Shown in pieces: positions 1-64,000 of a DNA stretch of 64,000 nt. The position numbers and the translations under genes are program-made. The first letter of the stretch is position 1, and every line of letters starts with the position of its first letter. The notes below the pieces were generated by a model that made no database searches, had not been told where the DNA came from, and was given only the letters and a program-made list of their open reading frames with translations. Source of the stretch: Herbiconiux oxytropis (GTDB taxonomy: Bacteria > Actinomycetota > Actinomycetes > Actinomycetales > Microbacteriaceae). The DNA lies in contig NZ_JANLCK010000009.1 of assembly GCF_024979315.1 (NCBI RefSeq), forward strand, positions 62,001 to 126,000. The letters are read 5' to 3'.

Positions 1-554
1 GCATCCGTGCCCGTGGCCAGCGGCACGGCACCCGAGGCCACGGTGGCCCCGGAACCGGCGCTCGAGCCGCCCGTGTTCTTCGACGGGTCCCAGGGGTTGC
101 GGCTCACGCCGGTGCGCGGCGAGATGCCGGTGCCCTTCCAGCCGAACTCCGGCGTGGTGGTGCGGCCGACGATCACGGCACCGGCCTCGAGCAGACGGCC
201 CGCGAACGGCGAGGAGGTCGTGGCGAGGGTGTCGGGACTCGTGAGCGAGCCCTTGCCGAGCGGCTCGCCCTCGATGTAGATGTTGTCCTTCGAGGCGATC
301 GGCACTCCGTGCAGGCGGCTCCGCACCCGCCCCTCGCGCACCTCCGCCTCGCGGGCCGCCGCATCGGCGAGCGCGCGCTCGGGCATGAGCGCGGCGTAGG
401 CGTTGATGCGCGGCTCGTGCCGGCCTGCGAGTTCCAGAGCGCACTCGGCGAGCTGCACGGGCGAGAGCTCGCCTCGGGCCACGCGCTCGCCGAGGCCGAG
501 GGCGCTCGAGGCCTGGTACTCCTCCACGCCGAGCGCGGTGTAGGTGCCGGTCAC
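1..554 (-). CDS. Amidase signature-family hydrolase (N-terminal part, runs off the window)
   Basis: Reading leftward from a GTG at 554 gives an open frame to the window edge, about 184 codons. It contains the amidase-signature core: GGSSAGSGATVASG (the Ser-rich catalytic loop) preceded by GRTTTPEFGWKG and by a VPIASKDN segment carrying the catalytic Lys. These enzymes hydrolyse amides by a Ser-cisSer-Lys triad. The GTG overlaps the TGA of the upstream aminotransferase (GTGA), so the two are translationally coupled. It is the last visible gene of the M20-LLM-M29-aminotransferase unit. The substrate is unknown; an amide released after ring cleavage would fit the setting. The C-terminal half is outside the window. 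Confidence 0.88.
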   Translation of the reverse strand, partial: MTGTYTALGVEEYQASSALGLGERVARGELSPVQLAECALELAGRHEPRINAYAALMPERALADAAAREAEVREGRVRSRLHGVPIASKDNIYIEGEPLGKGSLTSPDTLATTSSPFAGRLLEAGAVIVGRTTTPEFGWKGTGISPRTGVSRNPWDPSKNTGGSSAGSGATVASGAVPLATGTD

Positions 555-1729
555 GCCTCGACCGCCTCGGCGGGAGCCCCGACCGTCCCGATCGCCTCGA
601 CGGCGAAGGCCCCGGGTCCGCGCGCGGCCCGATCCGCCCACACCGCCCCGAACCTCTCGATCCACTCCGGCGGCACCGAGGTCGAGATCTTCACGAACCG
701 CTCACCGTAGAGCGGCGACTGGTAGGTGCCCGGCCGGATGAAGACGCCCTCCTCCAGCAGCGAGTCGCAGAGCGCATCCGCGGTCCAGCCGGAATCGCCG
801 AGGTCGACGGCCAGGAAGTTGCCCTGCGAGGGCGAGACCACCACGGTGCCGAGCCCGCTCTGCTCGACGATCTGCTCGACCCGCTCGAGGTTCGCCCGGT
901 TGACGGCGCGGAGGTTCTCGAGCCACGGCCCCTTCACTCGGAGCCCGGCGAGAGCCGCCCGCTGCCCCTGGATGCTCGCGCCGAGCGGATTCGCCGGGAT
1001 CGCGGTGATCGAGGCGAGCAGCGACGGCTCCGCCACGATCGCGCCGACCCGGAGACCCGCGAGCCCCAACCACTTCGAGAAGCTGTAGGTGCTGAAGGTG
1101 CCCTCGGGGTAGAGCTCGGCCGCCAGTGTGTGCTGGTCGGCGAAGTGCCGATAGGTGCAGTCGTGGATGATGGTCGAGCCGGTCTTGCGGGCGAGGTCGA
1201 CGATGGCCTGCAGTTCGTCCCTGGTGTAGCTCGCGCCGAGCGGATTGAGCGGGTCGATCAGGTAGATCAGCGACTGCGGGCGGATGACCTCGGCGATCTG
1301 CGCGGCCTGCATGAGGCGCGTGGGCTCGTCGTAGACCGGCAGCACCCGGATGGGCACGCCTGAGAGCGACACGAACCGCGCGGGCCACGGCCAGCCCGGA
1401 TCGCTCACGATAATCTGCGAGAGCGACGGGGCGAGGGTCGTGCAGATGTGGTGCAGCCCGCCGACGGCGCCGTCGGTGATCCAGGCGTCGAGAGGGAGGT
1501 CCGACTCGGGGCCGCGCAGGTCGTCGACGATCCGCTCACGCAGCTCCTGGAACCCGCCGGCGGGGGCGTAGACGTTGAACTCGTGCTTCGCGGTGCTCTG
1601 CTCGAGGGCCTCGACCACCTCGGGGGCCGGGGCCAGGTGCGTGGTGTTCTGGCCCATCCAGACGATGTCGTCGCGGTCGAGCAGCGCCTCGAACGAGGGC
1701 GCGCCGGAGCTCTTGGAGGGAACGGTCAT
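551..1729 (-). CDS. PLP-dependent aminotransferase, class I/II
   Basis: This 392-residue fold-type I aminotransferase has the full-length size of the family. Visible landmarks are NPLGASYTRDEL (the usual NP.G turn), IIHDCTYRHFA with the Asp and Tyr that contact the PLP ring, and YSFSKWLGLAGLR with the Schiff-base lysine. The start is ATG 1729 with AGGAAG about 6 bases upstream; the M29-like gene ends 15 bases before it. It should transfer an amino group between an amino acid and a keto acid or aldehyde. In this unit it could handle an amino-acid-like product of ring opening, which is inference. The exact substrate cannot be read from the sequence. Confidence 0.87.
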   Translation of the reverse strand: MTVPSKSSGAPSFEALLDRDDIVWMGQNTTHLAPAPEVVEALEQSTAKHEFNVYAPAGGFQELRERIVDDLRGPESDLPLDAWITDGAVGGLHHICTTLAPSLSQIIVSDPGWPWPARFVSLSGVPIRVLPVYDEPTRLMQAAQIAEVIRPQSLIYLIDPLNPLGASYTRDELQAIVDLARKTGSTIIHDCTYRHFADQHTLAAELYPEGTFSTYSFSKWLGLAGLRVGAIVAEPSLLASITAIPANPLGASIQGQRAALAGLRVKGPWLENLRAVNRANLERVEQIVEQSGLGTVVVSPSQGNFLAVDLGDSGWTADALCDSLLEEGVFIRPGTYQSPLYGERFVKISTSVPPEWIERFGAVWADRAARGPGAFAVEAIGTVGAPAEAVEA

Positions 1730-1744
1730 GGTGCTTCCTGTCTG

Positions 1745-2737
1745 TCAGTTCACGAGTTCGCCGGCCACGATGCGGGGCACGCCGTCGAGGAAGACGGTGG
1801 CGTCGCGCATGACGCAGTCGAGATGGGCGGGGGCGGCGACGGTGCCGCCGTAGGCGATGGAGTTGCCGAACGCGATGTGGGCGCTGCCCTTGGTGGACTC
1901 GGTCTCCATCGGCACACCGCAGACCGAGCCGTTGGGGTTCAGGCCCACGGCCACCTCGGCGAGATTGGTCATCCGCGGATCGCGGACCCGGCCCAGCATC
2001 TCCGTCAGGCGATCGGCGTCGGTGCCGGAGAGCGCGGTGCTGTCGAGGCCGATCAGGAGGCCGTCGCGGATCTCGAGGGCGACCGGGGCCACGACCGGCC
2101 CCTTGCCCATGAAGAGGAAGTCGCCGTCGATCACGACGACGCCGTTCGAGGATCCCTCCACGGGAGCGGTGCCCGACTCGATGTCCGGCGGTGCCATGTA
2201 GTCGCCGGGGTTCCGTGCCACGCCGGTGAGCGCGCGGCCCTTCCGGCCGTGCACGGAGCCGCGCAGATCCGTGCCACCCGGCGTCGTGATGCGGTACTCG
2301 GAGGCCGCCTCCCAGGCCCGGGCGAGGGCCACGGTGGTGCCGACGAGGGCGTCGAAGTCGACGTCGAGGGGCCCGCCGAGGCGGAAGGTGCCGGCCTCGA
2401 CCGCGGGCATCGCGAGATAGCGCCGGCCCGCGGCCGTGGCCTCCTGCCGTGCCCGGCTCGAGCCGATGAAGGCGCTCGTGAGCTCGATCCCCGCGTCGGC
2501 GGCCAGAAGGGCCTCGGCCACGGCGGCCGGCGGCTCGGTGCCGGGCACGACGAAGGTGGGCACCTCCACGATCACCGGGATCGCGCGCCGCTCCGTGAGA
2601 CCGGCGGCGAGCGCGGCGATCACCACGGCATCCGTGCCCGCATCCCGCAGCAGCACCACGCGCTCTCCCGCGGCCACGCCGAGGCAGGTGTCGAGCACCC
2701 GCGACACGGTCGCCTCGGGAAGGAGCGCGGCGGTCAC
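1745..2737 (-). CDS. M29/NicX-like metalloenzyme (aminopeptidase T or 2,5-dihydroxypyridine dioxygenase fold)
   Basis: This 330-residue protein carries the C-terminal metal-site pattern of the M29 aminopeptidase/NicX superfamily: NLAEVAVGLNP (Glu), KGSAHIAFGN (His) and PAHLDCVMRD (His and Asp). NicX members are iron dioxygenases that open 2,5-dihydroxypyridine; M29 members are peptidases. The sequence alone does not choose between them. The start is taken as GTG 2737, which overlaps the stop of the LLM gene (GTGA); an open frame continues upstream but lies wholly inside that gene. Its place among LLM, amidohydrolase and amidase genes favours a catabolic role over peptide turnover, which is inference. 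Confidence 0.65.
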   Translation of the reverse strand: MTAALLPEATVSRVLDTCLGVAAGERVVLLRDAGTDAVVIAALAAGLTERRAIPVIVEVPTFVVPGTEPPAAVAEALLAADAGIELTSAFIGSSRARQEATAAGRRYLAMPAVEAGTFRLGGPLDVDFDALVGTTVALARAWEAASEYRITTPGGTDLRGSVHGRKGRALTGVARNPGDYMAPPDIESGTAPVEGSSNGVVVIDGDFLFMGKGPVVAPVALEIRDGLLIGLDSTALSGTDADRLTEMLGRVRDPRMTNLAEVAVGLNPNGSVCGVPMETESTKGSAHIAFGNSIAYGGTVAAPAHLDCVMRDATVFLDGVPRIVAGELVN

Positions 2738-3729
2738 GGCCGGCTCACGATGTCGGCGTAGGCCTCGATGGTCGCGAAGCGGCTCTCGACCGTGCCACCG
2801 ATGGGGAACACCGTCATCGAGTCGATGCCGAGACCCTCGAGGGTGTCGATGTGCTCGCGCACGGCCTTCTCGCCGCCGGCGAGCGCCATGCGGTAGACGA
2901 ACTCGTCCGGCAGGAGCTTGGCGGCCTCCTCGGCCTCCTGGAACTCGCCGCCGGCGTAGAGCGCCCGCACCTTCTCGATGAGCTCGGGCGAGAGCCCGGC
3001 CAGCTCGCAGTACATCGGAGCCGTCTGCGGGAACCACGCGGCGATGGTGCGGGCCGAGGCGAGCGCGGCCTCCTCGTCATCCGAGATCTGACCGTAGGCG
3101 AACACCGAGATCTGCGGCCTGGCGCTCCGCCCCGCCATGTCGACGCCGCGGTCGATGTGCTCGAGTGCGTACTTCAGGCCGTCGGGGTGGAGGCCCGCGA
3201 GCAGGATGACCCCGTCGGCCACGCGTCCCGCGAGCTCGAGCGTCTTCGGCCCCGAGGCCGAGATGTAGACCGGGATGTCGGGCCGCTCCGGCGGGAAGCG
3301 CATGTGGGCGTCGTCGAGCTCGAAGCCGCGCGCCTTCCAGGTGACGCTCTCCCCCGTCCAGAGCCGGCGGGCCGCCTCGATCGAGTCCTCGAGCAGGGCG
3401 AGACGCGCGGGCTTGTAGCCGAGCGCCTCGAGCGGCCGGTCGCCCGCGCCGATGCCGTAGATGGCGCGGCCCTTCGAGATCTCGTCGATCGTCGACATCG
3501 CGACCGCACCGAGGGCCGGATGCCGCGTGACCGGGTTGGTCACGGCGGTGCCGAGCGTCATCCGCGTCGTGCGGAGCGCAGCGATCGTGAGGTACGAGTA
3601 CGAGTAGCGCGAGTGCAGCGAGGAATCGGTGAGCCAGAGCTCGTCGAGCCCCCATTCCTCGCTCTTCTGCACGATGTCTCCGAAGGTCTCGGGGTCGTAG
3701 GCCGGCTGGAGGGCGACGCCTGATCTCAT
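2734..3729 (-). CDS. LLM-class (F420-dependent type) oxidoreductase
   Basis: A 331-residue luciferase-like TIM-barrel protein. Landmarks are GLDELWLTDSS near the N-terminus, LGTAVTNPVTRHP, RAIYGIGAGDRPLEALGYKP and IPVYISASGPKTLELAGRVADG. The short length and the LGTAVTNP region resemble F420-dependent members (Mer/Fgd type) more than the roughly 440-residue NtaA-type FMN enzymes nearby. ATG 3729 is preceded by GGGAG and lies 5 bases after the M20 stop; the stop overlaps the next gene. It probably reduces or oxidises an intermediate of the pathway. The cofactor is assigned by family resemblance, not by a diagnostic residue. Confidence 0.85.
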   Translation of the reverse strand: MRSGVALQPAYDPETFGDIVQKSEEWGLDELWLTDSSLHSRYSYSYLTIAALRTTRMTLGTAVTNPVTRHPALGAVAMSTIDEISKGRAIYGIGAGDRPLEALGYKPARLALLEDSIEAARRLWTGESVTWKARGFELDDAHMRFPPERPDIPVYISASGPKTLELAGRVADGVILLAGLHPDGLKYALEHIDRGVDMAGRSARPQISVFAYGQISDDEEAALASARTIAAWFPQTAPMYCELAGLSPELIEKVRALYAGGEFQEAEEAAKLLPDEFVYRMALAGGEKAVREHIDTLEGLGIDSMTVFPIGGTVESRFATIEAYADIVSRP

Positions 3730-3734
3730 GCGGG

Positions 3735-4973
3735 TCAGTCTCCCAGCAGGGCGTACGCGGCGAAGGCGGCATAGACCTTCGTGGCCTCCACGATGTCCTC
3801 GATCGAGAGGTGCTCGTCCGGGCAGTACACCGGCTCGCCACCGGGGCCGAAGATGATCGTGGGGATGCGGTCGCCGAAGCTCGCGGTGTCGCCGAGCCAG
3901 CCGGCCACCTGCAGCTCGGGCTCCGGGCTGCGCGTGCTCGAGCCGTCGGCGCGGGCCGCGCGCACGGCACGGATCATGAGCTCGGTCACCTCGGCCTCGG
4001 GCCGGGCGAGGTAGCCCGACTTCACGTCGGCCAGCACGACCTCGGCCTCGAAGCGGGGCTCGCGCTGCTTGGCGAGGGCGAGGCAGCGCTCGATCTCGTC
4101 GCGCACCTCCTCGAGCGTCACGCCCGGCTGCGGTCGGCAGTCGACGCGGATGACGCACTCGTCGGGGATCATGGACGGCCCTCCCGGCGGGAGCCCGCCG
4201 TAGACCCGGCCGGGCGCCATGTAGGTCTCAGGGCCGAACAGGCTCGTCACCCACTCCTCCAGCTGCGGCTCGAGCTTGGAGGCGTCGAGCTCGATGATGG
4301 CGTGCGCGGCGAGCATGTTCGCGTTGACGGCGAGCGGCTTGTGACAGGTGTGGGCCGAGATGCCCCGCACGATGATGTCGTAGTAGTAGCGGCCGCGGTG
4401 GCCGAGGAAGATCTCGTTGTCGCTCAGCTCGCCGAGCACGCAGTAGTCGGCGCCGTACTCCTCGAAGTACTTGATGGAGCCGAGCTGGTCGCCCATGTGG
4501 TCCGAGACCGCCGCCATGGCGAGGGTGCCCGAGACCGCGATGTCACCTGCGGCGGCCGCAGCGCGCACCGCCTCCATGGCGACGATCTGGCACACGAGTG
4601 CCGCCTTCATGTCCATGATGCCGTGGCCGTAGACGGCGCCGTCGATGATGTCGCCCGAGAAGGGCTCGGTGAGCTTCCAGCCGTGCGAGACCGGCTTGGT
4701 GTCCATGTGCCCGGTCATCACGACCGTCTTGCCGGGGCCGAAGTCGAGCTTGCCGATGGCGTTGGGTCGCTCCGGCAGCACGGGCTGGGCCCTCGCGTCG
4801 TCGAATCCCGAGCCGGCCATCACCTCGACCAGGAAGTCGGCGAGCGGGCCCTCCTCACCCAGGATGCTCGGGATGCGGCACACGTCCTGCACCAGCTGCA
4901 CGACGCGCTCGGTGTCGATGTGGCCCGCGACGATCTGCGCGACGTCCAGGTCGCTCTTGGCGAGGTCGGTCAT
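3735..4973 (-). CDS. M20-family (ArgE/DapE-like) amidohydrolase with atypical metal-site residues
   Basis: First gene of the left catabolic unit, 412 residues. The fold is clear from TGHMDTKP (His89, Asp91), GHGIMDMKAA (Asp121) and GELSDN (Glu182). The usual catalytic/metal Glu pair is replaced by Asp158-His159 (VSDHMGDQ), and the C-terminal AHxPDE motif reads VYCPDEHL, so the ligand His is missing. M20 enzymes remove acyl or formyl groups from amines; YlmB of the thiamine-salvage pathway, which deformylates formylaminopyrimidine, is one. The substitutions mean the same chemistry cannot be assumed. GAGGGGG precedes ATG 4973, and an AGATCT operator lies just upstream. Confidence 0.87.
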   Translation of the reverse strand: MTDLAKSDLDVAQIVAGHIDTERVVQLVQDVCRIPSILGEEGPLADFLVEVMAGSGFDDARAQPVLPERPNAIGKLDFGPGKTVVMTGHMDTKPVSHGWKLTEPFSGDIIDGAVYGHGIMDMKAALVCQIVAMEAVRAAAAAGDIAVSGTLAMAAVSDHMGDQLGSIKYFEEYGADYCVLGELSDNEIFLGHRGRYYYDIIVRGISAHTCHKPLAVNANMLAAHAIIELDASKLEPQLEEWVTSLFGPETYMAPGRVYGGLPPGGPSMIPDECVIRVDCRPQPGVTLEEVRDEIERCLALAKQREPRFEAEVVLADVKSGYLARPEAEVTELMIRAVRAARADGSSTRSPEPELQVAGWLGDTASFGDRIPTIIFGPGGEPVYCPDEHLSIEDIVEATKVYAAFAAYALLGD

Positions 4974-4989
4974 CCGTCGCCCCCTCTCT

Positions 4990-5018
4990 AATTAGATCTG
5001 ATGTATTAGATCTTATCT
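4990..5018. promoter_or_regulatory. AGATCT-type operator A (double core) upstream of the M20 unit
   Basis: Two AGATCT cores at 4994-4999 and 5008-5013 lie in A/T-rich context (TTAGATCTGA and TATTAGATCTTATC), 17-45 bases upstream of the M20 start. The motif recurs at the other island promoters and is striking in DNA of about 70 percent GC. I infer that it binds one or both of the GntR/FCD regulators. Confidence 0.6.
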
Positions 5019-5057
5019 GGGGGAACGAGTCGATCAAGCCGTTCGCGAGTCGATCAC

Positions 5058-5073
5058 GTAAACAGCTTGTTAC
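5058..5073 (-). promoter_or_regulatory. Weak GlnR-like box upstream of the M20 unit
   Basis: On the minus strand the half-sites are GTAAC-N6-TTTAC. The first matches the GlnR half-site gTnAC; the second matches GaAAC at only two of five positions. It overlaps the last codons of the GntR gene. It is listed because better matches occur at three other promoters of the island. Confidence 0.25.
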
Positions 5074-5729
5074 GGGGCTGCGAGCTCGCGCACCGATCCG
5101 ATGTGGGCACGCATGACGCGCACCGCCTCGTCCGCGTCACCCGATCCGATCGAGGCCACGATCTCGCGGTGGAACTCGAGCGAGTCGCGGAAGCGCTCGA
5201 CGCTCGCACCCATCTTGCCGATCCGCTTGAGGTGCACGCTCAGGCGCTCGAAGACATCCTTCAGCAGTTTGTTGTCGAGGATCCCGAAGAGGATGTCATC
5301 GAAGGCGTCGAGTCCGGCGGCGGCGCGCTGCTCGTCCCCCGCCCGCAGTGCGGCCTCGGTCTCGGCGAGATTGGCCTCGAGGGCCCCGAGCACGCCGGGG
5401 TCGCGCTGAGCCGCGGCGCGGCGCACGCACTCGGTCTCGAGGATTCCGCGGGCGTCGAAGAGCTCCCGCACGTCGTCGGGGGTGTAGCGACGCACCCGGG
5501 CACCTCGATACGGCGCGATCTCGACGAGGCCCTCCCGCTCCAGGCGCACGAGCGCCTCGCGGATCGGGGTCTTGCTCACGCCGAACATCGCCGACAGGGC
5601 GACCTCTCGAAGCGACTCCCCCGGCGCGAACACGAGGTCGACGATGCGGTCGCGGATGCGCAGGTAGACGATGTCCTTCACCTGCACGGGCTCGAGGGAG
5701 TCCTTCGACATCACGGTGGTCACGCGCAC
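5070..5729 (-). CDS. GntR-family transcriptional regulator, FCD subfamily (regulator 1)
   Basis: A 219-residue FadR-type regulator. The N-terminal winged helix (about residues 15-80) contains FGVSKTPIREALVRLEREG; the C-terminal all-helical FCD domain keeps the metal/ligand residues (Asp in FDDILF and His in SVHLKR, EFHREI and RAHIGS). It is transcribed divergently from the aldehyde dehydrogenase, with operators B and C and a GlnR-like element between them, which suggests autoregulation. Its recognition helix is almost identical to that of regulator 2 (7446-8108), so both may read the same sites. FCD regulators usually release DNA on binding a carboxylate; the ligand here is unknown. Confidence 0.92.
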   Translation of the reverse strand: MRVTTVMSKDSLEPVQVKDIVYLRIRDRIVDLVFAPGESLREVALSAMFGVSKTPIREALVRLEREGLVEIAPYRGARVRRYTPDDVRELFDARGILETECVRRAAAQRDPGVLGALEANLAETEAALRAGDEQRAAAGLDAFDDILFGILDNKLLKDVFERLSVHLKRIGKMGASVERFRDSLEFHREIVASIGSGDADEAVRVMRAHIGSVRELAAP

Positions 5730-5732
5730 ATC

Positions 5733-5749
5733 GTATCTCAGATCTTTTC
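5733..5749. promoter_or_regulatory. AGATCT-type operator B at the regulator 1 start
   Basis: GTATCTCAGATCTTTTC sits 4-20 bases upstream of the regulator 1 start codon and shares TCAGATCTTTT with operator C on the other side of the divergent promoter region. Its position suggests repression of the regulator's own gene. Confidence 0.5.
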
Positions 5750-5765
5750 CCGTTCCCGGCCCTGC

Positions 5766-5781
5766 GTAAATTCCGTGTAAC
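5766..5781 (+). promoter_or_regulatory. Possible GlnR-like box between regulator 1 and the aldehyde dehydrogenase
   Basis: GTAAA-N6-GTAAC matches the GlnR half-site pair gTnAC-N6-GaAAC at eight of ten positions with the correct spacing. It lies 51-66 bases upstream of operator C. The assignment is by motif only. Confidence 0.35.
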
Positions 5782-5831
5782 GGCTCGGCTCTCGCGTTGC
5801 CGTGGGCCCGGTGAAGATCATAGGGTCACAT

Positions 5832-5852
5832 GAGATATCAGATCTTTTATTG
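5832..5852. promoter_or_regulatory. AGATCT-type operator C upstream of the aldehyde dehydrogenase
   Basis: The site contains GATATCAGATC followed by TTTTATTG and ends just before the ribosome binding site (AGGAG) of the aldehyde dehydrogenase. GATATYAGATC occurs exactly in operators C, D, E and G. Confidence 0.6.
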
Positions 5853-5866
5853 AGCAGGAGTTCTCC

Positions 5867-7375
5867 ATGTCGGCACCGAGCGACGTCATCCTTCCCGAGG
5901 TCCGCAGTTTCCTCGATCGCGAGCACGGCCTCATCATCGGCTCCGAGCAGCGCCCTGCGAGCGACGCCGGCCGCATCACCGTGCTCGACCCCGCCACCGG
6001 ATCGGTCCTCACCGAGGTCGCCTCCGGCACCGCCTCCGACGTCGACGCCGCGGTGGCCGCGGCCCGCGCGGCGCTGCCGGTCTGGAACGGCCTGGCCCCG
6101 GCCGAGCGCGCCAACCTGCTCTGGAAGCTCGGTGAGGAGATCGAGCGCCGGGCCGACGAGTTCGGCCAGCTCGAGACCCTCGACAACGGCAAGCCCACGG
6201 GCGAGTCGTCCGTGCTCGACGTGCCGCTGGCCGGATCGCTCTTCAAGTACTACGCCGGCTGGGCCACCAAGATCGAGGGCGCGACGATGCCGACCTCCTC
6301 GGGCATGTACTTCCACGTCTACACGCGCCGCGAGCCCGTGGGGGTCGTGGGCGCGATCATCCCCTGGAACTTCCCGCTGCTCATGTGCGGCTACAAGCTC
6401 GGCCCCGCCCTCGCCGCCGGCAACACCCTCGTGCTGAAGCCCGCCGAGCAGACCCCCCTCTCGGCCCTCAGGCTCGTGGAGCTCATGCTCGAGATCGGCT
6501 TCCCGCCCGGCGTCGTCAACGTCGTGACGGGCGACGGGCCGGGCGCCGGGGCGCCCCTCTCCCGCCACCTCGACGTCGACAAGATCACCTTCACCGGCGA
6601 GAACGCGACCGGGCGCAAGATCCTCGAGGCCTCGGGCGGCAACATGAAGCGCCTGTCGCTCGAGCTCGGCGGCAAGTCGCCCTCGCTCGTGTTCGGCGAC
6701 GCCGACCTCGAGAAGGCCATCGAGGGCACATTCGGCGCTGTGTACTTCAACCAGGGCCAGTGCTGCATCGCCGGCGCCCGGGTGTTCGTGCACGACTCGA
6801 TCTACGACCGCTTCGTGGAGGGCCTCGCCGCGCGGGTCGCCGGCGTGCAGCTCGGAAACGGCCTCGATCCCGCCACCACGATGGGGCCGCTCGTGAGCGA
6901 GGAGCAGCAGCAGCGCGTCGACTCGCTCATCGCCTCAGGTGTGGCCCAGGGCGCGACCGCCGTGGTGGGCGGATCGCCCGTCTCGTCGTCGGCGCAGGCC
7001 GAGGCGCTCTCGGGCGGCTACTTCGTGCAGCCCACCCTCTTCACCGACGTGAAGGCCGAGATGGACATCATGCGCAAGGAGATCTTCGGGCCCGTCGGCA
7101 TGGTCGGCCGCTTCTCGACCGAGGAGGAGGCCCTCGCGCTCGGCAACGACACGGCCTTCGGGCTCGCCTCCGGCGTGTGGACGAGGGACGTGGCGCGCGC
7201 CCACCGGGTGGCTGCGGGCCTTCAGGCCGGAGTCGTCTGGGTCAACACCTACGGCATGTTCGACGTCGCCATACCCTACGGCGGCTTCAAGGCCTCGGGT
7301 TACGGCAAGGAGCTCGGCGCGGAGGCGCTCGAGCCCTACCTGCAGACGAAGACGGTGTGGATCGACCTCGCCTGA
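5867..7375 (+). CDS. NAD(P)-dependent aldehyde dehydrogenase
   Basis: A complete 502-residue ALDH. The catalytic Cys (about residue 299) is in NQGQCCIAGAR, the general base Glu (about 265) in SLELGGKSP, and the NAD-binding segment includes IIPWNFPLLM and FTGENATGRKIL. ALDHs of this type oxidise aldehydes to carboxylates. The start ATG 5867 follows AGGAG at 8-12 bases and operator C. It is followed, after about 70 bases, by regulator 2 in the same direction. In the proposed pathway it would oxidise the aldehyde made by the GMC oxidase (23198-24574) or a semialdehyde from ring cleavage; this is inference. Confidence 0.95.
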   Translation: MSAPSDVILPEVRSFLDREHGLIIGSEQRPASDAGRITVLDPATGSVLTEVASGTASDVDAAVAAARAALPVWNGLAPAERANLLWKLGEEIERRADEFGQLETLDNGKPTGESSVLDVPLAGSLFKYYAGWATKIEGATMPTSSGMYFHVYTRREPVGVVGAIIPWNFPLLMCGYKLGPALAAGNTLVLKPAEQTPLSALRLVELMLEIGFPPGVVNVVTGDGPGAGAPLSRHLDVDKITFTGENATGRKILEASGGNMKRLSLELGGKSPSLVFGDADLEKAIEGTFGAVYFNQGQCCIAGARVFVHDSIYDRFVEGLAARVAGVQLGNGLDPATTMGPLVSEEQQQRVDSLIASGVAQGATAVVGGSPVSSSAQAEALSGGYFVQPTLFTDVKAEMDIMRKEIFGPVGMVGRFSTEEEALALGNDTAFGLASGVWTRDVARAHRVAAGLQAGVVWVNTYGMFDVAIPYGGFKASGYGKELGAEALEPYLQTKTVWIDLA

Positions 7376-7445
7376 CGGAGCGCCCGCGGCGGGCGGTGGC
7401 TGTGTCAGGATGATGCCACCAGTCCTTCGAGCCGACGGGAGCAGA

Positions 7446-8108
7446 ATGTCGGAGTCCGGCGACGAGCGCGTCTCGCCCCTGCAGGTGAAGGACCGCGTCT
7501 ACGAACGACTCCGCGAGGCCCTGATCGACCAGGTGTTCGCGCCAGGCGAGCCGCTTCGCGAGGCGACGCTCACCGAGATGTACGGCGTGAGCAAGACGCC
7601 CATCCGGGAGGCGCTCGTGCGCCTGCAGCAGGACGGCCTCGTGGAGATCGCCGCCTACCGCGGCGCTCGCGCGAGCTCCTACAGCTCGGCCGACCTGGCG
7701 GAGATCTTCGAGGCGCGCGAGATCCTCGAGGTGGAGTGCGTGCGGCGGGCGGCCCAGGCCCCCGGCCCCGAGGCCGCCGAGCGGCTCGCCGGCACCGTGT
7801 CATCCGCCGAGAGCGCCGTCGCCCGTGGCGAGCTCGCCGAGGCCGCCGCGAGCCTCGACGACTTCGACGAGGTGCTCTTCGAGCACTTGCAGAACACCCT
7901 GCTCGACGAGATCCGTCAGCGCCTCAGCATGCATCTGCGCCGGGTCGGCCGCGTCAACCTGTCGGCCGATTCGATCACCCGATCCCTCCAGGAGCACCGC
8001 GCCATCATCGACGCGGTCGCCGCCCACGACGCGGATGCCGCCGACGCGGCCCTCCGCGCGCACCTCCAGTCGGTGCAGCGCCAGCAGGTCGAGGCCCTCG
8101 GGGTCTGA
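7446..8108 (+). CDS. GntR-family transcriptional regulator, FCD subfamily (regulator 2)
   Basis: A 220-residue paralogue of regulator 1. The recognition region YGVSKTPIREALVRLQQDG differs from its partner at only a few positions, and the FCD domain has the Asp (FDEVLF) and His (SMHLRR, QEHRAI, RAHLQS) set. The start is taken at ATG 7446, which follows a GGGAG sequence; an in-frame start 36 bases upstream lacks one. It lies 70 bases after the aldehyde dehydrogenase and is probably cotranscribed with it under operator C. Two near-identical DNA-binding heads with different ligand domains would let two metabolites act on the same operators. Confidence 0.9.
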   Translation: MSESGDERVSPLQVKDRVYERLREALIDQVFAPGEPLREATLTEMYGVSKTPIREALVRLQQDGLVEIAAYRGARASSYSSADLAEIFEAREILEVECVRRAAQAPGPEAAERLAGTVSSAESAVARGELAEAAASLDDFDEVLFEHLQNTLLDEIRQRLSMHLRRVGRVNLSADSITRSLQEHRAIIDAVAAHDADAADAALRAHLQSVQRQQVEALGV

Positions 8109-8128
8109 GCGCGGCGTACCGACCGGGG

Positions 8129-9055
8129 TCACCCCAGCAGCGGCAGCCCCAGGTCCCGCGGCCCCTTCGACTTCGTGCTGACGGCGAGCCAGACCACGAG
8201 AGCGAGCACGAACGGCGCCATCAGGAACAGGGCGGGCGGGAATCCGTCGCCCACGATCGTCTGACCCACGTACTGCAGCGCATCCGCCGCCCCGAACACG
8301 ACCGCACCGATCATGACCCGAACCGGAAGCCAGCGCGCGAACATCACGAGGGCGAGCACGAGGTAGCCGCGGCCGTTCGTGATGTCGTCGACGAACACGC
8401 CGCCGGACTGCACGAGCACGAGGATGCCGCCGGCGGCCCCCGCGAGAGCGCCGTTCACGAGCATCGCCTGCATCCGCACCCGCAGCACCGGCACGCCCTG
8501 GGCTGAAGCCGCCACCGCGCCGTCTCCGGAGGCGCGCACCGCGAGGCCCCACCGGCTGCGCCAGAGCACCCAGGCCGTCACCGGGACGAGGAGGTAGACG
8601 AGGTAGACGACGGGGCTCTGGTCGAAGAGCACCTCGCCGAGCCAGGGGACGGCCGACAGACCAGGGATGGGCACCGGCGCGAGCAGCGAGGTGTCGGGCG
8701 CAGTCATTCCGCCGGGGAACAGCGTGCGGCGGAACAGGCTCGTGAGACCGAGCACGATGAGGTTGAAACCGATGCCGACCACGACCTGATCTGCCCTCGC
8801 CAGGACGACCATGGCCGCGTAGACGGCGCCGAGCCCGAGACCCACGAACGCTCCGGCGGCGAGCCCCACCAGGGCGTTCCCGCTCACGATCGCACCGGCG
8901 ACCGCGGCGAAGGCCCCGCCGAGCATCAGGCCCTCGATGCCGATCGTGAACAGGCCCGCGCGCTGGGCGAGGGTCTCGCCGAGGCTCGCGAGAAGCAGCG
9001 GAGCCGCCAGGCCGATCACGCTCGACCAGAAGAACACTCCGAGAATCGCGTCCAT
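8129..9055 (-). CDS. BMP/nucleoside-type ABC transporter permease (YufQ-like)
   Basis: A 308-residue polytopic membrane protein of the branched-chain permease superfamily, last of the four-gene importer unit. It has the EGLMLGGAFAAV motif and conserved turns (FGAADALQYVGQTI) typical of YufQ/NupQ partners of BMP-type importers. ATG 9055 lies 1 base after the stop of the other permease. With the upstream permease, ATPase and binding protein it forms a complete importer of the class that takes up nucleosides or similar heterocycles. The island context suggests a heterocyclic substrate rather than an ordinary nucleoside. Confidence 0.9.
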   Translation of the reverse strand: MDAILGVFFWSSVIGLAAPLLLASLGETLAQRAGLFTIGIEGLMLGGAFAAVAGAIVSGNALVGLAAGAFVGLGLGAVYAAMVVLARADQVVVGIGFNLIVLGLTSLFRRTLFPGGMTAPDTSLLAPVPIPGLSAVPWLGEVLFDQSPVVYLVYLLVPVTAWVLWRSRWGLAVRASGDGAVAASAQGVPVLRVRMQAMLVNGALAGAAGGILVLVQSGGVFVDDITNGRGYLVLALVMFARWLPVRVMIGAVVFGAADALQYVGQTIVGDGFPPALFLMAPFVLALVVWLAVSTKSKGPRDLGLPLLG

Positions 9056-9056
9056 G

Positions 9057-10187
9057 TCAGCCCTTCCTCCGCTTCGCCCTGAGCAGCTGCAGACCCGAGA
9101 AGGTCGCGAGCAGCACGATCGGGATGCCCTCCACCACGTAGGCGATCGACACCGGCACCCCCGCGTACTGCTGCAGCAGCGTCGCCGCCGAATAGATGCC
9201 GCCGAAGACGAGCGCCAGCACGGCAGCCCGGAAGGGGCGGAGGCCGGCGAGGAAGGCGATGGCGAGGCCCTCGAAGCCGTAGCCCGGCGAGAAGCCCTGG
9301 ATGAGCCTGAACTGGGTGCCGAGCACCTCATTGGCGCCGGCGAGTCCGGCGATGCCTCCGGACACCACGAGGGCGCCCACCGTGAGAGCCGCGATCGGCA
9401 GTCCCTGGAAGCGGCTCGCTGCCGCGTTCAGCCCCACGCTCCGGAGCTCGAGACCGAGTCGCGTGCGGGAGAGGAACACGGCCACGAGCACCGTGACGAT
9501 GATCGCGAGGATCACTCCCGCATGCAGGCGCGTGCCGAAGAGGGCCGGCAGCTCCGAGGTCTGCGGAACCCGCTCGGACTGGTTGAACGAGCTGTTGACG
9601 GCGCGCAGCGGCCCCTGGATGAGGAAGAGCACGAAGTAGGTCGCGATGAAGTTCAGCAGCAGGGTGACGATCATCTCGTCGGCGCCCCGCCAGAGCTTGA
9701 AGAGCGCCGCGATGCCCGCCCAGAGACCGCCGAAGAGCACGGCGCCCACGAGGGCGGCCGGGATGCCGAGCCAGCCCGGGAGGATCGAGGCGGCGTAGTA
9801 GCCGCCGATGATCGCGCCGAGTGCCCCCATCTGCAGCTGGCCCTCGCCGCCGAGGTTGAACAGTCCCGTGCGGAGCGCGACGATCGCGCCGAGGGCCACG
9901 AACAGGCGCGGAGCGGCGTAGACGAGGGTGTTCACGATGCCGTTGACGGTGCCCACGGTCGCGTCGATCGTCACCAGGGTGGCGAACCAGGGATCGGCTC
10001 CGGTCGACGCGATCAGGACGAGACCGATCGGAGCGCTGATCGCGAACGCCGCCACGAGGCTCACCCACGAGTGGTCGAGCAGCCGCAGCAGCACGGCGGC
10101 GACCTTCGAGCCTCGAGGCAGCTGGAGCCCCTCGGCCGGCGTCGCCGAGGCGGCATCGGCGGGCGGGCGGTGCTTCAACCCGCTCAC
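9057..10187 (-). CDS. BMP/nucleoside-type ABC transporter permease (YufP-like)
   Basis: This 376-residue permease has multiple membrane segments, the NLGGEGQLQMGALGA motif and TLLLNFIATYFVLFLI, both usual for YufP/NupP-type proteins. A hydrophilic N-terminal tail of about 40 residues precedes the first helix. The start GTG 10187 overlaps the stop of the ATPase gene (GTGA), showing coupled translation. It pairs with the 8129-9055 permease to make the membrane channel. Confidence 0.9.
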   Translation of the reverse strand: MSGLKHRPPADAASATPAEGLQLPRGSKVAAVLLRLLDHSWVSLVAAFAISAPIGLVLIASTGADPWFATLVTIDATVGTVNGIVNTLVYAAPRLFVALGAIVALRTGLFNLGGEGQLQMGALGAIIGGYYAASILPGWLGIPAALVGAVLFGGLWAGIAALFKLWRGADEMIVTLLLNFIATYFVLFLIQGPLRAVNSSFNQSERVPQTSELPALFGTRLHAGVILAIIVTVLVAVFLSRTRLGLELRSVGLNAAASRFQGLPIAALTVGALVVSGGIAGLAGANEVLGTQFRLIQGFSPGYGFEGLAIAFLAGLRPFRAAVLALVFGGIYSAATLLQQYAGVPVSIAYVVEGIPIVLLATFSGLQLLRAKRRKG

Positions 10188-11797
10188 GCCGGATCCTCCT
10201 CGGGACGCTTCTCAGGGCTCTGCTCGGGCTCCGAACCGACCATCCAGGCCGTCACCGCGGCCCGGCCCGTGCTCGCGGGCGCCTCGCCCACGATCCGGCC
10301 GCCGAAGAGCACGGCCACGCGGTCCGAGACCGAGAGCACCTCATCGAGGTCCGAGCCGATGAAGACCACGGCGGTGCCGCGGTCGCGGGCGGCGCGGATG
10401 CGGTCGAGCACGGCGCCGGCCGCTCCCGGGTCGAGCCCCCGCGTGGCCTGCGCCACCACGAGCACCCGCGGCCGGCCGCTCAGCGCTCGGGCGAGCACGA
10501 TCTTCTGCTGGTTGCCTCCCGACATGCTGCGCACGGGCGAGGAGGTCGACGCGGTCACGATGCCGTACTCGTCGACGGCAGCCGTGGCATCCTTCTTCAT
10601 CGCCCCGGCCTGCAGGAGGCCGAGCCGGGTGTAGTCGCCCAGGTGATCGAGCACGAGGTTCTCCTCCACGGTGAGATCGAGCACGAGGCCGTCATGATGG
10701 CGGTCCTCGGGCACGACGGCGATACGGTCACGGGGCGGGCGGCCGGTCAGCTGCTCGCCATCGACGGTGATGCGCCCGCCCGGTGAGGCCGCCATGCCGG
10801 CCAGCACCCGCACGAGCTCGCCCTGGCCGTTCCCCTCCACCCCGGCGATGCCGAGGATCTCACCCCCGCCCACCGAGAAGGAGCAGTCGTCGAGGCCGGT
10901 GGAGCCGGGGGCACTCGGGGCGCGGAGGCCCTGCACCTCGAGCACGATGCCTCCGGCGGAACCCGGCCCGCCTGCGGCGCCCGGCCTGCGTGCGGCCGCA
11001 TCGGGGTGAGGCTTCACCGCACCCGTCGCGGCATCCGTCACACCATCGGGAGCAGCGGCGGGCACCAGGTGCCCGAGCACCTCCGCGGTCGTGGTGCGCG
11101 CCGTCGGCGCCGAGAACACGAGCGCGCCGCGGCGCATCACCGAGATCGCGTCGCAGACCGCGAAGACCTCCCGGAGGCGGTGGGTGATCAGCACGATCGA
11201 GCGGCCGGCAGCCGCCATCCGGCGCAGGAGCTCGAAGAACGGCTCGACCTCGCTCGGCGCGAGCACGGCGGTCGGCTCGTCGAGGATGAGGAGCTTCGCG
11301 TCGCGGTGCACGGCCGTGAGGATCTCGACGCGCTGGCGACCCGCGAGGGTGAGCTCCTCGATCCGGTCGTCGGGGTCGATGTCGAGACCGAGCGAGCCGG
11401 CGAGCTCGGCCACGCGGCCGGCGGCGGCGCCCCGATCCCAGCGCACCCGGCGGCCGGGGGTCGCGAGCGAGACGGTCTCGGCCACGGTGAGGGAGGGGAC
11501 GAGCATGTGGTGCTGGTGCACCATCGCGAGTCCTGCGGCGATGGCGTCTGCCGGCCGCACGACGTCGACGGGCGTCCCGTCGACCTCGATGCTCCCCTCG
11601 TCGCGACGGTGCAGTCCGTAGACCACGTTCATGAGGGTGCTCTTGCCCGCGCCGTTCTCGCCGAGCAGCGCGTGCACGCTTCCGGGAGCCACGTCGAGGT
11701 CGACGTCGCGCACGGCGACGACCGGCCCGAAGCTCCGCCGCATCCCGCGGAGCCTCAACCGCGGAGGCGTGTCCGTCGGATCGGTCGGGCCGGTCAT
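10184..11797 (-). CDS. BMP/nucleoside-type ABC transporter ATPase (two ATPase domains)
   Basis: A 537-residue protein with two tandem ATPase domains, the layout of sugar/nucleoside importers. Domain 1 has Walker A GENGAGKST, signature LTLAGRQR and Walker B LLILDEPT. Domain 2 has a degenerate Walker A (GVEGNGQGEL), signature MSGGNQQK and VLVVAQATRGLDPG in place of a Walker B acidic pair. This asymmetry is normal for the class. ATG 11797 is preceded by a weak GGGG. An open frame runs on upstream but overlaps the binding-protein gene and is ignored. Confidence 0.92.
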   Translation of the reverse strand: MTGPTDPTDTPPRLRLRGMRRSFGPVVAVRDVDLDVAPGSVHALLGENGAGKSTLMNVVYGLHRRDEGSIEVDGTPVDVVRPADAIAAGLAMVHQHHMLVPSLTVAETVSLATPGRRVRWDRGAAAGRVAELAGSLGLDIDPDDRIEELTLAGRQRVEILTAVHRDAKLLILDEPTAVLAPSEVEPFFELLRRMAAAGRSIVLITHRLREVFAVCDAISVMRRGALVFSAPTARTTTAEVLGHLVPAAAPDGVTDAATGAVKPHPDAAARRPGAAGGPGSAGGIVLEVQGLRAPSAPGSTGLDDCSFSVGGGEILGIAGVEGNGQGELVRVLAGMAASPGGRITVDGEQLTGRPPRDRIAVVPEDRHHDGLVLDLTVEENLVLDHLGDYTRLGLLQAGAMKKDATAAVDEYGIVTASTSSPVRSMSGGNQQKIVLARALSGRPRVLVVAQATRGLDPGAAGAVLDRIRAARDRGTAVVFIGSDLDEVLSVSDRVAVLFGGRIVGEAPASTGRAAVTAWMVGSEPEQSPEKRPEEDPA

Positions 11798-11811
11798 CTC
11801 GCGATCCCCGC

Positions 11812-12816
11812 TCAGCCGGCCGTGATGCTGCCGTCGGCGAGGCCGTCGAGGGCAGCCTGCGCCTTCTCCTCCACCGACGCGTCGACGTGGTGGAACGGGG
11901 CGAACGAGAACGCCCCTGTGGAGGCGTCCATGGTCACGAGGGTGCCGCCGAGCGTGCCGTCGGCGAACTTGGCTCCGATCTCGTCGTAGGCCGCGGCGAA
12001 GTCGACCATCACGCTCGTCACGACGCTCGGGTACGTGTCGCTCTCGTCGACGTACTCGCCGAGCGACAGGGTGCCCGACTCCTCGGCGGCCTGCTGCACG
12101 CCCTGACCCGCCGAGTCGGCCATGGGCACGAGGAAGTCGGCTCCGGAGGAGACAGCCTGCAGTGCCAGCTGCTTGCCCTTGGCCACGTCGGTGAAGCTGC
12201 CGATCCAGACCTGGCTGACGGAGGCGGCCGGGTTGACCGTGAGGGCGGAGGACTCCAGCAGCTTCATGGTGTCCTCGGACGACGGCAGCTGCTCGCCGCC
12301 GACGGCTGCGATGGCGCCGGTGGGTGAGACGAGGCCGGCCACGACCCCCTGCAGGAAGCCCGCCTGGGTCCAGTCGACCGACCAGGCGCTGTAGTTGGGG
12401 AGGTCCTCCAGGTCGCTCTCGTAGGAGAACAGCGAGAACTCGGTGTCGGGGAACTCGGCCGCCGTCTCCTTCATCGCGGCCGCGTACCCGCTGGAGTGCG
12501 CGATCACGAGGTCGTAGCCCTGCTGGGCGTAGTCGCGCAGCAGGGAGGGGGCCTGCTCGTAGGTGGCCTGCTCCACGTAGGTGCAGTCGAAGCCGTTGGC
12601 GTCGCACATGTCCTGGTAGGCCTCGTAGCCCGCCGGATCCCAGTTGCCCTGGTCGATCGACTGGGTGAACAGCGCGGCGACCCTGGGCGCGGCGCCGTCG
12701 CCTCCGGCGCCCGACGTCGACGAACCCGACCCGGCACCGGTGGCGCCCGTCCCGCAAGCGGTGAGGGCGAGAGCCGCGAAGCCGAGCACGGCCGCGGTGA
12801 AGACCTTTCGTGACAT
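11812..12816 (-). CDS. BMP-family substrate-binding lipoprotein
   Basis: A 334-residue extracellular receptor and first gene of the importer unit. The N-terminus is a lipoprotein signal with lipobox ALTAC and lipidated Cys21. The body shows BMP-family segments: FTQSIDQGNWDPAGYEAYQ, YDLVIAHSSGYAAAMKETA, and WTQAGFLQGVVAGLVS. BMP proteins bind nucleosides, riboflavin or related molecules. ATG 12816 has AAGGAG 8 bases upstream, preferred over an in-frame start 27 bases further up. Operator D covers the region just upstream. Confidence 0.9.
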   Translation of the reverse strand: MSRKVFTAAVLGFAALALTACGTGATGAGSGSSTSGAGGDGAAPRVAALFTQSIDQGNWDPAGYEAYQDMCDANGFDCTYVEQATYEQAPSLLRDYAQQGYDLVIAHSSGYAAAMKETAAEFPDTEFSLFSYESDLEDLPNYSAWSVDWTQAGFLQGVVAGLVSPTGAIAAVGGEQLPSSEDTMKLLESSALTVNPAASVSQVWIGSFTDVAKGKQLALQAVSSGADFLVPMADSAGQGVQQAAEESGTLSLGEYVDESDTYPSVVTSVMVDFAAAYDEIGAKFADGTLGGTLVTMDASTGAFSFAPFHHVDASVEEKAQAALDGLADGSITAG

Positions 12817-12846
12817 GGAGGAGCTCCTTCGTCGGTGGCACATGGT

Positions 12847-12871
12847 TCAGATATTAGATCTGAGATATAAC
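12847..12871. promoter_or_regulatory. AGATCT-type operator D upstream of the BMP importer
   Basis: GATATTAGATC followed by TGAGATATAA forms a near-symmetric site centred on AGATCT at 12856-12861, 31-55 bases upstream of the binding-protein start. It belongs to the same motif family as the other island operators. Confidence 0.6.
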
Positions 12872-12930
12872 CGAGACGATAATGCCGTCCTGTACCGGCG
12901 ACAAGGGATGAATCGTGATGTTCACGGGCC

Positions 12931-12946
12931 GTAACGCGGGGGAAAC
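12931..12946 (+). promoter_or_regulatory. GlnR-like box between the BMP importer and the flavin monooxygenase
   Basis: GTAAC-GCGGGG-GAAAC is an exact match to the GlnR half-site pair gTnAC-N6-GaAAC. A GTTCA sequence lies six bases upstream of the first half, as it does at the 23.17-kb box. It lies between operators D and E, so it could serve both divergent units. Nitrogen control is inferred from the motif. Confidence 0.5.
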
Positions 12947-12964
12947 AATGCAGCCCTAGCGTTT

Positions 12965-12984
12965 GAGATATCAGATCGGATCTG
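12965..12984. promoter_or_regulatory. AGATCT-type operator E upstream of the flavin monooxygenase
   Basis: The site has GATATCAGATC followed by GGATCTG, a variant with a split core. It ends about 7 bases before the AGGAG ribosome binding site of the monooxygenase at 13002. Confidence 0.58.
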
Positions 12985-13001
12985 CGACACCAGGAGAGAT
13001 C

Positions 13002-14312
13002 ATGTCAGGCAGCCCCTTCCACCTCGGCTTCTTCACCGCGTTCGCGCCCGACGAGTGGAACGGCCCGATGGCCTCGGGAGGCGGCGACTTCTGGAACGGC
13101 GACTTCTACGTCGACATCGCGCGCGACCTCGAACGGGCGTGCTTCGACTTCCTGCTCTTCGAGGATGCGATCGCCGTGCCCGACTCCTACGGCGGATCCC
13201 GCGACGTCTATCTCGAGCACGCCTTCGTGGCACCCAAGCACGATCCCGTGCCGCTGACCGCGGTGATCGGGTCGCACACGCGCCACCTCGGCGTGGCCGC
13301 CACGATGTCGACGACCTGGAACCGCCCCTACTCGGTCGCGCGTCTGGCCTCCACGATCGACTCGCTCACCCGAGGCCGCTTCGGCTGGAACCTCGTCACG
13401 ACCGCGGGGGCCGGCATCGCCGAGAACTTCGGCCTCGACTCGTACCCCGGCCACGACGAGCGCTACGAGATCGCCGACGAGGCCGTGACGATCGCGAAGC
13501 AGCTCTGGAACTCCTGGGCCCCGGATGCCGTGGTGCGCGATCACGACACCGGCGTCTACGCCGACCCGGCCAAGGTGCACGAGATCAACCACACGGGGAA
13601 GCACTTCTCCTCGCGGGGCCCGCTCAACACCGTGCGCTCCCCGCAGGGCCAGCCCGTGCTCATCCAGGCCGGATCCTCGCCCGCGGGCCGGGACTTCGCC
13701 GCGAAGCACGCGGAATGCATCGTGGCCACCGAGCGGGGGCCCGAGGCGATGAAGGCGTTCCGGGACGACATCCGGCGCCGGCTCGAGCTGGCCGGCCGGG
13801 AGCCCGACAGCTGCAAGGTGCTGTACCTGGTCACCCCGATCGTCGCACGCACCGATGCCGAGGCGCGTGCGCTCTACGACTCGATCCTCGCCACCGAGCG
13901 CTCCCAGCTCGACATCCTCGCCCGCATGTCGGGCTGGACCGGCCACGACCTCTCGGTCTACGACCTCGACGAGCCCCTCCCCCGCATCCACACGGAGGGC
14001 AGCCAGGGCATCCTCGAGCGGCTCGCCCAGTGGGGAAGCGGCAAGACGCTGCGGCAGTGCGTCGTGGAGATGGGCTTCTCCTCCGACAGCGTCGACCTGA
14101 TCGGTTCGGCCGAGACCGTCGCCGACGAGATGTGCGCGGTCATGGACGAGGTCGGCGGCGACGGCTACCTCATCGAGGCCCCCGGCTTCCAGCCCAGCCG
14201 CGCCTTCGTGCTCTCCATCACCGACGCCCTCGTCCCGGCCCTCCAGCGCCGCGCCCGCGTCCGCACCGCCTACTCTGGCCCCACCCTCCGCGACAACCTC
14301 CTCGCCTTCTAG
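13002..14312 (+). CDS. NtaA/SnaA/DszA-family flavin-dependent monooxygenase (first copy)
   Basis: A 436-residue LLM-fold enzyme of the two-component FMNH2-dependent group. Signature stretches are TIDSLTRGRFGWNLVTT, GPLNTVRSPQGQPVLIQAG and SSPAGRDFAAKHAECI. Family members oxidise nitrilotriacetate, dibenzothiophene sulfone, or N/S-heterocycles with reduced flavin supplied by a separate reductase; no reductase gene is seen in the window. The start is ATG 13002 with AGGAG at 12992, rather than an in-frame TTG inside operator E. It stands alone as a plus-strand unit. Its substrate may be the ring system imported by the neighbouring transporters. Confidence 0.92.
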   Translation: MSGSPFHLGFFTAFAPDEWNGPMASGGGDFWNGDFYVDIARDLERACFDFLLFEDAIAVPDSYGGSRDVYLEHAFVAPKHDPVPLTAVIGSHTRHLGVAATMSTTWNRPYSVARLASTIDSLTRGRFGWNLVTTAGAGIAENFGLDSYPGHDERYEIADEAVTIAKQLWNSWAPDAVVRDHDTGVYADPAKVHEINHTGKHFSSRGPLNTVRSPQGQPVLIQAGSSPAGRDFAAKHAECIVATERGPEAMKAFRDDIRRRLELAGREPDSCKVLYLVTPIVARTDAEARALYDSILATERSQLDILARMSGWTGHDLSVYDLDEPLPRIHTEGSQGILERLAQWGSGKTLRQCVVEMGFSSDSVDLIGSAETVADEMCAVMDEVGGDGYLIEAPGFQPSRAFVLSITDALVPALQRRARVRTAYSGPTLRDNLLAF

Positions 14313-14315
14313 GGT

Positions 14316-14338
14316 TATAGTGATGTTTCCTCATCACT
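14316..14338 (+). promoter_or_regulatory. Promoter -10 and palindromic operator of the TetR-like gene
   Basis: A TATAGT hexamer (14316-14321) overlaps a perfect inverted repeat AGTGATG-N6-CATCACT (14319-14338), 16-35 bases upstream of the GTG start. The layout suits autorepression by the downstream protein. Confidence 0.42.
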
Positions 14339-14353
14339 GCTCCGGAGGTCGAA

Positions 14354-15667
14354 GTGGACTGTTCTGCTCACACGTTCGAGGTGCTGTACCGCGACGACGA
14401 ATGCCTCGAGAGCACCTACCTGGTGCGTGACGCACGAGGCAGGCCGTGCGCCATCGTCGATGCCGAAGCGCAGTTCGCCGGCGACTACTTCGACGATCCG
14501 GAGGCGCACGACGATGGTTGGTTCTCGTTCAGCATCCGCTGGTCGCGCTCGGGAACGGTGGCACCGGGAGGCCTCCGCTCCTGCGATCTGGAGGCGACGA
14601 TCGCCGCCGTCGCGGCCTGGGAGCAGGCGGCATCGTCGGCGGACTCGCCCGTGGCCGCACTGGTGGACGACCACCGGACCGCTCGCGAGCGCGCGGGGCT
14701 GGCCGCGGGGGAGCTCTCCCGATCCACCCGAGTTCCGCTGCAGGAGTCGGCCGATCGACGAGCGCACGATGCGTTTCGGGAGCTCGCGGGCCTGGAGGGA
14801 GAGCTTCGCTCGGCCCTCGAAGCGTTCAGTGTCGCCCGTGGATTGCAGAACTCCCGCCCCGCGAGCGGTCCGAGCACGTTCATGCGAGTGGCGGATGAGG
14901 CCGAGCAGCACATCTGCCGCGCCTCGGTGGTCCAAGCGGCCGTCGACGAGCTGACCCTCTGCGGAGTCGTCGTCGGCCTCCCACAGGGTCTGCTCGCGAG
15001 AGTCGCATCGAAGCTCGGGGTGCCTCCCGCGATGCTGCGGCCGCTCTGGCCGAGCGCCGAGCGCCTCGAAGCCGATGTGCTGATCGCCCTCGCCAAACAG
15101 GGACTCGCGGCGAAGGCCGACGACGACGTCCTCATCTCCGCCTGGAATCACGTGGGTCGCCAGACCTCCCGGCTCGCTGATCCAGAGGAGCGGTGGATCG
15201 TGCTCGACGAGCTCATCGCGCTCCTCACCGTGGAGGCGTTCACCGCGTGGACGGGCTCGACCCCCTGGCGGAACTACGTGGCCTGCACCACGGCGGCGAG
15301 CTCATCCGAGGCGCTGGCCGAGACGCTCCGCGCAGAGATGGCCGAGGCAGAGGAAGCGTTCGCCACCCGCATGGGTGAGTTCTACCGCAACATGCTGCCG
15401 CTGATCGGCTTTCGGCTCTGCCCGGCGCTCCGAGACGACCACCGCGCCTTCGGTGTGCTGCTCCTGGCGGCGATGGAGGGGCTCGGCGTGGTCCGGCACA
15501 GCCTCGCGACCATCGTGGGAGCCTCGTACGGTGAGCAGTCGGACCCGGCCCCGATCGCGTCCTTGGCGGTCGATGCACTGGTGGCGGCACTGCTCGAGCC
15601 CGACCCCGACTACGACTGCCGAGCCGCAGTCTCGCGCCTGACCGAGGGCCTGGTGCTGGTCATCTGA
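14354..15667 (+). CDS. Putative TetR-like regulator with a long N-terminal extension
   Basis: This 437-residue protein is not recognised as a whole. Residues about 190-245 look like a diverged TetR helix-turn-helix (LLARVASKLGVPPAMLRPLW then SAERLEADVLIAL), and the rest to the C-terminus is an all-helical region of TetR effector-domain size. The first about 185 residues are an unassigned domain, starting HTFEVLYRDDECLESTYLV. GTG 14354 follows GGAGG at 14343. A palindrome overlaps the promoter. It does not carry the AGATCT operator of its neighbours and may be an independent insertion in the island. The TetR call is moderate only. Confidence 0.55.
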   Translation: MDCSAHTFEVLYRDDECLESTYLVRDARGRPCAIVDAEAQFAGDYFDDPEAHDDGWFSFSIRWSRSGTVAPGGLRSCDLEATIAAVAAWEQAASSADSPVAALVDDHRTARERAGLAAGELSRSTRVPLQESADRRAHDAFRELAGLEGELRSALEAFSVARGLQNSRPASGPSTFMRVADEAEQHICRASVVQAAVDELTLCGVVVGLPQGLLARVASKLGVPPAMLRPLWPSAERLEADVLIALAKQGLAAKADDDVLISAWNHVGRQTSRLADPEERWIVLDELIALLTVEAFTAWTGSTPWRNYVACTTAASSSEALAETLRAEMAEAEEAFATRMGEFYRNMLPLIGFRLCPALRDDHRAFGVLLLAAMEGLGVVRHSLATIVGASYGEQSDPAPIASLAVDALVAALLEPDPDYDCRAAVSRLTEGLVLVI

Positions 15668-15684
15668 GACAGACTGCCCGCCGG

Positions 15685-17166
15685 TCACCAGTTGCCGGGG
15701 GCGTAGTCCTTGAGGAAGATGCCGAAGAGGTCTTCGCCGGACTCACCGCGCACGATGGGGTCGTAGACGCGCGCGGCGCCGTCGACGAGGTCGAGCGGGG
15801 CGTGGAAGCCCTCTTCGGCGAGGCGGATCTTCGTGGGGTGCGGGCGCTCATCGGTGATCCAACCGGTGTCGACGCTCGTCATCAGGATGCGATCGGTCTC
15901 GAACATCTCGCGCGAGCTCGTGCGGGTGAGCATGTTCACCGCCGCCTTCGCCATGTTGGTGTGCGGATGCCCCGGGCCCTTGTAGCCGCGGCCGAAGACG
16001 CCCTCCATGGCGCTCACGTTCACGATGTAGCGGCGGCGCGCCTCGCTCGCGGCGAGCGCCGGGCGAAGGCGCGAGATCAGCAGGAACGGCGCCGTCGTGT
16101 TCGCCAGCTGCACCTCGAGCATCTCGAGCGGATCGACCTCCTCCACCCGCTGGGTCCACGAGTTGCTGTCGTGGAGATCCGGCAGCAGGCCGCCGGCGTC
16201 GATCGCCGTGCCGGCCGCGAGCCGCTCGAGCGAACTGGAGCCCGGAGCCATCGCCTGCGCCGTGAGCTCGTCGGCCTTCGATGCGGCTGCCGCCAGAATC
16301 GGATGCGCGCTCACCGACTGCGCGAGCGCCTGCGGATGCTGGTCGTTGGTGTGGCCGAAGGTCACGAGCTCCGGCAGGGGCCCGTCCGGCAGCGGGGCGA
16401 GCTCGGCGTCGACGAGCGGCTGGTAGGCGCCGGTGGAGCGCCGCACGGTCTGGGTGGCATTGTTGATGAGGATGTCGAGGGGGCCCGCGGCCGCCACCTC
16501 GTCGGTGAGGCCGATCACCTGCGCGGGGTCGCGCAGGTCGATTCCCACGACCTTGAGGCGGTGGATCCACTCGGCCGAGTCGGGCAGGCTGCTGAACCGG
16601 CGCACGGCGTCGCGCGGGAAGCGCGTGGTGATGGTCGTGTGCGCGCCGTCACGGAGGAGACGGAGCGCGATGTGCATGCCGATCTTCGCGCGACCGCCCG
16701 TGAGGAGCGCTCGCCGGCCGGTGAGATCGGTGCGCGCCTCCCGCTTGGCGTGGCTGAGCGCGGCGCACGACGGGCAGAGCTGGTGGTAGAAGGCGTCGAC
16801 GAGCGTGTACGGCTGCTTGCAGATGTAGCACTTGCGCGCCTTGAGGAGCGTGCCGGCCGTGGGCGCCGCGGTCTCGGTGGCCGTGCCGCTGATCGCGATG
16901 CCGCGGGTCTCGTCGTCGATGCGATCCGGGGCCCCCGTGGCCGTCGCCGCCACGACACCCCGATCGGCCTCGGCGATCGCCTGCCGGATCTCCCGACGGC
17001 GCTTGACCTTCACGGCCTTGAACATGTGTGCCGTCGCATGCCGCACCGTCACGAAGTCCGGATGCTCCTCATCCAGCTCCACCATCTGCCGCAGCACCCG
17101 CAGCGTCACCGCCAGCTCCCCCGCATCGATCCGGGGCTCACCGGGCTGAAGATCATCGAAAGGCAC
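15685..17166 (-). CDS. SDR-family oxidoreductase with N-terminal zinc ribbon
   Basis: A 493-residue protein. Residues about 120-150 hold a four-cysteine ribbon (CYICKQPY and LCPSCAA). The short-chain dehydrogenase domain follows: cofactor loop TGGRAKIGMHIALRLL, NNATQ, Ser in VNVSAMEGVF and a YKGPGHPHTNMAKAAVNML segment with the Lys of the catalytic pair; the usual YxxxK Tyr spacing is altered. The start is taken as GTG 17166, 8 bases after the RutA-like stop; no strong ribosome binding site is seen. It is the last gene of the central unit, though it may be a general actinobacterial gene. The substrate is unknown. Confidence 0.75.
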   Translation of the reverse strand: MPFDDLQPGEPRIDAGELAVTLRVLRQMVELDEEHPDFVTVRHATAHMFKAVKVKRRREIRQAIAEADRGVVAATATGAPDRIDDETRGIAISGTATETAAPTAGTLLKARKCYICKQPYTLVDAFYHQLCPSCAALSHAKREARTDLTGRRALLTGGRAKIGMHIALRLLRDGAHTTITTRFPRDAVRRFSSLPDSAEWIHRLKVVGIDLRDPAQVIGLTDEVAAAGPLDILINNATQTVRRSTGAYQPLVDAELAPLPDGPLPELVTFGHTNDQHPQALAQSVSAHPILAAAASKADELTAQAMAPGSSSLERLAAGTAIDAGGLLPDLHDSNSWTQRVEEVDPLEMLEVQLANTTAPFLLISRLRPALAASEARRRYIVNVSAMEGVFGRGYKGPGHPHTNMAKAAVNMLTRTSSREMFETDRILMTSVDTGWITDERPHPTKIRLAEEGFHAPLDLVDGAARVYDPIVRGESGEDLFGIFLKDYAPGNW

Positions 17167-17174
17167 ACATGATC

Positions 17175-18254
17175 CTACGCCGCCGCGATTCGCCCGAACC
17201 CACCCTTCACGAGCATCGGCATGATCTCCTCGCCGAGCGCCGCCAGGTCGTCCTTGAAGTCGGGCATGATGAACACCGCGCCATCGACATCCGCGTGCTC
17301 GATCATGTCGGCCAGCTGCTCGGCGATCGACTCGGTGGAGCCCGCGACCGTGCCCGTGGAGATCGCGGTGGAGTCGGCCCAGCTCTCGTTGTCGGGGTTG
17401 TAGGCCGTGGGGTCGTGCGACACCGCTCCCCACTCCCGAGCCATGTTCGTGATGGCCACCAGGTCACGACCCTCGTTGTAGTGGTCGATCCGGCGCTGGG
17501 CGTCGGCATCCGTGTCGCCGGGGATGATCATGAACACGCAGTAGGTCTTCAGGGCGTCGCCGTTGGCCTGCGAGATGGATCGCGCGCGCTGCCCGATCGA
17601 GATCACCGAGTCGCGCGAGGTGCCCTCGAAGAGCACGCCGTCGAGGTTCTTCGCCACGAAGGCGAGCCCGGTGTCGGAGGTCGCCGCGCAGATCATCTGC
17701 GGGACGCCGCCCACGGGCTTCGGGTCGCTCTGGCAGTCCTCGAGGGTGAAGAACTCGCCCTCGTAGTCCACCGACGAGGAGGTCCAGAGCGCCTTCACGA
17801 TCTCGACCCACTCCCCCGCGCGGCGGTACTTGGCCGCGTTGTCGAGGTCGAGGCCGAGGCCCATCTGCTTCTCCGACATCCGATTGCCGCCGGCCACGAT
17901 GTTGAGGCCGGTGCGCCCGTTCGAGATCTCGGACTGCGTGGCCACCATCTTGGCCGCGACGGCCGGATGCAGGAGGGCGGTGTTCACGGTCGACCACACG
18001 CCGATCTCGGTGGTGGCCTGGGCGAGGCCTGCGCTCGTGATGAGCGACTCGAGGTTCACGTCGAAGTGCTTGGAGACTCCGCCGTAGCCGCGCCACACGG
18101 CCTGCGACAGAGTGAAGTCGAAGCCGAAGCGCTCGGAGTCGCGAGCCACCTCGAGGTTGTACCGGTAGCTGGCGTCGAGCTCGGGGATGTTCCCCGACGG
18201 GATCCAGCCGCCCGAGCCGACGGGCATGAAGATGCCGTACTCGATGTCCTTCAT
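17175..18254 (-). CDS. RutA-like pyrimidine-ring-opening flavin monooxygenase
   Basis: A 359-residue LLM protein that tracks E. coli RutA (pyrimidine monooxygenase) along its length: GIFMPVGSGGW, FDFTLSQAVWRGYGG, DVNLESLITSAGLAQAT, MVATQSEISNGRTGLNIVAG, FFTLEDCQSDPKP and CAATSDTGLAF. RutA breaks the N3-C4 bond of uracil with FMNH2 and O2. Here the gene is translationally coupled to a thiamine-precursor-type ABC importer (ATGA overlap with the ATPase stop) and lacks rutB-F neighbours. An attractive reading is ring opening of a deaminated thiamine pyrimidine; that substrate is inference. The family assignment itself is strong. Confidence 0.9.
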   Translation of the reverse strand: MKDIEYGIFMPVGSGGWIPSGNIPELDASYRYNLEVARDSERFGFDFTLSQAVWRGYGGVSKHFDVNLESLITSAGLAQATTEIGVWSTVNTALLHPAVAAKMVATQSEISNGRTGLNIVAGGNRMSEKQMGLGLDLDNAAKYRRAGEWVEIVKALWTSSSVDYEGEFFTLEDCQSDPKPVGGVPQMICAATSDTGLAFVAKNLDGVLFEGTSRDSVISIGQRARSISQANGDALKTYCVFMIIPGDTDADAQRRIDHYNEGRDLVAITNMAREWGAVSHDPTAYNPDNESWADSTAISTGTVAGSTESIAEQLADMIEHADVDGAVFIMPDFKDDLAALGEEIMPMLVKGGFGRIAAA

Positions 18255-19063
18255 GAGCGGGGTGCTCCATTCTGCTGGGCGAACGCCTTGCGGGACTCCT
18301 CGTGCAGGACCTCGATCAGCTGCTCCTCATAGGCGATGAACTCGTGCGAGGTGGTCACGGAGAGGTCGCGGGGGCGGGGAAGGTCGATCTCGAGCTCAAG
18401 CCGCACCGAGGCGGGGCGGGCCGTGAGCACGATCACGCGGTCGGAGAGGTAGACGGCCTCGCGGATGTCGTGGGTGATGAGCACGGCCGTCCAGGAGTAC
18501 TCCGACCACACTCCCTGCAGCCAGTTCTGCATCTCGATCCGGGTGAGGGAGTCGAGGGCCCCGAACGGCTCGTCGAGCAGCAGGATCTCCCGGCCCTGCA
18601 CGACTGTGCGCAGGAGCGCCGCGCGCTGCCGCATGCCGCCCGAGAGCTCGTAGGGGTGCGAGTCCTCGTACCCGGCGAGGCCGAACGTGCGGAAGAACGA
18701 CTTGGAGCGCTCGAGTGCCTTCTTCTTGGGCATGCCCTGCACCTCGAGGCCGAGCGCACCGTTCTCCACGATCGTGCGCCACGGGAACAGCAGGTCCTTC
18801 TGCGGCATGTAGGCGAAGTGCTCGCGCTGGCCGACGACGTTCTGCCCGTCGACCCGCACCTCGCCGAGGTCGGGCTCCTCGAGGCCGGCGATGATGTTGA
18901 ACATCGTGCTCTTGCCGCAGCCCGAGGGGCCGATGACGGAGACGAACTCGCCCGGCTCCACCGTGAACGAGATGTCGTCGACCACCCGGCGGGTCTCGCC
19001 GCCGCCCAGGTCGAACTCCTTGTCGAGACCGACGATCTCGATCTTGGGAACGGATGCGCTCAT
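18251..19063 (-). CDS. ABC transporter ATPase, NitT/TauT type (ThiZ-like)
   Basis: A 270-residue ATPase with Walker A GPSGCGKST, Q-loop MPQKDLLFPW, signature LSGGMRQR, Walker B LLLDEPF and switch His in LITHDIREA. The start is chosen as ATG 19063, which has GAGGTGA about 8 bases upstream; an in-frame GTG at 19075 would overlap the permease. With the permease and THI5-like binding protein it forms a complete importer resembling ThiXYZ, known for uptake of formylaminopyrimidine, a thiamine breakdown product. Confidence 0.92.
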   Translation of the reverse strand: MSASVPKIEIVGLDKEFDLGGGETRRVVDDISFTVEPGEFVSVIGPSGCGKSTMFNIIAGLEEPDLGEVRVDGQNVVGQREHFAYMPQKDLLFPWRTIVENGALGLEVQGMPKKKALERSKSFFRTFGLAGYEDSHPYELSGGMRQRAALLRTVVQGREILLLDEPFGALDSLTRIEMQNWLQGVWSEYSWTAVLITHDIREAVYLSDRVIVLTARPASVRLELEIDLPRPRDLSVTTSHEFIAYEEQLIEVLHEESRKAFAQQNGAPRS

Positions 19064-19064
19064 C

Positions 19065-19958
19065 TCAGCGGTCACCTCGCGCCTTCCTCTCTTTGAAGCT
19101 CCAGGGGATGACCAGTCGTTCGATCACGAAGGTCAGCAGGTACAGCGAGATGCTCAGCACGGCGGTCACGGCCACCGCGGCGAGCACCAGGTCGGTGCGG
19201 AACGCGTTCTTCTGGGTCGACATGAAGATGCCCAGGCCGGACTGCGCGCCCACGTACTCCGCGAAGATCGCGCCCACCACGGCGTAGGTGATGGAGATGC
19301 GGAGAGCGGTGAAGAAGGAGGGCAGCGCCGAGGGGAGCCGTACGAAGGTGAACTCCTTCCATCTGCCGGCGCCCATGCTCCTCAGGAGGTTGCTGGTCTC
19401 CCGATCCGCCTTGTTGAAGCCCTCGATGAGCCCCACGACGATCGGGAAGAAGGTCACGAGCGCCACGACGAGGATCTTCGGCAGCAGCCCGAAGCCGAAC
19501 CAGATGATCATGAGCGGCGCGATGGCGATGATCGGGATGGTCTGCGAGGCCACGAGCAGCGGCATCAGGCCGCGCCGCAGCACGCCGGAGAAGTCGATCG
19601 CCACGGCGATGATCCAGGCCACGATGAGCGAGAAGGCGAACCCGATGACCGTCACCTGCAGGGTCGAGAGGGTGTGGCCCCAGATGATGTCGGCGCGTTC
19701 GAAGCCCTCGACCACCACCCGGGAGGGCGCGGGCAGCACCTGCGGCCGCATGCCCGTGAGGGTGACGGCGAGCTCCCAGCCCACGAGCAGCAGCACGACG
19801 ATCACGACGGGCGGCACGACGCTGCCCCAGAACGAGTCGCGGCGGGGCCGGCGCTTCGGGCGGGCGGGGCGGGGAGCCGACGGTGAGGCGGGCGGCGGAT
19901 CGGCCGGTGCCGCTCCCGCTGCGAGCGGCGCTCTCTTGCTGTTCAGTGCGCTGGTCAT
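19065..19958 (-). CDS. ABC transporter permease, NitT/TauT type (ThiX-like)
   Basis: A 297-residue permease with about six membrane segments. The cytoplasmic EAA loop reads NLLRSMGAGRWKEFTFVRLP. A Pro/Ala/Arg-rich tail of about 45 residues precedes the first helix. ATG 19958 lies 1 base after the TenA stop, and the stop is 1 base from the ATPase ATG. Gene order TenA-permease-ATPase ties the transporter to thiamine-type pyrimidines. Confidence 0.92.
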   Translation of the reverse strand: MTSALNSKRAPLAAGAAPADPPPASPSAPRPARPKRRPRRDSFWGSVVPPVVIVVLLLVGWELAVTLTGMRPQVLPAPSRVVVEGFERADIIWGHTLSTLQVTVIGFAFSLIVAWIIAVAIDFSGVLRRGLMPLLVASQTIPIIAIAPLMIIWFGFGLLPKILVVALVTFFPIVVGLIEGFNKADRETSNLLRSMGAGRWKEFTFVRLPSALPSFFTALRISITYAVVGAIFAEYVGAQSGLGIFMSTQKNAFRTDLVLAAVAVTAVLSISLYLLTFVIERLVIPWSFKERKARGDR

Positions 19959-19959
19959 C

Positions 19960-20598
19960 TCAAGCCTCCACGGTCTCGGGTAGTTGGTTCCAGAACCGGC
20001 GCTCGTGCCCGAGTGCACGGTCGGTGATCTCGAGGGCCCGTTCGACGGGCAGGTCGGCGGCGTCGACGAGCCGGAGGTGCCGATCGACGAGCACGGCGTA
20101 GTCACCACCGGTGTAGATGTCGACCCAGTCGCGGTAGACGCCGTCGACCGAGCCCCTGAGCGCCTCGAGGGCCACCCCGTAGCCGTAGATGCAGGGCAGC
20201 ATCGCCACGAGCATCCCGTCGAAGTCGTCGGCGAAGCCGTCGTAGAAGGCGAGGTACTCGGCGGTCGTGGCCGAGGGCCGCACGTCGGTGAAGTCGCAGC
20301 CGAAGGGCACCGCGGCCTGCTTGTGGTGCTCGAGCTCGACTGCCACCACTCCATGGGCGAGGGCCACGAAGTACTCCAGCGTCTCGTCGTCGGTCGACGT
20401 GGCGGCGAGCCGGCTGTAGTGCCGGGCGTAGGCGCGGAGGTAGAGGAAGTCCTGCTCGAGGTAGTGGCGGAACACCGCCGGGTCGAGGGTCCCGGCACGG
20501 ATGCCGGCGAGGATGGGCAGATCGGCCCAGCCCGCGACGCTCTCCGCGATGATCGCGGTGAGGCGCGCGGAGAGCGTGCGGGCTGGGCTGTCTGTCAT
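19960..20598 (-). CDS. tenA: TenA-family protein (thiaminase II type), canonical active site
   Basis: A 212-residue all-helical TenA protein. The positions known from Bacillus subtilis TenA are present: Asp50 in YLEQDFLYL (D44 there), the nucleophilic Cys136 in MLPCIYGYG (C135) and Glu199 in GHERRFW (E205). TenA hydrolyses aminomethyl-pyrimidine to HMP and also cleaves thiamine. It sits between a THI5-like binding protein and the permease, 1 base from the latter. This supports an imported thiamine-derived aminopyrimidine as substrate. No TPP riboswitch is seen upstream, so a purely biosynthetic role is not indicated. Confidence 0.9.
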   Translation of the reverse strand: MTDSPARTLSARLTAIIAESVAGWADLPILAGIRAGTLDPAVFRHYLEQDFLYLRAYARHYSRLAATSTDDETLEYFVALAHGVVAVELEHHKQAAVPFGCDFTDVRPSATTAEYLAFYDGFADDFDGMLVAMLPCIYGYGVALEALRGSVDGVYRDWVDIYTGGDYAVLVDRHLRLVDAADLPVERALEITDRALGHERRFWNQLPETVEA

Positions 20599-20617
20599 GG
20601 TCTCGTCTGCTCGGCGA

Positions 20618-21667
20618 TCAGTCGGTCAGGTACTCGTTGGTGTAGAAGCTCGACCAGTCCGGCGCCTCGGTGAGGGTGTTGCCGTCGACATCGGCCAGGA
20701 GTCCCGCCTCGAGGTAGAACTCGCCGAGCCCTGCCCACTGCTCGTCGGTCATGAGGCCGAACTCGCCGTTCTCGTCGAGCATGAAGTCGCTCGAGAGCAG
20801 GGTCTGGCTCTCGGTCACGAGCTCGGCCTCGGTGAGCACGTCGGGGTTCGCGGCCATCAGGATCTCGGCGCTGCCCTCGGGGTCGGCGATGGCGTCCTCG
20901 TAGCCCTTCGCGAGCGCCTGGGTGAAGGCCTTCGTGGTCTCGGCGTTCTCGCCCATCCAGGTCTTGTTGCCGAGCACGAGGAGGCCGTAGTTGTCCGGGA
21001 AGCCGTAGTCGGTGAAGTGGAAGTACTTCATGGGCGTGCCGTTGAGCTCGGCCTCGATGCCCTCCCAGGTCTCGAACGGGATGGTGAAGTCGACATCGCC
21101 GGAGTAGAGCGCCTCGTAGGCGCTCGTGCCGAGGGTGACGTTCTCGAAGTCGCCCTTTCCGCCGTCATCCTTGATGACGGCCTGCAGGGTGGGCACCTCG
21201 GAGGGGCTGCCGAAACCTGCGTAGGTGAGGCCGTCGAGGTCGGCGGGGCTCTGGATGGTGTCATCGTCGGCCCGCACGCCGATGGCCGTGACCCAGGTCT
21301 GGATGGGGGCCATGATCGCCTGCACGTCGGCACCGGCGGCCATCGAGAAGGTCGAGACGTCCTGGAAGCCGATGCCGAAGTCGGCGGCCCCCGCGTCGAT
21401 CAGGGTCTCGGGGTAGGAGCCGTTGTAGGGCAGGATCTCGACATCGAGGCCCGCTTCTTCGAAGTAGCCCTTCTCGATCGCCACGTAGAGGCCGGTGTGG
21501 TTGGTGTTGGGGGTCCAGTCCAGGGCGAACGTCACCGGGGTGAGGTCGCCAGAGGCACCGGCGGAGCCGGTGGACTCGGCTGCCGAGCCGCCGCTCGAGC
21601 AGGCGGCGAGGAGGCCGGCGGTGGCCAGGACGGCCGCTCCGGTGGCGAAGTTCCGCTTCTTCATCAT
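20618..21667 (-). CDS. THI5/NMT1-like substrate-binding lipoprotein (ThiY-like)
   Basis: A 349-residue secreted binding protein with lipobox LLAAC and lipidated Cys23. It opens with LDWTPNTNHTGLYVA followed by GYFEEAGLDVEILPY, the hallmark of THI5/NMT1 and ThiY proteins that bind HMP-type pyrimidines. It is followed 19 bases later by TenA. A second ATG lies one codon downstream. The binding family is clear; whether the ligand is HMP, formylaminopyrimidine or an analogue is not shown by sequence. Confidence 0.9.
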   Translation of the reverse strand: MMKKRNFATGAAVLATAGLLAACSSGGSAAESTGSAGASGDLTPVTFALDWTPNTNHTGLYVAIEKGYFEEAGLDVEILPYNGSYPETLIDAGAADFGIGFQDVSTFSMAAGADVQAIMAPIQTWVTAIGVRADDDTIQSPADLDGLTYAGFGSPSEVPTLQAVIKDDGGKGDFENVTLGTSAYEALYSGDVDFTIPFETWEGIEAELNGTPMKYFHFTDYGFPDNYGLLVLGNKTWMGENAETTKAFTQALAKGYEDAIADPEGSAEILMAANPDVLTEAELVTESQTLLSSDFMLDENGEFGLMTDEQWAGLGEFYLEAGLLADVDGNTLTEAPDWSSFYTNEYLTD

Positions 21668-21739
21668 GTGCGTGGTCCTCTTTCGTTGTCGGGCGGTGCA
21701 GGGGGCCTTGCGGTGGGTGGGATCGGGAGGGGATGGGGA

Positions 21740-23065
21740 TCAGGCGGGCCGGTGCACGACTTCCATGCGCTCGACCGTGCGACGGAAGGCCTCGTTGGTC
21801 TTCCGCACGACCTCGGACTCGTCGACGGTCGTGAGCTCGCGGCCGCGCATGAGCACGCGGCCGTTCACGATCGTGGTGTCGACCATGCCGCCGTTCGCGG
21901 CGAACACGAGGTGGCTCGTCATGTGCACGGGGGTGTCGCGGAGCATCGGGGTGAACTCCACCGAGTTCGTCTCGACGAGGATCACGTCGGCCTTCGCGCC
22001 GACGGCCAGCTGCCCCGTCTCGTGGCCGAGCGCCTTCGCTCCGTTCCGGGTCGCCATCCGCAGCACGTCGGCGGCGGGCATGAGCGAGGAGTCCTGCCGC
22101 TGGGCACGATGCATGAGCGAGGAGTACTTCATGACCTCGAACATGTCGGCGGAGTTGTTGCACTCGACCGCGTCGTGGCCGAGCCCCACGTTGATCCCGG
22201 CCGCGAGCATCTCGGGCACCCGGGCGATGCCGTTGCCGAGCTTGGCGTTCGAGGAGGGGTTGTGCGAGATGTGGGTCCCGGTCTCGGCCATCATCCGGAT
22301 CTCGTCGTCGTTCAGGTGCACGCAGTGCGCGGCCACGACGTCGGGCCCGAGCAGTCCCACCTCGTAGGCGAGCTCGGTCGGCCGCTTGCCGAAGCGCTCG
22401 AGGCTGTTCTCGACCTCCGACATCGACTCGTTGAGGTGGATGTGGATGCCGATGCCGAGCTCGTCGGCGAGTCCGCGGGTCTCCCGGAGCAGCTCGGGCG
22501 AGGCCAGCGGCAGCCACTCGATGCCGAAGCGCACCTCGATCAGGCCGTTCGCGGATCCGTGGCTGCGGTGGAACGCCTCGACGTTGTCCTGCAGGGTGTC
22601 GAGCCGGTACTCGTCGAGCGCGATGTCGTTCGAGAGCACCACGCGGATGCCGATCTGCTCGGCCGCCACGGCGAGCGCGTCGAGCTTGCGGTACATGTCG
22701 TTGACGGTCGTGACGCCGGCCTTGATGGACTCCGTGTAACTCGCCATCGCGGCCCAGTAGGCGGAGTCGAAGTCGAGGGCCCGGATGAGCGGGTACCAGC
22801 ACTCGTCGAGGTACTCCCAGAGCGGCAGGTGATCGTTGTAGCCCTTGCCGAGCGCGGTGTGGAAGTGCAGGTCGATGAGGCCGGGCATCACGATCTTGTC
22901 GGTCGCATCGATGACGTCGTCGCCCTCGGCGGCGGAGGGCGCCTCGGCCGCCGGCCCGATCCAGACGATGCGGTCGCCGTCGATCACGACGGTGCCGTCT
23001 TCGAGGTAGGTGCCCTCGTCGTCGAGAGTCAGGACCATGCCGTGGGTGATCAGGATGCGGGTCAT
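21740..23065 (-). CDS. Amidohydrolase-superfamily deaminase (Atz/Trz, cytosine/SAH-deaminase type)
   Basis: A 441-residue metal-dependent hydrolase. Metal-site motifs are DLHFHT (His67, His69), IHIHLNES, VAAHCVHL and GLGHDAVECNN with the catalytic Asp. Most relatives have GTDG at the last motif; here it is GHD. The family hydrolyses amino or halide groups from aromatic N-rings. As first gene of the unit with a pyrimidine importer, TenA and a RutA-like enzyme, it could convert the 4-amino pyrimidine to the 4-oxo form that a RutA enzyme needs. That step is inference. Operator F is about 30 bases upstream. Confidence 0.9.
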   Translation of the reverse strand: MTRILITHGMVLTLDDEGTYLEDGTVVIDGDRIVWIGPAAEAPSAAEGDDVIDATDKIVMPGLIDLHFHTALGKGYNDHLPLWEYLDECWYPLIRALDFDSAYWAAMASYTESIKAGVTTVNDMYRKLDALAVAAEQIGIRVVLSNDIALDEYRLDTLQDNVEAFHRSHGSANGLIEVRFGIEWLPLASPELLRETRGLADELGIGIHIHLNESMSEVENSLERFGKRPTELAYEVGLLGPDVVAAHCVHLNDDEIRMMAETGTHISHNPSSNAKLGNGIARVPEMLAAGINVGLGHDAVECNNSADMFEVMKYSSLMHRAQRQDSSLMPAADVLRMATRNGAKALGHETGQLAVGAKADVILVETNSVEFTPMLRDTPVHMTSHLVFAANGGMVDTTIVNGRVLMRGRELTTVDESEVVRKTNEAFRRTVERMEVVHRPA

Positions 23066-23095
23066 TGCGGGTCTCCGAGTGGGGGTTCGAGTGCT

Positions 23096-23117
23096 TCAGA
23101 TCTAAGATCTTATTTAG
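23096..23117. promoter_or_regulatory. AGATCT-type operator F upstream of the central unit
   Basis: Two AGATCT cores (23098-23103 and 23105-23110) sit in TTCAGATCTAAGATCTTATT, 31-52 bases upstream of the deaminase start. It marks a separate promoter for the deaminase-to-SDR unit. Confidence 0.55.
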
Positions 23118-23173
23118 GAGGCTAAGGGTGCCGAGTGGCCGTCACAAGCGGATTCGATCAGTGTTCACACGCG

Positions 23174-23189
23174 GTAACACGCCCGAAAC
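23174..23189 (+). promoter_or_regulatory. GlnR-like box upstream of the central unit
   Basis: GTAAC-ACGCCC-GAAAC exactly matches gTnAC-N6-GaAAC. GTTCA lies six bases upstream, as at the 12.93-kb box. It lies 57-78 bases from operator F and about 110-125 bases from the deaminase start. Regulation by a GlnR-type protein is inferred. Confidence 0.5.
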
Positions 23190-23197
23190 ACGCGCCG

Positions 23198-24574
23198 TCA
23201 GAGCCCTTCGTCGGCCGCGACGATGCCGCCGCCCAACCAGCCGAGGGCCATCGTGACGAGGTTCGGGCCGGCATCGTGGATGCGCGGGAACACCGACGCG
23301 TCGATGATCTTGAGCCCCTCGGTGCCGAGCACGTTCAGGCGTCGATCGACCACCCGGTCGATGCCGCAGGTGCCCACGGGGTGGTTGTAGGTCTCGACCC
23401 GTCGCCGGAGTTCCGGCACGAGGTCGGTCGTCTTCCACCACGCGTCGTCCGGCACGGTGACGATGCCCTCGTCGGCCATCGCGTCGATCAGGTCGGCCGT
23501 CTTCCGCACGGCGATCGCCATCCGCTCCGCATCCGAGTCGGTGGCGAGGTGGCCGAGGCGGATAAGACCCCGGTCGTCGTCGCCGCGGGTGATGCTCCCT
23601 CGGGACTCGGGCTGCATGAGCGCCACCGAGACGCTGTAGCCGGCGCGGGGCGCCGTGCGGTCGTAGAGCCAGGTGGAGAAGGGGAAGACCTGGAACTCGT
23701 CGGCGGGGTCGTCGGCCACTCCGGCGCGGAGGAGCGATCCGCTGACCGGGCGGGCGAAGACGTCGGCCTCGTCGCGGGCGAGCACGTTCATCATGAGCCA
23801 GGGGTGGTCCTGAAGGCCCTGGCCGATGCCCGGCAGATCGACGCCGGATCGCCAGAGCATTTCCGGGGTGCCGTAGGCGCCGCCGGCGACGATGACGAGA
23901 TCCGCGGCGATGGTCTCGACCCCGCCGGGGCCCTCGATCTCCACGCCGACGGCACGCGCCCCCTCCATCAGCACGCGGCGCACGAACGAGCGGTCGCGGA
24001 GCGTCACCCGCCCGCGCACGAGCGGCGCCACGGCGGCGAGCGCTCCCCAGCGCCCCTCGTCGACCCGGTTGGTGGGCCAGGGCCCCACGCCCTGGGTTCC
24101 CGGGGCGTTGTGGTCGGCGCAGTCCGGGTGCCCGGCGGCCCGGGAGGCCGCGGCGAACGCCTCGTCGAGCGGGCTCTGGCTCAGCCGGGTCACCCGCACA
24201 GGGCCGCTGTCGCCGTGGTACGGCCGGTCGCCGAACTGCTCGTCGGTCTCGATGGCGTTGAGGCCCGGCAGCAGGTCGTCCCACTGCCAGCCCTCGCCCC
24301 ACGACTCGAAGCCGCTCGGCTGTCCGCGCGACCCGGCGGCGGCATTGACGCTCGAGCCCCCGCCGAGCACCCTGCCGCGCACGAGGTGACGGCCCGAGTC
24401 GAGATCGGTGTAGTCCCAGTCGGCGTCGGGGAAGGCGTGGTCGTGCAGGTAGTTGTGGGGCACCGGATCGCCGGGGTCTGCCCCCGCCTCGATCAGCGTG
24501 ACGTCGGCCAGGTCGGCGAGGCGATGGGCGGCGAGGAGTCCTCCGTTGCCGCCTCCGGCGATGACGATCCTCAT
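23198..24574 (-). CDS. GMC-family FAD-dependent alcohol oxidase/dehydrogenase
   Basis: A 458-residue GMC oxidoreductase, at the short end for the family. It has the FAD dinucleotide loop at residues 7-12 (GGGNGG) with the ribose-binding Glu in LIEAG, the GMC signature GRVLGGGSSVNAAAGSRG, and the C-terminal YNHPVGTCG with the catalytic His plus GLKIIDASVFP. ATG 24574 overlaps the stop of the amidohydrolase gene. GMC enzymes oxidise primary alcohols; pyridoxine 4-oxidase is one that oxidises a heteroaryl hydroxymethyl group. Oxidation of the 5-hydroxymethyl of HMP would be a parallel reaction, which is inference. Confidence 0.9.
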   Translation of the reverse strand: MRIVIAGGGNGGLLAAHRLADLADVTLIEAGADPGDPVPHNYLHDHAFPDADWDYTDLDSGRHLVRGRVLGGGSSVNAAAGSRGQPSGFESWGEGWQWDDLLPGLNAIETDEQFGDRPYHGDSGPVRVTRLSQSPLDEAFAAASRAAGHPDCADHNAPGTQGVGPWPTNRVDEGRWGALAAVAPLVRGRVTLRDRSFVRRVLMEGARAVGVEIEGPGGVETIAADLVIVAGGAYGTPEMLWRSGVDLPGIGQGLQDHPWLMMNVLARDEADVFARPVSGSLLRAGVADDPADEFQVFPFSTWLYDRTAPRAGYSVSVALMQPESRGSITRGDDDRGLIRLGHLATDSDAERMAIAVRKTADLIDAMADEGIVTVPDDAWWKTTDLVPELRRRVETYNHPVGTCGIDRVVDRRLNVLGTEGLKIIDASVFPRIHDAGPNLVTMALGWLGGGIVAADEGL

Positions 24575-25608
24575 GCCGCTCCCGCCGTCTCGTCGGAGAG
24601 GCCGAGGAGGGCCGCGAAGTTGCCGCCCATCACCCCGTCGAGCTTGGACTGCGGGATGGGCGGGAGGCCGAGCACCGCCGCCTCCTCGTTGACCGTGAGG
24701 AGCTTCTCGCGGAGGCCGACCGGGTCGTAGAGGAAGCCCGGGAAGTCGGTCCCGAACATGATCTTCTCGAGGGGCACGAAGAAGGGCTCTGCCCGGTGCA
24801 GGAAGAGGAAGAGGTCTCGCCGGGTGACGGTGGCGATGTGGTAGCTGATCTCGGTGTAGAAATTCGGATGCTTCGTGAGCATGAACATCGCCTCCTCGAT
24901 CCAGGGGATGCCGCAATGCGCGATGATCACCTTCAGGTCGCGGAAGTTGCGGCCGATGTCGTCCAGGAGTGCCGGGCGGCCGAGCTCCATCTTCGCGTCG
25001 ATCCGGGTGGAGCCGGCCTGGTGGATCATCACGGGGATGCCGAGGTCGCGCGCCGCGGCGAGCACCGGGAAGGCCAGGTCGCGGTCGACCGGCGACCAGT
25101 GCTGGTACATCGGATAGAGCTTCACACCCTTCAGGCCGTCCTCCTGCACGGCGCGGGCGAGCTCGTCGACGGCTGCCTTCACGCCCCGGTAGGCCGGGTT
25201 CACCGACGCGAAGCCGATGATCCTCTCGGGTTCGGCGCGTACGCATCCGGCGATGTACTCGTTGCAGCGCTCGGGATGCTGCTCGCCCGTGACGTCGGTC
25301 TGGCCGAGCACGTCGACCGTGCCCATCAGCCGGCCCTCGAGGTACTGCGGGCTCACGGCGAGCGCCACGATCTTGTCGAAGCCCGGATGCGCGGCGACGG
25401 TCTCGTGCGGACCGACGACCCCGAAGCCGTCCTTGCCCTCTGCCGCCTCGATCTCCTCCCACTCATGGTCGACCGGGCAGCGGTGGCTCGGCAGCTTGCC
25501 CTCGGCACGGTAGATGGTGAGCGAGCCCTCGCGGCCGTAGCGCTTGGTGAAGGCCGCATCCGTGCCCATCGAGAGGATGTGGGTGTGGGCGTCGATCTGG
25601 AGTGTCAT
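24571..25608 (-). CDS. Amidohydrolase_2 (ACMSD / isoorotate-decarboxylase type) metal enzyme
   Basis: A 345-residue TIM-barrel protein of the amidohydrolase_2 group. Visible metal residues: DAHTHI at the N-terminus, VMIHQAGS, IIAHCGIPW and FGTDFPG with the catalytic Asp. The group contains non-oxidative decarboxylases (ACMSD, gamma-resorcylate and isoorotate decarboxylases) and some lactonases. Between an alcohol oxidase and a TenA gene, decarboxylation of a pyrimidine-5-carboxylate is chemically reasonable, since isoorotate decarboxylase does this on uracil. Specific activity is not proven. ATG 25608 has AGGAA upstream and lies 8 bases after the TenA stop. Confidence 0.85.
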   Translation of the reverse strand: MTLQIDAHTHILSMGTDAAFTKRYGREGSLTIYRAEGKLPSHRCPVDHEWEEIEAAEGKDGFGVVGPHETVAAHPGFDKIVALAVSPQYLEGRLMGTVDVLGQTDVTGEQHPERCNEYIAGCVRAEPERIIGFASVNPAYRGVKAAVDELARAVQEDGLKGVKLYPMYQHWSPVDRDLAFPVLAAARDLGIPVMIHQAGSTRIDAKMELGRPALLDDIGRNFRDLKVIIAHCGIPWIEEAMFMLTKHPNFYTEISYHIATVTRRDLFLFLHRAEPFFVPLEKIMFGTDFPGFLYDPVGLREKLLTVNEEAAVLGLPPIPQSKLDGVMGGNFAALLGLSDETAGAA

Positions 25609-25616
25609 GGCGGTTC

Positions 25617-26333
25617 CTAGCTCAGGTCCTGCCAGGTGGTCCCGGTGAACCCCTGGTCCCAGAACTGCCGCTCGAGGCGGCAGCCGGTGATGAAGATGTC
25701 GGCGGCGCGGACTCGCGCGGCCTCCGGCATGGCGGCGAGTTCCCGGTCGAACGAGTCGCGCAGCGTCGCGACGACGACGGCGTAGGCGTCGCTCGCGAAG
25801 AACTCGATCCAGCCGCGATAGGCCGGATGCTCCACGGCGCCGTCGATGAGGCCCGTCGCGATCTCGCCGTAGCTCCAGGCGCACGGCAGCAGGGCGGCGG
25901 CGATGTCGTTCGCGTCGCCCGTGGCGGCGATCGAGAGCAGCCACGAGGTGTAGGCCACGGTGGCGGGGGCCCTCACTCCTTCGCTCACCGGACCCTCCCC
26001 CGCGAGCGCGACCGCGTCGGCGTGCATCCGCTCGTTCTGCGGGAGCTCGACGGCGACGATGTTGACGAGCGCGTCGGTGTACTCACCGAGACCCCGCAGG
26101 TCCGGTGAACGGGTGGCGCCCATGGCGAGCATGCGCGCGTAGTCGGGGAGGTAGAGGAGGTTCTGCGCGAGGTAGAAGCGGAAGCGCTCGGGCGGCAGCG
26201 TGCCGTCGGCGAGCCCACGGGGAAACGGATGCTCGATGAGCGCGTTCCAGAGCGGGCCGACGGAGTCCCGGAGCTCGGCCGTGGTGGCGGGCGCCGGTGC
26301 CGATGTGTGCGCCGGTGCGGGTGTCGCGCTCAT
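25617..26333 (-). CDS. TenA-family protein, divergent paralogue (Asp-to-Asn at the D44 position)
   Basis: A 238-residue TenA protein with an Ala/Pro/Thr-rich N-terminal tail of about 18 residues. Cys151 (ALLPCAWSYGEIA) and Glu221 (RLERQFW) are kept. The Asp that binds the pyrimidine amino group in B. subtilis TenA is Asn58 here (YLAQNLLYL). That change suggests a substrate without the usual amino group, such as an oxo-pyrimidine, or a changed activity. ATG 26333 overlaps the stop of the upstream monooxygenase. It is distinct from the canonical TenA at 19960-20598. Confidence 0.86.
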   Translation of the reverse strand: MSATPAPAHTSAPAPATTAELRDSVGPLWNALIEHPFPRGLADGTLPPERFRFYLAQNLLYLPDYARMLAMGATRSPDLRGLGEYTDALVNIVAVELPQNERMHADAVALAGEGPVSEGVRAPATVAYTSWLLSIAATGDANDIAAALLPCAWSYGEIATGLIDGAVEHPAYRGWIEFFASDAYAVVVATLRDSFDRELAAMPEAARVRAADIFITGCRLERQFWDQGFTGTTWQDLS

Positions 26334-27679
26334 GCGGTCACCGCCTCGCGCGTCTGGCCGAAGTGGCCGCGCAGTGTCGCTCCCTCGTAGGCCGCGCGGT
26401 AGACACCCCGTTCCTGCAGTTCGGGAACCACGAGGTCGACGAACTCCTCGATGCCCTCCGGCAGCGTGGAGGCGTTGACGTTGAAGCCGTCGGCCGCGCG
26501 GCCCTCGAACCAGCGCACGAGCTCGTCGGCGATCGAGGAGGGCGTGCCCACGGTGGTGAAGTGCCCTCCGCCGGCCGAGATGCGCTCGAGCATCGTGCCC
26601 ACGTCGACCTTCCGGCCGTCGTCGTCGACCGAGAGCGTCTGCATCATGACGTAGCGGCCCTTGGGGCCAGGGAACTCCTCGAGCGCGGGCAGGTCGGGCA
26701 TGGTGTCGTTCCGTTCGAGGCGTGAGCAGTCCATGCCGATGTAGCCGCCGAGCACGGCGAGCTGGCGGTCGAGCGACTTGAGCGAGTCGAGGTGGCGCTT
26801 CTTGTCGCGGGCCTCCGCCATGGTCTCGCCGATCACCGTGACGACACCGGGGAGCACCACGATCTCGTGCTCGGCCCGGCCGTGGTCGCGGGTGCGGCGC
26901 TTGATGTCGTCGTAGTAGTCGTGGGCGTCCTCGATCGTGGAGCCGATCCCGTAGATGGCCTCGGCGTAGCGCGCCGCGAGATCGCGGCCCTCGGGCGACG
27001 CCCCGGCCTGCACCATCACCGGACGGCCCTGGGCGCTCGCCGGGATGTTGAGGGGGCCGCGCACGTCGAAGGCCGCACCGTGGTGCTCGATCGGGCGCAG
27101 GCGGGTGGGATCGAGGAAGTCGCCTCCCTCCTTGTCCATCAGCACCGCCTCGCGGGGATAGCTCCCCCAGAGCCCGAGCATCACCTCGGCGAACTCCTTC
27201 GCCCGGGCGTAGCGCTCGGCCGGCGGCAGGAGCGACGGCAGGCCGTGCAGCGGAGCCTCGGCGTCGCTCTGCGAGGTCACGAGGTTCACGCCGGCCCGGC
27301 CACCGCTCAGCAGGTCGAGCGAGGCGAGGGACCTGGCGGCGTTGAAGGGGTCGTGGAACGAGGCGCTGACCGTGCCGATGAGACCGATCCTCGAGGTCTT
27401 GGCCGCGATGTAGGAGAGCAGGGTGAGGGGCTCGAACATCGCAGCGGCGCTGTTGTGCAGACCGCCGAAGTACGACAGGTGCGAATCGGCGAGGAAGACG
27501 GCGTCGAACAGCCCCCGCTCGCAGGTCACCGCGAGGTCGGCGAAGGTGTCCGGATCGAAGGCGCTCTCGACGCTCGTGCCCTCGCGCTGCCAGGCCGCTG
27601 GGTGGTGCCCGTACAGCCGCATGAACAGGTTCAGGTGCAGCAGGCGCCCGTCACCGGGCCCGTCGTGTTCGCTCGCCAT
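26330..27679 (-). CDS. NtaA/SnaA/DszA-family flavin-dependent monooxygenase (second copy)
   Basis: A 449-residue LLM-fold monooxygenase, first gene of its unit. Signatures are SLDLLSGGRAGVNLVTS, GPLNIPASAQGRPVMVQAG, and SPEGRDLAARYAEAIYGIG. It is clearly different in sequence from the copy at 13002, so the two probably act on different substrates, for example a sulfur heterocycle and a nitrogen heterocycle. It needs reduced FMN from a partner reductase that is not in the window. ATG 27679 has only a weak GGTGG upstream. Operator G and a four-part GlnR-like box lie just upstream. Confidence 0.9.
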   Translation of the reverse strand: MASEHDGPGDGRLLHLNLFMRLYGHHPAAWQREGTSVESAFDPDTFADLAVTCERGLFDAVFLADSHLSYFGGLHNSAAAMFEPLTLLSYIAAKTSRIGLIGTVSASFHDPFNAARSLASLDLLSGGRAGVNLVTSQSDAEAPLHGLPSLLPPAERYARAKEFAEVMLGLWGSYPREAVLMDKEGGDFLDPTRLRPIEHHGAAFDVRGPLNIPASAQGRPVMVQAGASPEGRDLAARYAEAIYGIGSTIEDAHDYYDDIKRRTRDHGRAEHEIVVLPGVVTVIGETMAEARDKKRHLDSLKSLDRQLAVLGGYIGMDCSRLERNDTMPDLPALEEFPGPKGRYVMMQTLSVDDDGRKVDVGTMLERISAGGGHFTTVGTPSSIADELVRWFEGRAADGFNVNASTLPEGIEEFVDLVVPELQERGVYRAAYEGATLRGHFGQTREAVTA

Positions 27680-27705
27680 CAGGCCACCGTCCGAAAGATC
27701 GATCC

Positions 27706-27731
27706 TCTTAAGATCTAGGATCTAATATCTC
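27706..27731. promoter_or_regulatory. AGATCT-type operator G upstream of the second monooxygenase unit
   Basis: On the minus strand GATATTAGATC is followed by CTAGATCTTAAG; the AGATCT core is at 27711-27716. It lies 27-52 bases upstream of the monooxygenase start and matches operators C, D and E over GATATYAGATC. Confidence 0.6.
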
Positions 27732-27732
27732 G

Positions 27733-27770
27733 ATTACGAGGACGTCACGCCGATGTTTCGGGTGTGTGTA
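27733..27770 (-). promoter_or_regulatory. Four-half-site GlnR-like box
   Basis: On the minus strand the half-sites are TACAC-N6-GAAAC-N6-GTGAC-N6-GTAAT. The two central half-sites match gTnAC/GaAAC perfectly, the outer two at three of five positions, and all three spacers are six bases. It abuts operator G and the Nudix stop codon. This is the fullest GlnR-like site of the island. Confidence 0.5.
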
Positions 27771-27771
27771 C

Positions 27772-28302
27772 TTACTGCGGATCGTGGAGCTCGTGGTGGC
27801 TGACCGTCGCGCAGTCCTCACCGAAGACGAAGTCGCCGAGCACCCGCTCCCCGGCGAGCACCGCGGGCAGCCAGTGCTTCGCGTCGTCCCACATGGCCTC
27901 GAGCGGCAGCTCGTCGAGCGGGTACCAGGCCGGCGACACCTCGTCGGACTCCTGCGGCTCGCCCCGCCACTCGCGCGCGACGAACACGGTCGAGTCCTGG
28001 CTCCAGTTCTCCCGGAACGGGAACGCGAACTTCACGAGGCCCATCTCGGTGAGGTCGCCGGGGGCGACGACGAGGCTCGACTCCTCCTCGATCTCACGCA
28101 CGATGGCCTCGAGCGCCGACTCCCCCGGCTCGATCTTGCCGCCGAGGCCCACGATGTTCCCTGACCCGAGCCCGGTCTTCTTGCGGCCGAGCAGCACCTC
28201 GGTGCGGCCGTCGGCACGGTCACGCAGGAGGAAGGCGACGCACACCTGGTAGGGAGAGACGGGGGACATCTGAGGATGATATCCCCGCGATGTGTTCGGC
28301 AT
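27772..28302 (-). CDS. Nudix hydrolase, MTH1/MutT-like
   Basis: A 176-residue protein with a complete Nudix box, GGKIEPGES then REIEEES. The preceding GLGSGNIVGLGG resembles the region before the box in human MTH1, suggesting hydrolysis of oxidised purine nucleoside triphosphates. ATG 28302 is chosen because AAGGA lies 8 bases upstream; ATG 28269 is possible. It lies outside the island regulon: its stop is 1 base from the GlnR-like box and it has no AGATCT site of its own. Confidence 0.88.
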   Translation of the reverse strand: MPNTSRGYHPQMSPVSPYQVCVAFLLRDRADGRTEVLLGRKKTGLGSGNIVGLGGKIEPGESALEAIVREIEEESSLVVAPGDLTEMGLVKFAFPFRENWSQDSTVFVAREWRGEPQESDEVSPAWYPLDELPLEAMWDDAKHWLPAVLAGERVLGDFVFGEDCATVSHHELHDPQ

Positions 28303-28349
28303 GTTTCGAGTCCTTGGCCGGCGTCGGGGGTGCGGCGTAGCGTGGAGGC

Positions 28350-28523
28350 ATGAGCACTTTCGTTGATCCCCCCACTCCCGAGTCGTTCGAGCACAACGGT
28401 CAGCACCCCGAGGTCGACGACGAAGACGTCGAGCCCGACAGCTTCGACGAGCGCGTGCAGGACGAGTTCAAGACGTTCATCGGCGACGCCACCCCCACCG
28501 AGGGGCCCGCGCCCGCGGGTTGA
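28350..28523 (+). CDS. Small acidic protein, unrecognised
   Basis: An open frame of 57 residues from ATG 28350, very rich in Asp and Glu (for example DDEDVEPDSFDE). A TAGCGT hexamer 7 bases before the ATG would suit a leaderless transcript, while GGAGG is only 1 base from the start. It is followed at once by the DksA-like gene. Codon use is normal for the region. No function is suggested. Confidence 0.45.
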   Translation: MSTFVDPPTPESFEHNGQHPEVDDEDVEPDSFDERVQDEFKTFIGDATPTEGPAPAG

Positions 28524-28546
28524 GGGCCGAGGCGGGCGGTGGCGGC

Positions 28547-28885
28547 GTGATCGACAGCGCGCCGCTCCATCGTGCTCGAGCCGAGGCCGAGGCCGACATC
28601 CGGGAGCTCACGGCCGCCATGGAGTCGCTCCGCACGACGCGCGAGTCGTCGTCGGACGACGACGAGCACGACCCCGAGGGCCCGACGCTCTCGAGCGAGT
28701 GGTCGCGCATCCGCGGGCTGCTGACGGCGGCCGAGAACCGCCTCGCCGACGCGGAGGCCGCGTGGGCGAGGGTGGCGGACGGCACGTACGGCACGTGCCT
28801 GCGCTGCGGCTCGGCCATTCCGCCCGGGCGCCTGGAGGTGCGGCCCACCGCCGCGTACTGCGTGGCGTGTGCCTCGTTGCGCTGA
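28547..28885 (+). CDS. DksA/TraR-type C4 zinc-finger protein
   Basis: A 112-residue protein with a helical N-terminal two-thirds and a C-terminal four-cysteine finger (CLRCGSAIPPGRLEVRP and CVACASL). This is the layout of DksA/TraR-like proteins, which bind RNA polymerase in proteobacteria; actinobacterial homologues are less understood. The start is uncertain: GTG 28547 is used, while a TTG at 28520 would overlap the previous stop. A short tandem repeat follows the stop. Confidence 0.78.
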   Translation: MIDSAPLHRARAEAEADIRELTAAMESLRTTRESSSDDDEHDPEGPTLSSEWSRIRGLLTAAENRLADAEAAWARVADGTYGTCLRCGSAIPPGRLEVRPTAAYCVACASLR

Positions 28886-28892
28886 GCACAAC

Positions 28893-28937
28893 AGCCCTGA
28901 GCCCAGCACCCCTGAGCCCAGCACCCCTGAGCCCAGC
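28893..28937 (+). repeat. Tandem repeat, three 15-bp units
   Basis: Three copies of a unit with consensus ACCCCTGAGCCCAGC; the first differs at its second and third bases. It lies between the DksA-like gene and the AAA ATPase. It may act as a spacer or slippage site. Confidence 0.75.
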
Positions 28938-28977
28938 ATCCCCGCCCGACGCATCATCCGACCGCCAGGAGGCCGTC

Positions 28978-30465
28978 ATGGACGAACGCACGCAGGAATT
29001 CGTCGAGACCTTCCGGGTCTTCCTCGAGGAGGTGGTGCAGACCGAGCGCGGCGGCGACGACGGGCTGTCGCCCCTCGGGGAGCTCGTCGAGGCGCACCTC
29101 GGGTCGCCCGTGCGTGAGCTCCCGGTCATCACGCACACGATCGCGGCGCACCGTCTGGTCGACGCCGACCTCGCCCTCTCGTCGCTCGCCGACGCATCCG
29201 GTGCCGCACCCCTCGGAGTCTCGGGTGGTCAGATGCGCGACCAGTGCGCCCTCCCCGAACTTCTCGCCGGGTCCCGCTTCGCGCGCTTCGCTCCGGGGCC
29301 CATCGACTACGTGTCTGTGGCCGACGGCCCCGACTCGGTGCGCCGGGTGATGTCGTTCGGCCTCGTGCTGCTCCACTTCGAGGGTGCCCCGGTGGTGGCC
29401 CTGCAACGTGCCGCCAAGCCCGAGCGCGGTCGCGCGGCCGCCGCACTCGAGGTGCTCGCGGCCGATCCGGATGTGGCGGGCGCCTTCCTCGCCGAGTTCT
29501 CGCGGCTCATGCTCTCGCTGTCGGTGCTGCGCGGCCAGGTGCTCTCGTTCACCGCCAGCGAATACGGCAACGGGGCCGCAGGGGCCACGTTCCTCCCCCG
29601 CCCGCAGGTGGCGGCCGACGACGTCATCCTGGCCCCCGGCGTGCTCGAGTCGGTCACCCGCCACGTGGTCGGCGTCGGTGAGCAGCGCGAACGACTGCGG
29701 GAGGCCGGCCAGCACCTCAAGCGCGGAGTGCTGCTCTACGGCCCGCCCGGCACGGGCAAGACCCTCACGGTGCGACACCTGCTGAGCCGCACCCCCGACA
29801 CCACCGCGGTGCTGCTGACCGGACCGAGCATCCGCTTCATCACCGAGGCGGCCGAGCTCGCGCGCGCGATGCAGCCCGCCGTCGTGGTGCTCGAGGACGT
29901 CGACCTCGTGGCGCAGGAGCGCGGTCTGCACGGGCCGCAGCCTCTGCTGTTCGCGGTGCTCGACGCCCTCGACGGGCTCGACGGAGACGCCGACGTGGCC
30001 TTCGTGCTCACCACGAACCGGGTCGAGATGCTCGAGCGCGCGCTCGCCGAGCGGCCGGGGCGCGTCGACCTCGCCGTGGAGGTGGCGCTGCCGGACGACG
30101 AGGCGCGGCGTCGGCTGTTCCACCGCTACGCCCAGGGCCTGCCGCTCGGAGCCGACGCCATCGACGCCGCGGCCGACCGTGCCGCCGGCACCACCGGCTC
30201 GTTCGCGAAGGAGCTCATGCGACGCGCAGTGCTCGCCGCGGCCGAGGCCGACCGGGCCGTGACGGATGCCGACCTCGCGGAGGCGCTCGACTCCCTGCTC
30301 TCGGCGGGCGCTCGGCTCACGAGGAGCCTGCTGGGCGGAGGCGGAAGTGGAAGCGGAAGCGGACACCGACAGGGGGACGGTGCGGCTGCGGAACAGCCGG
30401 AGGTGCGACTCACCGCCGGCTGGACGGCGTACTCACCCCGTTCCGGTCAGACCTTCGAACCCTGA
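28978..30465 (+). CDS. AAA-family ATPase
   Basis: A 495-residue protein. An N-terminal region of about 225 residues is unassigned; the AAA domain follows with Walker [10 protein letters not shown], a Walker B variant VVVLEDVDLV, sensor-1 LTTNR and arginine-rich ERPGRVDLA. The C-terminus ends in a Gly/Ser-rich stretch. ATG 28978 has AGGAGG 7 bases upstream. AAA proteins of this sort remodel other proteins; the target is unknown. Its 3' end overlaps the convergent small gene by 19 bases. Confidence 0.88.
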   Translation: MDERTQEFVETFRVFLEEVVQTERGGDDGLSPLGELVEAHLGSPVRELPVITHTIAAHRLVDADLALSSLADASGAAPLGVSGGQMRDQCALPELLAGSRFARFAPGPIDYVSVADGPDSVRRVMSFGLVLLHFEGAPVVALQRAAKPERGRAAAALEVLAADPDVAGAFLAEFSRLMLSLSVLRGQVLSFTASEYGNGAAGATFLPRPQVAADDVILAPGVLESVTRHVVGVGEQRERLREAGQHLKRGVLLYGPPGTGKTLTVRHLLSRTPDTTAVLLTGPSIRFITEAAELARAMQPAVVVLEDVDLVAQERGLHGPQPLLFAVLDALDGLDGDADVAFVLTTNRVEMLERALAERPGRVDLAVEVALPDDEARRRLFHRYAQGLPLGADAIDAAADRAAGTTGSFAKELMRRAVLAAAEADRAVTDADLAEALDSLLSAGARLTRSLLGGGGSGSGSGHRQGDGAAAEQPEVRLTAGWTAYSPRSGQTFEP

Positions 30466-30749
30466 TCGTCGGAATCCGGATCCTGGTCGCCGCCTAGCTC
30501 CCACGGCAATGGCCCCTCGAACTCGATCGGCTCGTCCGGTGGGGTGTCGAAACCACCCGGGCGCTGCACCCGGCCGAAGAAGCCCATCTGATTGGACTTC
30601 GTGAGCACCGAGTCGGGCGCAGGATCGGAGGGCGCGCCCGCATCGGCACCGGATCCCGCATCCGGTCGCTGCTTGCCGAAGTAGCGGTCGCGGAGGCGCT
30701 GGTTGAAGCTCTTCCGCTCCTGCGCATCGCCGTCGTCCCCGCCGCTCAT
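30447..30749 (-). CDS. Conserved-type small hydrophilic protein, unrecognised
   Basis: A 100-residue, highly charged protein with a central Ala/Gly/Asp-rich linker and an acidic C-terminus. ATG 30749 overlaps the stop of the acetyltransferase gene (ATGA), so the two are coupled. No domain is recognised. Confidence 0.68.
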   Translation of the reverse strand: MSGGDDGDAQERKSFNQRLRDRYFGKQRPDAGSGADAGAPSDPAPDSVLTKSNQMGFFGRVQRPGGFDTPPDEPIEFEGPLPWELGGDQDPDSDDQGSKV

Positions 30750-31264
30750 ACCAGCCTCTTCAGCATGCGCGTGTTCCCGAGCGTGTTGGGCTTGACCCGG
30801 GCGAGGTCGAGGAACTCCGCGACGCCCTCGTCGGGCGAGCGCACGAGCTCGGCGTAGACCTCGGGCTCCACGAGGGCGAGCGGGGAGGCGGTGTAGCCGT
30901 TGCGCTCGAAGAACGGCACCTCGAAGGTGAGGCAGAACAGACGCGAGAGGCCGAGCTCCCGGGCGTCCTCCTCGATCTTCTCGAGCAGAGCGCGGCCGAC
31001 GCCACGGCCCAGCCAGTCGTCGTGCACGGCGAGAGTGCGCACTTCGCCGAGGTCCTCCCAGAACACGTGCAGGGCACCGCAGCCCACAAGGGCGCCGTTC
31101 TCGTCGACCGCTACCCGGAACTCCTGCACGGCCTCGTAGAACACCACGGCGTCCTTGCCGAGCAGGATTCGTCGCTGCACCAGGGGCTCCACGAGGGTCT
31201 GGATCCACGGGACGTCACTGGTGCGCGCCCGCCGCACGGTCACGGGCGCCTTGCTCGAACTCAT
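30746..31264 (-). CDS. Amino-acid N-acetyltransferase (short ArgA type)
   Basis: A 172-residue GNAT protein. Acetyl-CoA-binding motif A is VHDDWLGRGVGRALLEKIE, and FCLTFEVPFFERNGYTA follows. Its size matches the stand-alone N-acetylglutamate synthase of actinobacteria (about 174 residues in Mycobacterium tuberculosis), which begins arginine synthesis. No other arg gene is nearby. The head of the gene lies beyond the clpC terminator. Confidence 0.85.
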   Translation of the reverse strand: MSSSKAPVTVRRARTSDVPWIQTLVEPLVQRRILLGKDAVVFYEAVQEFRVAVDENGALVGCGALHVFWEDLGEVRTLAVHDDWLGRGVGRALLEKIEEDARELGLSRLFCLTFEVPFFERNGYTASPLALVEPEVYAELVRSPDEGVAEFLDLARVKPNTLGNTRMLKRLV

Positions 31265-31292
31265 CCCCCCAGACTATTCCCGCCCGGAACGC

Positions 31293-31348
31293 CGAAACGT
31301 CACTTTCCTCGCTTCCCCGAGCGGGGTGGCGTGAAAAGTGACGTTTCG
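31293..31348 (-). terminator. Perfect 14-bp inverted repeat downstream of clpC
   Basis: Arms 31293-31306 and 31335-31348 (CGAAACGTCACTTT and its complement) flank a 28-base loop that itself contains a small CCCC/GGGG hairpin. It lies 17 bases after the clpC stop and before the acetyltransferase gene, the position of a terminator. Confidence 0.62.
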
Positions 31349-31364
31349 GGTGAGGTGGGTGGAG

Positions 31365-33887
<2,523 letters not shown>

Positions 33888-33945
33888 GTCAGTCTCCCTG
33901 GTCGCCAGGGCAGGTGGATGGCGACCGTTAGGAAGAGACTAACCA

Positions 33946-33975
33946 GCGAACAGGGGCCGGACAGCCCCTGTTCGC
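33946..33975. terminator. Perfect 12-bp inverted repeat between the DUF5684 gene and clpC
   Basis: GCGAACAGGGGC at 33946-33957 and its exact complement at 33964-33975 flank a 6-base loop. It begins 17 bases after the DUF5684 stop. It could terminate that transcript or act as an operator for clpC, whose start is 59 bases away. No T-run follows. Confidence 0.5.
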
Positions 33976-33991
33976 CGTGGGCGTGACGGAA

Positions 33992-34432
33992 TCAGACCCG
34001 AGGGGCGGCCGGGCCCCCGACGGGCTCCCGCGGTGCGGCGCCGTAGGGCACGCCCTCGTACTCCGCCGGGCCGAAGCCGAGAAGGGGGTAGCCGATGAAC
34101 GGGAGCGGCCAGAACAGCAGGAAGAACCCGTACGCGCCGCCCTTGCCGAACCTGCGGGCCACGTTGATCGCCACGATGATCCCCACGATGATGTTGACGA
34201 TCGGGATGATGAACCAGATGAACCACCAGCCCGGCTTGCCTGCGGTGCGGCAGAGGGTCCACCAGTTGTAGAAGGGCACGATGGCGGCCCAGCCGTGCAG
34301 GCCCGCCTTGCGGAACACCGTCCAGTGTCCCGCGATGATGAGCACCGAGACGATCAGGCTGAAGATGACCGACAGCGGGTCGTTGTAGTAGTAGTAGTCG
34401 TTGAACCCGTCGTCGAACGTGGACGTGATCAT
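33992..34432 (-). CDS. DUF5684 membrane protein
   Basis: A 146-residue protein with about four membrane segments and the DUF5684 core AGLHGWAAIVPFYNWWTLC. An unusual Tyr run (DYYYYND) follows the start and a Pro/Gly-rich tail ends the protein. GGGGGG is upstream of ATG 34432. Function unknown. Confidence 0.83.
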   Translation of the reverse strand: MITSTFDDGFNDYYYYNDPLSVIFSLIVSVLIIAGHWTVFRKAGLHGWAAIVPFYNWWTLCRTAGKPGWWFIWFIIPIVNIIVGIIVAINVARRFGKGGAYGFFLLFWPLPFIGYPLLGFGPAEYEGVPYGAAPREPVGGPAAPRV

Positions 34433-34462
34433 AGGTATCCCCCCAAGGATGATGTGGTCTTC

Positions 34463-35935
34463 TTACTGGATGGCGGAGGTGAGGCGGGCCAGGTTGTCGA
34501 GGATGGTGGAGCGCAGCGGCTGCTTGTGCCACTCCTCGAGGGTGAGCTCGCGGCTGACCTCCCGGTAGCCGTCTTCGACTCCGCGCATCGCCGTCACGAA
34601 CGGCGCCCCGCGCACCATGAGCGAGACCTCCATGTTGAGGCTGAACGAGCGCATGTCCATGTTGCTCGAACCGATCACCGCGACGTCGTCGTCGATCGTG
34701 AAGTGCTTGGAGTGCAGGATGTAGGGCGCCTGGTACATGTAGATGCGCACGCCCGCCTTCAGCAGCACCTCGTAGTACGAGCGCTGGGCGTGGTAGACGA
34801 GCGCCTGGTCGCCGATCTCGGAGACGAACAGCTGCACCTCGACTCCGCGCTGGGTGGCGGTGGTGATCGCGTAGAGCATCGCGTCGTCCGGCACGAAGTA
34901 GGGGCTCGTGATGATGATGCGCTCCTGCGCGGCGTAGAGCAGCGCGAGGAACAGGCGCAGGTTGTTCTCGCCGTCGAACCCCGGGCCTGACGGCACGACC
35001 TGCATGTCGAGGGCCCGCGGATCCTCGTCGATCACGTCGTCGGTGATGGCGCGCGTCTCGCGCAGCAGCAGCTCGGCGGACTCGCTGTACCAGTCGGTGA
35101 TGAAGATGGCGTTGATGCCGGTGACGATGGGGCCCTCGAGGCGCGTCATGAGGTCCTGCCACTTCAGCCCGCGCTTGAGGTTGGACTTCTTGTTGTAGCT
35201 GCGGTCGACCACGTTCTGCGATCCCATGTAGGCGACCTCGCCGTCGACCACGAGGATCTTGCGGTGGTTGCGAAGATCCGGGCGCTGCCACTTGCCCTTG
35301 AGGGGTTGCACCGGCAGCATGTAGTGCCACTTGACGCCCGCCCGGTCGAGCATCTTCGCGGTCTTGCGGTGGCCGGGCGCCCGCACCGAGGCGATGTGGT
35401 CGAGCAGCACCCGCACCGTCACCCCGCGCTTGACCGCGGCCGCGAGGGCCTCGAAGAACGGCTTCGTGGTGGCGTCGTAAGAGAGGATGTAGAACTCGGC
35501 GTGCACGTAGCGCTGCGCGTCGTCGATGTCAGCGGTCATGCGCCGGATCGACTCGTCGTAGTCGCCCAGCAGGGTCGCGTCGTTGCCGCCGACCAGGGGC
35601 ATGGCCCCGAGGGTGCGGTTCAGCTCGACCACGTTCTTGAACCACGGCGGCCACGGGTGATCGTCGCTGACCCGCTCGATGCCCTCCGTGGTCTCGATGA
35701 TGAACTCGTTGATGGCGTGCTGCTTGTCGCGCCGGGACTTCGGCAGCTTGTAGGAGCCGATGAGCAGGAACAGCAGGAAGCCGATGTAGGGCAGCACGAA
35801 GATGGCCATGAGCCAGGCGATGCCGGTGGAGGGCCTGCGGTTGCGGGGCACCACGATGACCGCGATGATGCGGATGGCGAGGTCGATGGCGAGCAGGACG
35901 AGCACGACCATGCCCGCGACGTCGGCACTCGACAC
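34463..35935 (-). CDS. cls: Cardiolipin synthase (phospholipase D family)
   Basis: A 490-residue membrane enzyme. Two N-terminal membrane helices (about residues 5-30 and 40-62) are followed by two HKD phospholipase D motifs: NHRKILVVDGEVAYMGSQN and HSKHFTIDDDVAVIGSSN. It joins two phosphatidylglycerol molecules or related donors to make cardiolipin. GTG 35935 has AAGGGGG upstream. It lies 30 bases before the DUF5684 gene. Confidence 0.93.
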   Translation of the reverse strand: MSSADVAGMVVLVLLAIDLAIRIIAVIVVPRNRRPSTGIAWLMAIFVLPYIGFLLFLLIGSYKLPKSRRDKQHAINEFIIETTEGIERVSDDHPWPPWFKNVVELNRTLGAMPLVGGNDATLLGDYDESIRRMTADIDDAQRYVHAEFYILSYDATTKPFFEALAAAVKRGVTVRVLLDHIASVRAPGHRKTAKMLDRAGVKWHYMLPVQPLKGKWQRPDLRNHRKILVVDGEVAYMGSQNVVDRSYNKKSNLKRGLKWQDLMTRLEGPIVTGINAIFITDWYSESAELLLRETRAITDDVIDEDPRALDMQVVPSGPGFDGENNLRLFLALLYAAQERIIITSPYFVPDDAMLYAITTATQRGVEVQLFVSEIGDQALVYHAQRSYYEVLLKAGVRIYMYQAPYILHSKHFTIDDDVAVIGSSNMDMRSFSLNMEVSLMVRGAPFVTAMRGVEDGYREVSRELTLEEWHKQPLRSTILDNLARLTSAIQ

Positions 35936-36007
35936 GGCAGCCCCCTTCGCTCTCCCCCGGAGATCCCTCTCCTGGCGGGATTCATCCCCTGAGAGATACC
36001 GTAGCGG

Positions 36008-36190
36008 CTACTCGGCGGCGGCCTTCTCCATCGGCAGCCCGAGTCGTGCCCGCTCCTCGGCCTCGACCTTCGCGAGCGCCTTGCGCTCGGACTTGTCGGC
36101 CCGGATGAGCGAGCGCATGACGAACCAGAACACCAGCCCGAGCAGGATGGTGGGGGTGACAGCGTAGATCGCGGGCCAGAAGTCGTTCAT
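36008..36190 (-). CDS. Small membrane protein, unrecognised
   Basis: A 60-residue protein with one membrane helix (about residues 10-27, including PTILLGLVFWFVMRSLI) and a charged Lys/Glu-rich tail. ATG 36190 is preceded by TATCGT at a distance suited to a leaderless transcript; GTG 36199 is an alternative start. No family is assigned. Confidence 0.6.
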   Translation of the reverse strand: MNDFWPAIYAVTPTILLGLVFWFVMRSLIRADKSERKALAKVEAEERARLGLPMEKAAAE

Positions 36191-36205
36191 CGCGTCCACG
36201 ATACG

Positions 36206-36433
36206 TCATCCACCCTGGGTGATGATCCCGTAGATCCCCGATCCGATGAAGTAGAGGCCGATGCCACCCGCGACCAGCCAGATGGCGATGCGGGTGATCG
36301 TGGGGCGGCGGGGATCGTTCTCGTCGGCCGGCGGCTTGTCCGCTCCGGCCTTCTCCGCGGCGCGCTGCTTGTTCTCGCGCTCGGTCTTGCCTGGTTCGAA
36401 CGGATCGGGCTTGCCGCCACCGAGAAAGCTCAT
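36206..36433 (-). CDS. Small C-terminally anchored membrane protein, unrecognised
   Basis: A 75-residue protein. A hydrophilic Lys/Glu-rich first half is followed by one hydrophobic helix ([20 protein letters not shown]) near the C-terminus. It lies between lysS and another small membrane protein gene on the same strand. Confidence 0.65.
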
Positions 36434-36458
36434 GCGCTCATCCTCTCCGAAAGCCGCG

Positions 36459-37976
36459 TCACTTGACCAACGGGAACAGGATGGTCTCGCGGATGCCGAG
36501 GCCCGTGAGCGCCATCAGCAGACGGTCGATGCCCATGCCCATGCCCCCCGAGGGCGGCATGCCGAACTCGAGCGCGCGCAGGAACTCCTCGTCGAGCCGC
36601 ATCGCCTCGTCGTCTCCCGCGGCGGCCTGTTCGGCCTGCTCCACGAAGCGCTCGCGCTGGATGACGGGGTCGACGAGCTCGGAGTAGCCCGTGGCGAGCT
36701 CGAAGCCGCGGATGTAGAGGTCCCACTTCTCCACGACGCCCGGGATGCTGCGGTGCGCGCGGGTGAGCGGGCTCGTCTCCACCGGGAAGTCGAGCACGAA
36801 GGTGGGTCGGGTGAGCCCGCCCTTCACGAAGTGCTCCCACAGCTCCTCCACGAGCTTGCCGTGGTTGGGCAGGTGCACCTCGACGCCCTCGCGGTCGGCG
36901 AGCGCCTGCAGCTCTGCGACGCCGGTGGCGGGCGTGATCTCGACACCGGATGCGTCGCTCAGCGACTCGTACATGCTGATGCGGTCCCACTCGCCCCCGA
37001 GGTCGTACTCCGTGCCATCGGCCCAGGTCACGACGTGCGAGCCCGCCACGGCGAGGGCGGCGTTCTGGATGAGCGACTGGGTGAGCTCGGCGATCGTGGT
37101 GTAGTCGCCGTAGGCCTCGTACGCCTCGAGCATCGCGAACTCGGGGCTGTGCGTGGAGTCGGCGCCCTCGTTCCGGAAGTTGCGGTTGATCTCGAACACG
37201 CGGTCGATGCCGCCCACGACCGCGCGCTTGAGGAACAGCTCGGGCGCGATGCGGAGGAACAGCTCGGTGTCGAAGGCGTTCGAGTGCGTCACGAACGGGC
37301 GTGCCGCGGCCCCGCCGTGCATGGTCTGCAGCATCGGCGTCTCGACCTCGAGGTAGTGCCGGTCGGCGAAGGTGCGGCGGAGCGAGGCCATGGCCTCGGC
37401 TCGCGTGCGCACCACCTGGCGCGCCTGGTCGCGCACGATGAGGTCGAGGTAGCGGTTGCGCATCCGCGTCTCCTCGCTGAGCTCGGTGTGCAGGTTGGGG
37501 AGCGGGAGGATGGCCTTGGAGGCGATCTTCCAGGCCGTGGCCATGACGCTCAGTTCACCGCGGCGGCTCGAGATGACCTCGCCGGTGACGAAGAGGTGGT
37601 CGCCGAGATCGACGAGCTCCTTGAACTCGGCGAGCGACTCCTCGCCCACGTTCGCGAGCGAGAGCATGGCCTGGATGCGGCTGCCGTCGCCCGACTGCAG
37701 CGACACGAAGCAGAGCTTGCCGGTGTTGCGGAGGAAGACGACCCGGCCGGCCACGCCGACCGTCTCACCCGAGGTCTCGTCGGCCGCGAGGTGCCCCCAC
37801 GTCTCGCGCACGGCGGGGATCGTGGTGGTGACGGGCACCGACACCGGGTACGCCTCGGCGCCCGATTCGATCAGCTTGTAGCGCTTGGCGAGGCGCACGG
37901 CCTTCTGCTCGAAGACCTCCGCCTCGTCGTCGAGCTGCTCGGGGGATGGGGTGTTCTCGGCGGGTGCGTCGGTCAT
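36459..37976 (-). CDS. lysS: Lysyl-tRNA synthetase, class II
   Basis: A 505-residue LysRS: N-terminal anticodon-binding OB fold ([20 protein letters not shown]) and class II catalytic core with motif 2 [11 protein letters not shown] and motif 3 [16 protein letters not shown]. It charges tRNA-Lys. The 78 bases to the divergent LysM lipoprotein gene probably hold both promoters. Confidence 0.98.
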
Positions 37977-38054
37977 GGAAGAAGGGTCTCCTTGAAGTCG
38001 GCCCCAGTTTACCGGGCACGGGCGGGCCCGGGCGGCATGGGATATCGTCGGGGG

Positions 38055-38966
38055 ATGGTGGCAGCGAGGCTCGGACGGCTCCGCGCGGCAGCGCTGGGTG
38101 GGCTCGTCACGGCCTCGGCCCTTGTGCTCCTGGGGGCCTGCACGAGCGGTTCCGCACCGGCCGACGACCCAGGCGCAGCGCCGACTTCGCCGAGCGCGTC
38201 GGCATCTGAGCCCGTCGATCCGGCTGCCGGCACCGACGCCGATGCACCCGACGCAGCGGGCGACGCCGCGGTCGCCGCGGCCTCCTGGGTGCCCGAACCA
38301 CTCCCCGGCAACGCCGTGCTCGCGACCGGCACGTTCGAGTCGCCCGATGCCGCCGTCACCGGCAACATCGCGATCGTCACGGATGCCGTGCGCGTGGTGG
38401 AGATCGTGCTCACCGACTTCGCGCTCGATCCCGAGGTGGCCGCCGGCGCGGCACCGCAGATGACGCTGCTCTCCGAGCCCATCGGCGAGTTCGGCTGCTA
38501 CGACACCGACGGCTACTCCTTCCAGCCCTCTCCCCTGACGGGCGACGTCGAGCAGCGTATGACGATGGGGCCGGTCGACGACGTGCCCACGGGCGACCCG
38601 AGCTTTCTCGACCAGGCCGTGATCTACCTGCCCGTCGAGGCGGAGTCGCCGCCGTCGGACGGCTGCTACGGCGACACCGTCGCGATCGCCGACCTCGAGT
38701 GGCTGACGCCGCAGGATCTGCCCGAGCTCGCCGACTCCGGCATCCGCTCGGGTGCGACGGGCGAGGTGGGCACGGATGCCGACGACGCGCTCTCGGTCTA
38801 CGTGGTCGCCGAGGGCGACTCGCTCGGCCGGATCGCCTCGCGATTCGGGGTGTCGACGGAGGCCGTGCTCTACCTCAACGCCGGCCGGATCGGACAGGAC
38901 GGGCTGCTCGAAGACGGAACGGTCTACGCGGGCGAGGCTCTGAACCTGTCGCCTTCCGCGCGCTGA
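38055..38966 (+). CDS. LysM-domain lipoprotein
   Basis: A 303-residue exported lipoprotein. The signal ends at lipobox LLGAC with lipidated Cys29. An Ala/Pro/Asp-rich linker precedes a unique middle domain, and a C-terminal LysM domain ([19 protein letters not shown] then [12 protein letters not shown]) should bind peptidoglycan. ATG 38055 follows GGGGG, and TATCGT 6 bases further upstream may be the -10. The middle domain is unrecognised. Confidence 0.85.
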
Positions 38967-38975
38967 CCCCGCCGC

Positions 38976-39872
38976 TCAGGTGCCGAGGTAGATCGCGGCG
39001 TTGTCGATGAGGCGCGTGTCGCCCACCTTCGCCGCGATGATCACGCGCGCCTTGCCGGTGTAGCCGTCGTCGACCGGCAGGAAGGTGTCGGGGTGCACGA
39101 TGGCGAGGTAGTCGAGTTCGACGAGCTGCTCCCCCATCGCCGCGGACTGCGCGGCGGCGAGCACGGCGTCGATGCCGCGGTCGGAGGCCGACTCGGCGGC
39201 CTCGAGCACGTGCGGCAGGGTGATCGCGGCGCGGCGCTCGCGCTCGTCGAGGAAGCGGTTGCGGCTCGAGAGGGCGAGCTCGTCGTGGTCGCGCACGGTC
39301 TCGACGACCTCGACCTGCACGGGCATGTCGAGATCGGTGACCATCTGCTGCACGAGGAACACCTGCTGGGCGTCTTTCTGGCCGAACAGCACGACATCCG
39401 GGCCCACGCTGCCCAGCAGCTTGGCCACGACCGTGAGCACGCCGTCGAAGTGGCCGGGGCGGCTGCGGCCCTCGAACAGTCCGCCGACGCGGCCAGCGGT
39501 GACCCGCGTGGCGGTGAGTCCGCCCGGGTAGAGCTCTGCGACCTCGGGGGCGAAGACGACGTCGGCGCCGTGCCCTGCGAGCTTCGCGAGATCACCCTCG
39601 AGGTCACGTGGGTAGCGCGCGAGATCGGACGGGTCGGTGAACTGGAGGGGGTTCACGAAGATCGAGACCACGACGACGTCGGCGATCTCGGCCGCGCGCT
39701 CGACGAGGGCGACGTGGCCTGTGTGCAGGGCTCCCATGGTGGGCACGAGCGCGACCCGCACGGGGGCGGATGCGCTGGAGTGCCTCTCGGCGAGGGCGGC
39801 GCGAATGCCGGCGATCGTCGTGATGACGACCGGGGCTGCCGACGCGCGGTCATCCGTGACGACTTCGGTCAC
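38976..39872 (-). CDS. panC: Pantothenate synthetase
   Basis: A 298-residue PanC. It has VALVPTMGALHTGHVALV (ATP-binding HxGH), FVNPLQF, FGQKDAQQVFLVQQM and ALSSRNRFL. It joins pantoate and beta-alanine with ATP. The start GTG 39872 has AAGGAG 5 bases away; an in-frame start 60 bases upstream lacks one. The DUF2520 gene precedes it by 75 bases on the same strand. Confidence 0.95.
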   Translation of the reverse strand: MTEVVTDDRASAAPVVITTIAGIRAALAERHSSASAPVRVALVPTMGALHTGHVALVERAAEIADVVVVSIFVNPLQFTDPSDLARYPRDLEGDLAKLAGHGADVVFAPEVAELYPGGLTATRVTAGRVGGLFEGRSRPGHFDGVLTVVAKLLGSVGPDVVLFGQKDAQQVFLVQQMVTDLDMPVQVEVVETVRDHDELALSSRNRFLDERERRAAITLPHVLEAAESASDRGIDAVLAAAQSAAMGEQLVELDYLAIVHPDTFLPVDDGYTGKARVIIAAKVGDTRLIDNAAIYLGT

Positions 39873-39947
39873 CGGGACTCCTTGGCTGTGCAGTGGTGCT
39901 GGTGCGGGCGACCACGAGGTGCCGGGCGCCACGACGATGCTACCCGC

Positions 39948-40652
39948 TCAGTCGGGAGCGATGCCGCCGGCCCGGGTGAGGGCGTTGTCGACGGAGGTGC
40001 GCACGAGGGGGGCGAGCAGGCGGCCGGGAGCCTCGATGCCGATGCCGGCGAGGATGCCCGTGGCCTGGTCGACGATGGCGGTGGAGAACGTGCTGGCGGT
40101 CTCGATCGCCTCCGCGTAGGCGGCGCGATCGGCCTCCGCCACCACGACGGGCTCCCCACCCATCTCCACGACGAGGGCCTGGGCGATGGGGAGCACGGGG
40201 GTGGGCGCGGTCACCGCGAAATGGGTTCCGGCCAGGCGGGCGATGTCGATGCTCGTGCCCGAGAACGACAGGGCGGGGTGCACCGCGAGCGGGATGACGC
40301 CGGCGGCACGCGCGGGCGCGAACACGTCGACGCCGTACTCGGCCGCGGTGTGCAGCACGAGCTGGCCCATCTGCCAGGTGGAGGTCTCGGCGAGACCCGC
40401 GATGAGTGCGGGCAGCTCGGCCGTGGGCACCGCGAGCAGCACGAGCTCGCTGCGCTCGACGATCTCGGGGATCGTGAGCACGGGCACGTCCGGGAGCATC
40501 GCCTCCGCCCGGTCGCGGCTCTCGGCCGAGATGGCGGAGATGCCCACGATCGCGTGGCCGGCTCCGGCGAGCGCCGCGCCGAGCACGGGGCCCACGCGGC
40601 CCGCTCCGATGATGCCGATGCCGAGCCGGCCCGTGCGTTCAGAGGCTCTCAT
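39948..40652 (-). CDS. Rossmann-like/DUF2520 protein, possible reductase
   Basis: A 234-residue protein with an N-terminal NAD(P) Rossmann loop IGIIGAGRVGPVLGAAL, then LAVPTAELPALI and HPALSFSG, and a helical C-terminal domain (DUF2520). The architecture is that of 6-phosphogluconate-dehydrogenase-like reductases. No panE/panB is visible, and the gene precedes panC, so it may be the ketopantoate reductase; this is inference from position. ATG 40652 overlaps the stop of the PH-domain gene. Confidence 0.85.
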   Translation of the reverse strand: MRASERTGRLGIGIIGAGRVGPVLGAALAGAGHAIVGISAISAESRDRAEAMLPDVPVLTIPEIVERSELVLLAVPTAELPALIAGLAETSTWQMGQLVLHTAAEYGVDVFAPARAAGVIPLAVHPALSFSGTSIDIARLAGTHFAVTAPTPVLPIAQALVVEMGGEPVVVAEADRAAYAEAIETASTFSTAIVDQATGILAGIGIEAPGRLLAPLVRTSVDNALTRAGGIAPD

Positions 40653-42331
40653 GCCGGGTCTCCTCCGGGTCGGGGCGGGATGGGGTCGGCGTGCGGCGCC
40701 TCCGGCGCGACGGTCTGCGCGAGCTGCACATCCGGCGCGGTGGCCTGCGGGTGCGCCGCCCAGCGGTGGGCGGTGTCGGCCGCGGCAGCCCGCACGGCAG
40801 CGCGGGCCCAGGCCTCGAACGACTCGTCGGCGGCCTCCGCGTCGAGAGCGGGGAGGTTGGAGCGCACCGGACCGGCCACGGTGTGCACGGTCAGCTCCGA
40901 GAGCCGGAGGGCACGGTGCAACGGGCCGCGCGTGAGGCGGAGGCTCTGCACGCGGGCGAACGGCACGATCGAGAGGTGCCGCCAGACGAAGCCCGAGCGC
41001 AGCAGCACCGCATCGGCGGTGATCGCCGAACCGGTGCGGCGCCAGGACAGAGGCTGGTAGGGCCACGACCGTCGGGGGGCTGCGGAGAATCCGCCGCCCT
41101 TCCGCGCCACGAGGCCGGCGAGCACGAGCTCGCGCGTCTGCTCACCGGCGAGGCCGGGGAGGAGCAGGCCGAGCACCCGGCGCACGTCGTCGACGGTGCC
41201 CACGGGCAGCATGGTCGTGCTCGTCTGGCTGCTCGCCTCCCCCGCGGCGCCGGCGCGGTTGATCCGGATCATCCACCACCCGGCCGGCCGCCAGAGCAGC
41301 GGCTGGCTGACCTCGACGGCGTGGATGCGACCGGGCGGCAGCGTGTCGTTGCTCGTCGAGAGCAGGCCGTAGCCGATCCGCACGCCGTCGGAGGTGCCCG
41401 CGATGCTGTAGCGCAACGACTTCGTGAACCGGTTGAAGTAGTAGCCGCCCGCGGCGAGCACGCCGGGCACCAGGATGATGACCAGCAGCTCCTGGCGGCC
41501 GGTCACGGATGCCACCACCACGATCGCACCCACGACGAGGAGCGCCACGGTGAAGCCGCTCAGCACGAGCGAGCCGATCAGCCGGCCGGGTGGGATGCGC
41601 ACGACCGACTCCGGCGGTGCGGCCGAGGGGTCGAGCTCGGGCGCGAGCAGCTCCCGCACCCGCTGGTGCACGATGCCGTCCGCCTGGCCGGTCGCGGCAA
41701 CCGCCGCCGCAGATCCGGGGGCCGTCGCCGACAGATCCGCCGCGGCGGCGACAGTCGTGCGATCGGCCTCGCTCTGCTGCACCCCCGAGGCCAGCAGCAG
41801 CACCTCACGACGCAGCCGATCCGCGTCGGTCGAACCGAGGTACGACAGCTGCACCTTGGCGTCCTGCCCGGCCACGCTGATGTCGAGCTTCGCGGCGCCG
41901 AAGATGCGCGCGAAGAGCGGCCGCGCGATCGACACGCCCTGGATGCGGTCGAGTCGCGCCCGGCGATGGGTGCGGAACAGGATGCCGCTGCGCACCTCGA
42001 CGACGTCGTCGCCCACTCGGAACGTGTGCATGCGCCACGAGGCATAGAAGCCTGCGATGCCGACGAGGAGCCCCACCACGAGCGCGAGCCCGACCCAGCC
42101 GAGGTGTCCTCGCTCGTAGGCGGTCTGGAAGGGATCATCGGGAACGGGCCCGCCGAACAGGAGCTCGACGGCCCGCTCGCGGAAGTTCGCGAGCGCGAAG
42201 CCGAGCACAGCGATGAGTGCGATCCCGCCCCGGAGAAGCGGTGTCGCGGGGTGCAGCCGGTGCCACTCGCCGTCGGCGAGGTCCGGACGCCCCGCCTTCC
42301 CGGCGCCCGCGACCTCGGGTGCGCCGCTCAC
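40649..42331 (-). CDS. Bacterial PH-domain (bPH2/DUF304, YdbT-like) membrane protein
   Basis: A 560-residue protein with membrane helices at about residues 30-50, 75-97 and 245-300, and repeated PH-like stretches (FRVGDDVVEVRSGILFRTHRRARLD is the first; later ITADAVLLRSGFVWRHLSIV and LRYSIAGTSDGVRIGYGLLS), resembling B. subtilis YdbT with three bPH2 units. Quoted stretches are parts of the motif only. GTG 42331 overlaps the stop of the small PH-domain gene, the usual YdbS-YdbT pairing. Confidence 0.85.
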   Translation of the reverse strand: MSGAPEVAGAGKAGRPDLADGEWHRLHPATPLLRGGIALIAVLGFALANFRERAVELLFGGPVPDDPFQTAYERGHLGWVGLALVVGLLVGIAGFYASWRMHTFRVGDDVVEVRSGILFRTHRRARLDRIQGVSIARPLFARIFGAAKLDISVAGQDAKVQLSYLGSTDADRLRREVLLLASGVQQSEADRTTVAAAADLSATAPGSAAAVAATGQADGIVHQRVRELLAPELDPSAAPPESVVRIPPGRLIGSLVLSGFTVALLVVGAIVVVASVTGRQELLVIILVPGVLAAGGYYFNRFTKSLRYSIAGTSDGVRIGYGLLSTSNDTLPPGRIHAVEVSQPLLWRPAGWWMIRINRAGAAGEASSQTSTTMLPVGTVDDVRRVLGLLLPGLAGEQTRELVLAGLVARKGGGFSAAPRRSWPYQPLSWRRTGSAITADAVLLRSGFVWRHLSIVPFARVQSLRLTRGPLHRALRLSELTVHTVAGPVRSNLPALDAEAADESFEAWARAAVRAAAADTAHRWAAHPQATAPDVQLAQTVAPEAPHADPIPPRPGGDPA

Positions 42332-42864
42332 AGCCCGATGCGGCGCGACTCGGCGAGGCTCACGAGGCGGTCGCGGAGCGCATCCGCATCGCTCTCGACG
42401 AGACCCGGGATGGAGACGCCGGTCGCTGCGGCCGCCGTGACGAACTTGAGTTCGGCGAGGCCGAGGGCGCGCGCCACCGGCCCGCGGTTGATGTCGATGA
42501 GCTGCATGCGGCCGTAGGGCACCGAGACCCGGCGGTGGAACATGATGCCGCGGCGGAAGACGAGGTCGTCTGCGCGCAGCCGGTAGCCGATCGAGCGCAC
42601 CCGGCGCGGCGCGAAGGCGAGGTTGAGCACGCCGATCACGACGGCGAGGCCGAGGGCCGGCCAGCCGAACCAGGTGCCGAGCACGATGAACGGCACCGTG
42701 ATGCCGCAGAGCACGAGTGCGCCGATCGCGGCGGAGACGATCTCGACCCCCACGTACTTGGGGCTCACGCGCTGCCAGTCGTCGGCCTGCGGAGGAACCC
42801 CGGGGCGCTCGGGGCTCACGCGCTGCCCGTCATCGGTGTGCGGAGGAACCTCGGGATCGCTCAC
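42328..42864 (-). CDS. Bacterial PH-domain (YdbS-like) membrane protein
   Basis: A 178-residue protein. The first about 36 residues contain a 17-residue unit twice (PPHTDDGQRVSPERPG and PPQADDWQRVSPKYVG), then two membrane helices and one bPH2 domain (YRLRADDLVFRRGIMFHRRV). It is coupled to the 560-residue PH protein by a GTGA overlap, a pair implicated in peptide-resistance or envelope function in Bacillus. Confidence 0.85.
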   Translation of the reverse strand: MSDPEVPPHTDDGQRVSPERPGVPPQADDWQRVSPKYVGVEIVSAAIGALVLCGITVPFIVLGTWFGWPALGLAVVIGVLNLAFAPRRVRSIGYRLRADDLVFRRGIMFHRRVSVPYGRMQLIDINRGPVARALGLAELKFVTAAAATGVSIPGLVESDADALRDRLVSLAESRRIGL

Positions 42865-42868
42865 GGTC

Positions 42869-43324
42869 TCAGGCTTCCGGGTCGGGTTCGTCGGGGGGCA
42901 GGGTGCACAGCCGCTCGGCCACGAGACCCGCCGCGGCGAGCACGAGGCCCGAGAGCGCGGCGGCGATGCCCGGCCAGAGCGAGCCTACATCCGCCACCAC
43001 CGGGCGGGTGAGGAGGAACGCCACGACTCCCGCGCCGAAGCCCGCGATGAGACTGCCCACGAGGCCGGACGCCTTCGCGAGCACGACGACGCGCATGGCC
43101 CGGAACGGGTCGATCCGTGTCGTCGCGGTTCCGCGGATGGCCCGGCGGATGGGCAGGGCGAGCGCGACGACGATGGCCGCCGCGGCCACGAGCGTGATCG
43201 GAAGTGTGAACGGCGGGATCAGGACGGGCTGGCCGGCAGCGGCCAGCGCCACCTCGAGCACGAAGCCCACGGCGAGGCCCACGACGGCGCAGACCACGAT
43301 CGTGACGGCCCTGGTGTGCCTCAC
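42869..43324 (-). CDS. DUF3180 membrane protein
   Basis: A 151-residue protein with four membrane helices arranged as two pairs. This family is regularly found after folK in actinobacteria. GTG 43324 overlaps the folK stop, so it is part of the folate unit. Function unknown. Confidence 0.8.
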   Translation of the reverse strand: MRHTRAVTIVVCAVVGLAVGFVLEVALAAAGQPVLIPPFTLPITLVAAAAIVVALALPIRRAIRGTATTRIDPFRAMRVVVLAKASGLVGSLIAGFGAGVVAFLLTRPVVADVGSLWPGIAAALSGLVLAAAGLVAERLCTLPPDEPDPEA

Positions 43325-43881
43325 CTGGCCTCCCCCGCGTACGGACTGAGCGTCGAGTCGGGGATGCCGCGGAGCAGCCGATCGACCCGGCCGGCCCCCG
43401 GGAGCACGGCGTCCGGAGCGATCTCGAGCCACGGCACGAGCACGAAGTCGCGGTCGGCGGCCCGCGGGTGCGGGAGGGTGAGCCGCTCGGTCTGCCGCAC
43501 GATCGAGGCGAAGGTCACGATGTCGACGTCGAGCGTGCGGTCGCCCCAGCGCTCCTCGCGCACACGACCGTGCTCGTGCTCGATCCGGTTGACCACGCCG
43601 AGGAGCGCCTCGGGGTGCAGGGTGGTGCGGATCGTCGCCACGGCGTTGAGGTAGGCGGGGGCGTCGAGGTCGATGCCCGCGGGCTTCACGGCAGCGGTCT
43701 GGTAGAGCCGGGAGAGGGCGAGCACCTCGATGCCGGGCTCGGCGCGCAGCTCGTCGACGGCGGTGCGGATGGTGGCCTCGCGGTCGCCGAGGTTGCTGCC
43801 GAACGCGAGCACGGCGGGCAGCGCGATGGAGCGCCGGTCGAGGCCGGCAGCGGCGTGGGGGCTCGGGCCGGGTGCGGTCAT
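43321..43881 (-). CDS. folK: 2-amino-4-hydroxy-6-hydroxymethyldihydropteridine pyrophosphokinase
   Basis: A 186-residue HPPK with LAFGSNLGDREA, DRTLDVDIVTF (metal-binding Asp pair) and LPHPRAADRDFVLVPW. It pyrophosphorylates the pterin before FolP. ATG 43881 overlaps the folB stop. Confidence 0.95.
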   Translation of the reverse strand: MTAPGPSPHAAAGLDRRSIALPAVLAFGSNLGDREATIRTAVDELRAEPGIEVLALSRLYQTAAVKPAGIDLDAPAYLNAVATIRTTLHPEALLGVVNRIEHEHGRVREERWGDRTLDVDIVTFASIVRQTERLTLPHPRAADRDFVLVPWLEIAPDAVLPGAGRVDRLLRGIPDSTLSPYAGEAR

Positions 43882-44303
43882 GGTGCGGCGTCTCCCGTGA
43901 CGGGGGCGGTGGGGATGGAAGTGAGGGTGGCCGGGGCGCTCGCACGATGCCGCACGATCGTGATCGACACGTCCGAGAACGGCACCGGGATGGGCGCGTC
44001 GGGCTTGTGCACGACCACCCGCACCCGCTGCACCGGCGGATGCGCGAGCACGACTCCGGCCACCCGCTCGGCGAGCGTCTCGATCAGATCGACGGGATCG
44101 GCCGCGACGGCATCGGAGATCTCGACCGCGAGCTCGCCGTAGTGCACGGTCTGCGCGAGGTCGTCGGCTCCCGCCGCGGGCGCCGTGTCGAGCGCGAGCT
44201 CGACGTCGATCACGAAGCGCTGGCCGTTCTCCCGCTCGAAGTCGAAGACCCCGTGGTGGGCGAACACCTCGAGTCCGGTGAGGGTGAGGAGATCCGGGGT
44301 CAC
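43878..44303 (-). CDS. folB: Dihydroneopterin aldolase
   Basis: A 141-residue FolB with FAHHGVFDFERENGQRF, VHYGELAVEI and LIETLAERVA. It cleaves dihydroneopterin to hydroxymethyldihydropterin. GTG 44303 overlaps the folP stop. The C-terminus is about 20 residues longer than the usual enzyme. Confidence 0.93.
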   Translation of the reverse strand: MTPDLLTLTGLEVFAHHGVFDFERENGQRFVIDVELALDTAPAAGADDLAQTVHYGELAVEISDAVAADPVDLIETLAERVAGVVLAHPPVQRVRVVVHKPDAPIPVPFSDVSITIVRHRASAPATLTSIPTAPVTGDAAP

Positions 44304-45121
44304 GGTGCCCCCGTCCGGCCACGGCGCACGGCTGCGGCCACGTCGAGAGCGGCGGCGGTGCTCGACACGTCGTGCACGCGCACGCCCCAGACGCCTTCGT
44401 CTGCGGCAAGAGCGGCGAGCACCGCCGACGCGAAGTCGCGCTCCGAGGTCTGGGCACCCCCTGGCACGAGTTCGCCCACGAAGCGCTTGCGCGAGGCGCC
44501 GATGAGCACGGGGAGCCCGAGGGCCACGAGCCGGTCGAGGTGGCCCAGCAGGGTCCAGTTGTGCTGCGACTTCTTGGCGAAGCCGAGACCGGGGTCGAGG
44601 ATCAGCCGCTCGGGGGCGACCCCCTTGACGATGAGCTGGGCGGCGCGGAGCTCGACGGCCCGGAGCACCTCGGCCACGACGTCGTCGTAGTGCGCGAGGT
44701 CGTTCATGGAGTCGGCGTGGCCGCGCCAGTGCATCACCACGAAGCGCACGTCCGAACTCGCGATCACGTCGTCCATCTCCGGATCGGCGAGCCCGCCGGA
44801 GACGTCGTTCACGATGGCCGCCCCTGCCGCGATCGCGGCTTCGGCCGTGGAGGCGTTCATGGTGTCGACGCTCACCGTGATGCCGCGCTCCACGAGGTCG
44901 CGCACCACGGGCAGCACACGGCGCTGCTCCTCCGAGACCGCGACCCTGCGGGACCCTGGACGGGTGGACTCGCCGCCCACGTCGATGATGTCGGCGCCGC
45001 GGTCGATCATGCCCACGGCGTGCCGCACGGCGGCGTCGCGGTCGAGCCACAGGCCGCCGTCGCTGAACGAGTCGGGGGTGACGTTGAGGATGCCCATGAT
45101 GGACGTGCCGCTGCTTCTCAC
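44300..45121 (-). CDS. folP: Dihydropteroate synthase
   Basis: A 273-residue DHPS with [36 protein letters not shown] and GASRKRF. It condenses the pterin pyrophosphate with p-aminobenzoate and is the sulfonamide target. GTG 45121 overlaps the folE stop. Confidence 0.95.
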
Positions 45122-45741
45122 CGGGCGCTTCCCCCGGCATCCGGAGCGCGATCGCCGATGAGCGTCATCAGCTCGGCCCGGGCGGCGGGCTCGGCCAACG
45201 CCCCGCGGGCGGAGAGCGTGACGGTCGTGCTGAGCGCCTGGCGGCGGCCTCGCGCCGAGACGCAGCCGTGCTTGGCCTCGACCACCACGAGCACTCCCCG
45301 TGCGTCGAGACCCCGTTCGAGGGCCTCTGCGATGTCATCGGTGAGCCGCTCCTGCAGCTGCGGGCGCGAGGAGGCCGACTCGATCACGGCGACGACGCCG
45401 CCGAGGCCCGCGAGCGCTGCGCCCGGGAGGTAGGCCGCGTGCACGACGCCCTCGAAGGGCAGCAGGTGGTGCTCGCAGATGGAGCGGAACGTGATGTCGC
45501 GGAGCAGCACGGGCTGGGCGGGCTCATCCTGCGTGTCGTCCGTCGTGGCGCCGGCCGGCGGGGCGAAGGTCGCGCCGAGGGCTTCGGCGGGGTCGGTCCC
45601 GACGCTCCCGAAGAGCTCGGCGTAGGCCTCGGCCACCCGCCGCGGGGTCTCGGCGAGGCCCTCGCGTTCGGGGTCCTCGCCGATCGCCGCGAGGATCTCC
45701 CCGACCGCGGCCTCGATCCTCGCTCGGTCGACGCTCGACAC
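45118..45741 (-). CDS. folE: GTP cyclohydrolase I
   Basis: A 207-residue FolE with the zinc ligands in [10 protein letters not shown] and KHGCVSARG. It makes dihydroneopterin triphosphate from GTP and starts the folate unit. GTG 45741 is 6 bases after the ftsH stop. The tail after about residue 190 is Ala-rich and family-atypical. Confidence 0.95.
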
Positions 45742-45747
45742 GGGCGC

Positions 45748-47766
<2,019 letters not shown>

Positions 47767-47904
47767 GTCTCTTCATCGCTTTGGTGCCAGGCAGGTCGGC
47801 ACGGTGCTTATGTCGTTGCCTCAGGGTACCCGTCGGCGACTGGGCGCGCGCTCCATGTTCCCCGTGGGCGTAAAGGGCGCGGGTGGCCCGTTCGGGCCGG
47901 TGAC

Positions 47905-48459
47905 TCAGGCGTAGACGTGGGGCGCGAGCACGCCGATCGACTTGAGGTTGCGGTAGCGCTCGGCGTAGTCGAGGCCGTAGCCCACCACGAAGGCGTTCGG
48001 GATGTCGGCGCCCACGTACTTCACGTCGATCTCGACCTTGACCGCGAGGGGCTTGCGGAGCAGGGCGCAGATCTCCACCGAGGCGGCCCCGCGGCTGCGG
48101 AGGTTCGAGAGGAGCCACGAGAGGGTGAGGCCCGAGTCGATGATGTCCTCGACGATGAGGACCTTCCGGCCGGTGATGTCGGTGTCGAGGTCCTTCAGGA
48201 TGCGCACGACGCCGCTCGACTGCGTGCCGGAGCCGTAGGAGGAGACGGCCATCCAGTCCATGTTGAGCTGGAGCCGGAGCTCGCGGGCGAGGTCGGCCAT
48301 CACCATGACCGCGCCGCGGAGCACGCCGACCAGGAGCACGTCGTCGTCATCCGAGTAATCGGCCTCGATCTGGCGGGCGAGACCCGCGATGGTCTCCGCG
48401 ATCTGCTCCTCGGTGAAGAGCACCTCGGTGATGTCGGCTTCGATGTCGGTGATGTCCAT
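47905..48459 (-). CDS. hpt: Hypoxanthine phosphoribosyltransferase
   Basis: A 184-residue purine-salvage enzyme with the PRPP motif [14 protein letters not shown] and the N-terminal [16 protein letters not shown]. It makes IMP (and usually GMP). ATG 48459 is 6 bases after the tilS stop. Downstream it is followed by 138 bases and ftsH. Confidence 0.96.
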
Positions 48460-48465
48460 GTGTCT

Positions 48466-49605
48466 CTACCCCTCGTGGTCTGTGCGCGTCTCGTGGTCTG
48501 TGCGCGTCTGGTGGTCTGTGCGCGTCTGGTCCGCGCCCCTCTGGTCCGTGCGCGAGAAGACGAGCAGCGCCGCCTGCCGCACCACTCTAATCCCTGGCAG
48601 ATCCACGCCCTTCTGGCCGTGCCAGTCCGTCGCGAGAGCCGCGACGGCGTGGGTCTGCGCGCGACTCGGCGAGACCCCGAACTCGCTCTCGACGACGTAG
48701 CGGATGATCCGGTTCCGGAGTGCGGGCGGGTTCGCCTCGAGTGCGCGCGCCGACACGGCGATGCCGGCCTCGGCGTGCTCCACGAGATCCTCGATCGTCT
48801 CGGTCGCGATGTCGTGCAACGTCTCGTCGTCTTCGCGCAGCTGGTCGGCCGTGCGGGCGAGAGCCTCCGCGATGCCGGGGCCGAGCTCGGCCTCGAGCAC
48901 GGGCAGCACGGTGCGGCGCACGCGCACGCGGGTGAAGCGCTCGGCCTCGTTGTGCGGGTCGTTCCAGAAGTCGAGGCCGGAGTCGGCGCAGAAGGCCTCG
49001 GTGGTGCTGCGGCGGAGGGCGAGCAGCGGGCGCAGGCGGGCGGCGCGGCCGGCCTCGGGTTCGGCGGGGGTGATGGCCGCCATGCCAGAGAGGCTCGTGG
49101 CGCCGGCCCCGCGGGCGAGGCCGAGCAGCACGGTCTCGGCCTGGTCGTCGAGGGTGTGGCCGAGGAGGATCGCGCCGTTCCCCGCCTCGTCGCGCGTGCT
49201 GCCGGCGTCGGCGAGAGCAGCCGTGACGGAGCGATCGAGGGCGGCATGACGAGCCGTGCGGGCGGCGGCTTCCGTGCCTCCGGTGCGGGAAGAGGGGCCA
49301 TCGTCGACCTCCACGCGCTCGATGAGCACAGGATCCAGGCCGAGTTCCCTGGCCTGGGCTGCAGCGCGCGCCGCGACCTCGGCGGAGCCCTCCTGCAGCC
49401 CGTGGTCGACCACGACGGCCCCGGCGCGGATGCCACGGCGTGGCGCCTCGAATGCCGTCGCCGCCGCGAGCGCGAGCGAGTCGGCGCCGCCGCTCAGGGC
49501 CACGAGCACGAATGCCGGTTCCGCCTGCTCGAGGCTCTCCCGCACGGCGCGGCGCACGTCGGCGATCGCGGGGGTGAGCCGGGGGCGGCGGCCGTCCATC
49601 TGCAT
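48466..49605 (-). CDS. tilS: tRNA(Ile)-lysidine synthetase
   Basis: A 379-residue TilS with the PP-loop [14 protein letters not shown] near residue 35 and [18 protein letters not shown]. It modifies C34 of tRNA-Ile(CAU) to lysidine. The C-terminus ends in three copies of a Thr-Asp-His unit encoded by an 18-bp tandem repeat, which varies the tail without touching the catalytic core. Confidence 0.93.
48475..48528 (+). repeat. Tandem repeat of three 18-bp units at the 3' end of tilS
   Basis: Three units of GTGGTCTGTGCGCGTCT plus C or G. The repeat is in frame and encodes a repeating six-residue TRTDHx tail. It may be variable in copy number between strains. Confidence 0.85.
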
Positions 49606-49660
49606 CCAGTAACGTTATTGCAGTTTCCGGCGGCGCATCCGGGCCGTCACGCCACCACGC

Positions 49661-49687
49661 ACGCCACACGCCACACGCCACACGCCA
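49661..49687 (+). repeat. 7-bp tandem repeat upstream of ppa
   Basis: ACGCCAC occurs three times, followed by a partial fourth unit, 18-44 bases before the ppa start codon. It lies in the 5' region and may affect spacing of the promoter or leader. Confidence 0.7.
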
Positions 49688-49704
49688 ACACGAGGGAGCA
49701 CCAC

Positions 49705-50196
49705 ATGGCCGAGTACGACGTCGTCGTCGAAATCCCCAAGGGAAGCCGCAACAAGTACGAAGTCGACCACGAGACCGGTCGCGTCTACCTCGACCGCGTG
49801 CTCTTCACGAGCTTCGTGTACCCCACCGACTACGGCTTCTTCGAGAACACGCTCGGCCTCGACGGCGACCCCGTCGACGCGCTCGTGCTGCTCGAGTACC
49901 CCGTCTTCCCCGGTGTCGGCGTCAAGGTGCGCCCCGTCGGCGTGCTCAACATGAGCGACGAGGCGGGCTCGGACGCGAAGGTCGTCGTGGTCCCCCACAA
50001 GGATCCGCGCTGGGCGCACATCCAGGACATCGACGACGTGCCCGAGCAGACCCGCAAGGAGATCGAGCACTTCTTCGCCCGCTACAAGGACCTCGAGCCG
50101 AACAAGTGGGTCAAGATCGAGGGCTGGGGCGATGCCGCCGAGGCCGACGCCATCGTCCAGGCCGGCATCAAGAAGCTGGCCGACGAGGGCCACTAG
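49705..50196 (+). CDS. ppa: Inorganic pyrophosphatase
   Basis: A 163-residue family I pyrophosphatase with [20 protein letters not shown] and [12 protein letters not shown] (metal-binding Asp residues). It hydrolyses pyrophosphate in the cytoplasm. GAGGGAG lies 6 bases before ATG 49705. A terminator hairpin begins 27 bases after the stop. Confidence 0.97.
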
Positions 50197-50222
50197 CCCC
50201 CACCCCCGTTCAGTCCCGCACC

Positions 50223-50265
50223 CGTCGCGGCATCCCCCCTCCTCAGGGCTCCGGATGCCGCGACG
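50223..50265 (+). terminator. Terminator of ppa
   Basis: Perfect 13-bp arms (CGTCGCGGCATCC at 50223-50235, complement at 50253-50265) with a 17-base loop, followed by TTT. Confidence 0.78.
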
Positions 50266-50331
50266 TTTGCGTCTCCGAACCCCCACGGCCCAGCCCCGCC
50301 ACCGGCGCCCTGTGCCCTGTGCCCTGTGCCC

Positions 50332-50414
50332 ACTTGACAGTAGGTGCGCTCAAAACCCCCGACTTGACACATCTTGTGTCAAGTCACCCCGAATGAGCAC
50401 ACCTCCTGTCAAGT
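50332..50414. repeat. 83-bp composite palindrome in the ppa-M23 intergenic region
   Basis: Inner arms (50361-50371 and 50375-50385, GACTTGACACA) are perfect around a 3-base centre. Outer arms (50332-50352 and 50394-50414) match at 19 of 21 positions. All share one centre at 50373. The CTTGACA element occurs four times. The rest of the 391-base gap between ppa and the peptidase gene holds the ppa terminator, a 7-bp TGTGCCC repeat near 50311-50330 and nothing else recognised. Confidence 0.85.
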
Positions 50415-50587
50415 CGCGCATACCCGGCTGCACCGCACGATCCCGAAGGCGAGGGGCCGTACTCGACGACCCAGAGCGGTACCGACGCCGGGAGACGCCG
50501 CGCAGCGACGTCGCCCGACGCCAGCACCGCATGTCGCCTGCGCCGGGCAGGGACCGGCGCAGCATCAGCCAGCCACCGGCGCAGCAG

Positions 50588-51919
50588 TTAGAAGTTCACG
50601 AAGTTGCGCGGGTTCTGCGAGTCGCCGTTCACGCGCGTCTCGAAGTGCACGTGGCAGCCGGTGGAGGAGCCGGTGGTTCCGGCGTAGGCGATGAGCTCGC
50701 CACCACCGACGTCTTGGCCGTAGCCGACGTTGAGGGAGCTGTTGTGGCCGTAGACGGTGGTGAGTCCACCGCCGTGGTTGATGGTGACCGAGTAGCCGAG
50801 GCCGCCGTTGTAGCCGGACTGGATGACCGTTCCGGTGGCTGCGGCGTAGACGGGGGCACCGCACGTGCCACCGCCGGCCTGCACCAGATCGATGCCGGCG
50901 TGCAGTCGGTTGACGTGCGCGATGGGGTGGAAGCGCATGCCCCACTCGTCGGTGACGTTCCAGGCCGAGAGCGGCGAGCCCCAGCCGGAGACAGACGGCG
51001 GAGGGCCGCCGTAGCCGCCCTCTTCGAGGGCCCGCTGACGCTCCTCCTCCGCCTTCCGGCGGGCCTCCTCCTCGAGTCGCTTGCGCTCGGCCACGCCGGC
51101 CTCGTAGTCGGCGACGGTCTTGGCCGTGCTGGCCTCGAGCGCCGCGAGCTGCTCCTCGAGCACCACGCGCTGCGACTCCTGCTCGGCCAGCAGCGCCTCG
51201 GCGGCGGCCTGCGCGGCCACGGCGGCATCGAAGGCCTCCTGCGCGGCGACCTTGAGAGCTGCGAGCTCGCCCTCGGCGATGTCGGCCTGCTCGGTGAGCG
51301 ACGAGGCCGTGTTGCGGTCCTGCACGGCGCGCTCGTAGAGCTGGCCCGTGGTCTCCGAGAGGCGGCTCATGGCACCGAGCTGGTAGAGCAGGTCGTCGGA
51401 GTCCTCGCCCGAGACGAACAGGTTGAGCGAGAGGTCGCCACCGCCCGTTCGGGTGAACTGGCTGACGAGCATCCCCGCCTGCTTGTTCGACGCGTCGGCG
51501 CGCGCCGTGGCCTCCTCGGCCTGCACGGCGAGCTCGTCGGCCCGGAAGACCGCGGTGTCGTACGCATCCTGTGCCGCCGAGTACTCGTCGGCCTTCTGGA
51601 TGGCGAACGCCTGCGCCGCCTCCACCTCGGCCTGCGCCGCCTCGATGAGCGAGCGGATGTTCGAGACCTCGGCCGCCTTGGCCTCTTCGCTGCCCCGCGC
51701 GGCGAGCACGTCTTCCCACGAGGGGTAGTCGAGCGCGAAGGCCGCTCCCCCCTCACCCCGGAGGACGTCGACCGCCACGATGCTCGCCGCGAGCGTGAGG
51801 GCCGCTGCCCAGCGGGTCCAGCGCCGACGGCCCATCGTCACGGCTCTGCGAGCCGGCCGGCCGGGCCGAGTGGTGCTCGGCAACGCGCCGCTCGGCGACA
51901 CCGTGGTGGACGTGGTCAT
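50588..51919 (-). CDS. Secreted coiled-coil M23 (LytM-type) peptidase, second of a tandem pair
   Basis: A 443-residue exported protein: signal/anchor helix at about residues 35-60, a long Ala/Glu-rich coiled coil (about 70-300), and a C-terminal M23 domain with GIDL (Asp ligand, LHAGIDLV) and HVHFE. The first metal His is in LHAGID. It probably cuts or regulates peptidoglycan. ATG 51919 is 5 bases after the stop of the paralogue. It carries a DVLRGEGGAAFA cleavage-like segment before the mature part. Confidence 0.9.
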   Translation of the reverse strand: MTTSTTVSPSGALPSTTRPGRPARRAVTMGRRRWTRWAAALTLAASIVAVDVLRGEGGAAFALDYPSWEDVLAARGSEEAKAAEVSNIRSLIEAAQAEVEAAQAFAIQKADEYSAAQDAYDTAVFRADELAVQAEEATARADASNKQAGMLVSQFTRTGGGDLSLNLFVSGEDSDDLLYQLGAMSRLSETTGQLYERAVQDRNTASSLTEQADIAEGELAALKVAAQEAFDAAVAAQAAAEALLAEQESQRVVLEEQLAALEASTAKTVADYEAGVAERKRLEEEARRKAEEERQRALEEGGYGGPPPSVSGWGSPLSAWNVTDEWGMRFHPIAHVNRLHAGIDLVQAGGGTCGAPVYAAATGTVIQSGYNGGLGYSVTINHGGGLTTVYGHNSSLNVGYGQDVGGGELIAYAGTTGSSTGCHVHFETRVNGDSQNPRNFVNF

Positions 51920-51924
51920 CTGGA

Positions 51925-53178
51925 TCACCCGAATTCGATGCCCTGCGCCGCCATGAAGGGGCGGGGGTTGATGGCGGTGCCGTTCTCGCGCACCTCGAAG
52001 TGCACGTGGCAGCCGGTGGAGTTGCCCGTGGTGCCCGCGTAGGCGATCGGCTGGCCGACCGAGACGTAGGAGCCGTTGCCCACGAGCAGGGAGGTGTTGT
52101 GGCCGTAGGCGGTGGCGATGCCGCCGCCGTGGTCGATGCGGATGAAGTTGCCGTAGCCGCCGTTGTAGCCGGCGTAGTTGACGAGTCCCTCGGCGGCGGC
52201 GTAGACGACCGCGCCACAGGTGCCGCCGTTGTAGACGAGGTCGATGCCGGAGTGCAGGATGTAGGCGCCCGAGACCGGGTTGACGCGCATGCCGTACTCG
52301 TCGGAGGAGTGCGAGCCCGGGAACGGGCTCGCCCATCCGCTCGCCGCGATGAACGGGAGGGTCGGGAGCCCCGCCGCCGCCGCCGCACGCGCGGCCTCGG
52401 CGCGAGCATTGACCCCGGCCTGGAAGTCGGCCTCGGTGGCGACGCGGTTCTCCTGCAGCACCTTCAGCTGGGTCTGCAGCTCGACCTCGTGGTCCTGCTG
52501 CTCTTGCAGGGCCGCCTCGGCGGCCAGCTGGGCGGCCACCGCTTCGTCGCGCAGACGCTCCGCCTCGGCCGCGAGACCCTGGAGCTCGTCGCGCGCGACG
52601 ACTGCCTGGGCGGTGAGCGCCTCGGCGGTGTTGCGGTCCTGCTCGGCCTGGGCGTAGATCTGCGAGGTCTTCTGCGTGAGCTTCGACATCGCGCTCAGCT
52701 GGTAGAGCAGGTCGCTCGAGACCTCACCGCCCACGAAGAGGTTGAGCGTGAGGTCGCTGCCACCCGTGCGGGAGAGCTGGGCGGCGAGCTGGCCGGCCTG
52801 CTTGTTGGACGCATCGGCCCGCGCCGTGGCGTCGGTGGCCTGCACCTCGAGCTCGGAGGCCTTGAAATCGGCGGTGTCGTAGGCCTCCTGGGCCACCTGG
52901 TATTCGGTGCCTCGCTGCACCGAGACGGCCTGAGCCTCTGTGACGGCCGCGTTCATGGCGTCGATGAGGCCTTGGATGCGGGTGACCTCGTCGGACTTCG
53001 CCGATTCGTTGGCCTGCGCGTTCTTCACGTCGTCCCACGTGGGGTAGTCGTCGGCGAAGGCGGGGCCCGAGGTGAGGCCGGTGAGCGCTACGAGGGTCGC
53101 GGCAGCGGCGAACGCCAGCGCGGTGTGGCGCAGGCGCCGCGGGCGCGAGACCCTGCGGGCTGACTTGTCGGTGCTCAT
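51925..53178 (-). CDS. Secreted coiled-coil M23 (LytM-type) peptidase, first of a tandem pair
   Basis: A 417-residue paralogue with a typical Sec signal (RLRHTALAFAAAATLVALTG, then SGPAFADD), coiled coil and M23 domain (LHSGIDLV and GCHVHFE). The mature parts of the two paralogues share segments such as TARADASNKQAG and GTTG-STGCHVHFE, so they arose by duplication. The start ATG 53178 is chosen because GGGGAG precedes it closely and a good signal peptide follows; a longer frame extends 93 bases upstream. Confidence 0.9.
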   Translation of the reverse strand: MSTDKSARRVSRPRRLRHTALAFAAAATLVALTGLTSGPAFADDYPTWDDVKNAQANESAKSDEVTRIQGLIDAMNAAVTEAQAVSVQRGTEYQVAQEAYDTADFKASELEVQATDATARADASNKQAGQLAAQLSRTGGSDLTLNLFVGGEVSSDLLYQLSAMSKLTQKTSQIYAQAEQDRNTAEALTAQAVVARDELQGLAAEAERLRDEAVAAQLAAEAALQEQQDHEVELQTQLKVLQENRVATEADFQAGVNARAEAARAAAAAGLPTLPFIAASGWASPFPGSHSSDEYGMRVNPVSGAYILHSGIDLVYNGGTCGAVVYAAAEGLVNYAGYNGGYGNFIRIDHGGGIATAYGHNTSLLVGNGSYVSVGQPIAYAGTTGNSTGCHVHFEVRENGTAINPRPFMAAQGIEFG

Positions 53179-53385
53179 ACTCCCCTGCCGTACCGGGCGC
53201 CGCGGCGTGCGCGACGCGTCGTGAAGCGCGAATTCGATGTGCGCATCCGTCACATCTGTCACAACGCTCACGCGAATCTAACCCGCGGGCGAGGAGATTG
53301 CACGGACATTCGAGCGAATGTGCCCAACTCGTCGCGAATTGGAGACTGTGCAGGAGTTGTGGCATACTCGATGAGTTGTCGCCGC

Positions 53386-53458
53386 GGCCCCATCGTTTAG
53401 CGGCCTAGGACGCCGCCCTTTCACGGCGGTAGCACGGGTTCGAATCCCGTTGGGGTCA
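53386..53458 (+). tRNA. tRNA-Glu (TTC)
   Basis: A 73-base cloverleaf with acceptor pair GGCCCCA/TGGGGTC, D-arm GTTTAGCGGCCTAGGAC, anticodon TTC in CCTTTCACG and T-arm GGGTTCGAATCCC. The 3' CCA is not encoded. Confidence 0.95.
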
Positions 53459-53494
53459 CGATGGCCGGGGTCACGAGCACTGGTCGGCAGCACA

Positions 53495-53500
53495 TATAAT
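53495..53500 (+). promoter_or_regulatory. TATAAT -10 element upstream of tRNA-Asp
   Basis: A perfect TATAAT lies 16 bases before the tRNA-Asp 5' end. It suggests that tRNA-Asp has its own promoter. Confidence 0.6.
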
Positions 53501-53515
53501 AGGAACAACACATAA

Positions 53516-53589
53516 GGCCCTGTAGCGCAGTTGGTTAGCGTGCCGCCCTGTCACGGCGGAGGTCGCGGGTTCAAGTCCCGTCAGGGTCG
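53516..53589 (+). tRNA. tRNA-Asp (GTC)
   Basis: A 74-base cloverleaf with acceptor GGCCCTG/CAGGGTC (one G-U pair), anticodon GTC in CCTGTCACG and T-arm GGGTTCAAGTCCC. No encoded CCA. Confidence 0.95.
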
Positions 53590-53598
53590 CTAGGCGTG

Positions 53599-53624
53599 AA
53601 GCCCTTCCAATCGGAAGGGCTTTT
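53599..53624 (+). terminator. Terminator after tRNA-Asp
   Basis: AAGCCCTTCC (53599-53608) pairs with GGAAGGGCTT (53613-53622) around a 4-base loop and runs into a T tract. Confidence 0.85.
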
Positions 53625-53662
53625 CGCTAGAGACCGGCTCTTGTGCAAGAACATCCGGTTTC

Positions 53663-53735
53663 GGCTCTGTAGCTCAGTTGGTAGAGCGCACGACTGAAAA
53701 TCGTGAGGTCACGGGATCGACGCCCGTCGGAGCCA
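53663..53735 (+). tRNA. tRNA-Phe (GAA)
   Basis: A 73-base cloverleaf with acceptor GGCTCTG/CGGAGCC and anticodon GAA in ACTGAAAAT. The T-loop reads ATCGACG between ACGGG and CCCGT, so position 54 is A instead of T. Its 3' half is repeated at 56425-56465. Confidence 0.92.
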
Positions 53736-53738
53736 CTG
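53698..53738 (+). other. attL-like core: 3' end of tRNA-Phe
   Basis: These 41 bases, from the anticodon stem to 3 bases past the tRNA, are identical to 56425-56465. They mark one end of an integrated element that used tRNA-Phe. Confidence 0.8.
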
Positions 53739-53739
53739 G

Positions 53740-53773
53740 AACCCCCGCCTAGCTTCTACATGGTGGGGGTTTC
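53740..53773 (+). terminator. Terminator after tRNA-Phe
   Basis: AACCCCC (53740-53746) pairs with GGGGGTT (53765-53771), followed by T. The loop includes TAGCTTCTACATG. It probably came with the integrated element and restored termination after the tRNA. Confidence 0.68.
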
Positions 53774-53826
53774 TTCACGTCCGGGAGAAGTTCTCATTCG
53801 GCCCACGCCGCACAAACCCCGTAGAT

Positions 53827-53940
53827 TCAGATCACGTCTCCGAGCAGTCGTTGCATGGATTGAGCGGCTTTCTTGCTGCCCGAGTTGCGCGCCATATAGA
53901 CATCCTGCGTGACGCTCGGGTTCTTGTGGCCGAGGCCGGC
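53827..53940 (-). pseudogene. Tyrosine-recombinase (phage-type integrase) C-terminal fragment
   Basis: On the minus strand, about 37 codons encode LGHKNPSVTQDVYMAR followed by NSGSKKAAQSMQRLLGDVI and a stop. The LGHxxxxxTxxxY pattern with its C-terminal catalytic Tyr is the end of a tyrosine recombinase. The frame closes at a TAG at 53974-53976, so the rest of the gene has been lost. It faces tRNA-Phe as an integrase usually does. Confidence 0.8.
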
Positions 53941-54096
53941 GCCGAACCCTCCACCCGCCTCTCCGCGGCGTACCTATCTGTGCTGAAGGACATCTCTCGC
54001 GTCGTGCAGGCCTCGACTGCGGCGGCCACGACGAGCAAGACCGCGGTTCTCACTAGGATGCGAGACAGCAACCGTCGACTGGAGGCCGTGAAATGA
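53926..54096 (+). CDS. Hypothetical protein of the tRNA-Phe element, possibly truncated
   Basis: The frame from GTG 53926 gives 56 residues, largely helical. The frame is open further upstream across the integrase fragment, so the true N-terminus may be lost. It overlaps the next gene by ATGA, which supports real translation. The N-terminal AEAGAEPSTRLSAAYLSVL faintly resembles small-terminase-type proteins, but too weakly to assign. Confidence 0.38.
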   Translation: MAEAGAEPSTRLSAAYLSVLKDISRVVQASTAAATTSKTAVLTRMRDSNRRLEAVK

Positions 54097-54404
54097 CTGA
54101 GGACTCGAGGTTCCCGGACGTGACCATGAGAGAGCTCGCCCTGCAGGACCTCGACGCGCTCGAGGTTCCAGAATCCGATATTCGGCGTGTCTTCCTCGAG
54201 CTCGCCGACCTCGCTCAAGACACGGACCTCCCAGGGCCCGACTTCGTGGTGGCGCAGGAGACTTTCTTAGCTATGGCCGCTTCGATCAGGGAGAACTTCA
54301 AGAAGCGCACGTCGCTTCAAGAACAGGCCGACTTCCTCCGAGCACGACGCGAGCTGAAGGAACAGTTAGGCGTCGAGATCCCGGATCACTACAACCCCCA
54401 GTGA
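54093..54404 (+). CDS. Hypothetical protein of the tRNA-Phe element
   Basis: A 103-residue acidic, mostly helical protein of no known family. ATG 54093 overlaps the stop of the preceding frame. Codon use is slightly less GC-biased than in the flanking genes. It is followed 52 bases later by the next gene. Confidence 0.58.
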   Translation: MTEDSRFPDVTMRELALQDLDALEVPESDIRRVFLELADLAQDTDLPGPDFVVAQETFLAMAASIRENFKKRTSLQEQADFLRARRELKEQLGVEIPDHYNPQ

Positions 54405-54456
54405 GCGGACGCTGCCCCGCTAGTCTCAGACGACACGACCACTTCTAGGGGGAGAC

Positions 54457-54771
54457 ATGCGAGCAGGACTGGCAAGCGACGAGTACGGCACCGAGGTTGG
54501 GCAGCTGAACCAGACGCACGTCGGGTCGGCGTTCGGCGTGAATCTGGAGGACGGCGAGACTGTCTACGGACGGATTGCCGCTCTGAGGATCGGCCCGAAT
54601 CGGGTTGTCGTTCATCTTGCGGGCGTCGCCGGAGACGACGACTCCACCGCGTTGAAGCTCCACCCCTCCGTGAAGCTCTACTTCAGCCACTACGACCACA
54701 ACTCCCAAGTCACCGGAACCCTCGATCGCATCGAGAAGGCCGTCACTGACCAAGCTTCGCGAGGACGCTGA
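54457..54771 (+). CDS. Hypothetical protein of the tRNA-Phe element
   Basis: A 104-residue protein with a strong ribosome binding site (GGGGGAG) 4 bases before ATG 54457. The sequence looks like a small beta-rich domain (VNLEDGETVYGRIAALRIG then RVVVHLAGVAGDD). Not recognised. Confidence 0.62.
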   Translation: MRAGLASDEYGTEVGQLNQTHVGSAFGVNLEDGETVYGRIAALRIGPNRVVVHLAGVAGDDDSTALKLHPSVKLYFSHYDHNSQVTGTLDRIEKAVTDQASRGR

Positions 54772-54969
54772 GGACACCACCCCCGGCCACCTACCCCCAG
54801 ACCCGCGCACAAGAAGCACCCTCGGCCCTCTCACAGTGCCCGACGATCTGTCGCAGCGTCAACTCATCGGACAGTGCCGGCGACCCGATCATTCAGCGGG
54901 ACCAACGCGTCATCTAAGACTTGATCGCGGTACGGTGGGGGCTCGCCGACTTCCGGGGGGGGAAATCGA

Positions 54970-56079
54970 GTGGCTCAGAGCTTCCAAGAATCGTTCGTCA
55001 AGTCCATGTTCGAGTTCAGCATGGGCGCATTCGGGTTATTTTTCCCGGACAAGTACGTGAAGGGTCGAGGCGTTCGAGAACCAGCCGACCTTGCCTGGGT
55101 ATCCCGCGACGTTCTGCTCCTCCTGTGTGCTCAGCGCAGTGGCGCTTCCGCCGACGTGCAGCACCGCCACAACATCCGACAGCTGGATGGCTGGCTCCGT
55201 GTGTGGGCGGATGATCGACCACTGGTAGGAAGAAACGCCTCTCAGGAGTTCACGATCCTCCCCAGCGAACCGGAGGCGATCGTTCTGGTCTCGGTGGTCT
55301 CGGCGAACGAGGTTGGCTGCAGGATCGTGGCGCGGACCCCGCGAGCTCATGTGGCAAACGATGAGCGTGTCCTCATTGAAGTTCTTGTCCACGAACGAGT
55401 TTTACTTCGCCTTGCCTCGCTCGGTGGAACAGCACTCGATCTCGCCGATCTGTTTCTGCTTGCGAGCGCGGCATCGGCCGGCGAGTTGGCGCTCGACGAC
55501 GCGGAGAAGGCCCTCCTTGACGCTCACGACAACGCCGTCGAGCGAGCAGCAGCGCGCGACGTGACTGGACCACTCGACCCTCAGCTGCTGCCACGCGTCG
55601 CCGAGTTGATACCGCACAGTTACCCGCTCGAAGCGATCCACAATCTCAAAGCAATCGGTATGCCCGGAGTGGCTGGTTTTAGCGTCTTCAACGATCTGGA
55701 CTTCGAGAGCGCAAATACGCTCGTGCGCTGCTTCACCGAAACGGTACAGGTGGTGTGCGATGTTCCCCTGGGGTCGATGGGTCCGGGTGCCGCGTGCGTT
55801 CTGCGCGAGATCGGCGGGTACGAGTTCTTCCTGGCTGCTAACTCCATCGAGGTCGATGCCCCCGAGATCAATGCACAGTTCGAGAAGCACTTGGACGCCG
55901 ACTCGATACCCCAGTTCCTTCAGGCGGTCATCGTGGGTAGGCCGCAGGTCCAGTTCATGACGGCGATCGTCTCGCTCCGGGACCCGCGACGTCCTACCGC
56001 AACGGGTGCGTGCCTGCGGCTGGCGGCTGATACGTTCTCACGCACCCTACGAGGCAGCTCTCAGAGCGCTGACAGCTGA
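54970..56079 (+). CDS. Hypothetical protein of the tRNA-Phe element, 369 residues
   Basis: The largest gene between the att repeats. GTG 54970 follows a G-rich ribosome binding site. The protein has no signal peptide or membrane helix. The body has alternating helix and strand segments and a hydrophobic-rich centre (VERAAARDVTGPLDPQLLPR, then LIPHSYPLEAIHNLKAIG); no catalytic motif is seen. It may be a cargo gene of the element. The 198 bases upstream hold nothing else recognised. Confidence 0.68.
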   Translation: MAQSFQESFVKSMFEFSMGAFGLFFPDKYVKGRGVREPADLAWVSRDVLLLLCAQRSGASADVQHRHNIRQLDGWLRVWADDRPLVGRNASQEFTILPSEPEAIVLVSVVSANEVGCRIVARTPRAHVANDERVLIEVLVHERVLLRLASLGGTALDLADLFLLASAASAGELALDDAEKALLDAHDNAVERAAARDVTGPLDPQLLPRVAELIPHSYPLEAIHNLKAIGMPGVAGFSVFNDLDFESANTLVRCFTETVQVVCDVPLGSMGPGAACVLREIGGYEFFLAANSIEVDAPEINAQFEKHLDADSIPQFLQAVIVGRPQVQFMTAIVSLRDPRRPTATGACLRLAADTFSRTLRGSSQSADS

Positions 56080-56283
56080 CTCCGCGTTCTCGAACACACA
56101 GAGCGTTAACACACGAGCAGTCTCGTCTGTGTCGTCGGCGTGGCCGAGCACCCAGCCGGCCGCTTCACGCTCGACCCTCCACGGCGTCTCGACTAGCACC
56201 CCGTCGATCTCCCGCACGACCCAGTAGTGGTCGTCCTCGATGCCGCGAGGTAAAGCATGCCGCTGAGCATACGCTCGAGCCCG
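56047..56283 (-). pseudogene. Possible gene remnant without a start codon
   Basis: On the minus strand a frame bounded by a TAG at each end encodes GIEDDHYWVVREIDGVLVET and continues to AESAVSALRAAS before its stop. No ATG lies in frame near its upstream end; an internal GTG is possible. It overlaps the tail of the 369-residue gene. The 56080-56592 gap otherwise holds the right att repeat and the terminator after it. Confidence 0.28.
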
Positions 56284-56424
56284 CTACGCGAATGAAATGG
56301 ACCCCGGATCTACCCCGGATAAACACTGCTAGGGACTGCTAGCCGCTGATAGGCAACTTCCTTGCGCACGGGCGGATCAGAGGGGACAATTAATCCGTAG
56401 TAACCGGTGATAGAAGCCGATGGG

Positions 56425-56465
56425 AAATCGTGAGGTCACGGGATCGACGCCCGTCGGAGCCACTG
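56425..56465 (+). other. attR-like core: duplicated 3' end of tRNA-Phe
   Basis: A 41-base direct copy of 53698-53738 that lacks the 5' half of the tRNA. With the left copy it brackets 2.7 kb and fits site-specific insertion at tRNA-Phe, which regenerates the tRNA on the left. Confidence 0.8.
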
Positions 56466-56502
56466 CCGCTTCTCCAGGCTTCTACTGGGGGAGCGGCTTT
56501 TT
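56465..56502 (+). terminator. Terminator after the right att copy
   Basis: GCCGCTTCTCC (56465-56475) can pair with the GGGGGAGCGGC at 56487-56497, one mismatch apart, followed by TTTTT. It is probably the original tRNA-Phe terminator displaced by the insertion. Confidence 0.6.
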
Positions 56503-56592
56503 GCGTTAAGGCTCCGACACGAGGAGCCTCTGGAGCCTCGACATCATCCGCGAAGGCGCGTGCATGATGGACGTCGGGGACAGGAGGGGCGG

Positions 56593-57696
56593 ATGACCGA
56601 CGAGTTCCGGGATGAAGATCGAGTCGCGGCGAACGCGCCCGGCGTGCCGCCGGGGGTGCTGGCCGACATCGCGGCTCGCCGCTGGGATCTGCATGCCGAC
56701 ATCGCTGCGAACCCACGTGCCTACCCTGAGCTGGTCCAGTGGATGCGCACCGTGAATCCCGCGGACGGCCTTCGCCGGCGTCCGCCGGCGCCGGCCCGTC
56801 GAAGCGGCGCCGGATGGTGGCTGGTCGGCTGCGGCTGTCTCGTGTTCGCGATCGTCGTCGTCGTCGGAATCGTCGGAATTGCCGCAGCCTTGCTTCCCCC
56901 CGCCAGTCAGGGGAACTCCGAGACCGCGCCGCTTCAGACCGTCCCGCCGAGCGACACCGAGAGGGGAGAAGCCCCGACGGACCCTGTGGTCGCGGAGCAG
57001 ATCGCGCTGTTCCGAGCAGACCAGCCGATCATCAACGAACTCGCAGCGCAGCTGGAGGGGAATCCCGTCGCGCCGCTCGTCGCTGACCTCCGGACGTTCC
57101 GGCTGGACGAGAAGCGGGCGGACGACCCGACCGTCGGCATCTACGAGGCGAAGCCGATGGCCGAACGAGCCGCAGCCCTTCGCGCGGATCTGGAGCAGAA
57201 GGTGGCCTCCGCCAGGGAACGGAGCGCGAACGCATCGGGATCGATCACAGAGGCCATCGTCGACGCCGCCGGGAGCGGCTTCATCGACATCCGGTGGGAT
57301 GCGGCCTCGGCGTGCAGCACTGCAGCCGACCCGGGCAGGGAGACCATCGGCTGCGTGCTCACGGCCGATCCACTGACGGTCCATCTGCTTCCGGAGACCG
57401 AGGTGGGCAGCGTGTGGATGAACCAGATGCTCGTGACGCACGAGCTCGCGCACGTCTATCAGCGAGCGGACGATCAAGGCGCCGCGGATTACTCCGGAGC
57501 CTACAGAGACCTCCTCGCTCAGGGCCTGTTCCAGAGCAGCGACGAGGCCATGGCCGACTGCTTCGCACTCACGTACTTCGACCAGTGGTCACTCACCAAC
57601 GGTTCGGAGAGCCAGGGAACCGGGTACGTCTGCAACGAGCCGGAACGCCAGGCCATCCGGGACTGGGCCGCCGGCTTGAACGTGCCGATGGACTGA
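56593..57696 (+). CDS. Membrane-anchored protein with LRV-like N-terminus and HExxH motif
   Basis: A 367-residue protein. Residues about 18-55 (DIAARRWDLHADIAANPRAY) resemble the leucine-rich-variant-type repeat found in some actinobacterial proteins. One membrane helix follows (about 80-102, GCGCLVFAIVVVVGIVGIA), then an exported domain with VTHELAHVYQ, an HExxH zinc site, and a downstream SSDEAMADC that could supply a third ligand. The start ATG 56593 is chosen for the AGGAGGGG just upstream. It looks like a surface metalloprotease, but the family is not recognised. Confidence 0.75.
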   Translation: MTDEFRDEDRVAANAPGVPPGVLADIAARRWDLHADIAANPRAYPELVQWMRTVNPADGLRRRPPAPARRSGAGWWLVGCGCLVFAIVVVVGIVGIAAALLPPASQGNSETAPLQTVPPSDTERGEAPTDPVVAEQIALFRADQPIINELAAQLEGNPVAPLVADLRTFRLDEKRADDPTVGIYEAKPMAERAAALRADLEQKVASARERSANASGSITEAIVDAAGSGFIDIRWDAASACSTAADPGRETIGCVLTADPLTVHLLPETEVGSVWMNQMLVTHELAHVYQRADDQGAADYSGAYRDLLAQGLFQSSDEAMADCFALTYFDQWSLTNGSESQGTGYVCNEPERQAIRDWAAGLNVPMD

Positions 57697-57831
57697 GTTC
57701 CGATTTTTCTAGCGCACGACGCTGTGTGACGTGTGGGTGGCGGAATCCGGATGGGTATGCAATATTGAGATCTCAAGTCGCAACGGATTCGGGACCGTCT
57801 GCGGTGGATCCTCCGAGTGGGGATGGGGACG

Positions 57832-57872
57832 GATGCGGCACCCTGGCTGAGCCGGGTGCCGCATCTGTTTTT
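57832..57872 (+). terminator. Terminator downstream of the HExxH gene
   Basis: Perfect 12-bp arms GATGCGGCACCC (57832-57843) and its complement (57854-57865), 10-base loop, then a five-T tract. It is one of the strongest terminators in the window. Confidence 0.88.
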
Positions 57873-57951
57873 CCCCTGCCCCGAAGGTCGACAATGGGAT
57901 CGTGACTCACTCGAGCTGGACGCGACGCGGGACTCCACAGGAGAGCCGGCG

Positions 57952-58557
57952 ATGAACGGAGCCGAGCAGGCGCACGCCGTGGTCGGCGTGCTCGCCGCCG
58001 TGACCGGCGTGGGAGCGGCCGTCGTGGGCGGGGTGTTCTTCGCGTTCTCGGCGTTCGTGATGCGCGGGCTCGCCGACGCCGGTCACGACTCCGGCGACGC
58101 GGCGACAGCAGGCGCGACGAGCCGTGGATCCCACGTGGGGATCACGGCGATGCAGGCGATCAACCGCGCCGCCGTGCGCCCACCCCTCATGGTGCTGCTG
58201 TTCGGCACGATGCTCGCGGGGCTCGCCACGTGCATCCTCCTGGCCGTGGTGGGCGGAGGCCACGCGCTGTGGTGGGGGCTCGCGGGCGAGGTCCTCTACC
58301 TCGGCGGGGTCGTCGTGATGACCGTGGCGTTCCACGTGCCGCGGAACGACGGGCTCGAGCTGCTCGACGCGAGCGGCGTCTCGGCTGCGGATTCCGGCGG
58401 GAGGGCGGGCAGCAACGAGACGATCGACGACAGGTGGCGGCGCTACGTCGTCGAGTGGACTCGCGGCAACCACGTCCGCACCCTCGCCGGCGTGCTGGCG
58501 GGAGTGCTCTTCGGTGTGGCGGGGTTCGTCGTGGGAGCTCCGCTCCTGCCGGTCTGA
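57952..58557 (+). CDS. DUF1772 / anthrone-oxygenase-family membrane protein
   Basis: A 201-residue protein with four membrane helices. The N-terminal VFFAFSAFVMRGL and the VEWTRGNHVRTLAGV near the C-terminus are DUF1772 landmarks. A short Asp/Gly/Ser-rich insert separates the helix pairs. AGGAG lies 9 bases before ATG 57952. Biochemical role not established. Confidence 0.83.
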   Translation: MNGAEQAHAVVGVLAAVTGVGAAVVGGVFFAFSAFVMRGLADAGHDSGDAATAGATSRGSHVGITAMQAINRAAVRPPLMVLLFGTMLAGLATCILLAVVGGGHALWWGLAGEVLYLGGVVVMTVAFHVPRNDGLELLDASGVSAADSGGRAGSNETIDDRWRRYVVEWTRGNHVRTLAGVLAGVLFGVAGFVVGAPLLPV

Positions 58558-58603
58558 CGCACTCACTCAAGGCGCTGTCGGGGGTGCGCGGCATACTGGG
58601 CGC

Positions 58604-59860
58604 ATGGCGAAGCGTTCGGCCGGTTGGTCCGCGGGTGCGGCGCGCGACCTCCTGCGCCGGCGGCTGGCGGCGCAGTGGATCGCTCCTCCGGGGCCGAAGG
58701 TGCAGGAGAACCCGCGGAACGGCGCCGCGCGCATCACCGCCGTGACCGAGCGGATGCTCGCGCTGCAGGCGCAGGACTACGGGCAGGCCGTGTGGGCGCT
58801 CGGCGTGCGGGCACCCGGGAGCACCCGCAGCGACGTCGAGGCCGCACTCGACGCCGGAACCGTCGTGCGCTCGTGGCCCATGCGCGGCACCCTGCACGTC
58901 AGCACGCCCGACGACCTGCGGCTCATGCTGTCGATCACCGCGGCGCGCACCATCCGGAGCATCCTGCCCCGTTATCGCCAGCTCGGTCTCGACGACGACG
59001 TGCTCTCCCGCGCCCGCGCGATCGCCACGACCGAACTCCGCGGCGGCGGTCGCGCGAGCCGTGACGAGTTCTTCGCACTCCTCACCGCCGACGGCATCGA
59101 GCCGGGCGGCCAGCGCGGCACCCACGTGATCGGCCGGCTGGCGCACGAGGGACTGCTCTGCTGGGGCCCCACCGACGGCGGCCGCCAGCAGCTCGTGATC
59201 CTGGACGAGTGGGCACCGCCCGGCCCCGGCCCCGGCCCCGGAATCACCTGGCCGCTCGATGAGAACGGCGCACCGGCTGCCGCGAGCCACGATCCCCGCC
59301 GCACGGAGGCGCTCGGCGAGTTCGTGCGGCGCTACCTCGCCGGTCGCGGGCCGGCCACGCTGAAGGACTTCTGCTGGTGGTCGAAGGTCACGGTCGCCGA
59401 GGCGAAGCGGGGCCTCGACCACGTGCGCGACCGCCTCACCCCCGAGGTGCTCGACGGCGCCGAGCACTGGACGGCGGACGACGGTCCGGACCGCGGGAAC
59501 ACCGACAGCACCAGCAGCACCCGTCCAGCACCTCCCTTCCACGCGCTGCCCGGGTTCGACGAGTTCCTGCTGGGCTACCCCGACCGCGCCCCGGCCCTCG
59601 CACCGGAGTTCGCCGAGCGGATCGTTCCCGGCAACAACGGCGTGTTCCTGCCGATGCTCGTGGCCCACGGCACGGTGGTGGGCACCTGGCGCCGCCGCCT
59701 CGCATCCGGAGCCGTGACCGTGACCCTCGACCCGTTCGAACCGCTCTCCGCGACCGCGCGGGCCGGGTTCACGCGGGCGATGCTGCGCTACGCCGACTTC
59801 CTGGGGCTCGCCCTCGTGCTCGACGAGCGTCGGCTCGAGAAGGGTGCTCCGGATGCCTGA
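58604..59860 (+). CDS. Winged-helix DNA-binding protein, AlkZ/YcaQ-like
   Basis: A 418-residue protein of the HTH_42 family (PF06224). N-terminal ARDLLRRRLAAQWI and MLALQAQDYGQAVWAL contain the QxQ-type motif that in AlkZ glycosylases is catalytic. The C-terminal domain has GFDEFLLGYPDR. Such proteins unhook interstrand crosslinks or are resistance partners. TACTGG just before ATG 58604 could be the -10 of a leaderless transcript. Stop overlaps the next gene. Confidence 0.82.
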   Translation: MAKRSAGWSAGAARDLLRRRLAAQWIAPPGPKVQENPRNGAARITAVTERMLALQAQDYGQAVWALGVRAPGSTRSDVEAALDAGTVVRSWPMRGTLHVSTPDDLRLMLSITAARTIRSILPRYRQLGLDDDVLSRARAIATTELRGGGRASRDEFFALLTADGIEPGGQRGTHVIGRLAHEGLLCWGPTDGGRQQLVILDEWAPPGPGPGPGITWPLDENGAPAAASHDPRRTEALGEFVRRYLAGRGPATLKDFCWWSKVTVAEAKRGLDHVRDRLTPEVLDGAEHWTADDGPDRGNTDSTSSTRPAPPFHALPGFDEFLLGYPDRAPALAPEFAERIVPGNNGVFLPMLVAHGTVVGTWRRRLASGAVTVTLDPFEPLSATARAGFTRAMLRYADFLGLALVLDERRLEKGAPDA

Positions 59861-60674
59861 CCGCACCCCGTTCGCGCTGCCCGGGAGCGGCCGCGTGGCC
59901 GAGATCGCCCCGGATCCGCTCGTGCCGGGCGCCTGGGTGCTCTCGATCGAGGGCGCCGAGCAGTCGCACGTCGACCTGGGAGACCCGGCCGACCTCTTCT
60001 ACGACTACGTGCGACGGATCGGCGCCGCCATCGACCACCTCGCCACCCCGGGCCGTCCGCTGCGCACGGTGCACCTCGGCGCGGGAGCCCTCACCCTCGC
60101 CCGGTACCTGCAGGCCACACGCCCGGGCAGCGAGCAGCTCGCCGTGGAGGACGAGCGGGGCCTCCTCGAGGCGGTGACGTCGCGCCTCCCTCTGCCGGCG
60201 GGCACCCGCCTCACGGTGCACGAGGGCGACGCCGCCGACGTGGTCACCGCGCTCCTCTCGGGTGGCGGCGAGTGGGTGGGAAGCGCCGACCTCGTGATCG
60301 ACGACCTCTACCGCGGCATCACGACACCGCCCCACCTCACGACCGCCGAATGGTACGCGGATGCGGCCCGCCTGCTCGCCCCGGGCGGGGTGCTCGTGGT
60401 GAACATCGCCGACGACGACGGGCTGCCGGGGCTCCGCAGCCGCCTCGCCGCGCTCGCCCCGAGCCTGCCGCACCGCCTCGTGCTCGGCCCCACGAGCGTG
60501 CTGACGGATGCGCGCGCCGGCAACGCCGTCGTCCTCGCCTCGAGAGACCCCGCCGTGCTCGCCCTCGCCGACGACCTGCGCCGAGCCGGCCCCCACCCGT
60601 CGGCCGCGCGGGACGCGAGGCACGTCGACTCCCCCACCCCAGCCGACGGAATCCCCACCCCGAAAGGACGGTGA
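59853..60674 (+). CDS. Spermidine-synthase-like (class I methyltransferase fold) protein
   Basis: A 273-residue protein with the Rossmann-type nucleotide loop VHLGAGALTLARYL, an acidic AVEDERGLLEA after it and ADLVIDDLYRG, typical of spermidine-synthase-like proteins that lack a clear catalytic Asp. ATG 59853 overlaps the stop of the winged-helix gene. The last about 30 residues are Pro-rich. Actual substrate unknown. Confidence 0.8.
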   Translation: MPDRTPFALPGSGRVAEIAPDPLVPGAWVLSIEGAEQSHVDLGDPADLFYDYVRRIGAAIDHLATPGRPLRTVHLGAGALTLARYLQATRPGSEQLAVEDERGLLEAVTSRLPLPAGTRLTVHEGDAADVVTALLSGGGEWVGSADLVIDDLYRGITTPPHLTTAEWYADAARLLAPGGVLVVNIADDDGLPGLRSRLAALAPSLPHRLVLGPTSVLTDARAGNAVVLASRDPAVLALADDLRRAGPHPSAARDARHVDSPTPADGIPTPKGR

Positions 60675-60679
60675 GCACC

Positions 60680-61390
60680 ATGTGCGGCCGATTCAGCATG
60701 AGCGCCGAGACCGACGAGCTCATCACCGAGTTCATCGCGCGAGGCGGAACCCTCGAGGAATGGCGCCCCTCCTACAACGTCGCCCCCACCGAGCTGTCGC
60801 CGATCGTGCGCGAGCGCGTGGTCGACCGCGAGATCGTGCGGGAGATCGACGCCGCCGCCTGGGGACTCAAGCCCGCCTGGGCGAAGCCGGGCGGCCCCGC
60901 ACCCATCAACGCGAGGCTCGAGAGCGTGTCGACGAACGGGCTCTTCCGCGGCGCGTTCGCGCAGCGCCGCTGCCTCGTGCCCATGAACGGCTACTACGAG
61001 TGGGAGGCGACGCCCGAGGGCAAGCAGCCGCATTACATCCACGGCCCCGAGGGCCTGCTCGCCGCCGCGGGCCTCTACGAGCTCAAGAAGGCCGACGACG
61101 GCTGGCACCTGAGCTTCACCATCATCACCCGCGAGGCCGCCGACGCCTCCGGCGAGGTGCACGACCGCATGCCCGTCTTCCTCACCCCGGACACCTGGGA
61201 CGACTGGACGAGCCCGGCCAAGCTCGATCGCCCCGACGAGAAGCAGGAGCTCGTGGCCATGCTCGACCGCACCTCGCTCGCGGTCGCCGCCACCATCACG
61301 ACCTACCCGGTCTCCAAGCGCGTCAACAACGTGCGCGACACCTCGATCGCCAAGGACGACCCGACCCTGATCGAGCCCCTCGCCGGCTGA
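60680..61390 (+). CDS. SRAP-family (HMCES/YedK) abasic-site DNA-protein crosslinker
   Basis: A 236-residue SRAP protein. It starts MCGRF, whose Cys2 forms the covalent link to abasic sites after Met removal. YNVAPTE, NARLESV, VPMNGYYEW (Glu) and VHDRMPVFL (His) complete the active site. It protects abasic sites in single-stranded DNA. AAAGGA lies upstream. The order with an AlkZ-like gene suggests a small DNA-damage group. Confidence 0.93.
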   Translation: MCGRFSMSAETDELITEFIARGGTLEEWRPSYNVAPTELSPIVRERVVDREIVREIDAAAWGLKPAWAKPGGPAPINARLESVSTNGLFRGAFAQRRCLVPMNGYYEWEATPEGKQPHYIHGPEGLLAAAGLYELKKADDGWHLSFTIITREAADASGEVHDRMPVFLTPDTWDDWTSPAKLDRPDEKQELVAMLDRTSLAVAATITTYPVSKRVNNVRDTSIAKDDPTLIEPLAG

Positions 61391-61418
61391 TCGGCCCGAG
61401 CGACGGGCGCCGCGCCCG

Positions 61419-61811
61419 TCAGAGAGTGCGGGAGTCGCGGCGGAGCGGGTGGTCGGCGGGGATCTCGACCAGCACGATCGGGATGCCGTCGGGATCCTCG
61501 ATCCACGCCTCCACGAGGCCCCACGGCTCGGTCTGCGGGGCCCGCACGATCCGCTGCCCGAGCAGCGTGAGCCGCGCCACCTCCTCGTGCACGTCACGCA
61601 CCTGCAGCCACAGCCCCACGCCCGCCCGCGCCTCGGGGCCGCCCCGCCCCGAGACCTCGATGAGGCCGCTCCCCGCGAAGAACACCACCCCGCGGTGCTC
61701 GCCCTCGCCGAACTCGCGCGCGACCGCGAGCCCGAGCTCGTCGCGGTAGAAGCGACGGCTCCGCTCCGGGTCGGAGGGGCGGATGAGGATGCGGCTGGCA
61801 AGGACGTCCAT
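61419..61811 (-). CDS. VOC-family (glyoxalase/dioxygenase-like) protein
   Basis: A 130-residue single-domain vicinal-oxygen-chelate protein with paired beta-alpha-beta units (FYRDELGLAVAREFG and the C-terminal WIEDPDGIPIVLVEI). Ligand His/Glu positions cannot be fixed from sequence alone. Convergent with the SRAP gene. Confidence 0.85.
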   Translation of the reverse strand: MDVLASRILIRPSDPERSRRFYRDELGLAVAREFGEGEHRGVVFFAGSGLIEVSGRGGPEARAGVGLWLQVRDVHEEVARLTLLGQRIVRAPQTEPWGLVEAWIEDPDGIPIVLVEIPADHPLRRDSRTL

Positions 61812-61892
61812 GCCTCATTGTGGCGTGCCGCGCGACCCTCGGAACAGACCCGGATGCCTTGCGCCGTCGTCGCACCGTGCTCGACTGGGCCC

Positions 61893-62786
61893 ATGCCCTC
61901 AGGATTCGACCCCGCCTTCCTCGACGCCCCCTGCCCGCTGCCCGTGCCGGACGGGCAGGGTGCCGACGGCACGTCCCGTCTCATCCGCCACCTCGACTAC
62001 GAGCACTTCACGGTGCTGCTCGACGCCGACCGCCGCCTCGCCGCGCTCACTGCCGTGAACATCGACGGCGGCACCCTCGCCGACGTGCCGCGCGGAGACG
62101 ACTGGCACCTCGACGAGCGCGTGCCCGCCGACGAGCAGGCGGGCCCCGCCCTCTACGCCCGCAACGACCTCGACCGCGGCCACCTGGTGCGCCGTCGCGA
62201 CCCCGTCTGGGGCGCTCCTGAGGTGGCCCGACGCGCGAACTCCGACACCTTCGCCTACACCAACGCCGCACCCCAGGCCGCGGGCTTCAACCAGTCGAAA
62301 GAGCTCTGGAACGGCCTCGAGGACCACGTGCTGGCCTACGCGGACGCCAACGACCTCCGCCTCAGCGTCTTCACCGGCCCCGTCTTCGCGCCGACGGATG
62401 CGGTCTACCGCGGCATCCGCATCCCCGAGCGCTTCTGGAAGATCGCGGCGTGGACGGCCGACGCCGGCACAGCAACGAGCTCCACCACCGGCACCGGGAC
62501 CGGCACCGCATCCACCCCGCGCCTCCGCGCCGCCGGCTTCCTGCTCGACCAGTCCCCGCAGCTCGGCGATCTCGACCTCGACGAGGCTCGCGCGAGTGCC
62601 CTCGCCCGCGACGAGCCGCCGCCTCTCGGGCCCTTCCGCACCTTCCAGGCCCCGATCGCCGACATCGCGGCCCTCGTGCACGCCCCGATGCCCGACCTCG
62701 TCGCGGCCGACGGCTACCTCGCACCGCTCCGAGCCGCCGGTCGCCGCTGGACCCGCCTCGACTCGCTCACGCAGATCCGGCTCTGA
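61893..62786 (+). CDS. DNA/RNA non-specific endonuclease
   Basis: A 297-residue nuclease with the catalytic motif NDLDRGHLVRR (DRGH His) and TNAAPQAAGFNQ with the metal-binding Asn. No signal peptide is seen, so it is cytoplasmic or uses another route. A Thr/Gly/Ser-rich insert (SSTTGTGTGTAS) lies near residue 195. No inhibitor gene is recognised next to it. Confidence 0.88.
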   Translation: MPSGFDPAFLDAPCPLPVPDGQGADGTSRLIRHLDYEHFTVLLDADRRLAALTAVNIDGGTLADVPRGDDWHLDERVPADEQAGPALYARNDLDRGHLVRRRDPVWGAPEVARRANSDTFAYTNAAPQAAGFNQSKELWNGLEDHVLAYADANDLRLSVFTGPVFAPTDAVYRGIRIPERFWKIAAWTADAGTATSSTTGTGTGTASTPRLRAAGFLLDQSPQLGDLDLDEARASALARDEPPPLGPFRTFQAPIADIAALVHAPMPDLVAADGYLAPLRAAGRRWTRLDSLTQIRL

Positions 62787-62846
62787 GCCGACGTGCGCAC
62801 CGGAGCACGCACGCCCGGGAGGACAGGGGCCCCCGGAATGTAGCAC

Positions 62847-62852
62847 TATAGA
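62847..62852 (+). promoter_or_regulatory. TATAGA -10 element of the response regulator
   Basis: TATAGA ends 4 bases before ATG 62857, the spacing expected for a leaderless transcript, although GAGGGG also lies here. Confidence 0.5.
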
Positions 62853-62856
62853 GGGG

Positions 62857-63528
62857 ATGGTGGCTTCAGCAGGGATCCGGGTGGTCGTGGTCGAGGACCA
62901 GCCCCTCTATCGGCAGATGCTGGCCTCCTCCCTGGCCGCCGCCCCGGGCATCCGTGTCGTCGGCGTCGCACAGGGTGCCGCCGCCGCCCGGGAGCTCTTC
63001 GCCGGTCTCGGCCCCGACGCCGTCGACGTGGCCCTCCTCGACGTGCAGCTCGGCGACGGGGACGGCGTCGACCTCGGCATCGCCCTGCGCGAGACCCAGC
63101 CCGGCCTCGGCGTGGTGCTGCTCTCGGCCACCGACGCCCTCGACGTGCTGCTCGAGCTGCCCCGGCCGGTCTCGCAGGGCTGGAGCTGCCTGTCGAAGAC
63201 CTCCTCGCTCGGCCTCCCCGCCCTCGTGCGCGCCATCGAGGTCACGGCCGAGGGCCGCACGGTGCTCGACCCCGAGCTCGTGGCCCGCAGGAGGCCGAGG
63301 CGCGGTTCGACGCTCGCACGCCTGAGCCCGCGCCAGTACGAGGTGCTGCGGCTGCTCGCCGAGGGCCTGTCCAACGCGGGGATCGCCTCGCGGCTCGGGC
63401 TCGCGCCGCGCTCGGTCGACAACCACATCGCCGCGGTCTACGCCGAGCTCGGCCTCGCCTCGGGTGGCGTCGTGAACCCCCGGGTCGGAGCAGCGCTGCG
63501 CTTCCTCGAGGAGACGGCGGCGTCATGA
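62857..63528 (+). CDS. NarL/FixJ-family response regulator
   Basis: A 223-residue regulator. The receiver domain has the acidic pair in VVVVEDQPLYRQM, the phospho-acceptor Asp in ALLDVQLGDGDG and Lys in LSKTSS. The LuxR-type helix-turn-helix is SPRQYEVLRLLAEGLSNAGI and NHIAAVYAEL. It ends 10 bases before the next gene, probably its sensor. Confidence 0.9.
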   Translation: MVASAGIRVVVVEDQPLYRQMLASSLAAAPGIRVVGVAQGAAAARELFAGLGPDAVDVALLDVQLGDGDGVDLGIALRETQPGLGVVLLSATDALDVLLELPRPVSQGWSCLSKTSSLGLPALVRAIEVTAEGRTVLDPELVARRRPRRGSTLARLSPRQYEVLRLLAEGLSNAGIASRLGLAPRSVDNHIAAVYAELGLASGGVVNPRVGAALRFLEETAAS

Positions 63529-63538
63529 CGAGGCCGGC

Positions 63539-64000
63539 ATGACCGTCTCGGGGGTGAGCGACGCCAGTGCCGTCACACCCGGCGACCGCGTCGACTACCG
63601 CCGGATCACGCTGCTCACCTTCGGTGTCATCCTCGGCCTCTTCGCCACGGGCGCCTCCATCCAGTCGGTCTTCGTGCTCGGCATCCTGCCGCACTCGATG
63701 CTGCGCGACGCCGTCGACCCCTCCGTGCCGTTCGACGTGACCTTCAACCTCGTGACGCGGCTCGGCGCGAACGCCGCCGCCGTGGGCACCGCCCTCGTGG
63801 CCATCGCGCTGCTCTCGCCCCAGGAGCGCGGACTCGCGGGACGCATCGGCACGGGACTGGTGATCGCCGCCTCGGCCGCGATCGTGCGCTCGCTGCTGCA
63901 GCTGGTGTTCGGCATCTACGGCCCCGACGACGTCACCGAGCTCCTCGCCGAGATCGTCACGGCCGCCGTGGCCGCCGCCATCTCGCTCGCCCTCGCCCTC
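63539..64000 (+). CDS. Membrane protein, probably the N-terminus of a sensor kinase (truncated)
   Basis: An open frame from ATG 63539 to the window edge, at least 154 residues. Three or four hydrophobic helices are visible (including LLTFGVILGLFATGASI and VTAAVAAAISLALAL). No kinase domain has been reached. The position right after a NarL-type regulator suggests the sensor histidine kinase partner. Confidence 0.65.
   Translation, partial: MTVSGVSDASAVTPGDRVDYRRITLLTFGVILGLFATGASIQSVFVLGILPHSMLRDAVDPSVPFDVTFNLVTRLGANAAAVGTALVAIALLSPQERGLAGRIGTGLVIAASAAIVRSLLQLVFGIYGPDDVTELLAEIVTAAVAAAISLALAL

Follow-up and report, generated by a model that had tools for sequence, protein, structure and literature searches.

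A putative nitrogen-responsive gene cluster for catabolism of the aminopyrimidine half of thiamine in Herbiconiux oxytropis

ThiXYZ and TenA are textbook components of thiamine salvage. The thiamine-pyrimidine salvage system of Bacillus (ThiXYZ, YlmB, TenA) shares with the locus described here a ThiY-type importer, a TenA_C protein and an M20 hydrolase. In contrast to that system, the present host lacks ThiC, ThiE and ThiD and its cluster has no TPP riboswitch, while the locus adds oxidases, a deaminase, an ACMSD-type enzyme and several ring-opening candidates. A second likeness is found in the vitamin B2 catabolic clusters of Microbacterium (RcaE) and Nocardioides simplex (lum genes), which have in common with our locus the catabolism of a vitamin in actinobacteria, the oxidation of an alcohol to an acid and the hydrolysis of a pyrimidine ring; they differ in substrate and enzyme set, and TenA is not mentioned in the available text of the 2025 paper that describes them (PMC12746152). 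The same text names B6, NAD and B2 as the only vitamin catabolic pathways that are well characterised, and the route considered here is not among them. Within the open-licence literature on thiamine catabolism (titles and beginnings of abstracts, among the matches listed; subscription journals and supplements fall outside this scope), no description of the gene set or of such a pathway is found.

The window is the whole analysed stretch of 64,000 nt from Herbiconiux oxytropis (GCF_024979315.1, NZ_JANLCK010000009.1, positions 62,001-126,000), and the gene block occupies its positions 1-27770 (Table 1). Every gene class listed in a previous sequence-only reading of this DNA is located within the block by Pfam, NCBIfam and PDB profile matches. 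The Mer-like luciferase-like protein (LLM1), the NicX/M29-like protein, the M20 hydrolase, the aminotransferase, the pair of GntR/FCD regulators, the Bmp-type importer and an SDR are absent from that list. The amidase frame, cut by the window start, carries on in the flank (19118-19990 of L007, minus strand), giving one frame of 479 codons by coordinate arithmetic alone. A Pfam search with the frame at 14381-15667 (plus strand) returns no match, and a TetR label for it is unsupported. For comparison, 36 other loci were used (34 named loci plus G167 and G107), with genes called by a purpose-written gene caller; L014, which lies on the same contig as L021, and the window flank L007 are not counted.

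Table 1. Features of the gene block (positions in the window)
Feature	Position	Strand	Evidence or remark
Amidase PF01425	3-665	-	Pfam E 1.3e-37; cut by window start
Class I/II aminotransferase	551-1729	-	NF004870 351.6 bits vs cut-off 351
NicX/M29-like metalloprotein, probably hydrolase	1745-2737	-	PDB 7cn3 E 8.4e-8; profile 1.4e-11
LLM1, luciferase-like, nearest F420-dependent Mer models	2734-3729	-	all models below cut-off
M20-family hydrolase, ArgE/DapE type	3735-4973	-	profile match
GntR/FCD regulator 1 (GntR1)	5070-5729	-	profile match
Two AGATCT-type palindromes, GntR1-ALDH gap	5733-5745, 5833-5845		motif search
Aldehyde dehydrogenase (ALDH)	5867-7375	+	E 3.1e-172
GntR/FCD regulator 2 (GntR2)	7410-8108	+	profile match
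Bmp/PnrA-type ABC importer: two permeases, ATPase, binding protein	8129-12843	-	
Overlapping palindromes; GlnR-type box	12849-12868; 12931-12946		motif search
LLM2, NtaA/DmoA-type monooxygenase	12963-14312	+	TIGR03860
SDR-like protein	15685-17085	-	pathway membership uncertain
RutA-like LLM	17175-18254	-	below RutA cut-off
ThiZ-type ABC ATPase	18251-19075	-	profile match
ThiX-type ABC permease	19065-19958	-	profile match
TenA2, TenA_C type, Cys and Glu kept	19960-20598	-	
ThiY-type binding protein (NMT1/THI5)	20618-21667	-	Pfam NMT1 E 1.1e-56
Amidohydro_1 deaminase-type enzyme; N-ethylammeline chlorohydrolase/adenosine-deaminase-like subgroup	21740-23065	-	
Palindrome; GlnR-type box	23098-23110; 23174-23189		motif search
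GMC oxidoreductase	23198-24574	-	profile match
AH2, Amidohydro_2, ACMSD superfamily; candidate decarboxylase	24571-25608	-	
TenA1	25617-26333	-	thiaminase II model TIGR04306, 139.9 vs cut-off 130
LLM3, NtaA/DmoA-type monooxygenase	26330-27679	-	TIGR03860
Palindrome; reverse-order GlnR box	27711-27723; 27744-27759		motif search

The block is a genuine gene cluster and acts like a single regulon. The palindrome AGATCT-N-AGATCT is present in four intergenic regions, and the pattern AGATCTNAGATNT, with at most one mismatch, gives 11 matches against 0.25 expected, a count reached by none of 100 shuffles. Genome-wide, 17 palindrome matches are listed, of which 11 fall inside the block. Predicted GlnR-type boxes stand at three promoters; GTNAC-N6-GAAAC has two exact matches against 0.13 expected, and a third box, at 27744, has its two halves reversed. 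The motif corresponds to the GlnR consensus gTnAc-n6-GaAAc, as given in the available text of PMC10704036, and the same box precedes glnA and amtB of the host genome. The shared promoter motifs named in the sequence-only reading exceed chance, and the nitrogen control it proposed is supported by the GlnR boxes of the block and of glnA and amtB. Among the ten clusters compared, the deaminase gene is preceded by the palindrome in eight and by an exact GlnR box in seven; by the same test no palindrome is found in L012 or L014. The distant loci are almost devoid of GlnR boxes (4 in 434 kb), which counts against our preferred explanation. Although the Bmp importer carries both motifs here, it is rejected as a core part, its conservation with the cluster being limited to 1/36 loci, an ATPase-only match. 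Nitrogen control also bears on a different function, the detoxification of thiamine antivitamins (bacimethrin, toxopyrimidine) instead of feeding: such compounds resemble the substrate and the hosts depend on thiamine, but the GlnR boxes, the high-affinity-type importer and several ammonia-yielding enzymes better fit nutrient use, which makes detoxification highly improbable.

For the importer, ThiY finds the FAMP-binding protein 3ix1 as its second PDB match (E 8.5e-31), and the motif DW-PN--H is common to ThiY, 3ix1 and THI5. The W, N and H of this motif are kept in all 15 ThiY/c33 proteins listed; in the c33 proteins of L045 and L046, EW replaces DW. This kinship supports a predicted ligand of the thiamine-pyrimidine type. 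TenA1 and TenA2 are the sole TenA pair in the host genome. Their active-site cysteine (Cys151) and glutamate are each invariant in 24 of 24 aligned sequences, the cysteine corresponding to Cys135 of B. subtilis TenA according to the available text of PMC10277260. TenA1 exceeds the thiaminase II cut-off, as does the distant TenA of L043 (136.6). The kept residues and, for TenA1, the score mark the TenA_C proteins as predicted thiaminase II/aminopyrimidine aminohydrolases, and the import and TenA chemistry of the thiamine-pyrimidine type proposed earlier gain support from the TIGR04306 score, the kept Cys and Glu and the 3ix1 match. On the other hand, TenA1 has N where other TenA proteins have D (14/24), as might be expected if TenA and ThiY had been recruited to a new substrate, such as a pyridine, a pterin or flavin fragment, or an agrochemical pyrimidine or triazine. 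Catabolism of such another N-heterocycle would also suit the relatives of the deaminase, which include triazine hydrolases and 8-oxoguanine deaminase, the breadth of NtaA-type enzymes and the presence of a NicX relative. It is nevertheless unlikely, since two TenA_C proteins with full Cys/Glu and the ThiY motif jointly indicate the thiamine pyrimidine, and two iron ligands of NicX are replaced.

As ThiXYZ and TenA are standard salvage parts, they could simply supply HMP to thiamine synthesis, the other enzymes being unrelated neighbours. The host genome, however, has no ThiC or ThiE match, and its best ThiD match, at 40.8 bits, falls short of the 204.95 cut-off. All three proteins are missing from seven of the 14 cluster hosts checked (this host and six others); the remaining seven have ThiE and ThiD, four of them also ThiC, so salvage is open to these hosts. 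Phosphorylation of HMP by the ribokinase-family relatives of ThiD that the present host has is conceivable in principle. The absence of ThiC was discarded as a sign of association with the cluster, because the ThiC-less state is ordinary in the order (ThiC in 19 of 119 genomes). No TPP riboswitch is found in the window or at the 31 named loci scanned (all of the 34 but L040, L046 and L048); the single TPP riboswitch of the host precedes a YkoE-like ECF transporter. Taking into account also that the neighbours are co-conserved and share operators, salvage is very unlikely, and a catabolic role is supported by the combined absence of ThiC, ThiE and ThiD in seven hosts, in line with the degradative function first suggested.

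Across the comparison, the ACMSD-superfamily enzyme occurs at all 36 other loci, accompanied by the Amidohydro_1 enzyme at 32 of them and by TenA at 24. At the other 12, five of them with more than 15 kb, no TenA is seen in the DNA fetched, so TenA is not universal. The alcohol-oxidising enzyme swaps among three unrelated families, GMC (10/36), Zn-ADH (17/36 when counted without an identity floor; 12 in a stricter cluster) and ALO (5/36), and each of the 16 loci with ALDH also has one of them. Such interchange supports the predicted oxidation of 5-CH2OH to COOH, a step already present in the sequence-only reading. Regarding AH2, the best profile match is an uncharacterised protein (3irs); beyond it, four families near the top are all ACMSD-superfamily hydratase/decarboxylases, and the group of ACMSD, 5-carboxyvanillate and gamma-resorcylate decarboxylases matches with E values from 2.4e-8 to 8e-4. 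The HxH, H, H, D ligand pattern that it shares with these decarboxylases is conserved, with H8 and H10 in all 26 rows reaching them and H196, H231 and D288 in 29 of 29. Profile and ligand pattern place AH2 in the ACMSD superfamily as a candidate decarboxylase; isoorotate decarboxylase does not appear among the profile matches listed. Hydratases also belong to this superfamily (4-oxalomesaconate hydratase matches too), which counts against our preferred explanation.

Ring opening was previously assigned to the RutA-like protein. Its gene ends the importer operon in the host and, among NCBIfam models, that of RutA is the most similar, but the score of 226.5 bits falls short of the TIGR03612 cut-off (498.3) and the protein occurs at 5/36 other loci; none is found in the L019 cluster (21 kb fetched). 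Because the score lies far below the cut-off and the distribution is narrow, the RutA-like protein is not the general ring opener, and this part of the earlier proposal is not supported in the form given. The exact route once envisaged, oxidation, decarboxylation, deamination and RutA-type N3-C4 opening, has every named enzyme in the window; it is, however, quite unlikely, as the lower module is spread more widely, with the Mer-like LLM at 15/36 loci, the M20 hydrolase at 13/36 and the NicX/M29-like protein at 10/36. LLM1 scores 195 bits with its best Mer-type model (cut-off 276); LLM2 (417 bits) and LLM3 (460.2 bits) both exceed the TIGR03860 cut-off of 279.7. For F420 synthesis, the host gives a CofH-like match (290.2 vs 374.1) in a 995-aa frame, and control genomes match as well (11/14). 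A NicX-type dioxygenase was initially favoured as ring opener, NicX (2,5-dihydroxypyridine dioxygenase) being the sole PDB relative of the NicX/M29-like protein at E < 0.1. It was dropped because two of the four Fe(II) ligands, His265, Ser302, His318 and Asp320, are replaced, the set reading E, A, H, D in 9 of 9. The Glu, Glu, His, His, Asp set of this protein presumably resembles that of M29 aminopeptidases.

Collectively, we consider it rather probable that the block is not a salvage operon but a regulon that responds to nitrogen and serves to catabolise the aminopyrimidine part of thiamine, be it FAMP, aminomethyl-pyrimidine or HMP. We infer the following order of reactions. The pyrimidine would enter via ThiY-X-Z, and TenA would free HMP and ammonia, perhaps after deformylation by the M20 hydrolase, whose YlmB-like role is a guess. 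The 5-CH2OH group would be oxidised to 5-COOH by the GMC oxidase and then ALDH, the 4-amino group would be lost as ammonia through the Amidohydro_1 enzyme, and the carboxyl group would leave as CO2 through AH2. Activation of the ring may fall to a luciferase-like flavoenzyme, LLM1, perhaps joined in the host by LLM3, LLM2 and the RutA-like protein, after which the M20, NicX/M29-like and amidase hydrolases, together with the aminotransferase, would finish the ring-opened product. One or both GntR/FCD proteins probably sense the substrate via the AGATCT palindrome, with GlnR signalling nitrogen shortage. Judged by sequence, the substrate may be thiamine, FAMP, AmMP, HMP or a look-alike.

The distant loci encode methylmalonyl-CoA mutase (six loci) and CoA-transferase (ten loci). 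The end products suggested by these enzymes are not predicted by the proposed C3 skeleton, which counts against our preferred explanation.

A broader proposal, to which we give somewhat less than an even chance, is that the cluster represents the missing bacterial catabolism of the B1 pyrimidine. Thiamine auxotrophs that do not reuse HMP would import its breakdown products under nitrogen shortage and process them through the 5-carboxylate, decarboxylation and deamination, with an F420-type luciferase-like enzyme and M20/M29-like hydrolases replacing RutA, and distant versions would drain via CoA-transferase and a B12-dependent mutase. If true, TenA and ThiXYZ would here work in the direction opposite to salvage, and the presence of TenA plus ThiY in genome or metagenome surveys would be no proof of thiamine salvage. 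It would also mean that environmental FAMP, AmMP and HMP, a supply needed by other organisms, have an added biological sink. As a regulated and comparatively conserved candidate for B1-pyrimidine catabolism, the cluster would make this gap in vitamin catabolism directly testable.

All of the gene classes named in the block at window positions 1-27770 by the sequence-only reading, which had proposed nitrogen-regulated degradation of the thiamine pyrimidine or a related N-heterocycle, were recovered by Pfam, NCBIfam or PDB searches, and the gene block itself is confirmed. The block also encodes four products missing from that reading: an M20 hydrolase, an aminotransferase, a NicX/M29-like protein and LLM1, which is luciferase-like. 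The host genome is a 4.13-Mb draft, 98% complete, and the window spans positions 62001-126000 of a 150-kb contig. No description of the gene set was found among the titles and abstract openings listed by searches of one open-licence library, which does not by itself prove its absence in print.

Coordinates of features in the window, the host genome and related loci (L, loci of other genomes bearing AH2)
Feature	Position	Strand	Remark
LLM1	2734-3729	-	luciferase-like
GntR1	5070-5729	-	
ALDH	5867-7375	+	
Bmp importer	8129-12843	-	
LLM2	12963-14312	+	luciferase-like
428-aa frame	14381-15667		coding-like composition; no Pfam match
SDR-like protein	15685-17085		N-terminal CxxC...CxxC stretch precedes dehydrogenase domain
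RutA-like protein	17175-18254	-	luciferase-like
TenA2	19960-20598	-	
ThiY	20618-21667	-	
Deaminase	21740-23065	-	Amidohydro_1
AH2	24571-25608	-	Amidohydro_2, ACMSD superfamily
TenA1	25617-26333	-	
LLM3	26330-27679	-	luciferase-like
ClpC/ClpB-type ATPase gene	31365-33887		immediately outside the block
Three consecutive tRNA genes	53386-53735		
Sole TPP riboswitch of host genome	G000 C1:118752-118859		directly upstream of YkoE-like gene
Second deaminase-like gene	L008:10574-11728		next to amidase of G167 cluster; own palindrome site 30 bases upstream
Genes replacing LLM1 (example)	L037:3873-7530		

Thiamine salvage is an unlikely role for the block in this host. Searches for ThiC and ThiE (PF02581) found nothing, and ThiD yielded at best a ribokinase-type hit (40.8 bits vs a cut-off of 204.95); consequently, judged by these three enzymes and with alternative TMP synthases such as ThiN set aside, the TenA and ThiXYZ proteins cannot feed thiamine synthesis via known enzymes. 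All three genes are missing in seven of the 14 cluster hosts tested (this host, H. moechotypicola, N. mangrovi, D. salsinemoris, Microbacterium sp. 18062, N. soli and N. caldifontis, the last with one ThiE match below cut-off), assembly completeness being known for only three of the 14. The remaining seven carry ThiE and ThiD-type matches, four of them also ThiC, and there salvage is plausible; in one (G258) the ThiD match is in two pieces and below the ThiD cut-off. ThiC absence by itself is ordinary, as the gene was found in 19 of 119 genomes of the order. Furthermore, no TPP riboswitch was detected in the window or in the loci scanned, 31 of the 34 named ones. Thiamine uptake in the host has separate TPP-type control: the YkoE-like gene behind its only such riboswitch is followed by ABC and CbiQ-type genes, forming an ECF transporter.

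The degradative interpretation as a whole is partly supported. Import, TenA hydrolysis, alcohol-to-acid oxidation and the subsequent AH2 step are its best supported parts, and RutA-type ring opening is the weakest. The top PDB match of ThiY is 4nmy (1e-48), followed by the FAMP-binding 3ix1 (8.5e-31). TenA1 scores above the cut-off of the thiaminase II model (139.9 vs 130), as does a distant TenA (136.6). Across 24 aligned TenA proteins the catalytic Cys and Glu never vary, and the position that we take, partly by alignment, to be B. subtilis Asp44 is Asp in TenA2 and Asn in TenA1 and 13 others.

Of 248 genomes from the order, four, including the host, encode AH2. A pattern-based scan covering genomes from 84,980 species, able to detect close relatives only, located it at 34 named loci; by this protein the closest named relatives are from Herbiconiux (96 and 95%). 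By record title the loci are mostly actinobacterial, with one Dormiibacterota bin (L033) and three labelled only bacterium (L035, L037, L039). Among 36 loci with fetched DNA (the 34 plus those of G167 and G107), the Amidohydro_1 enzyme occurs at 32, an alcohol oxidiser at 29 (GMC 10, Zn-ADH 17 by a loose count, ALO 5), TenA at 24, ALDH at 16, LLM1 at 15, an NMT1-type binding protein at 14, the M20 enzyme at 13, the NicX/M29-like protein at 10, LLM3 at 7, the RutA-like protein at 5 and LLM2 at 2. Many loci are short, and these counts are therefore lower bounds; at the 20 loci spanning 15 kb or more, TenA occurs at 15, LLM1 at 11 and the RutA-like protein at 4. An alcohol oxidiser accompanies ALDH at all 16 loci with ALDH, and L045 and L046 show an unbroken same-strand run of AH2, TenA, ALO and ALDH.

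AH2 retains the HxH, H, H, D pattern, and its profile matches (an uncharacterised protein, 4-oxalomesaconate hydratase, ACMSD and several aromatic-acid decarboxylases) are consistent with a putative decarboxylase. Among PDB entries the deaminase is related to deaminases and triazine hydrolases, and its HxH, H, H, D ligands, along with one Glu, are kept in 30/30 or 31/31 rows reaching them. For ring opening, we propose a reassignment away from the RutA-like protein: LLM1 would activate the ring, with LLM3 and possibly the RutA-like protein assisting in this host, and the M20, NicX/M29-like and amidase enzymes would hydrolyse it. LLM1 is nearest to F420-dependent Mer models, under every cut-off, and the host possibly makes F420. 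The NicX iron ligands include His265 and Ser302 (PMC7910607). These are replaced by Glu and Ala in 9/9 NicX-like sequences, so that a NicX-kind dioxygenase is unsupported; judged by sequence, a hydrolase is more likely. At L031, L032, L035, L037 and L039, AH2 + TenA clusters of Acidimicrobiia-type bins, ATP-dependent hydantoinase A/B and several Zn-ADHs replace LLM1, possibly a different ring-opening solution.

A family III CoA-transferase occurs at ten loci, six of which (L022, L023, L026, L038, L044, L047) also bear a methylmalonyl-CoA-mutase-type protein beside the AH2 cluster; a small glyoxalase-fold protein at ten loci resembles methylmalonyl-CoA epimerase, scoring below its cut-off. These genes may point to a C4 acid as the end product, whereas a simple decarboxylating scheme does not yield one. 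The thiamine pyrimidine is the candidate substrate. A 2025 riboflavin paper (PMC12746152) counts only the B6, NAD and riboflavin pathways as well-characterised vitamin catabolism.

The shared promoter motifs of the sequence-only reading were borne out by a palindrome, AGATCTNAGATNT, which with at most one mismatch gives 11 matches in the window vs 0.25 expected, all within four intergenic regions (GntR1/ALDH, Bmp/LLM2, upstream of the deaminase and upstream of LLM3). Genome-wide there are 17 matches, six of them outside the block at five places. The palindrome precedes the deaminase gene in 8/10 clusters compared (missing in L012 and L014) and LLM3 in 5/8; we infer that a GntR/FCD protein binds it.

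The actinobacterial GlnR box is given as gTnAc-n6-GaAAc in PMC10704036. The window holds two exact boxes vs 0.13 expected and one more in b-a order, all three at cluster promoters. Of ten clusters compared, related ones and the host's own, seven have an exact box 121-149 bases upstream of the deaminase and L020 has a one-mismatch box, with no exact box in L012 or L014; 13 of the 14 exact boxes in this set sit at cluster promoters. The host genome contains 18 a-b order boxes vs 3 for a reversed-pattern control, including boxes 134 bases upstream of glnA and 87 bases upstream of an ammonium transporter gene. However, 6 of the 18 fall within predicted genes, and eight other proteins tested beside host boxes are not classical nitrogen genes. 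Since boxes occupy window-type promoters but distant loci hold only 4 in 434 kb (one 239 bases upstream of AH2 in L037), nitrogen control appears to be a trait of window-type clusters.
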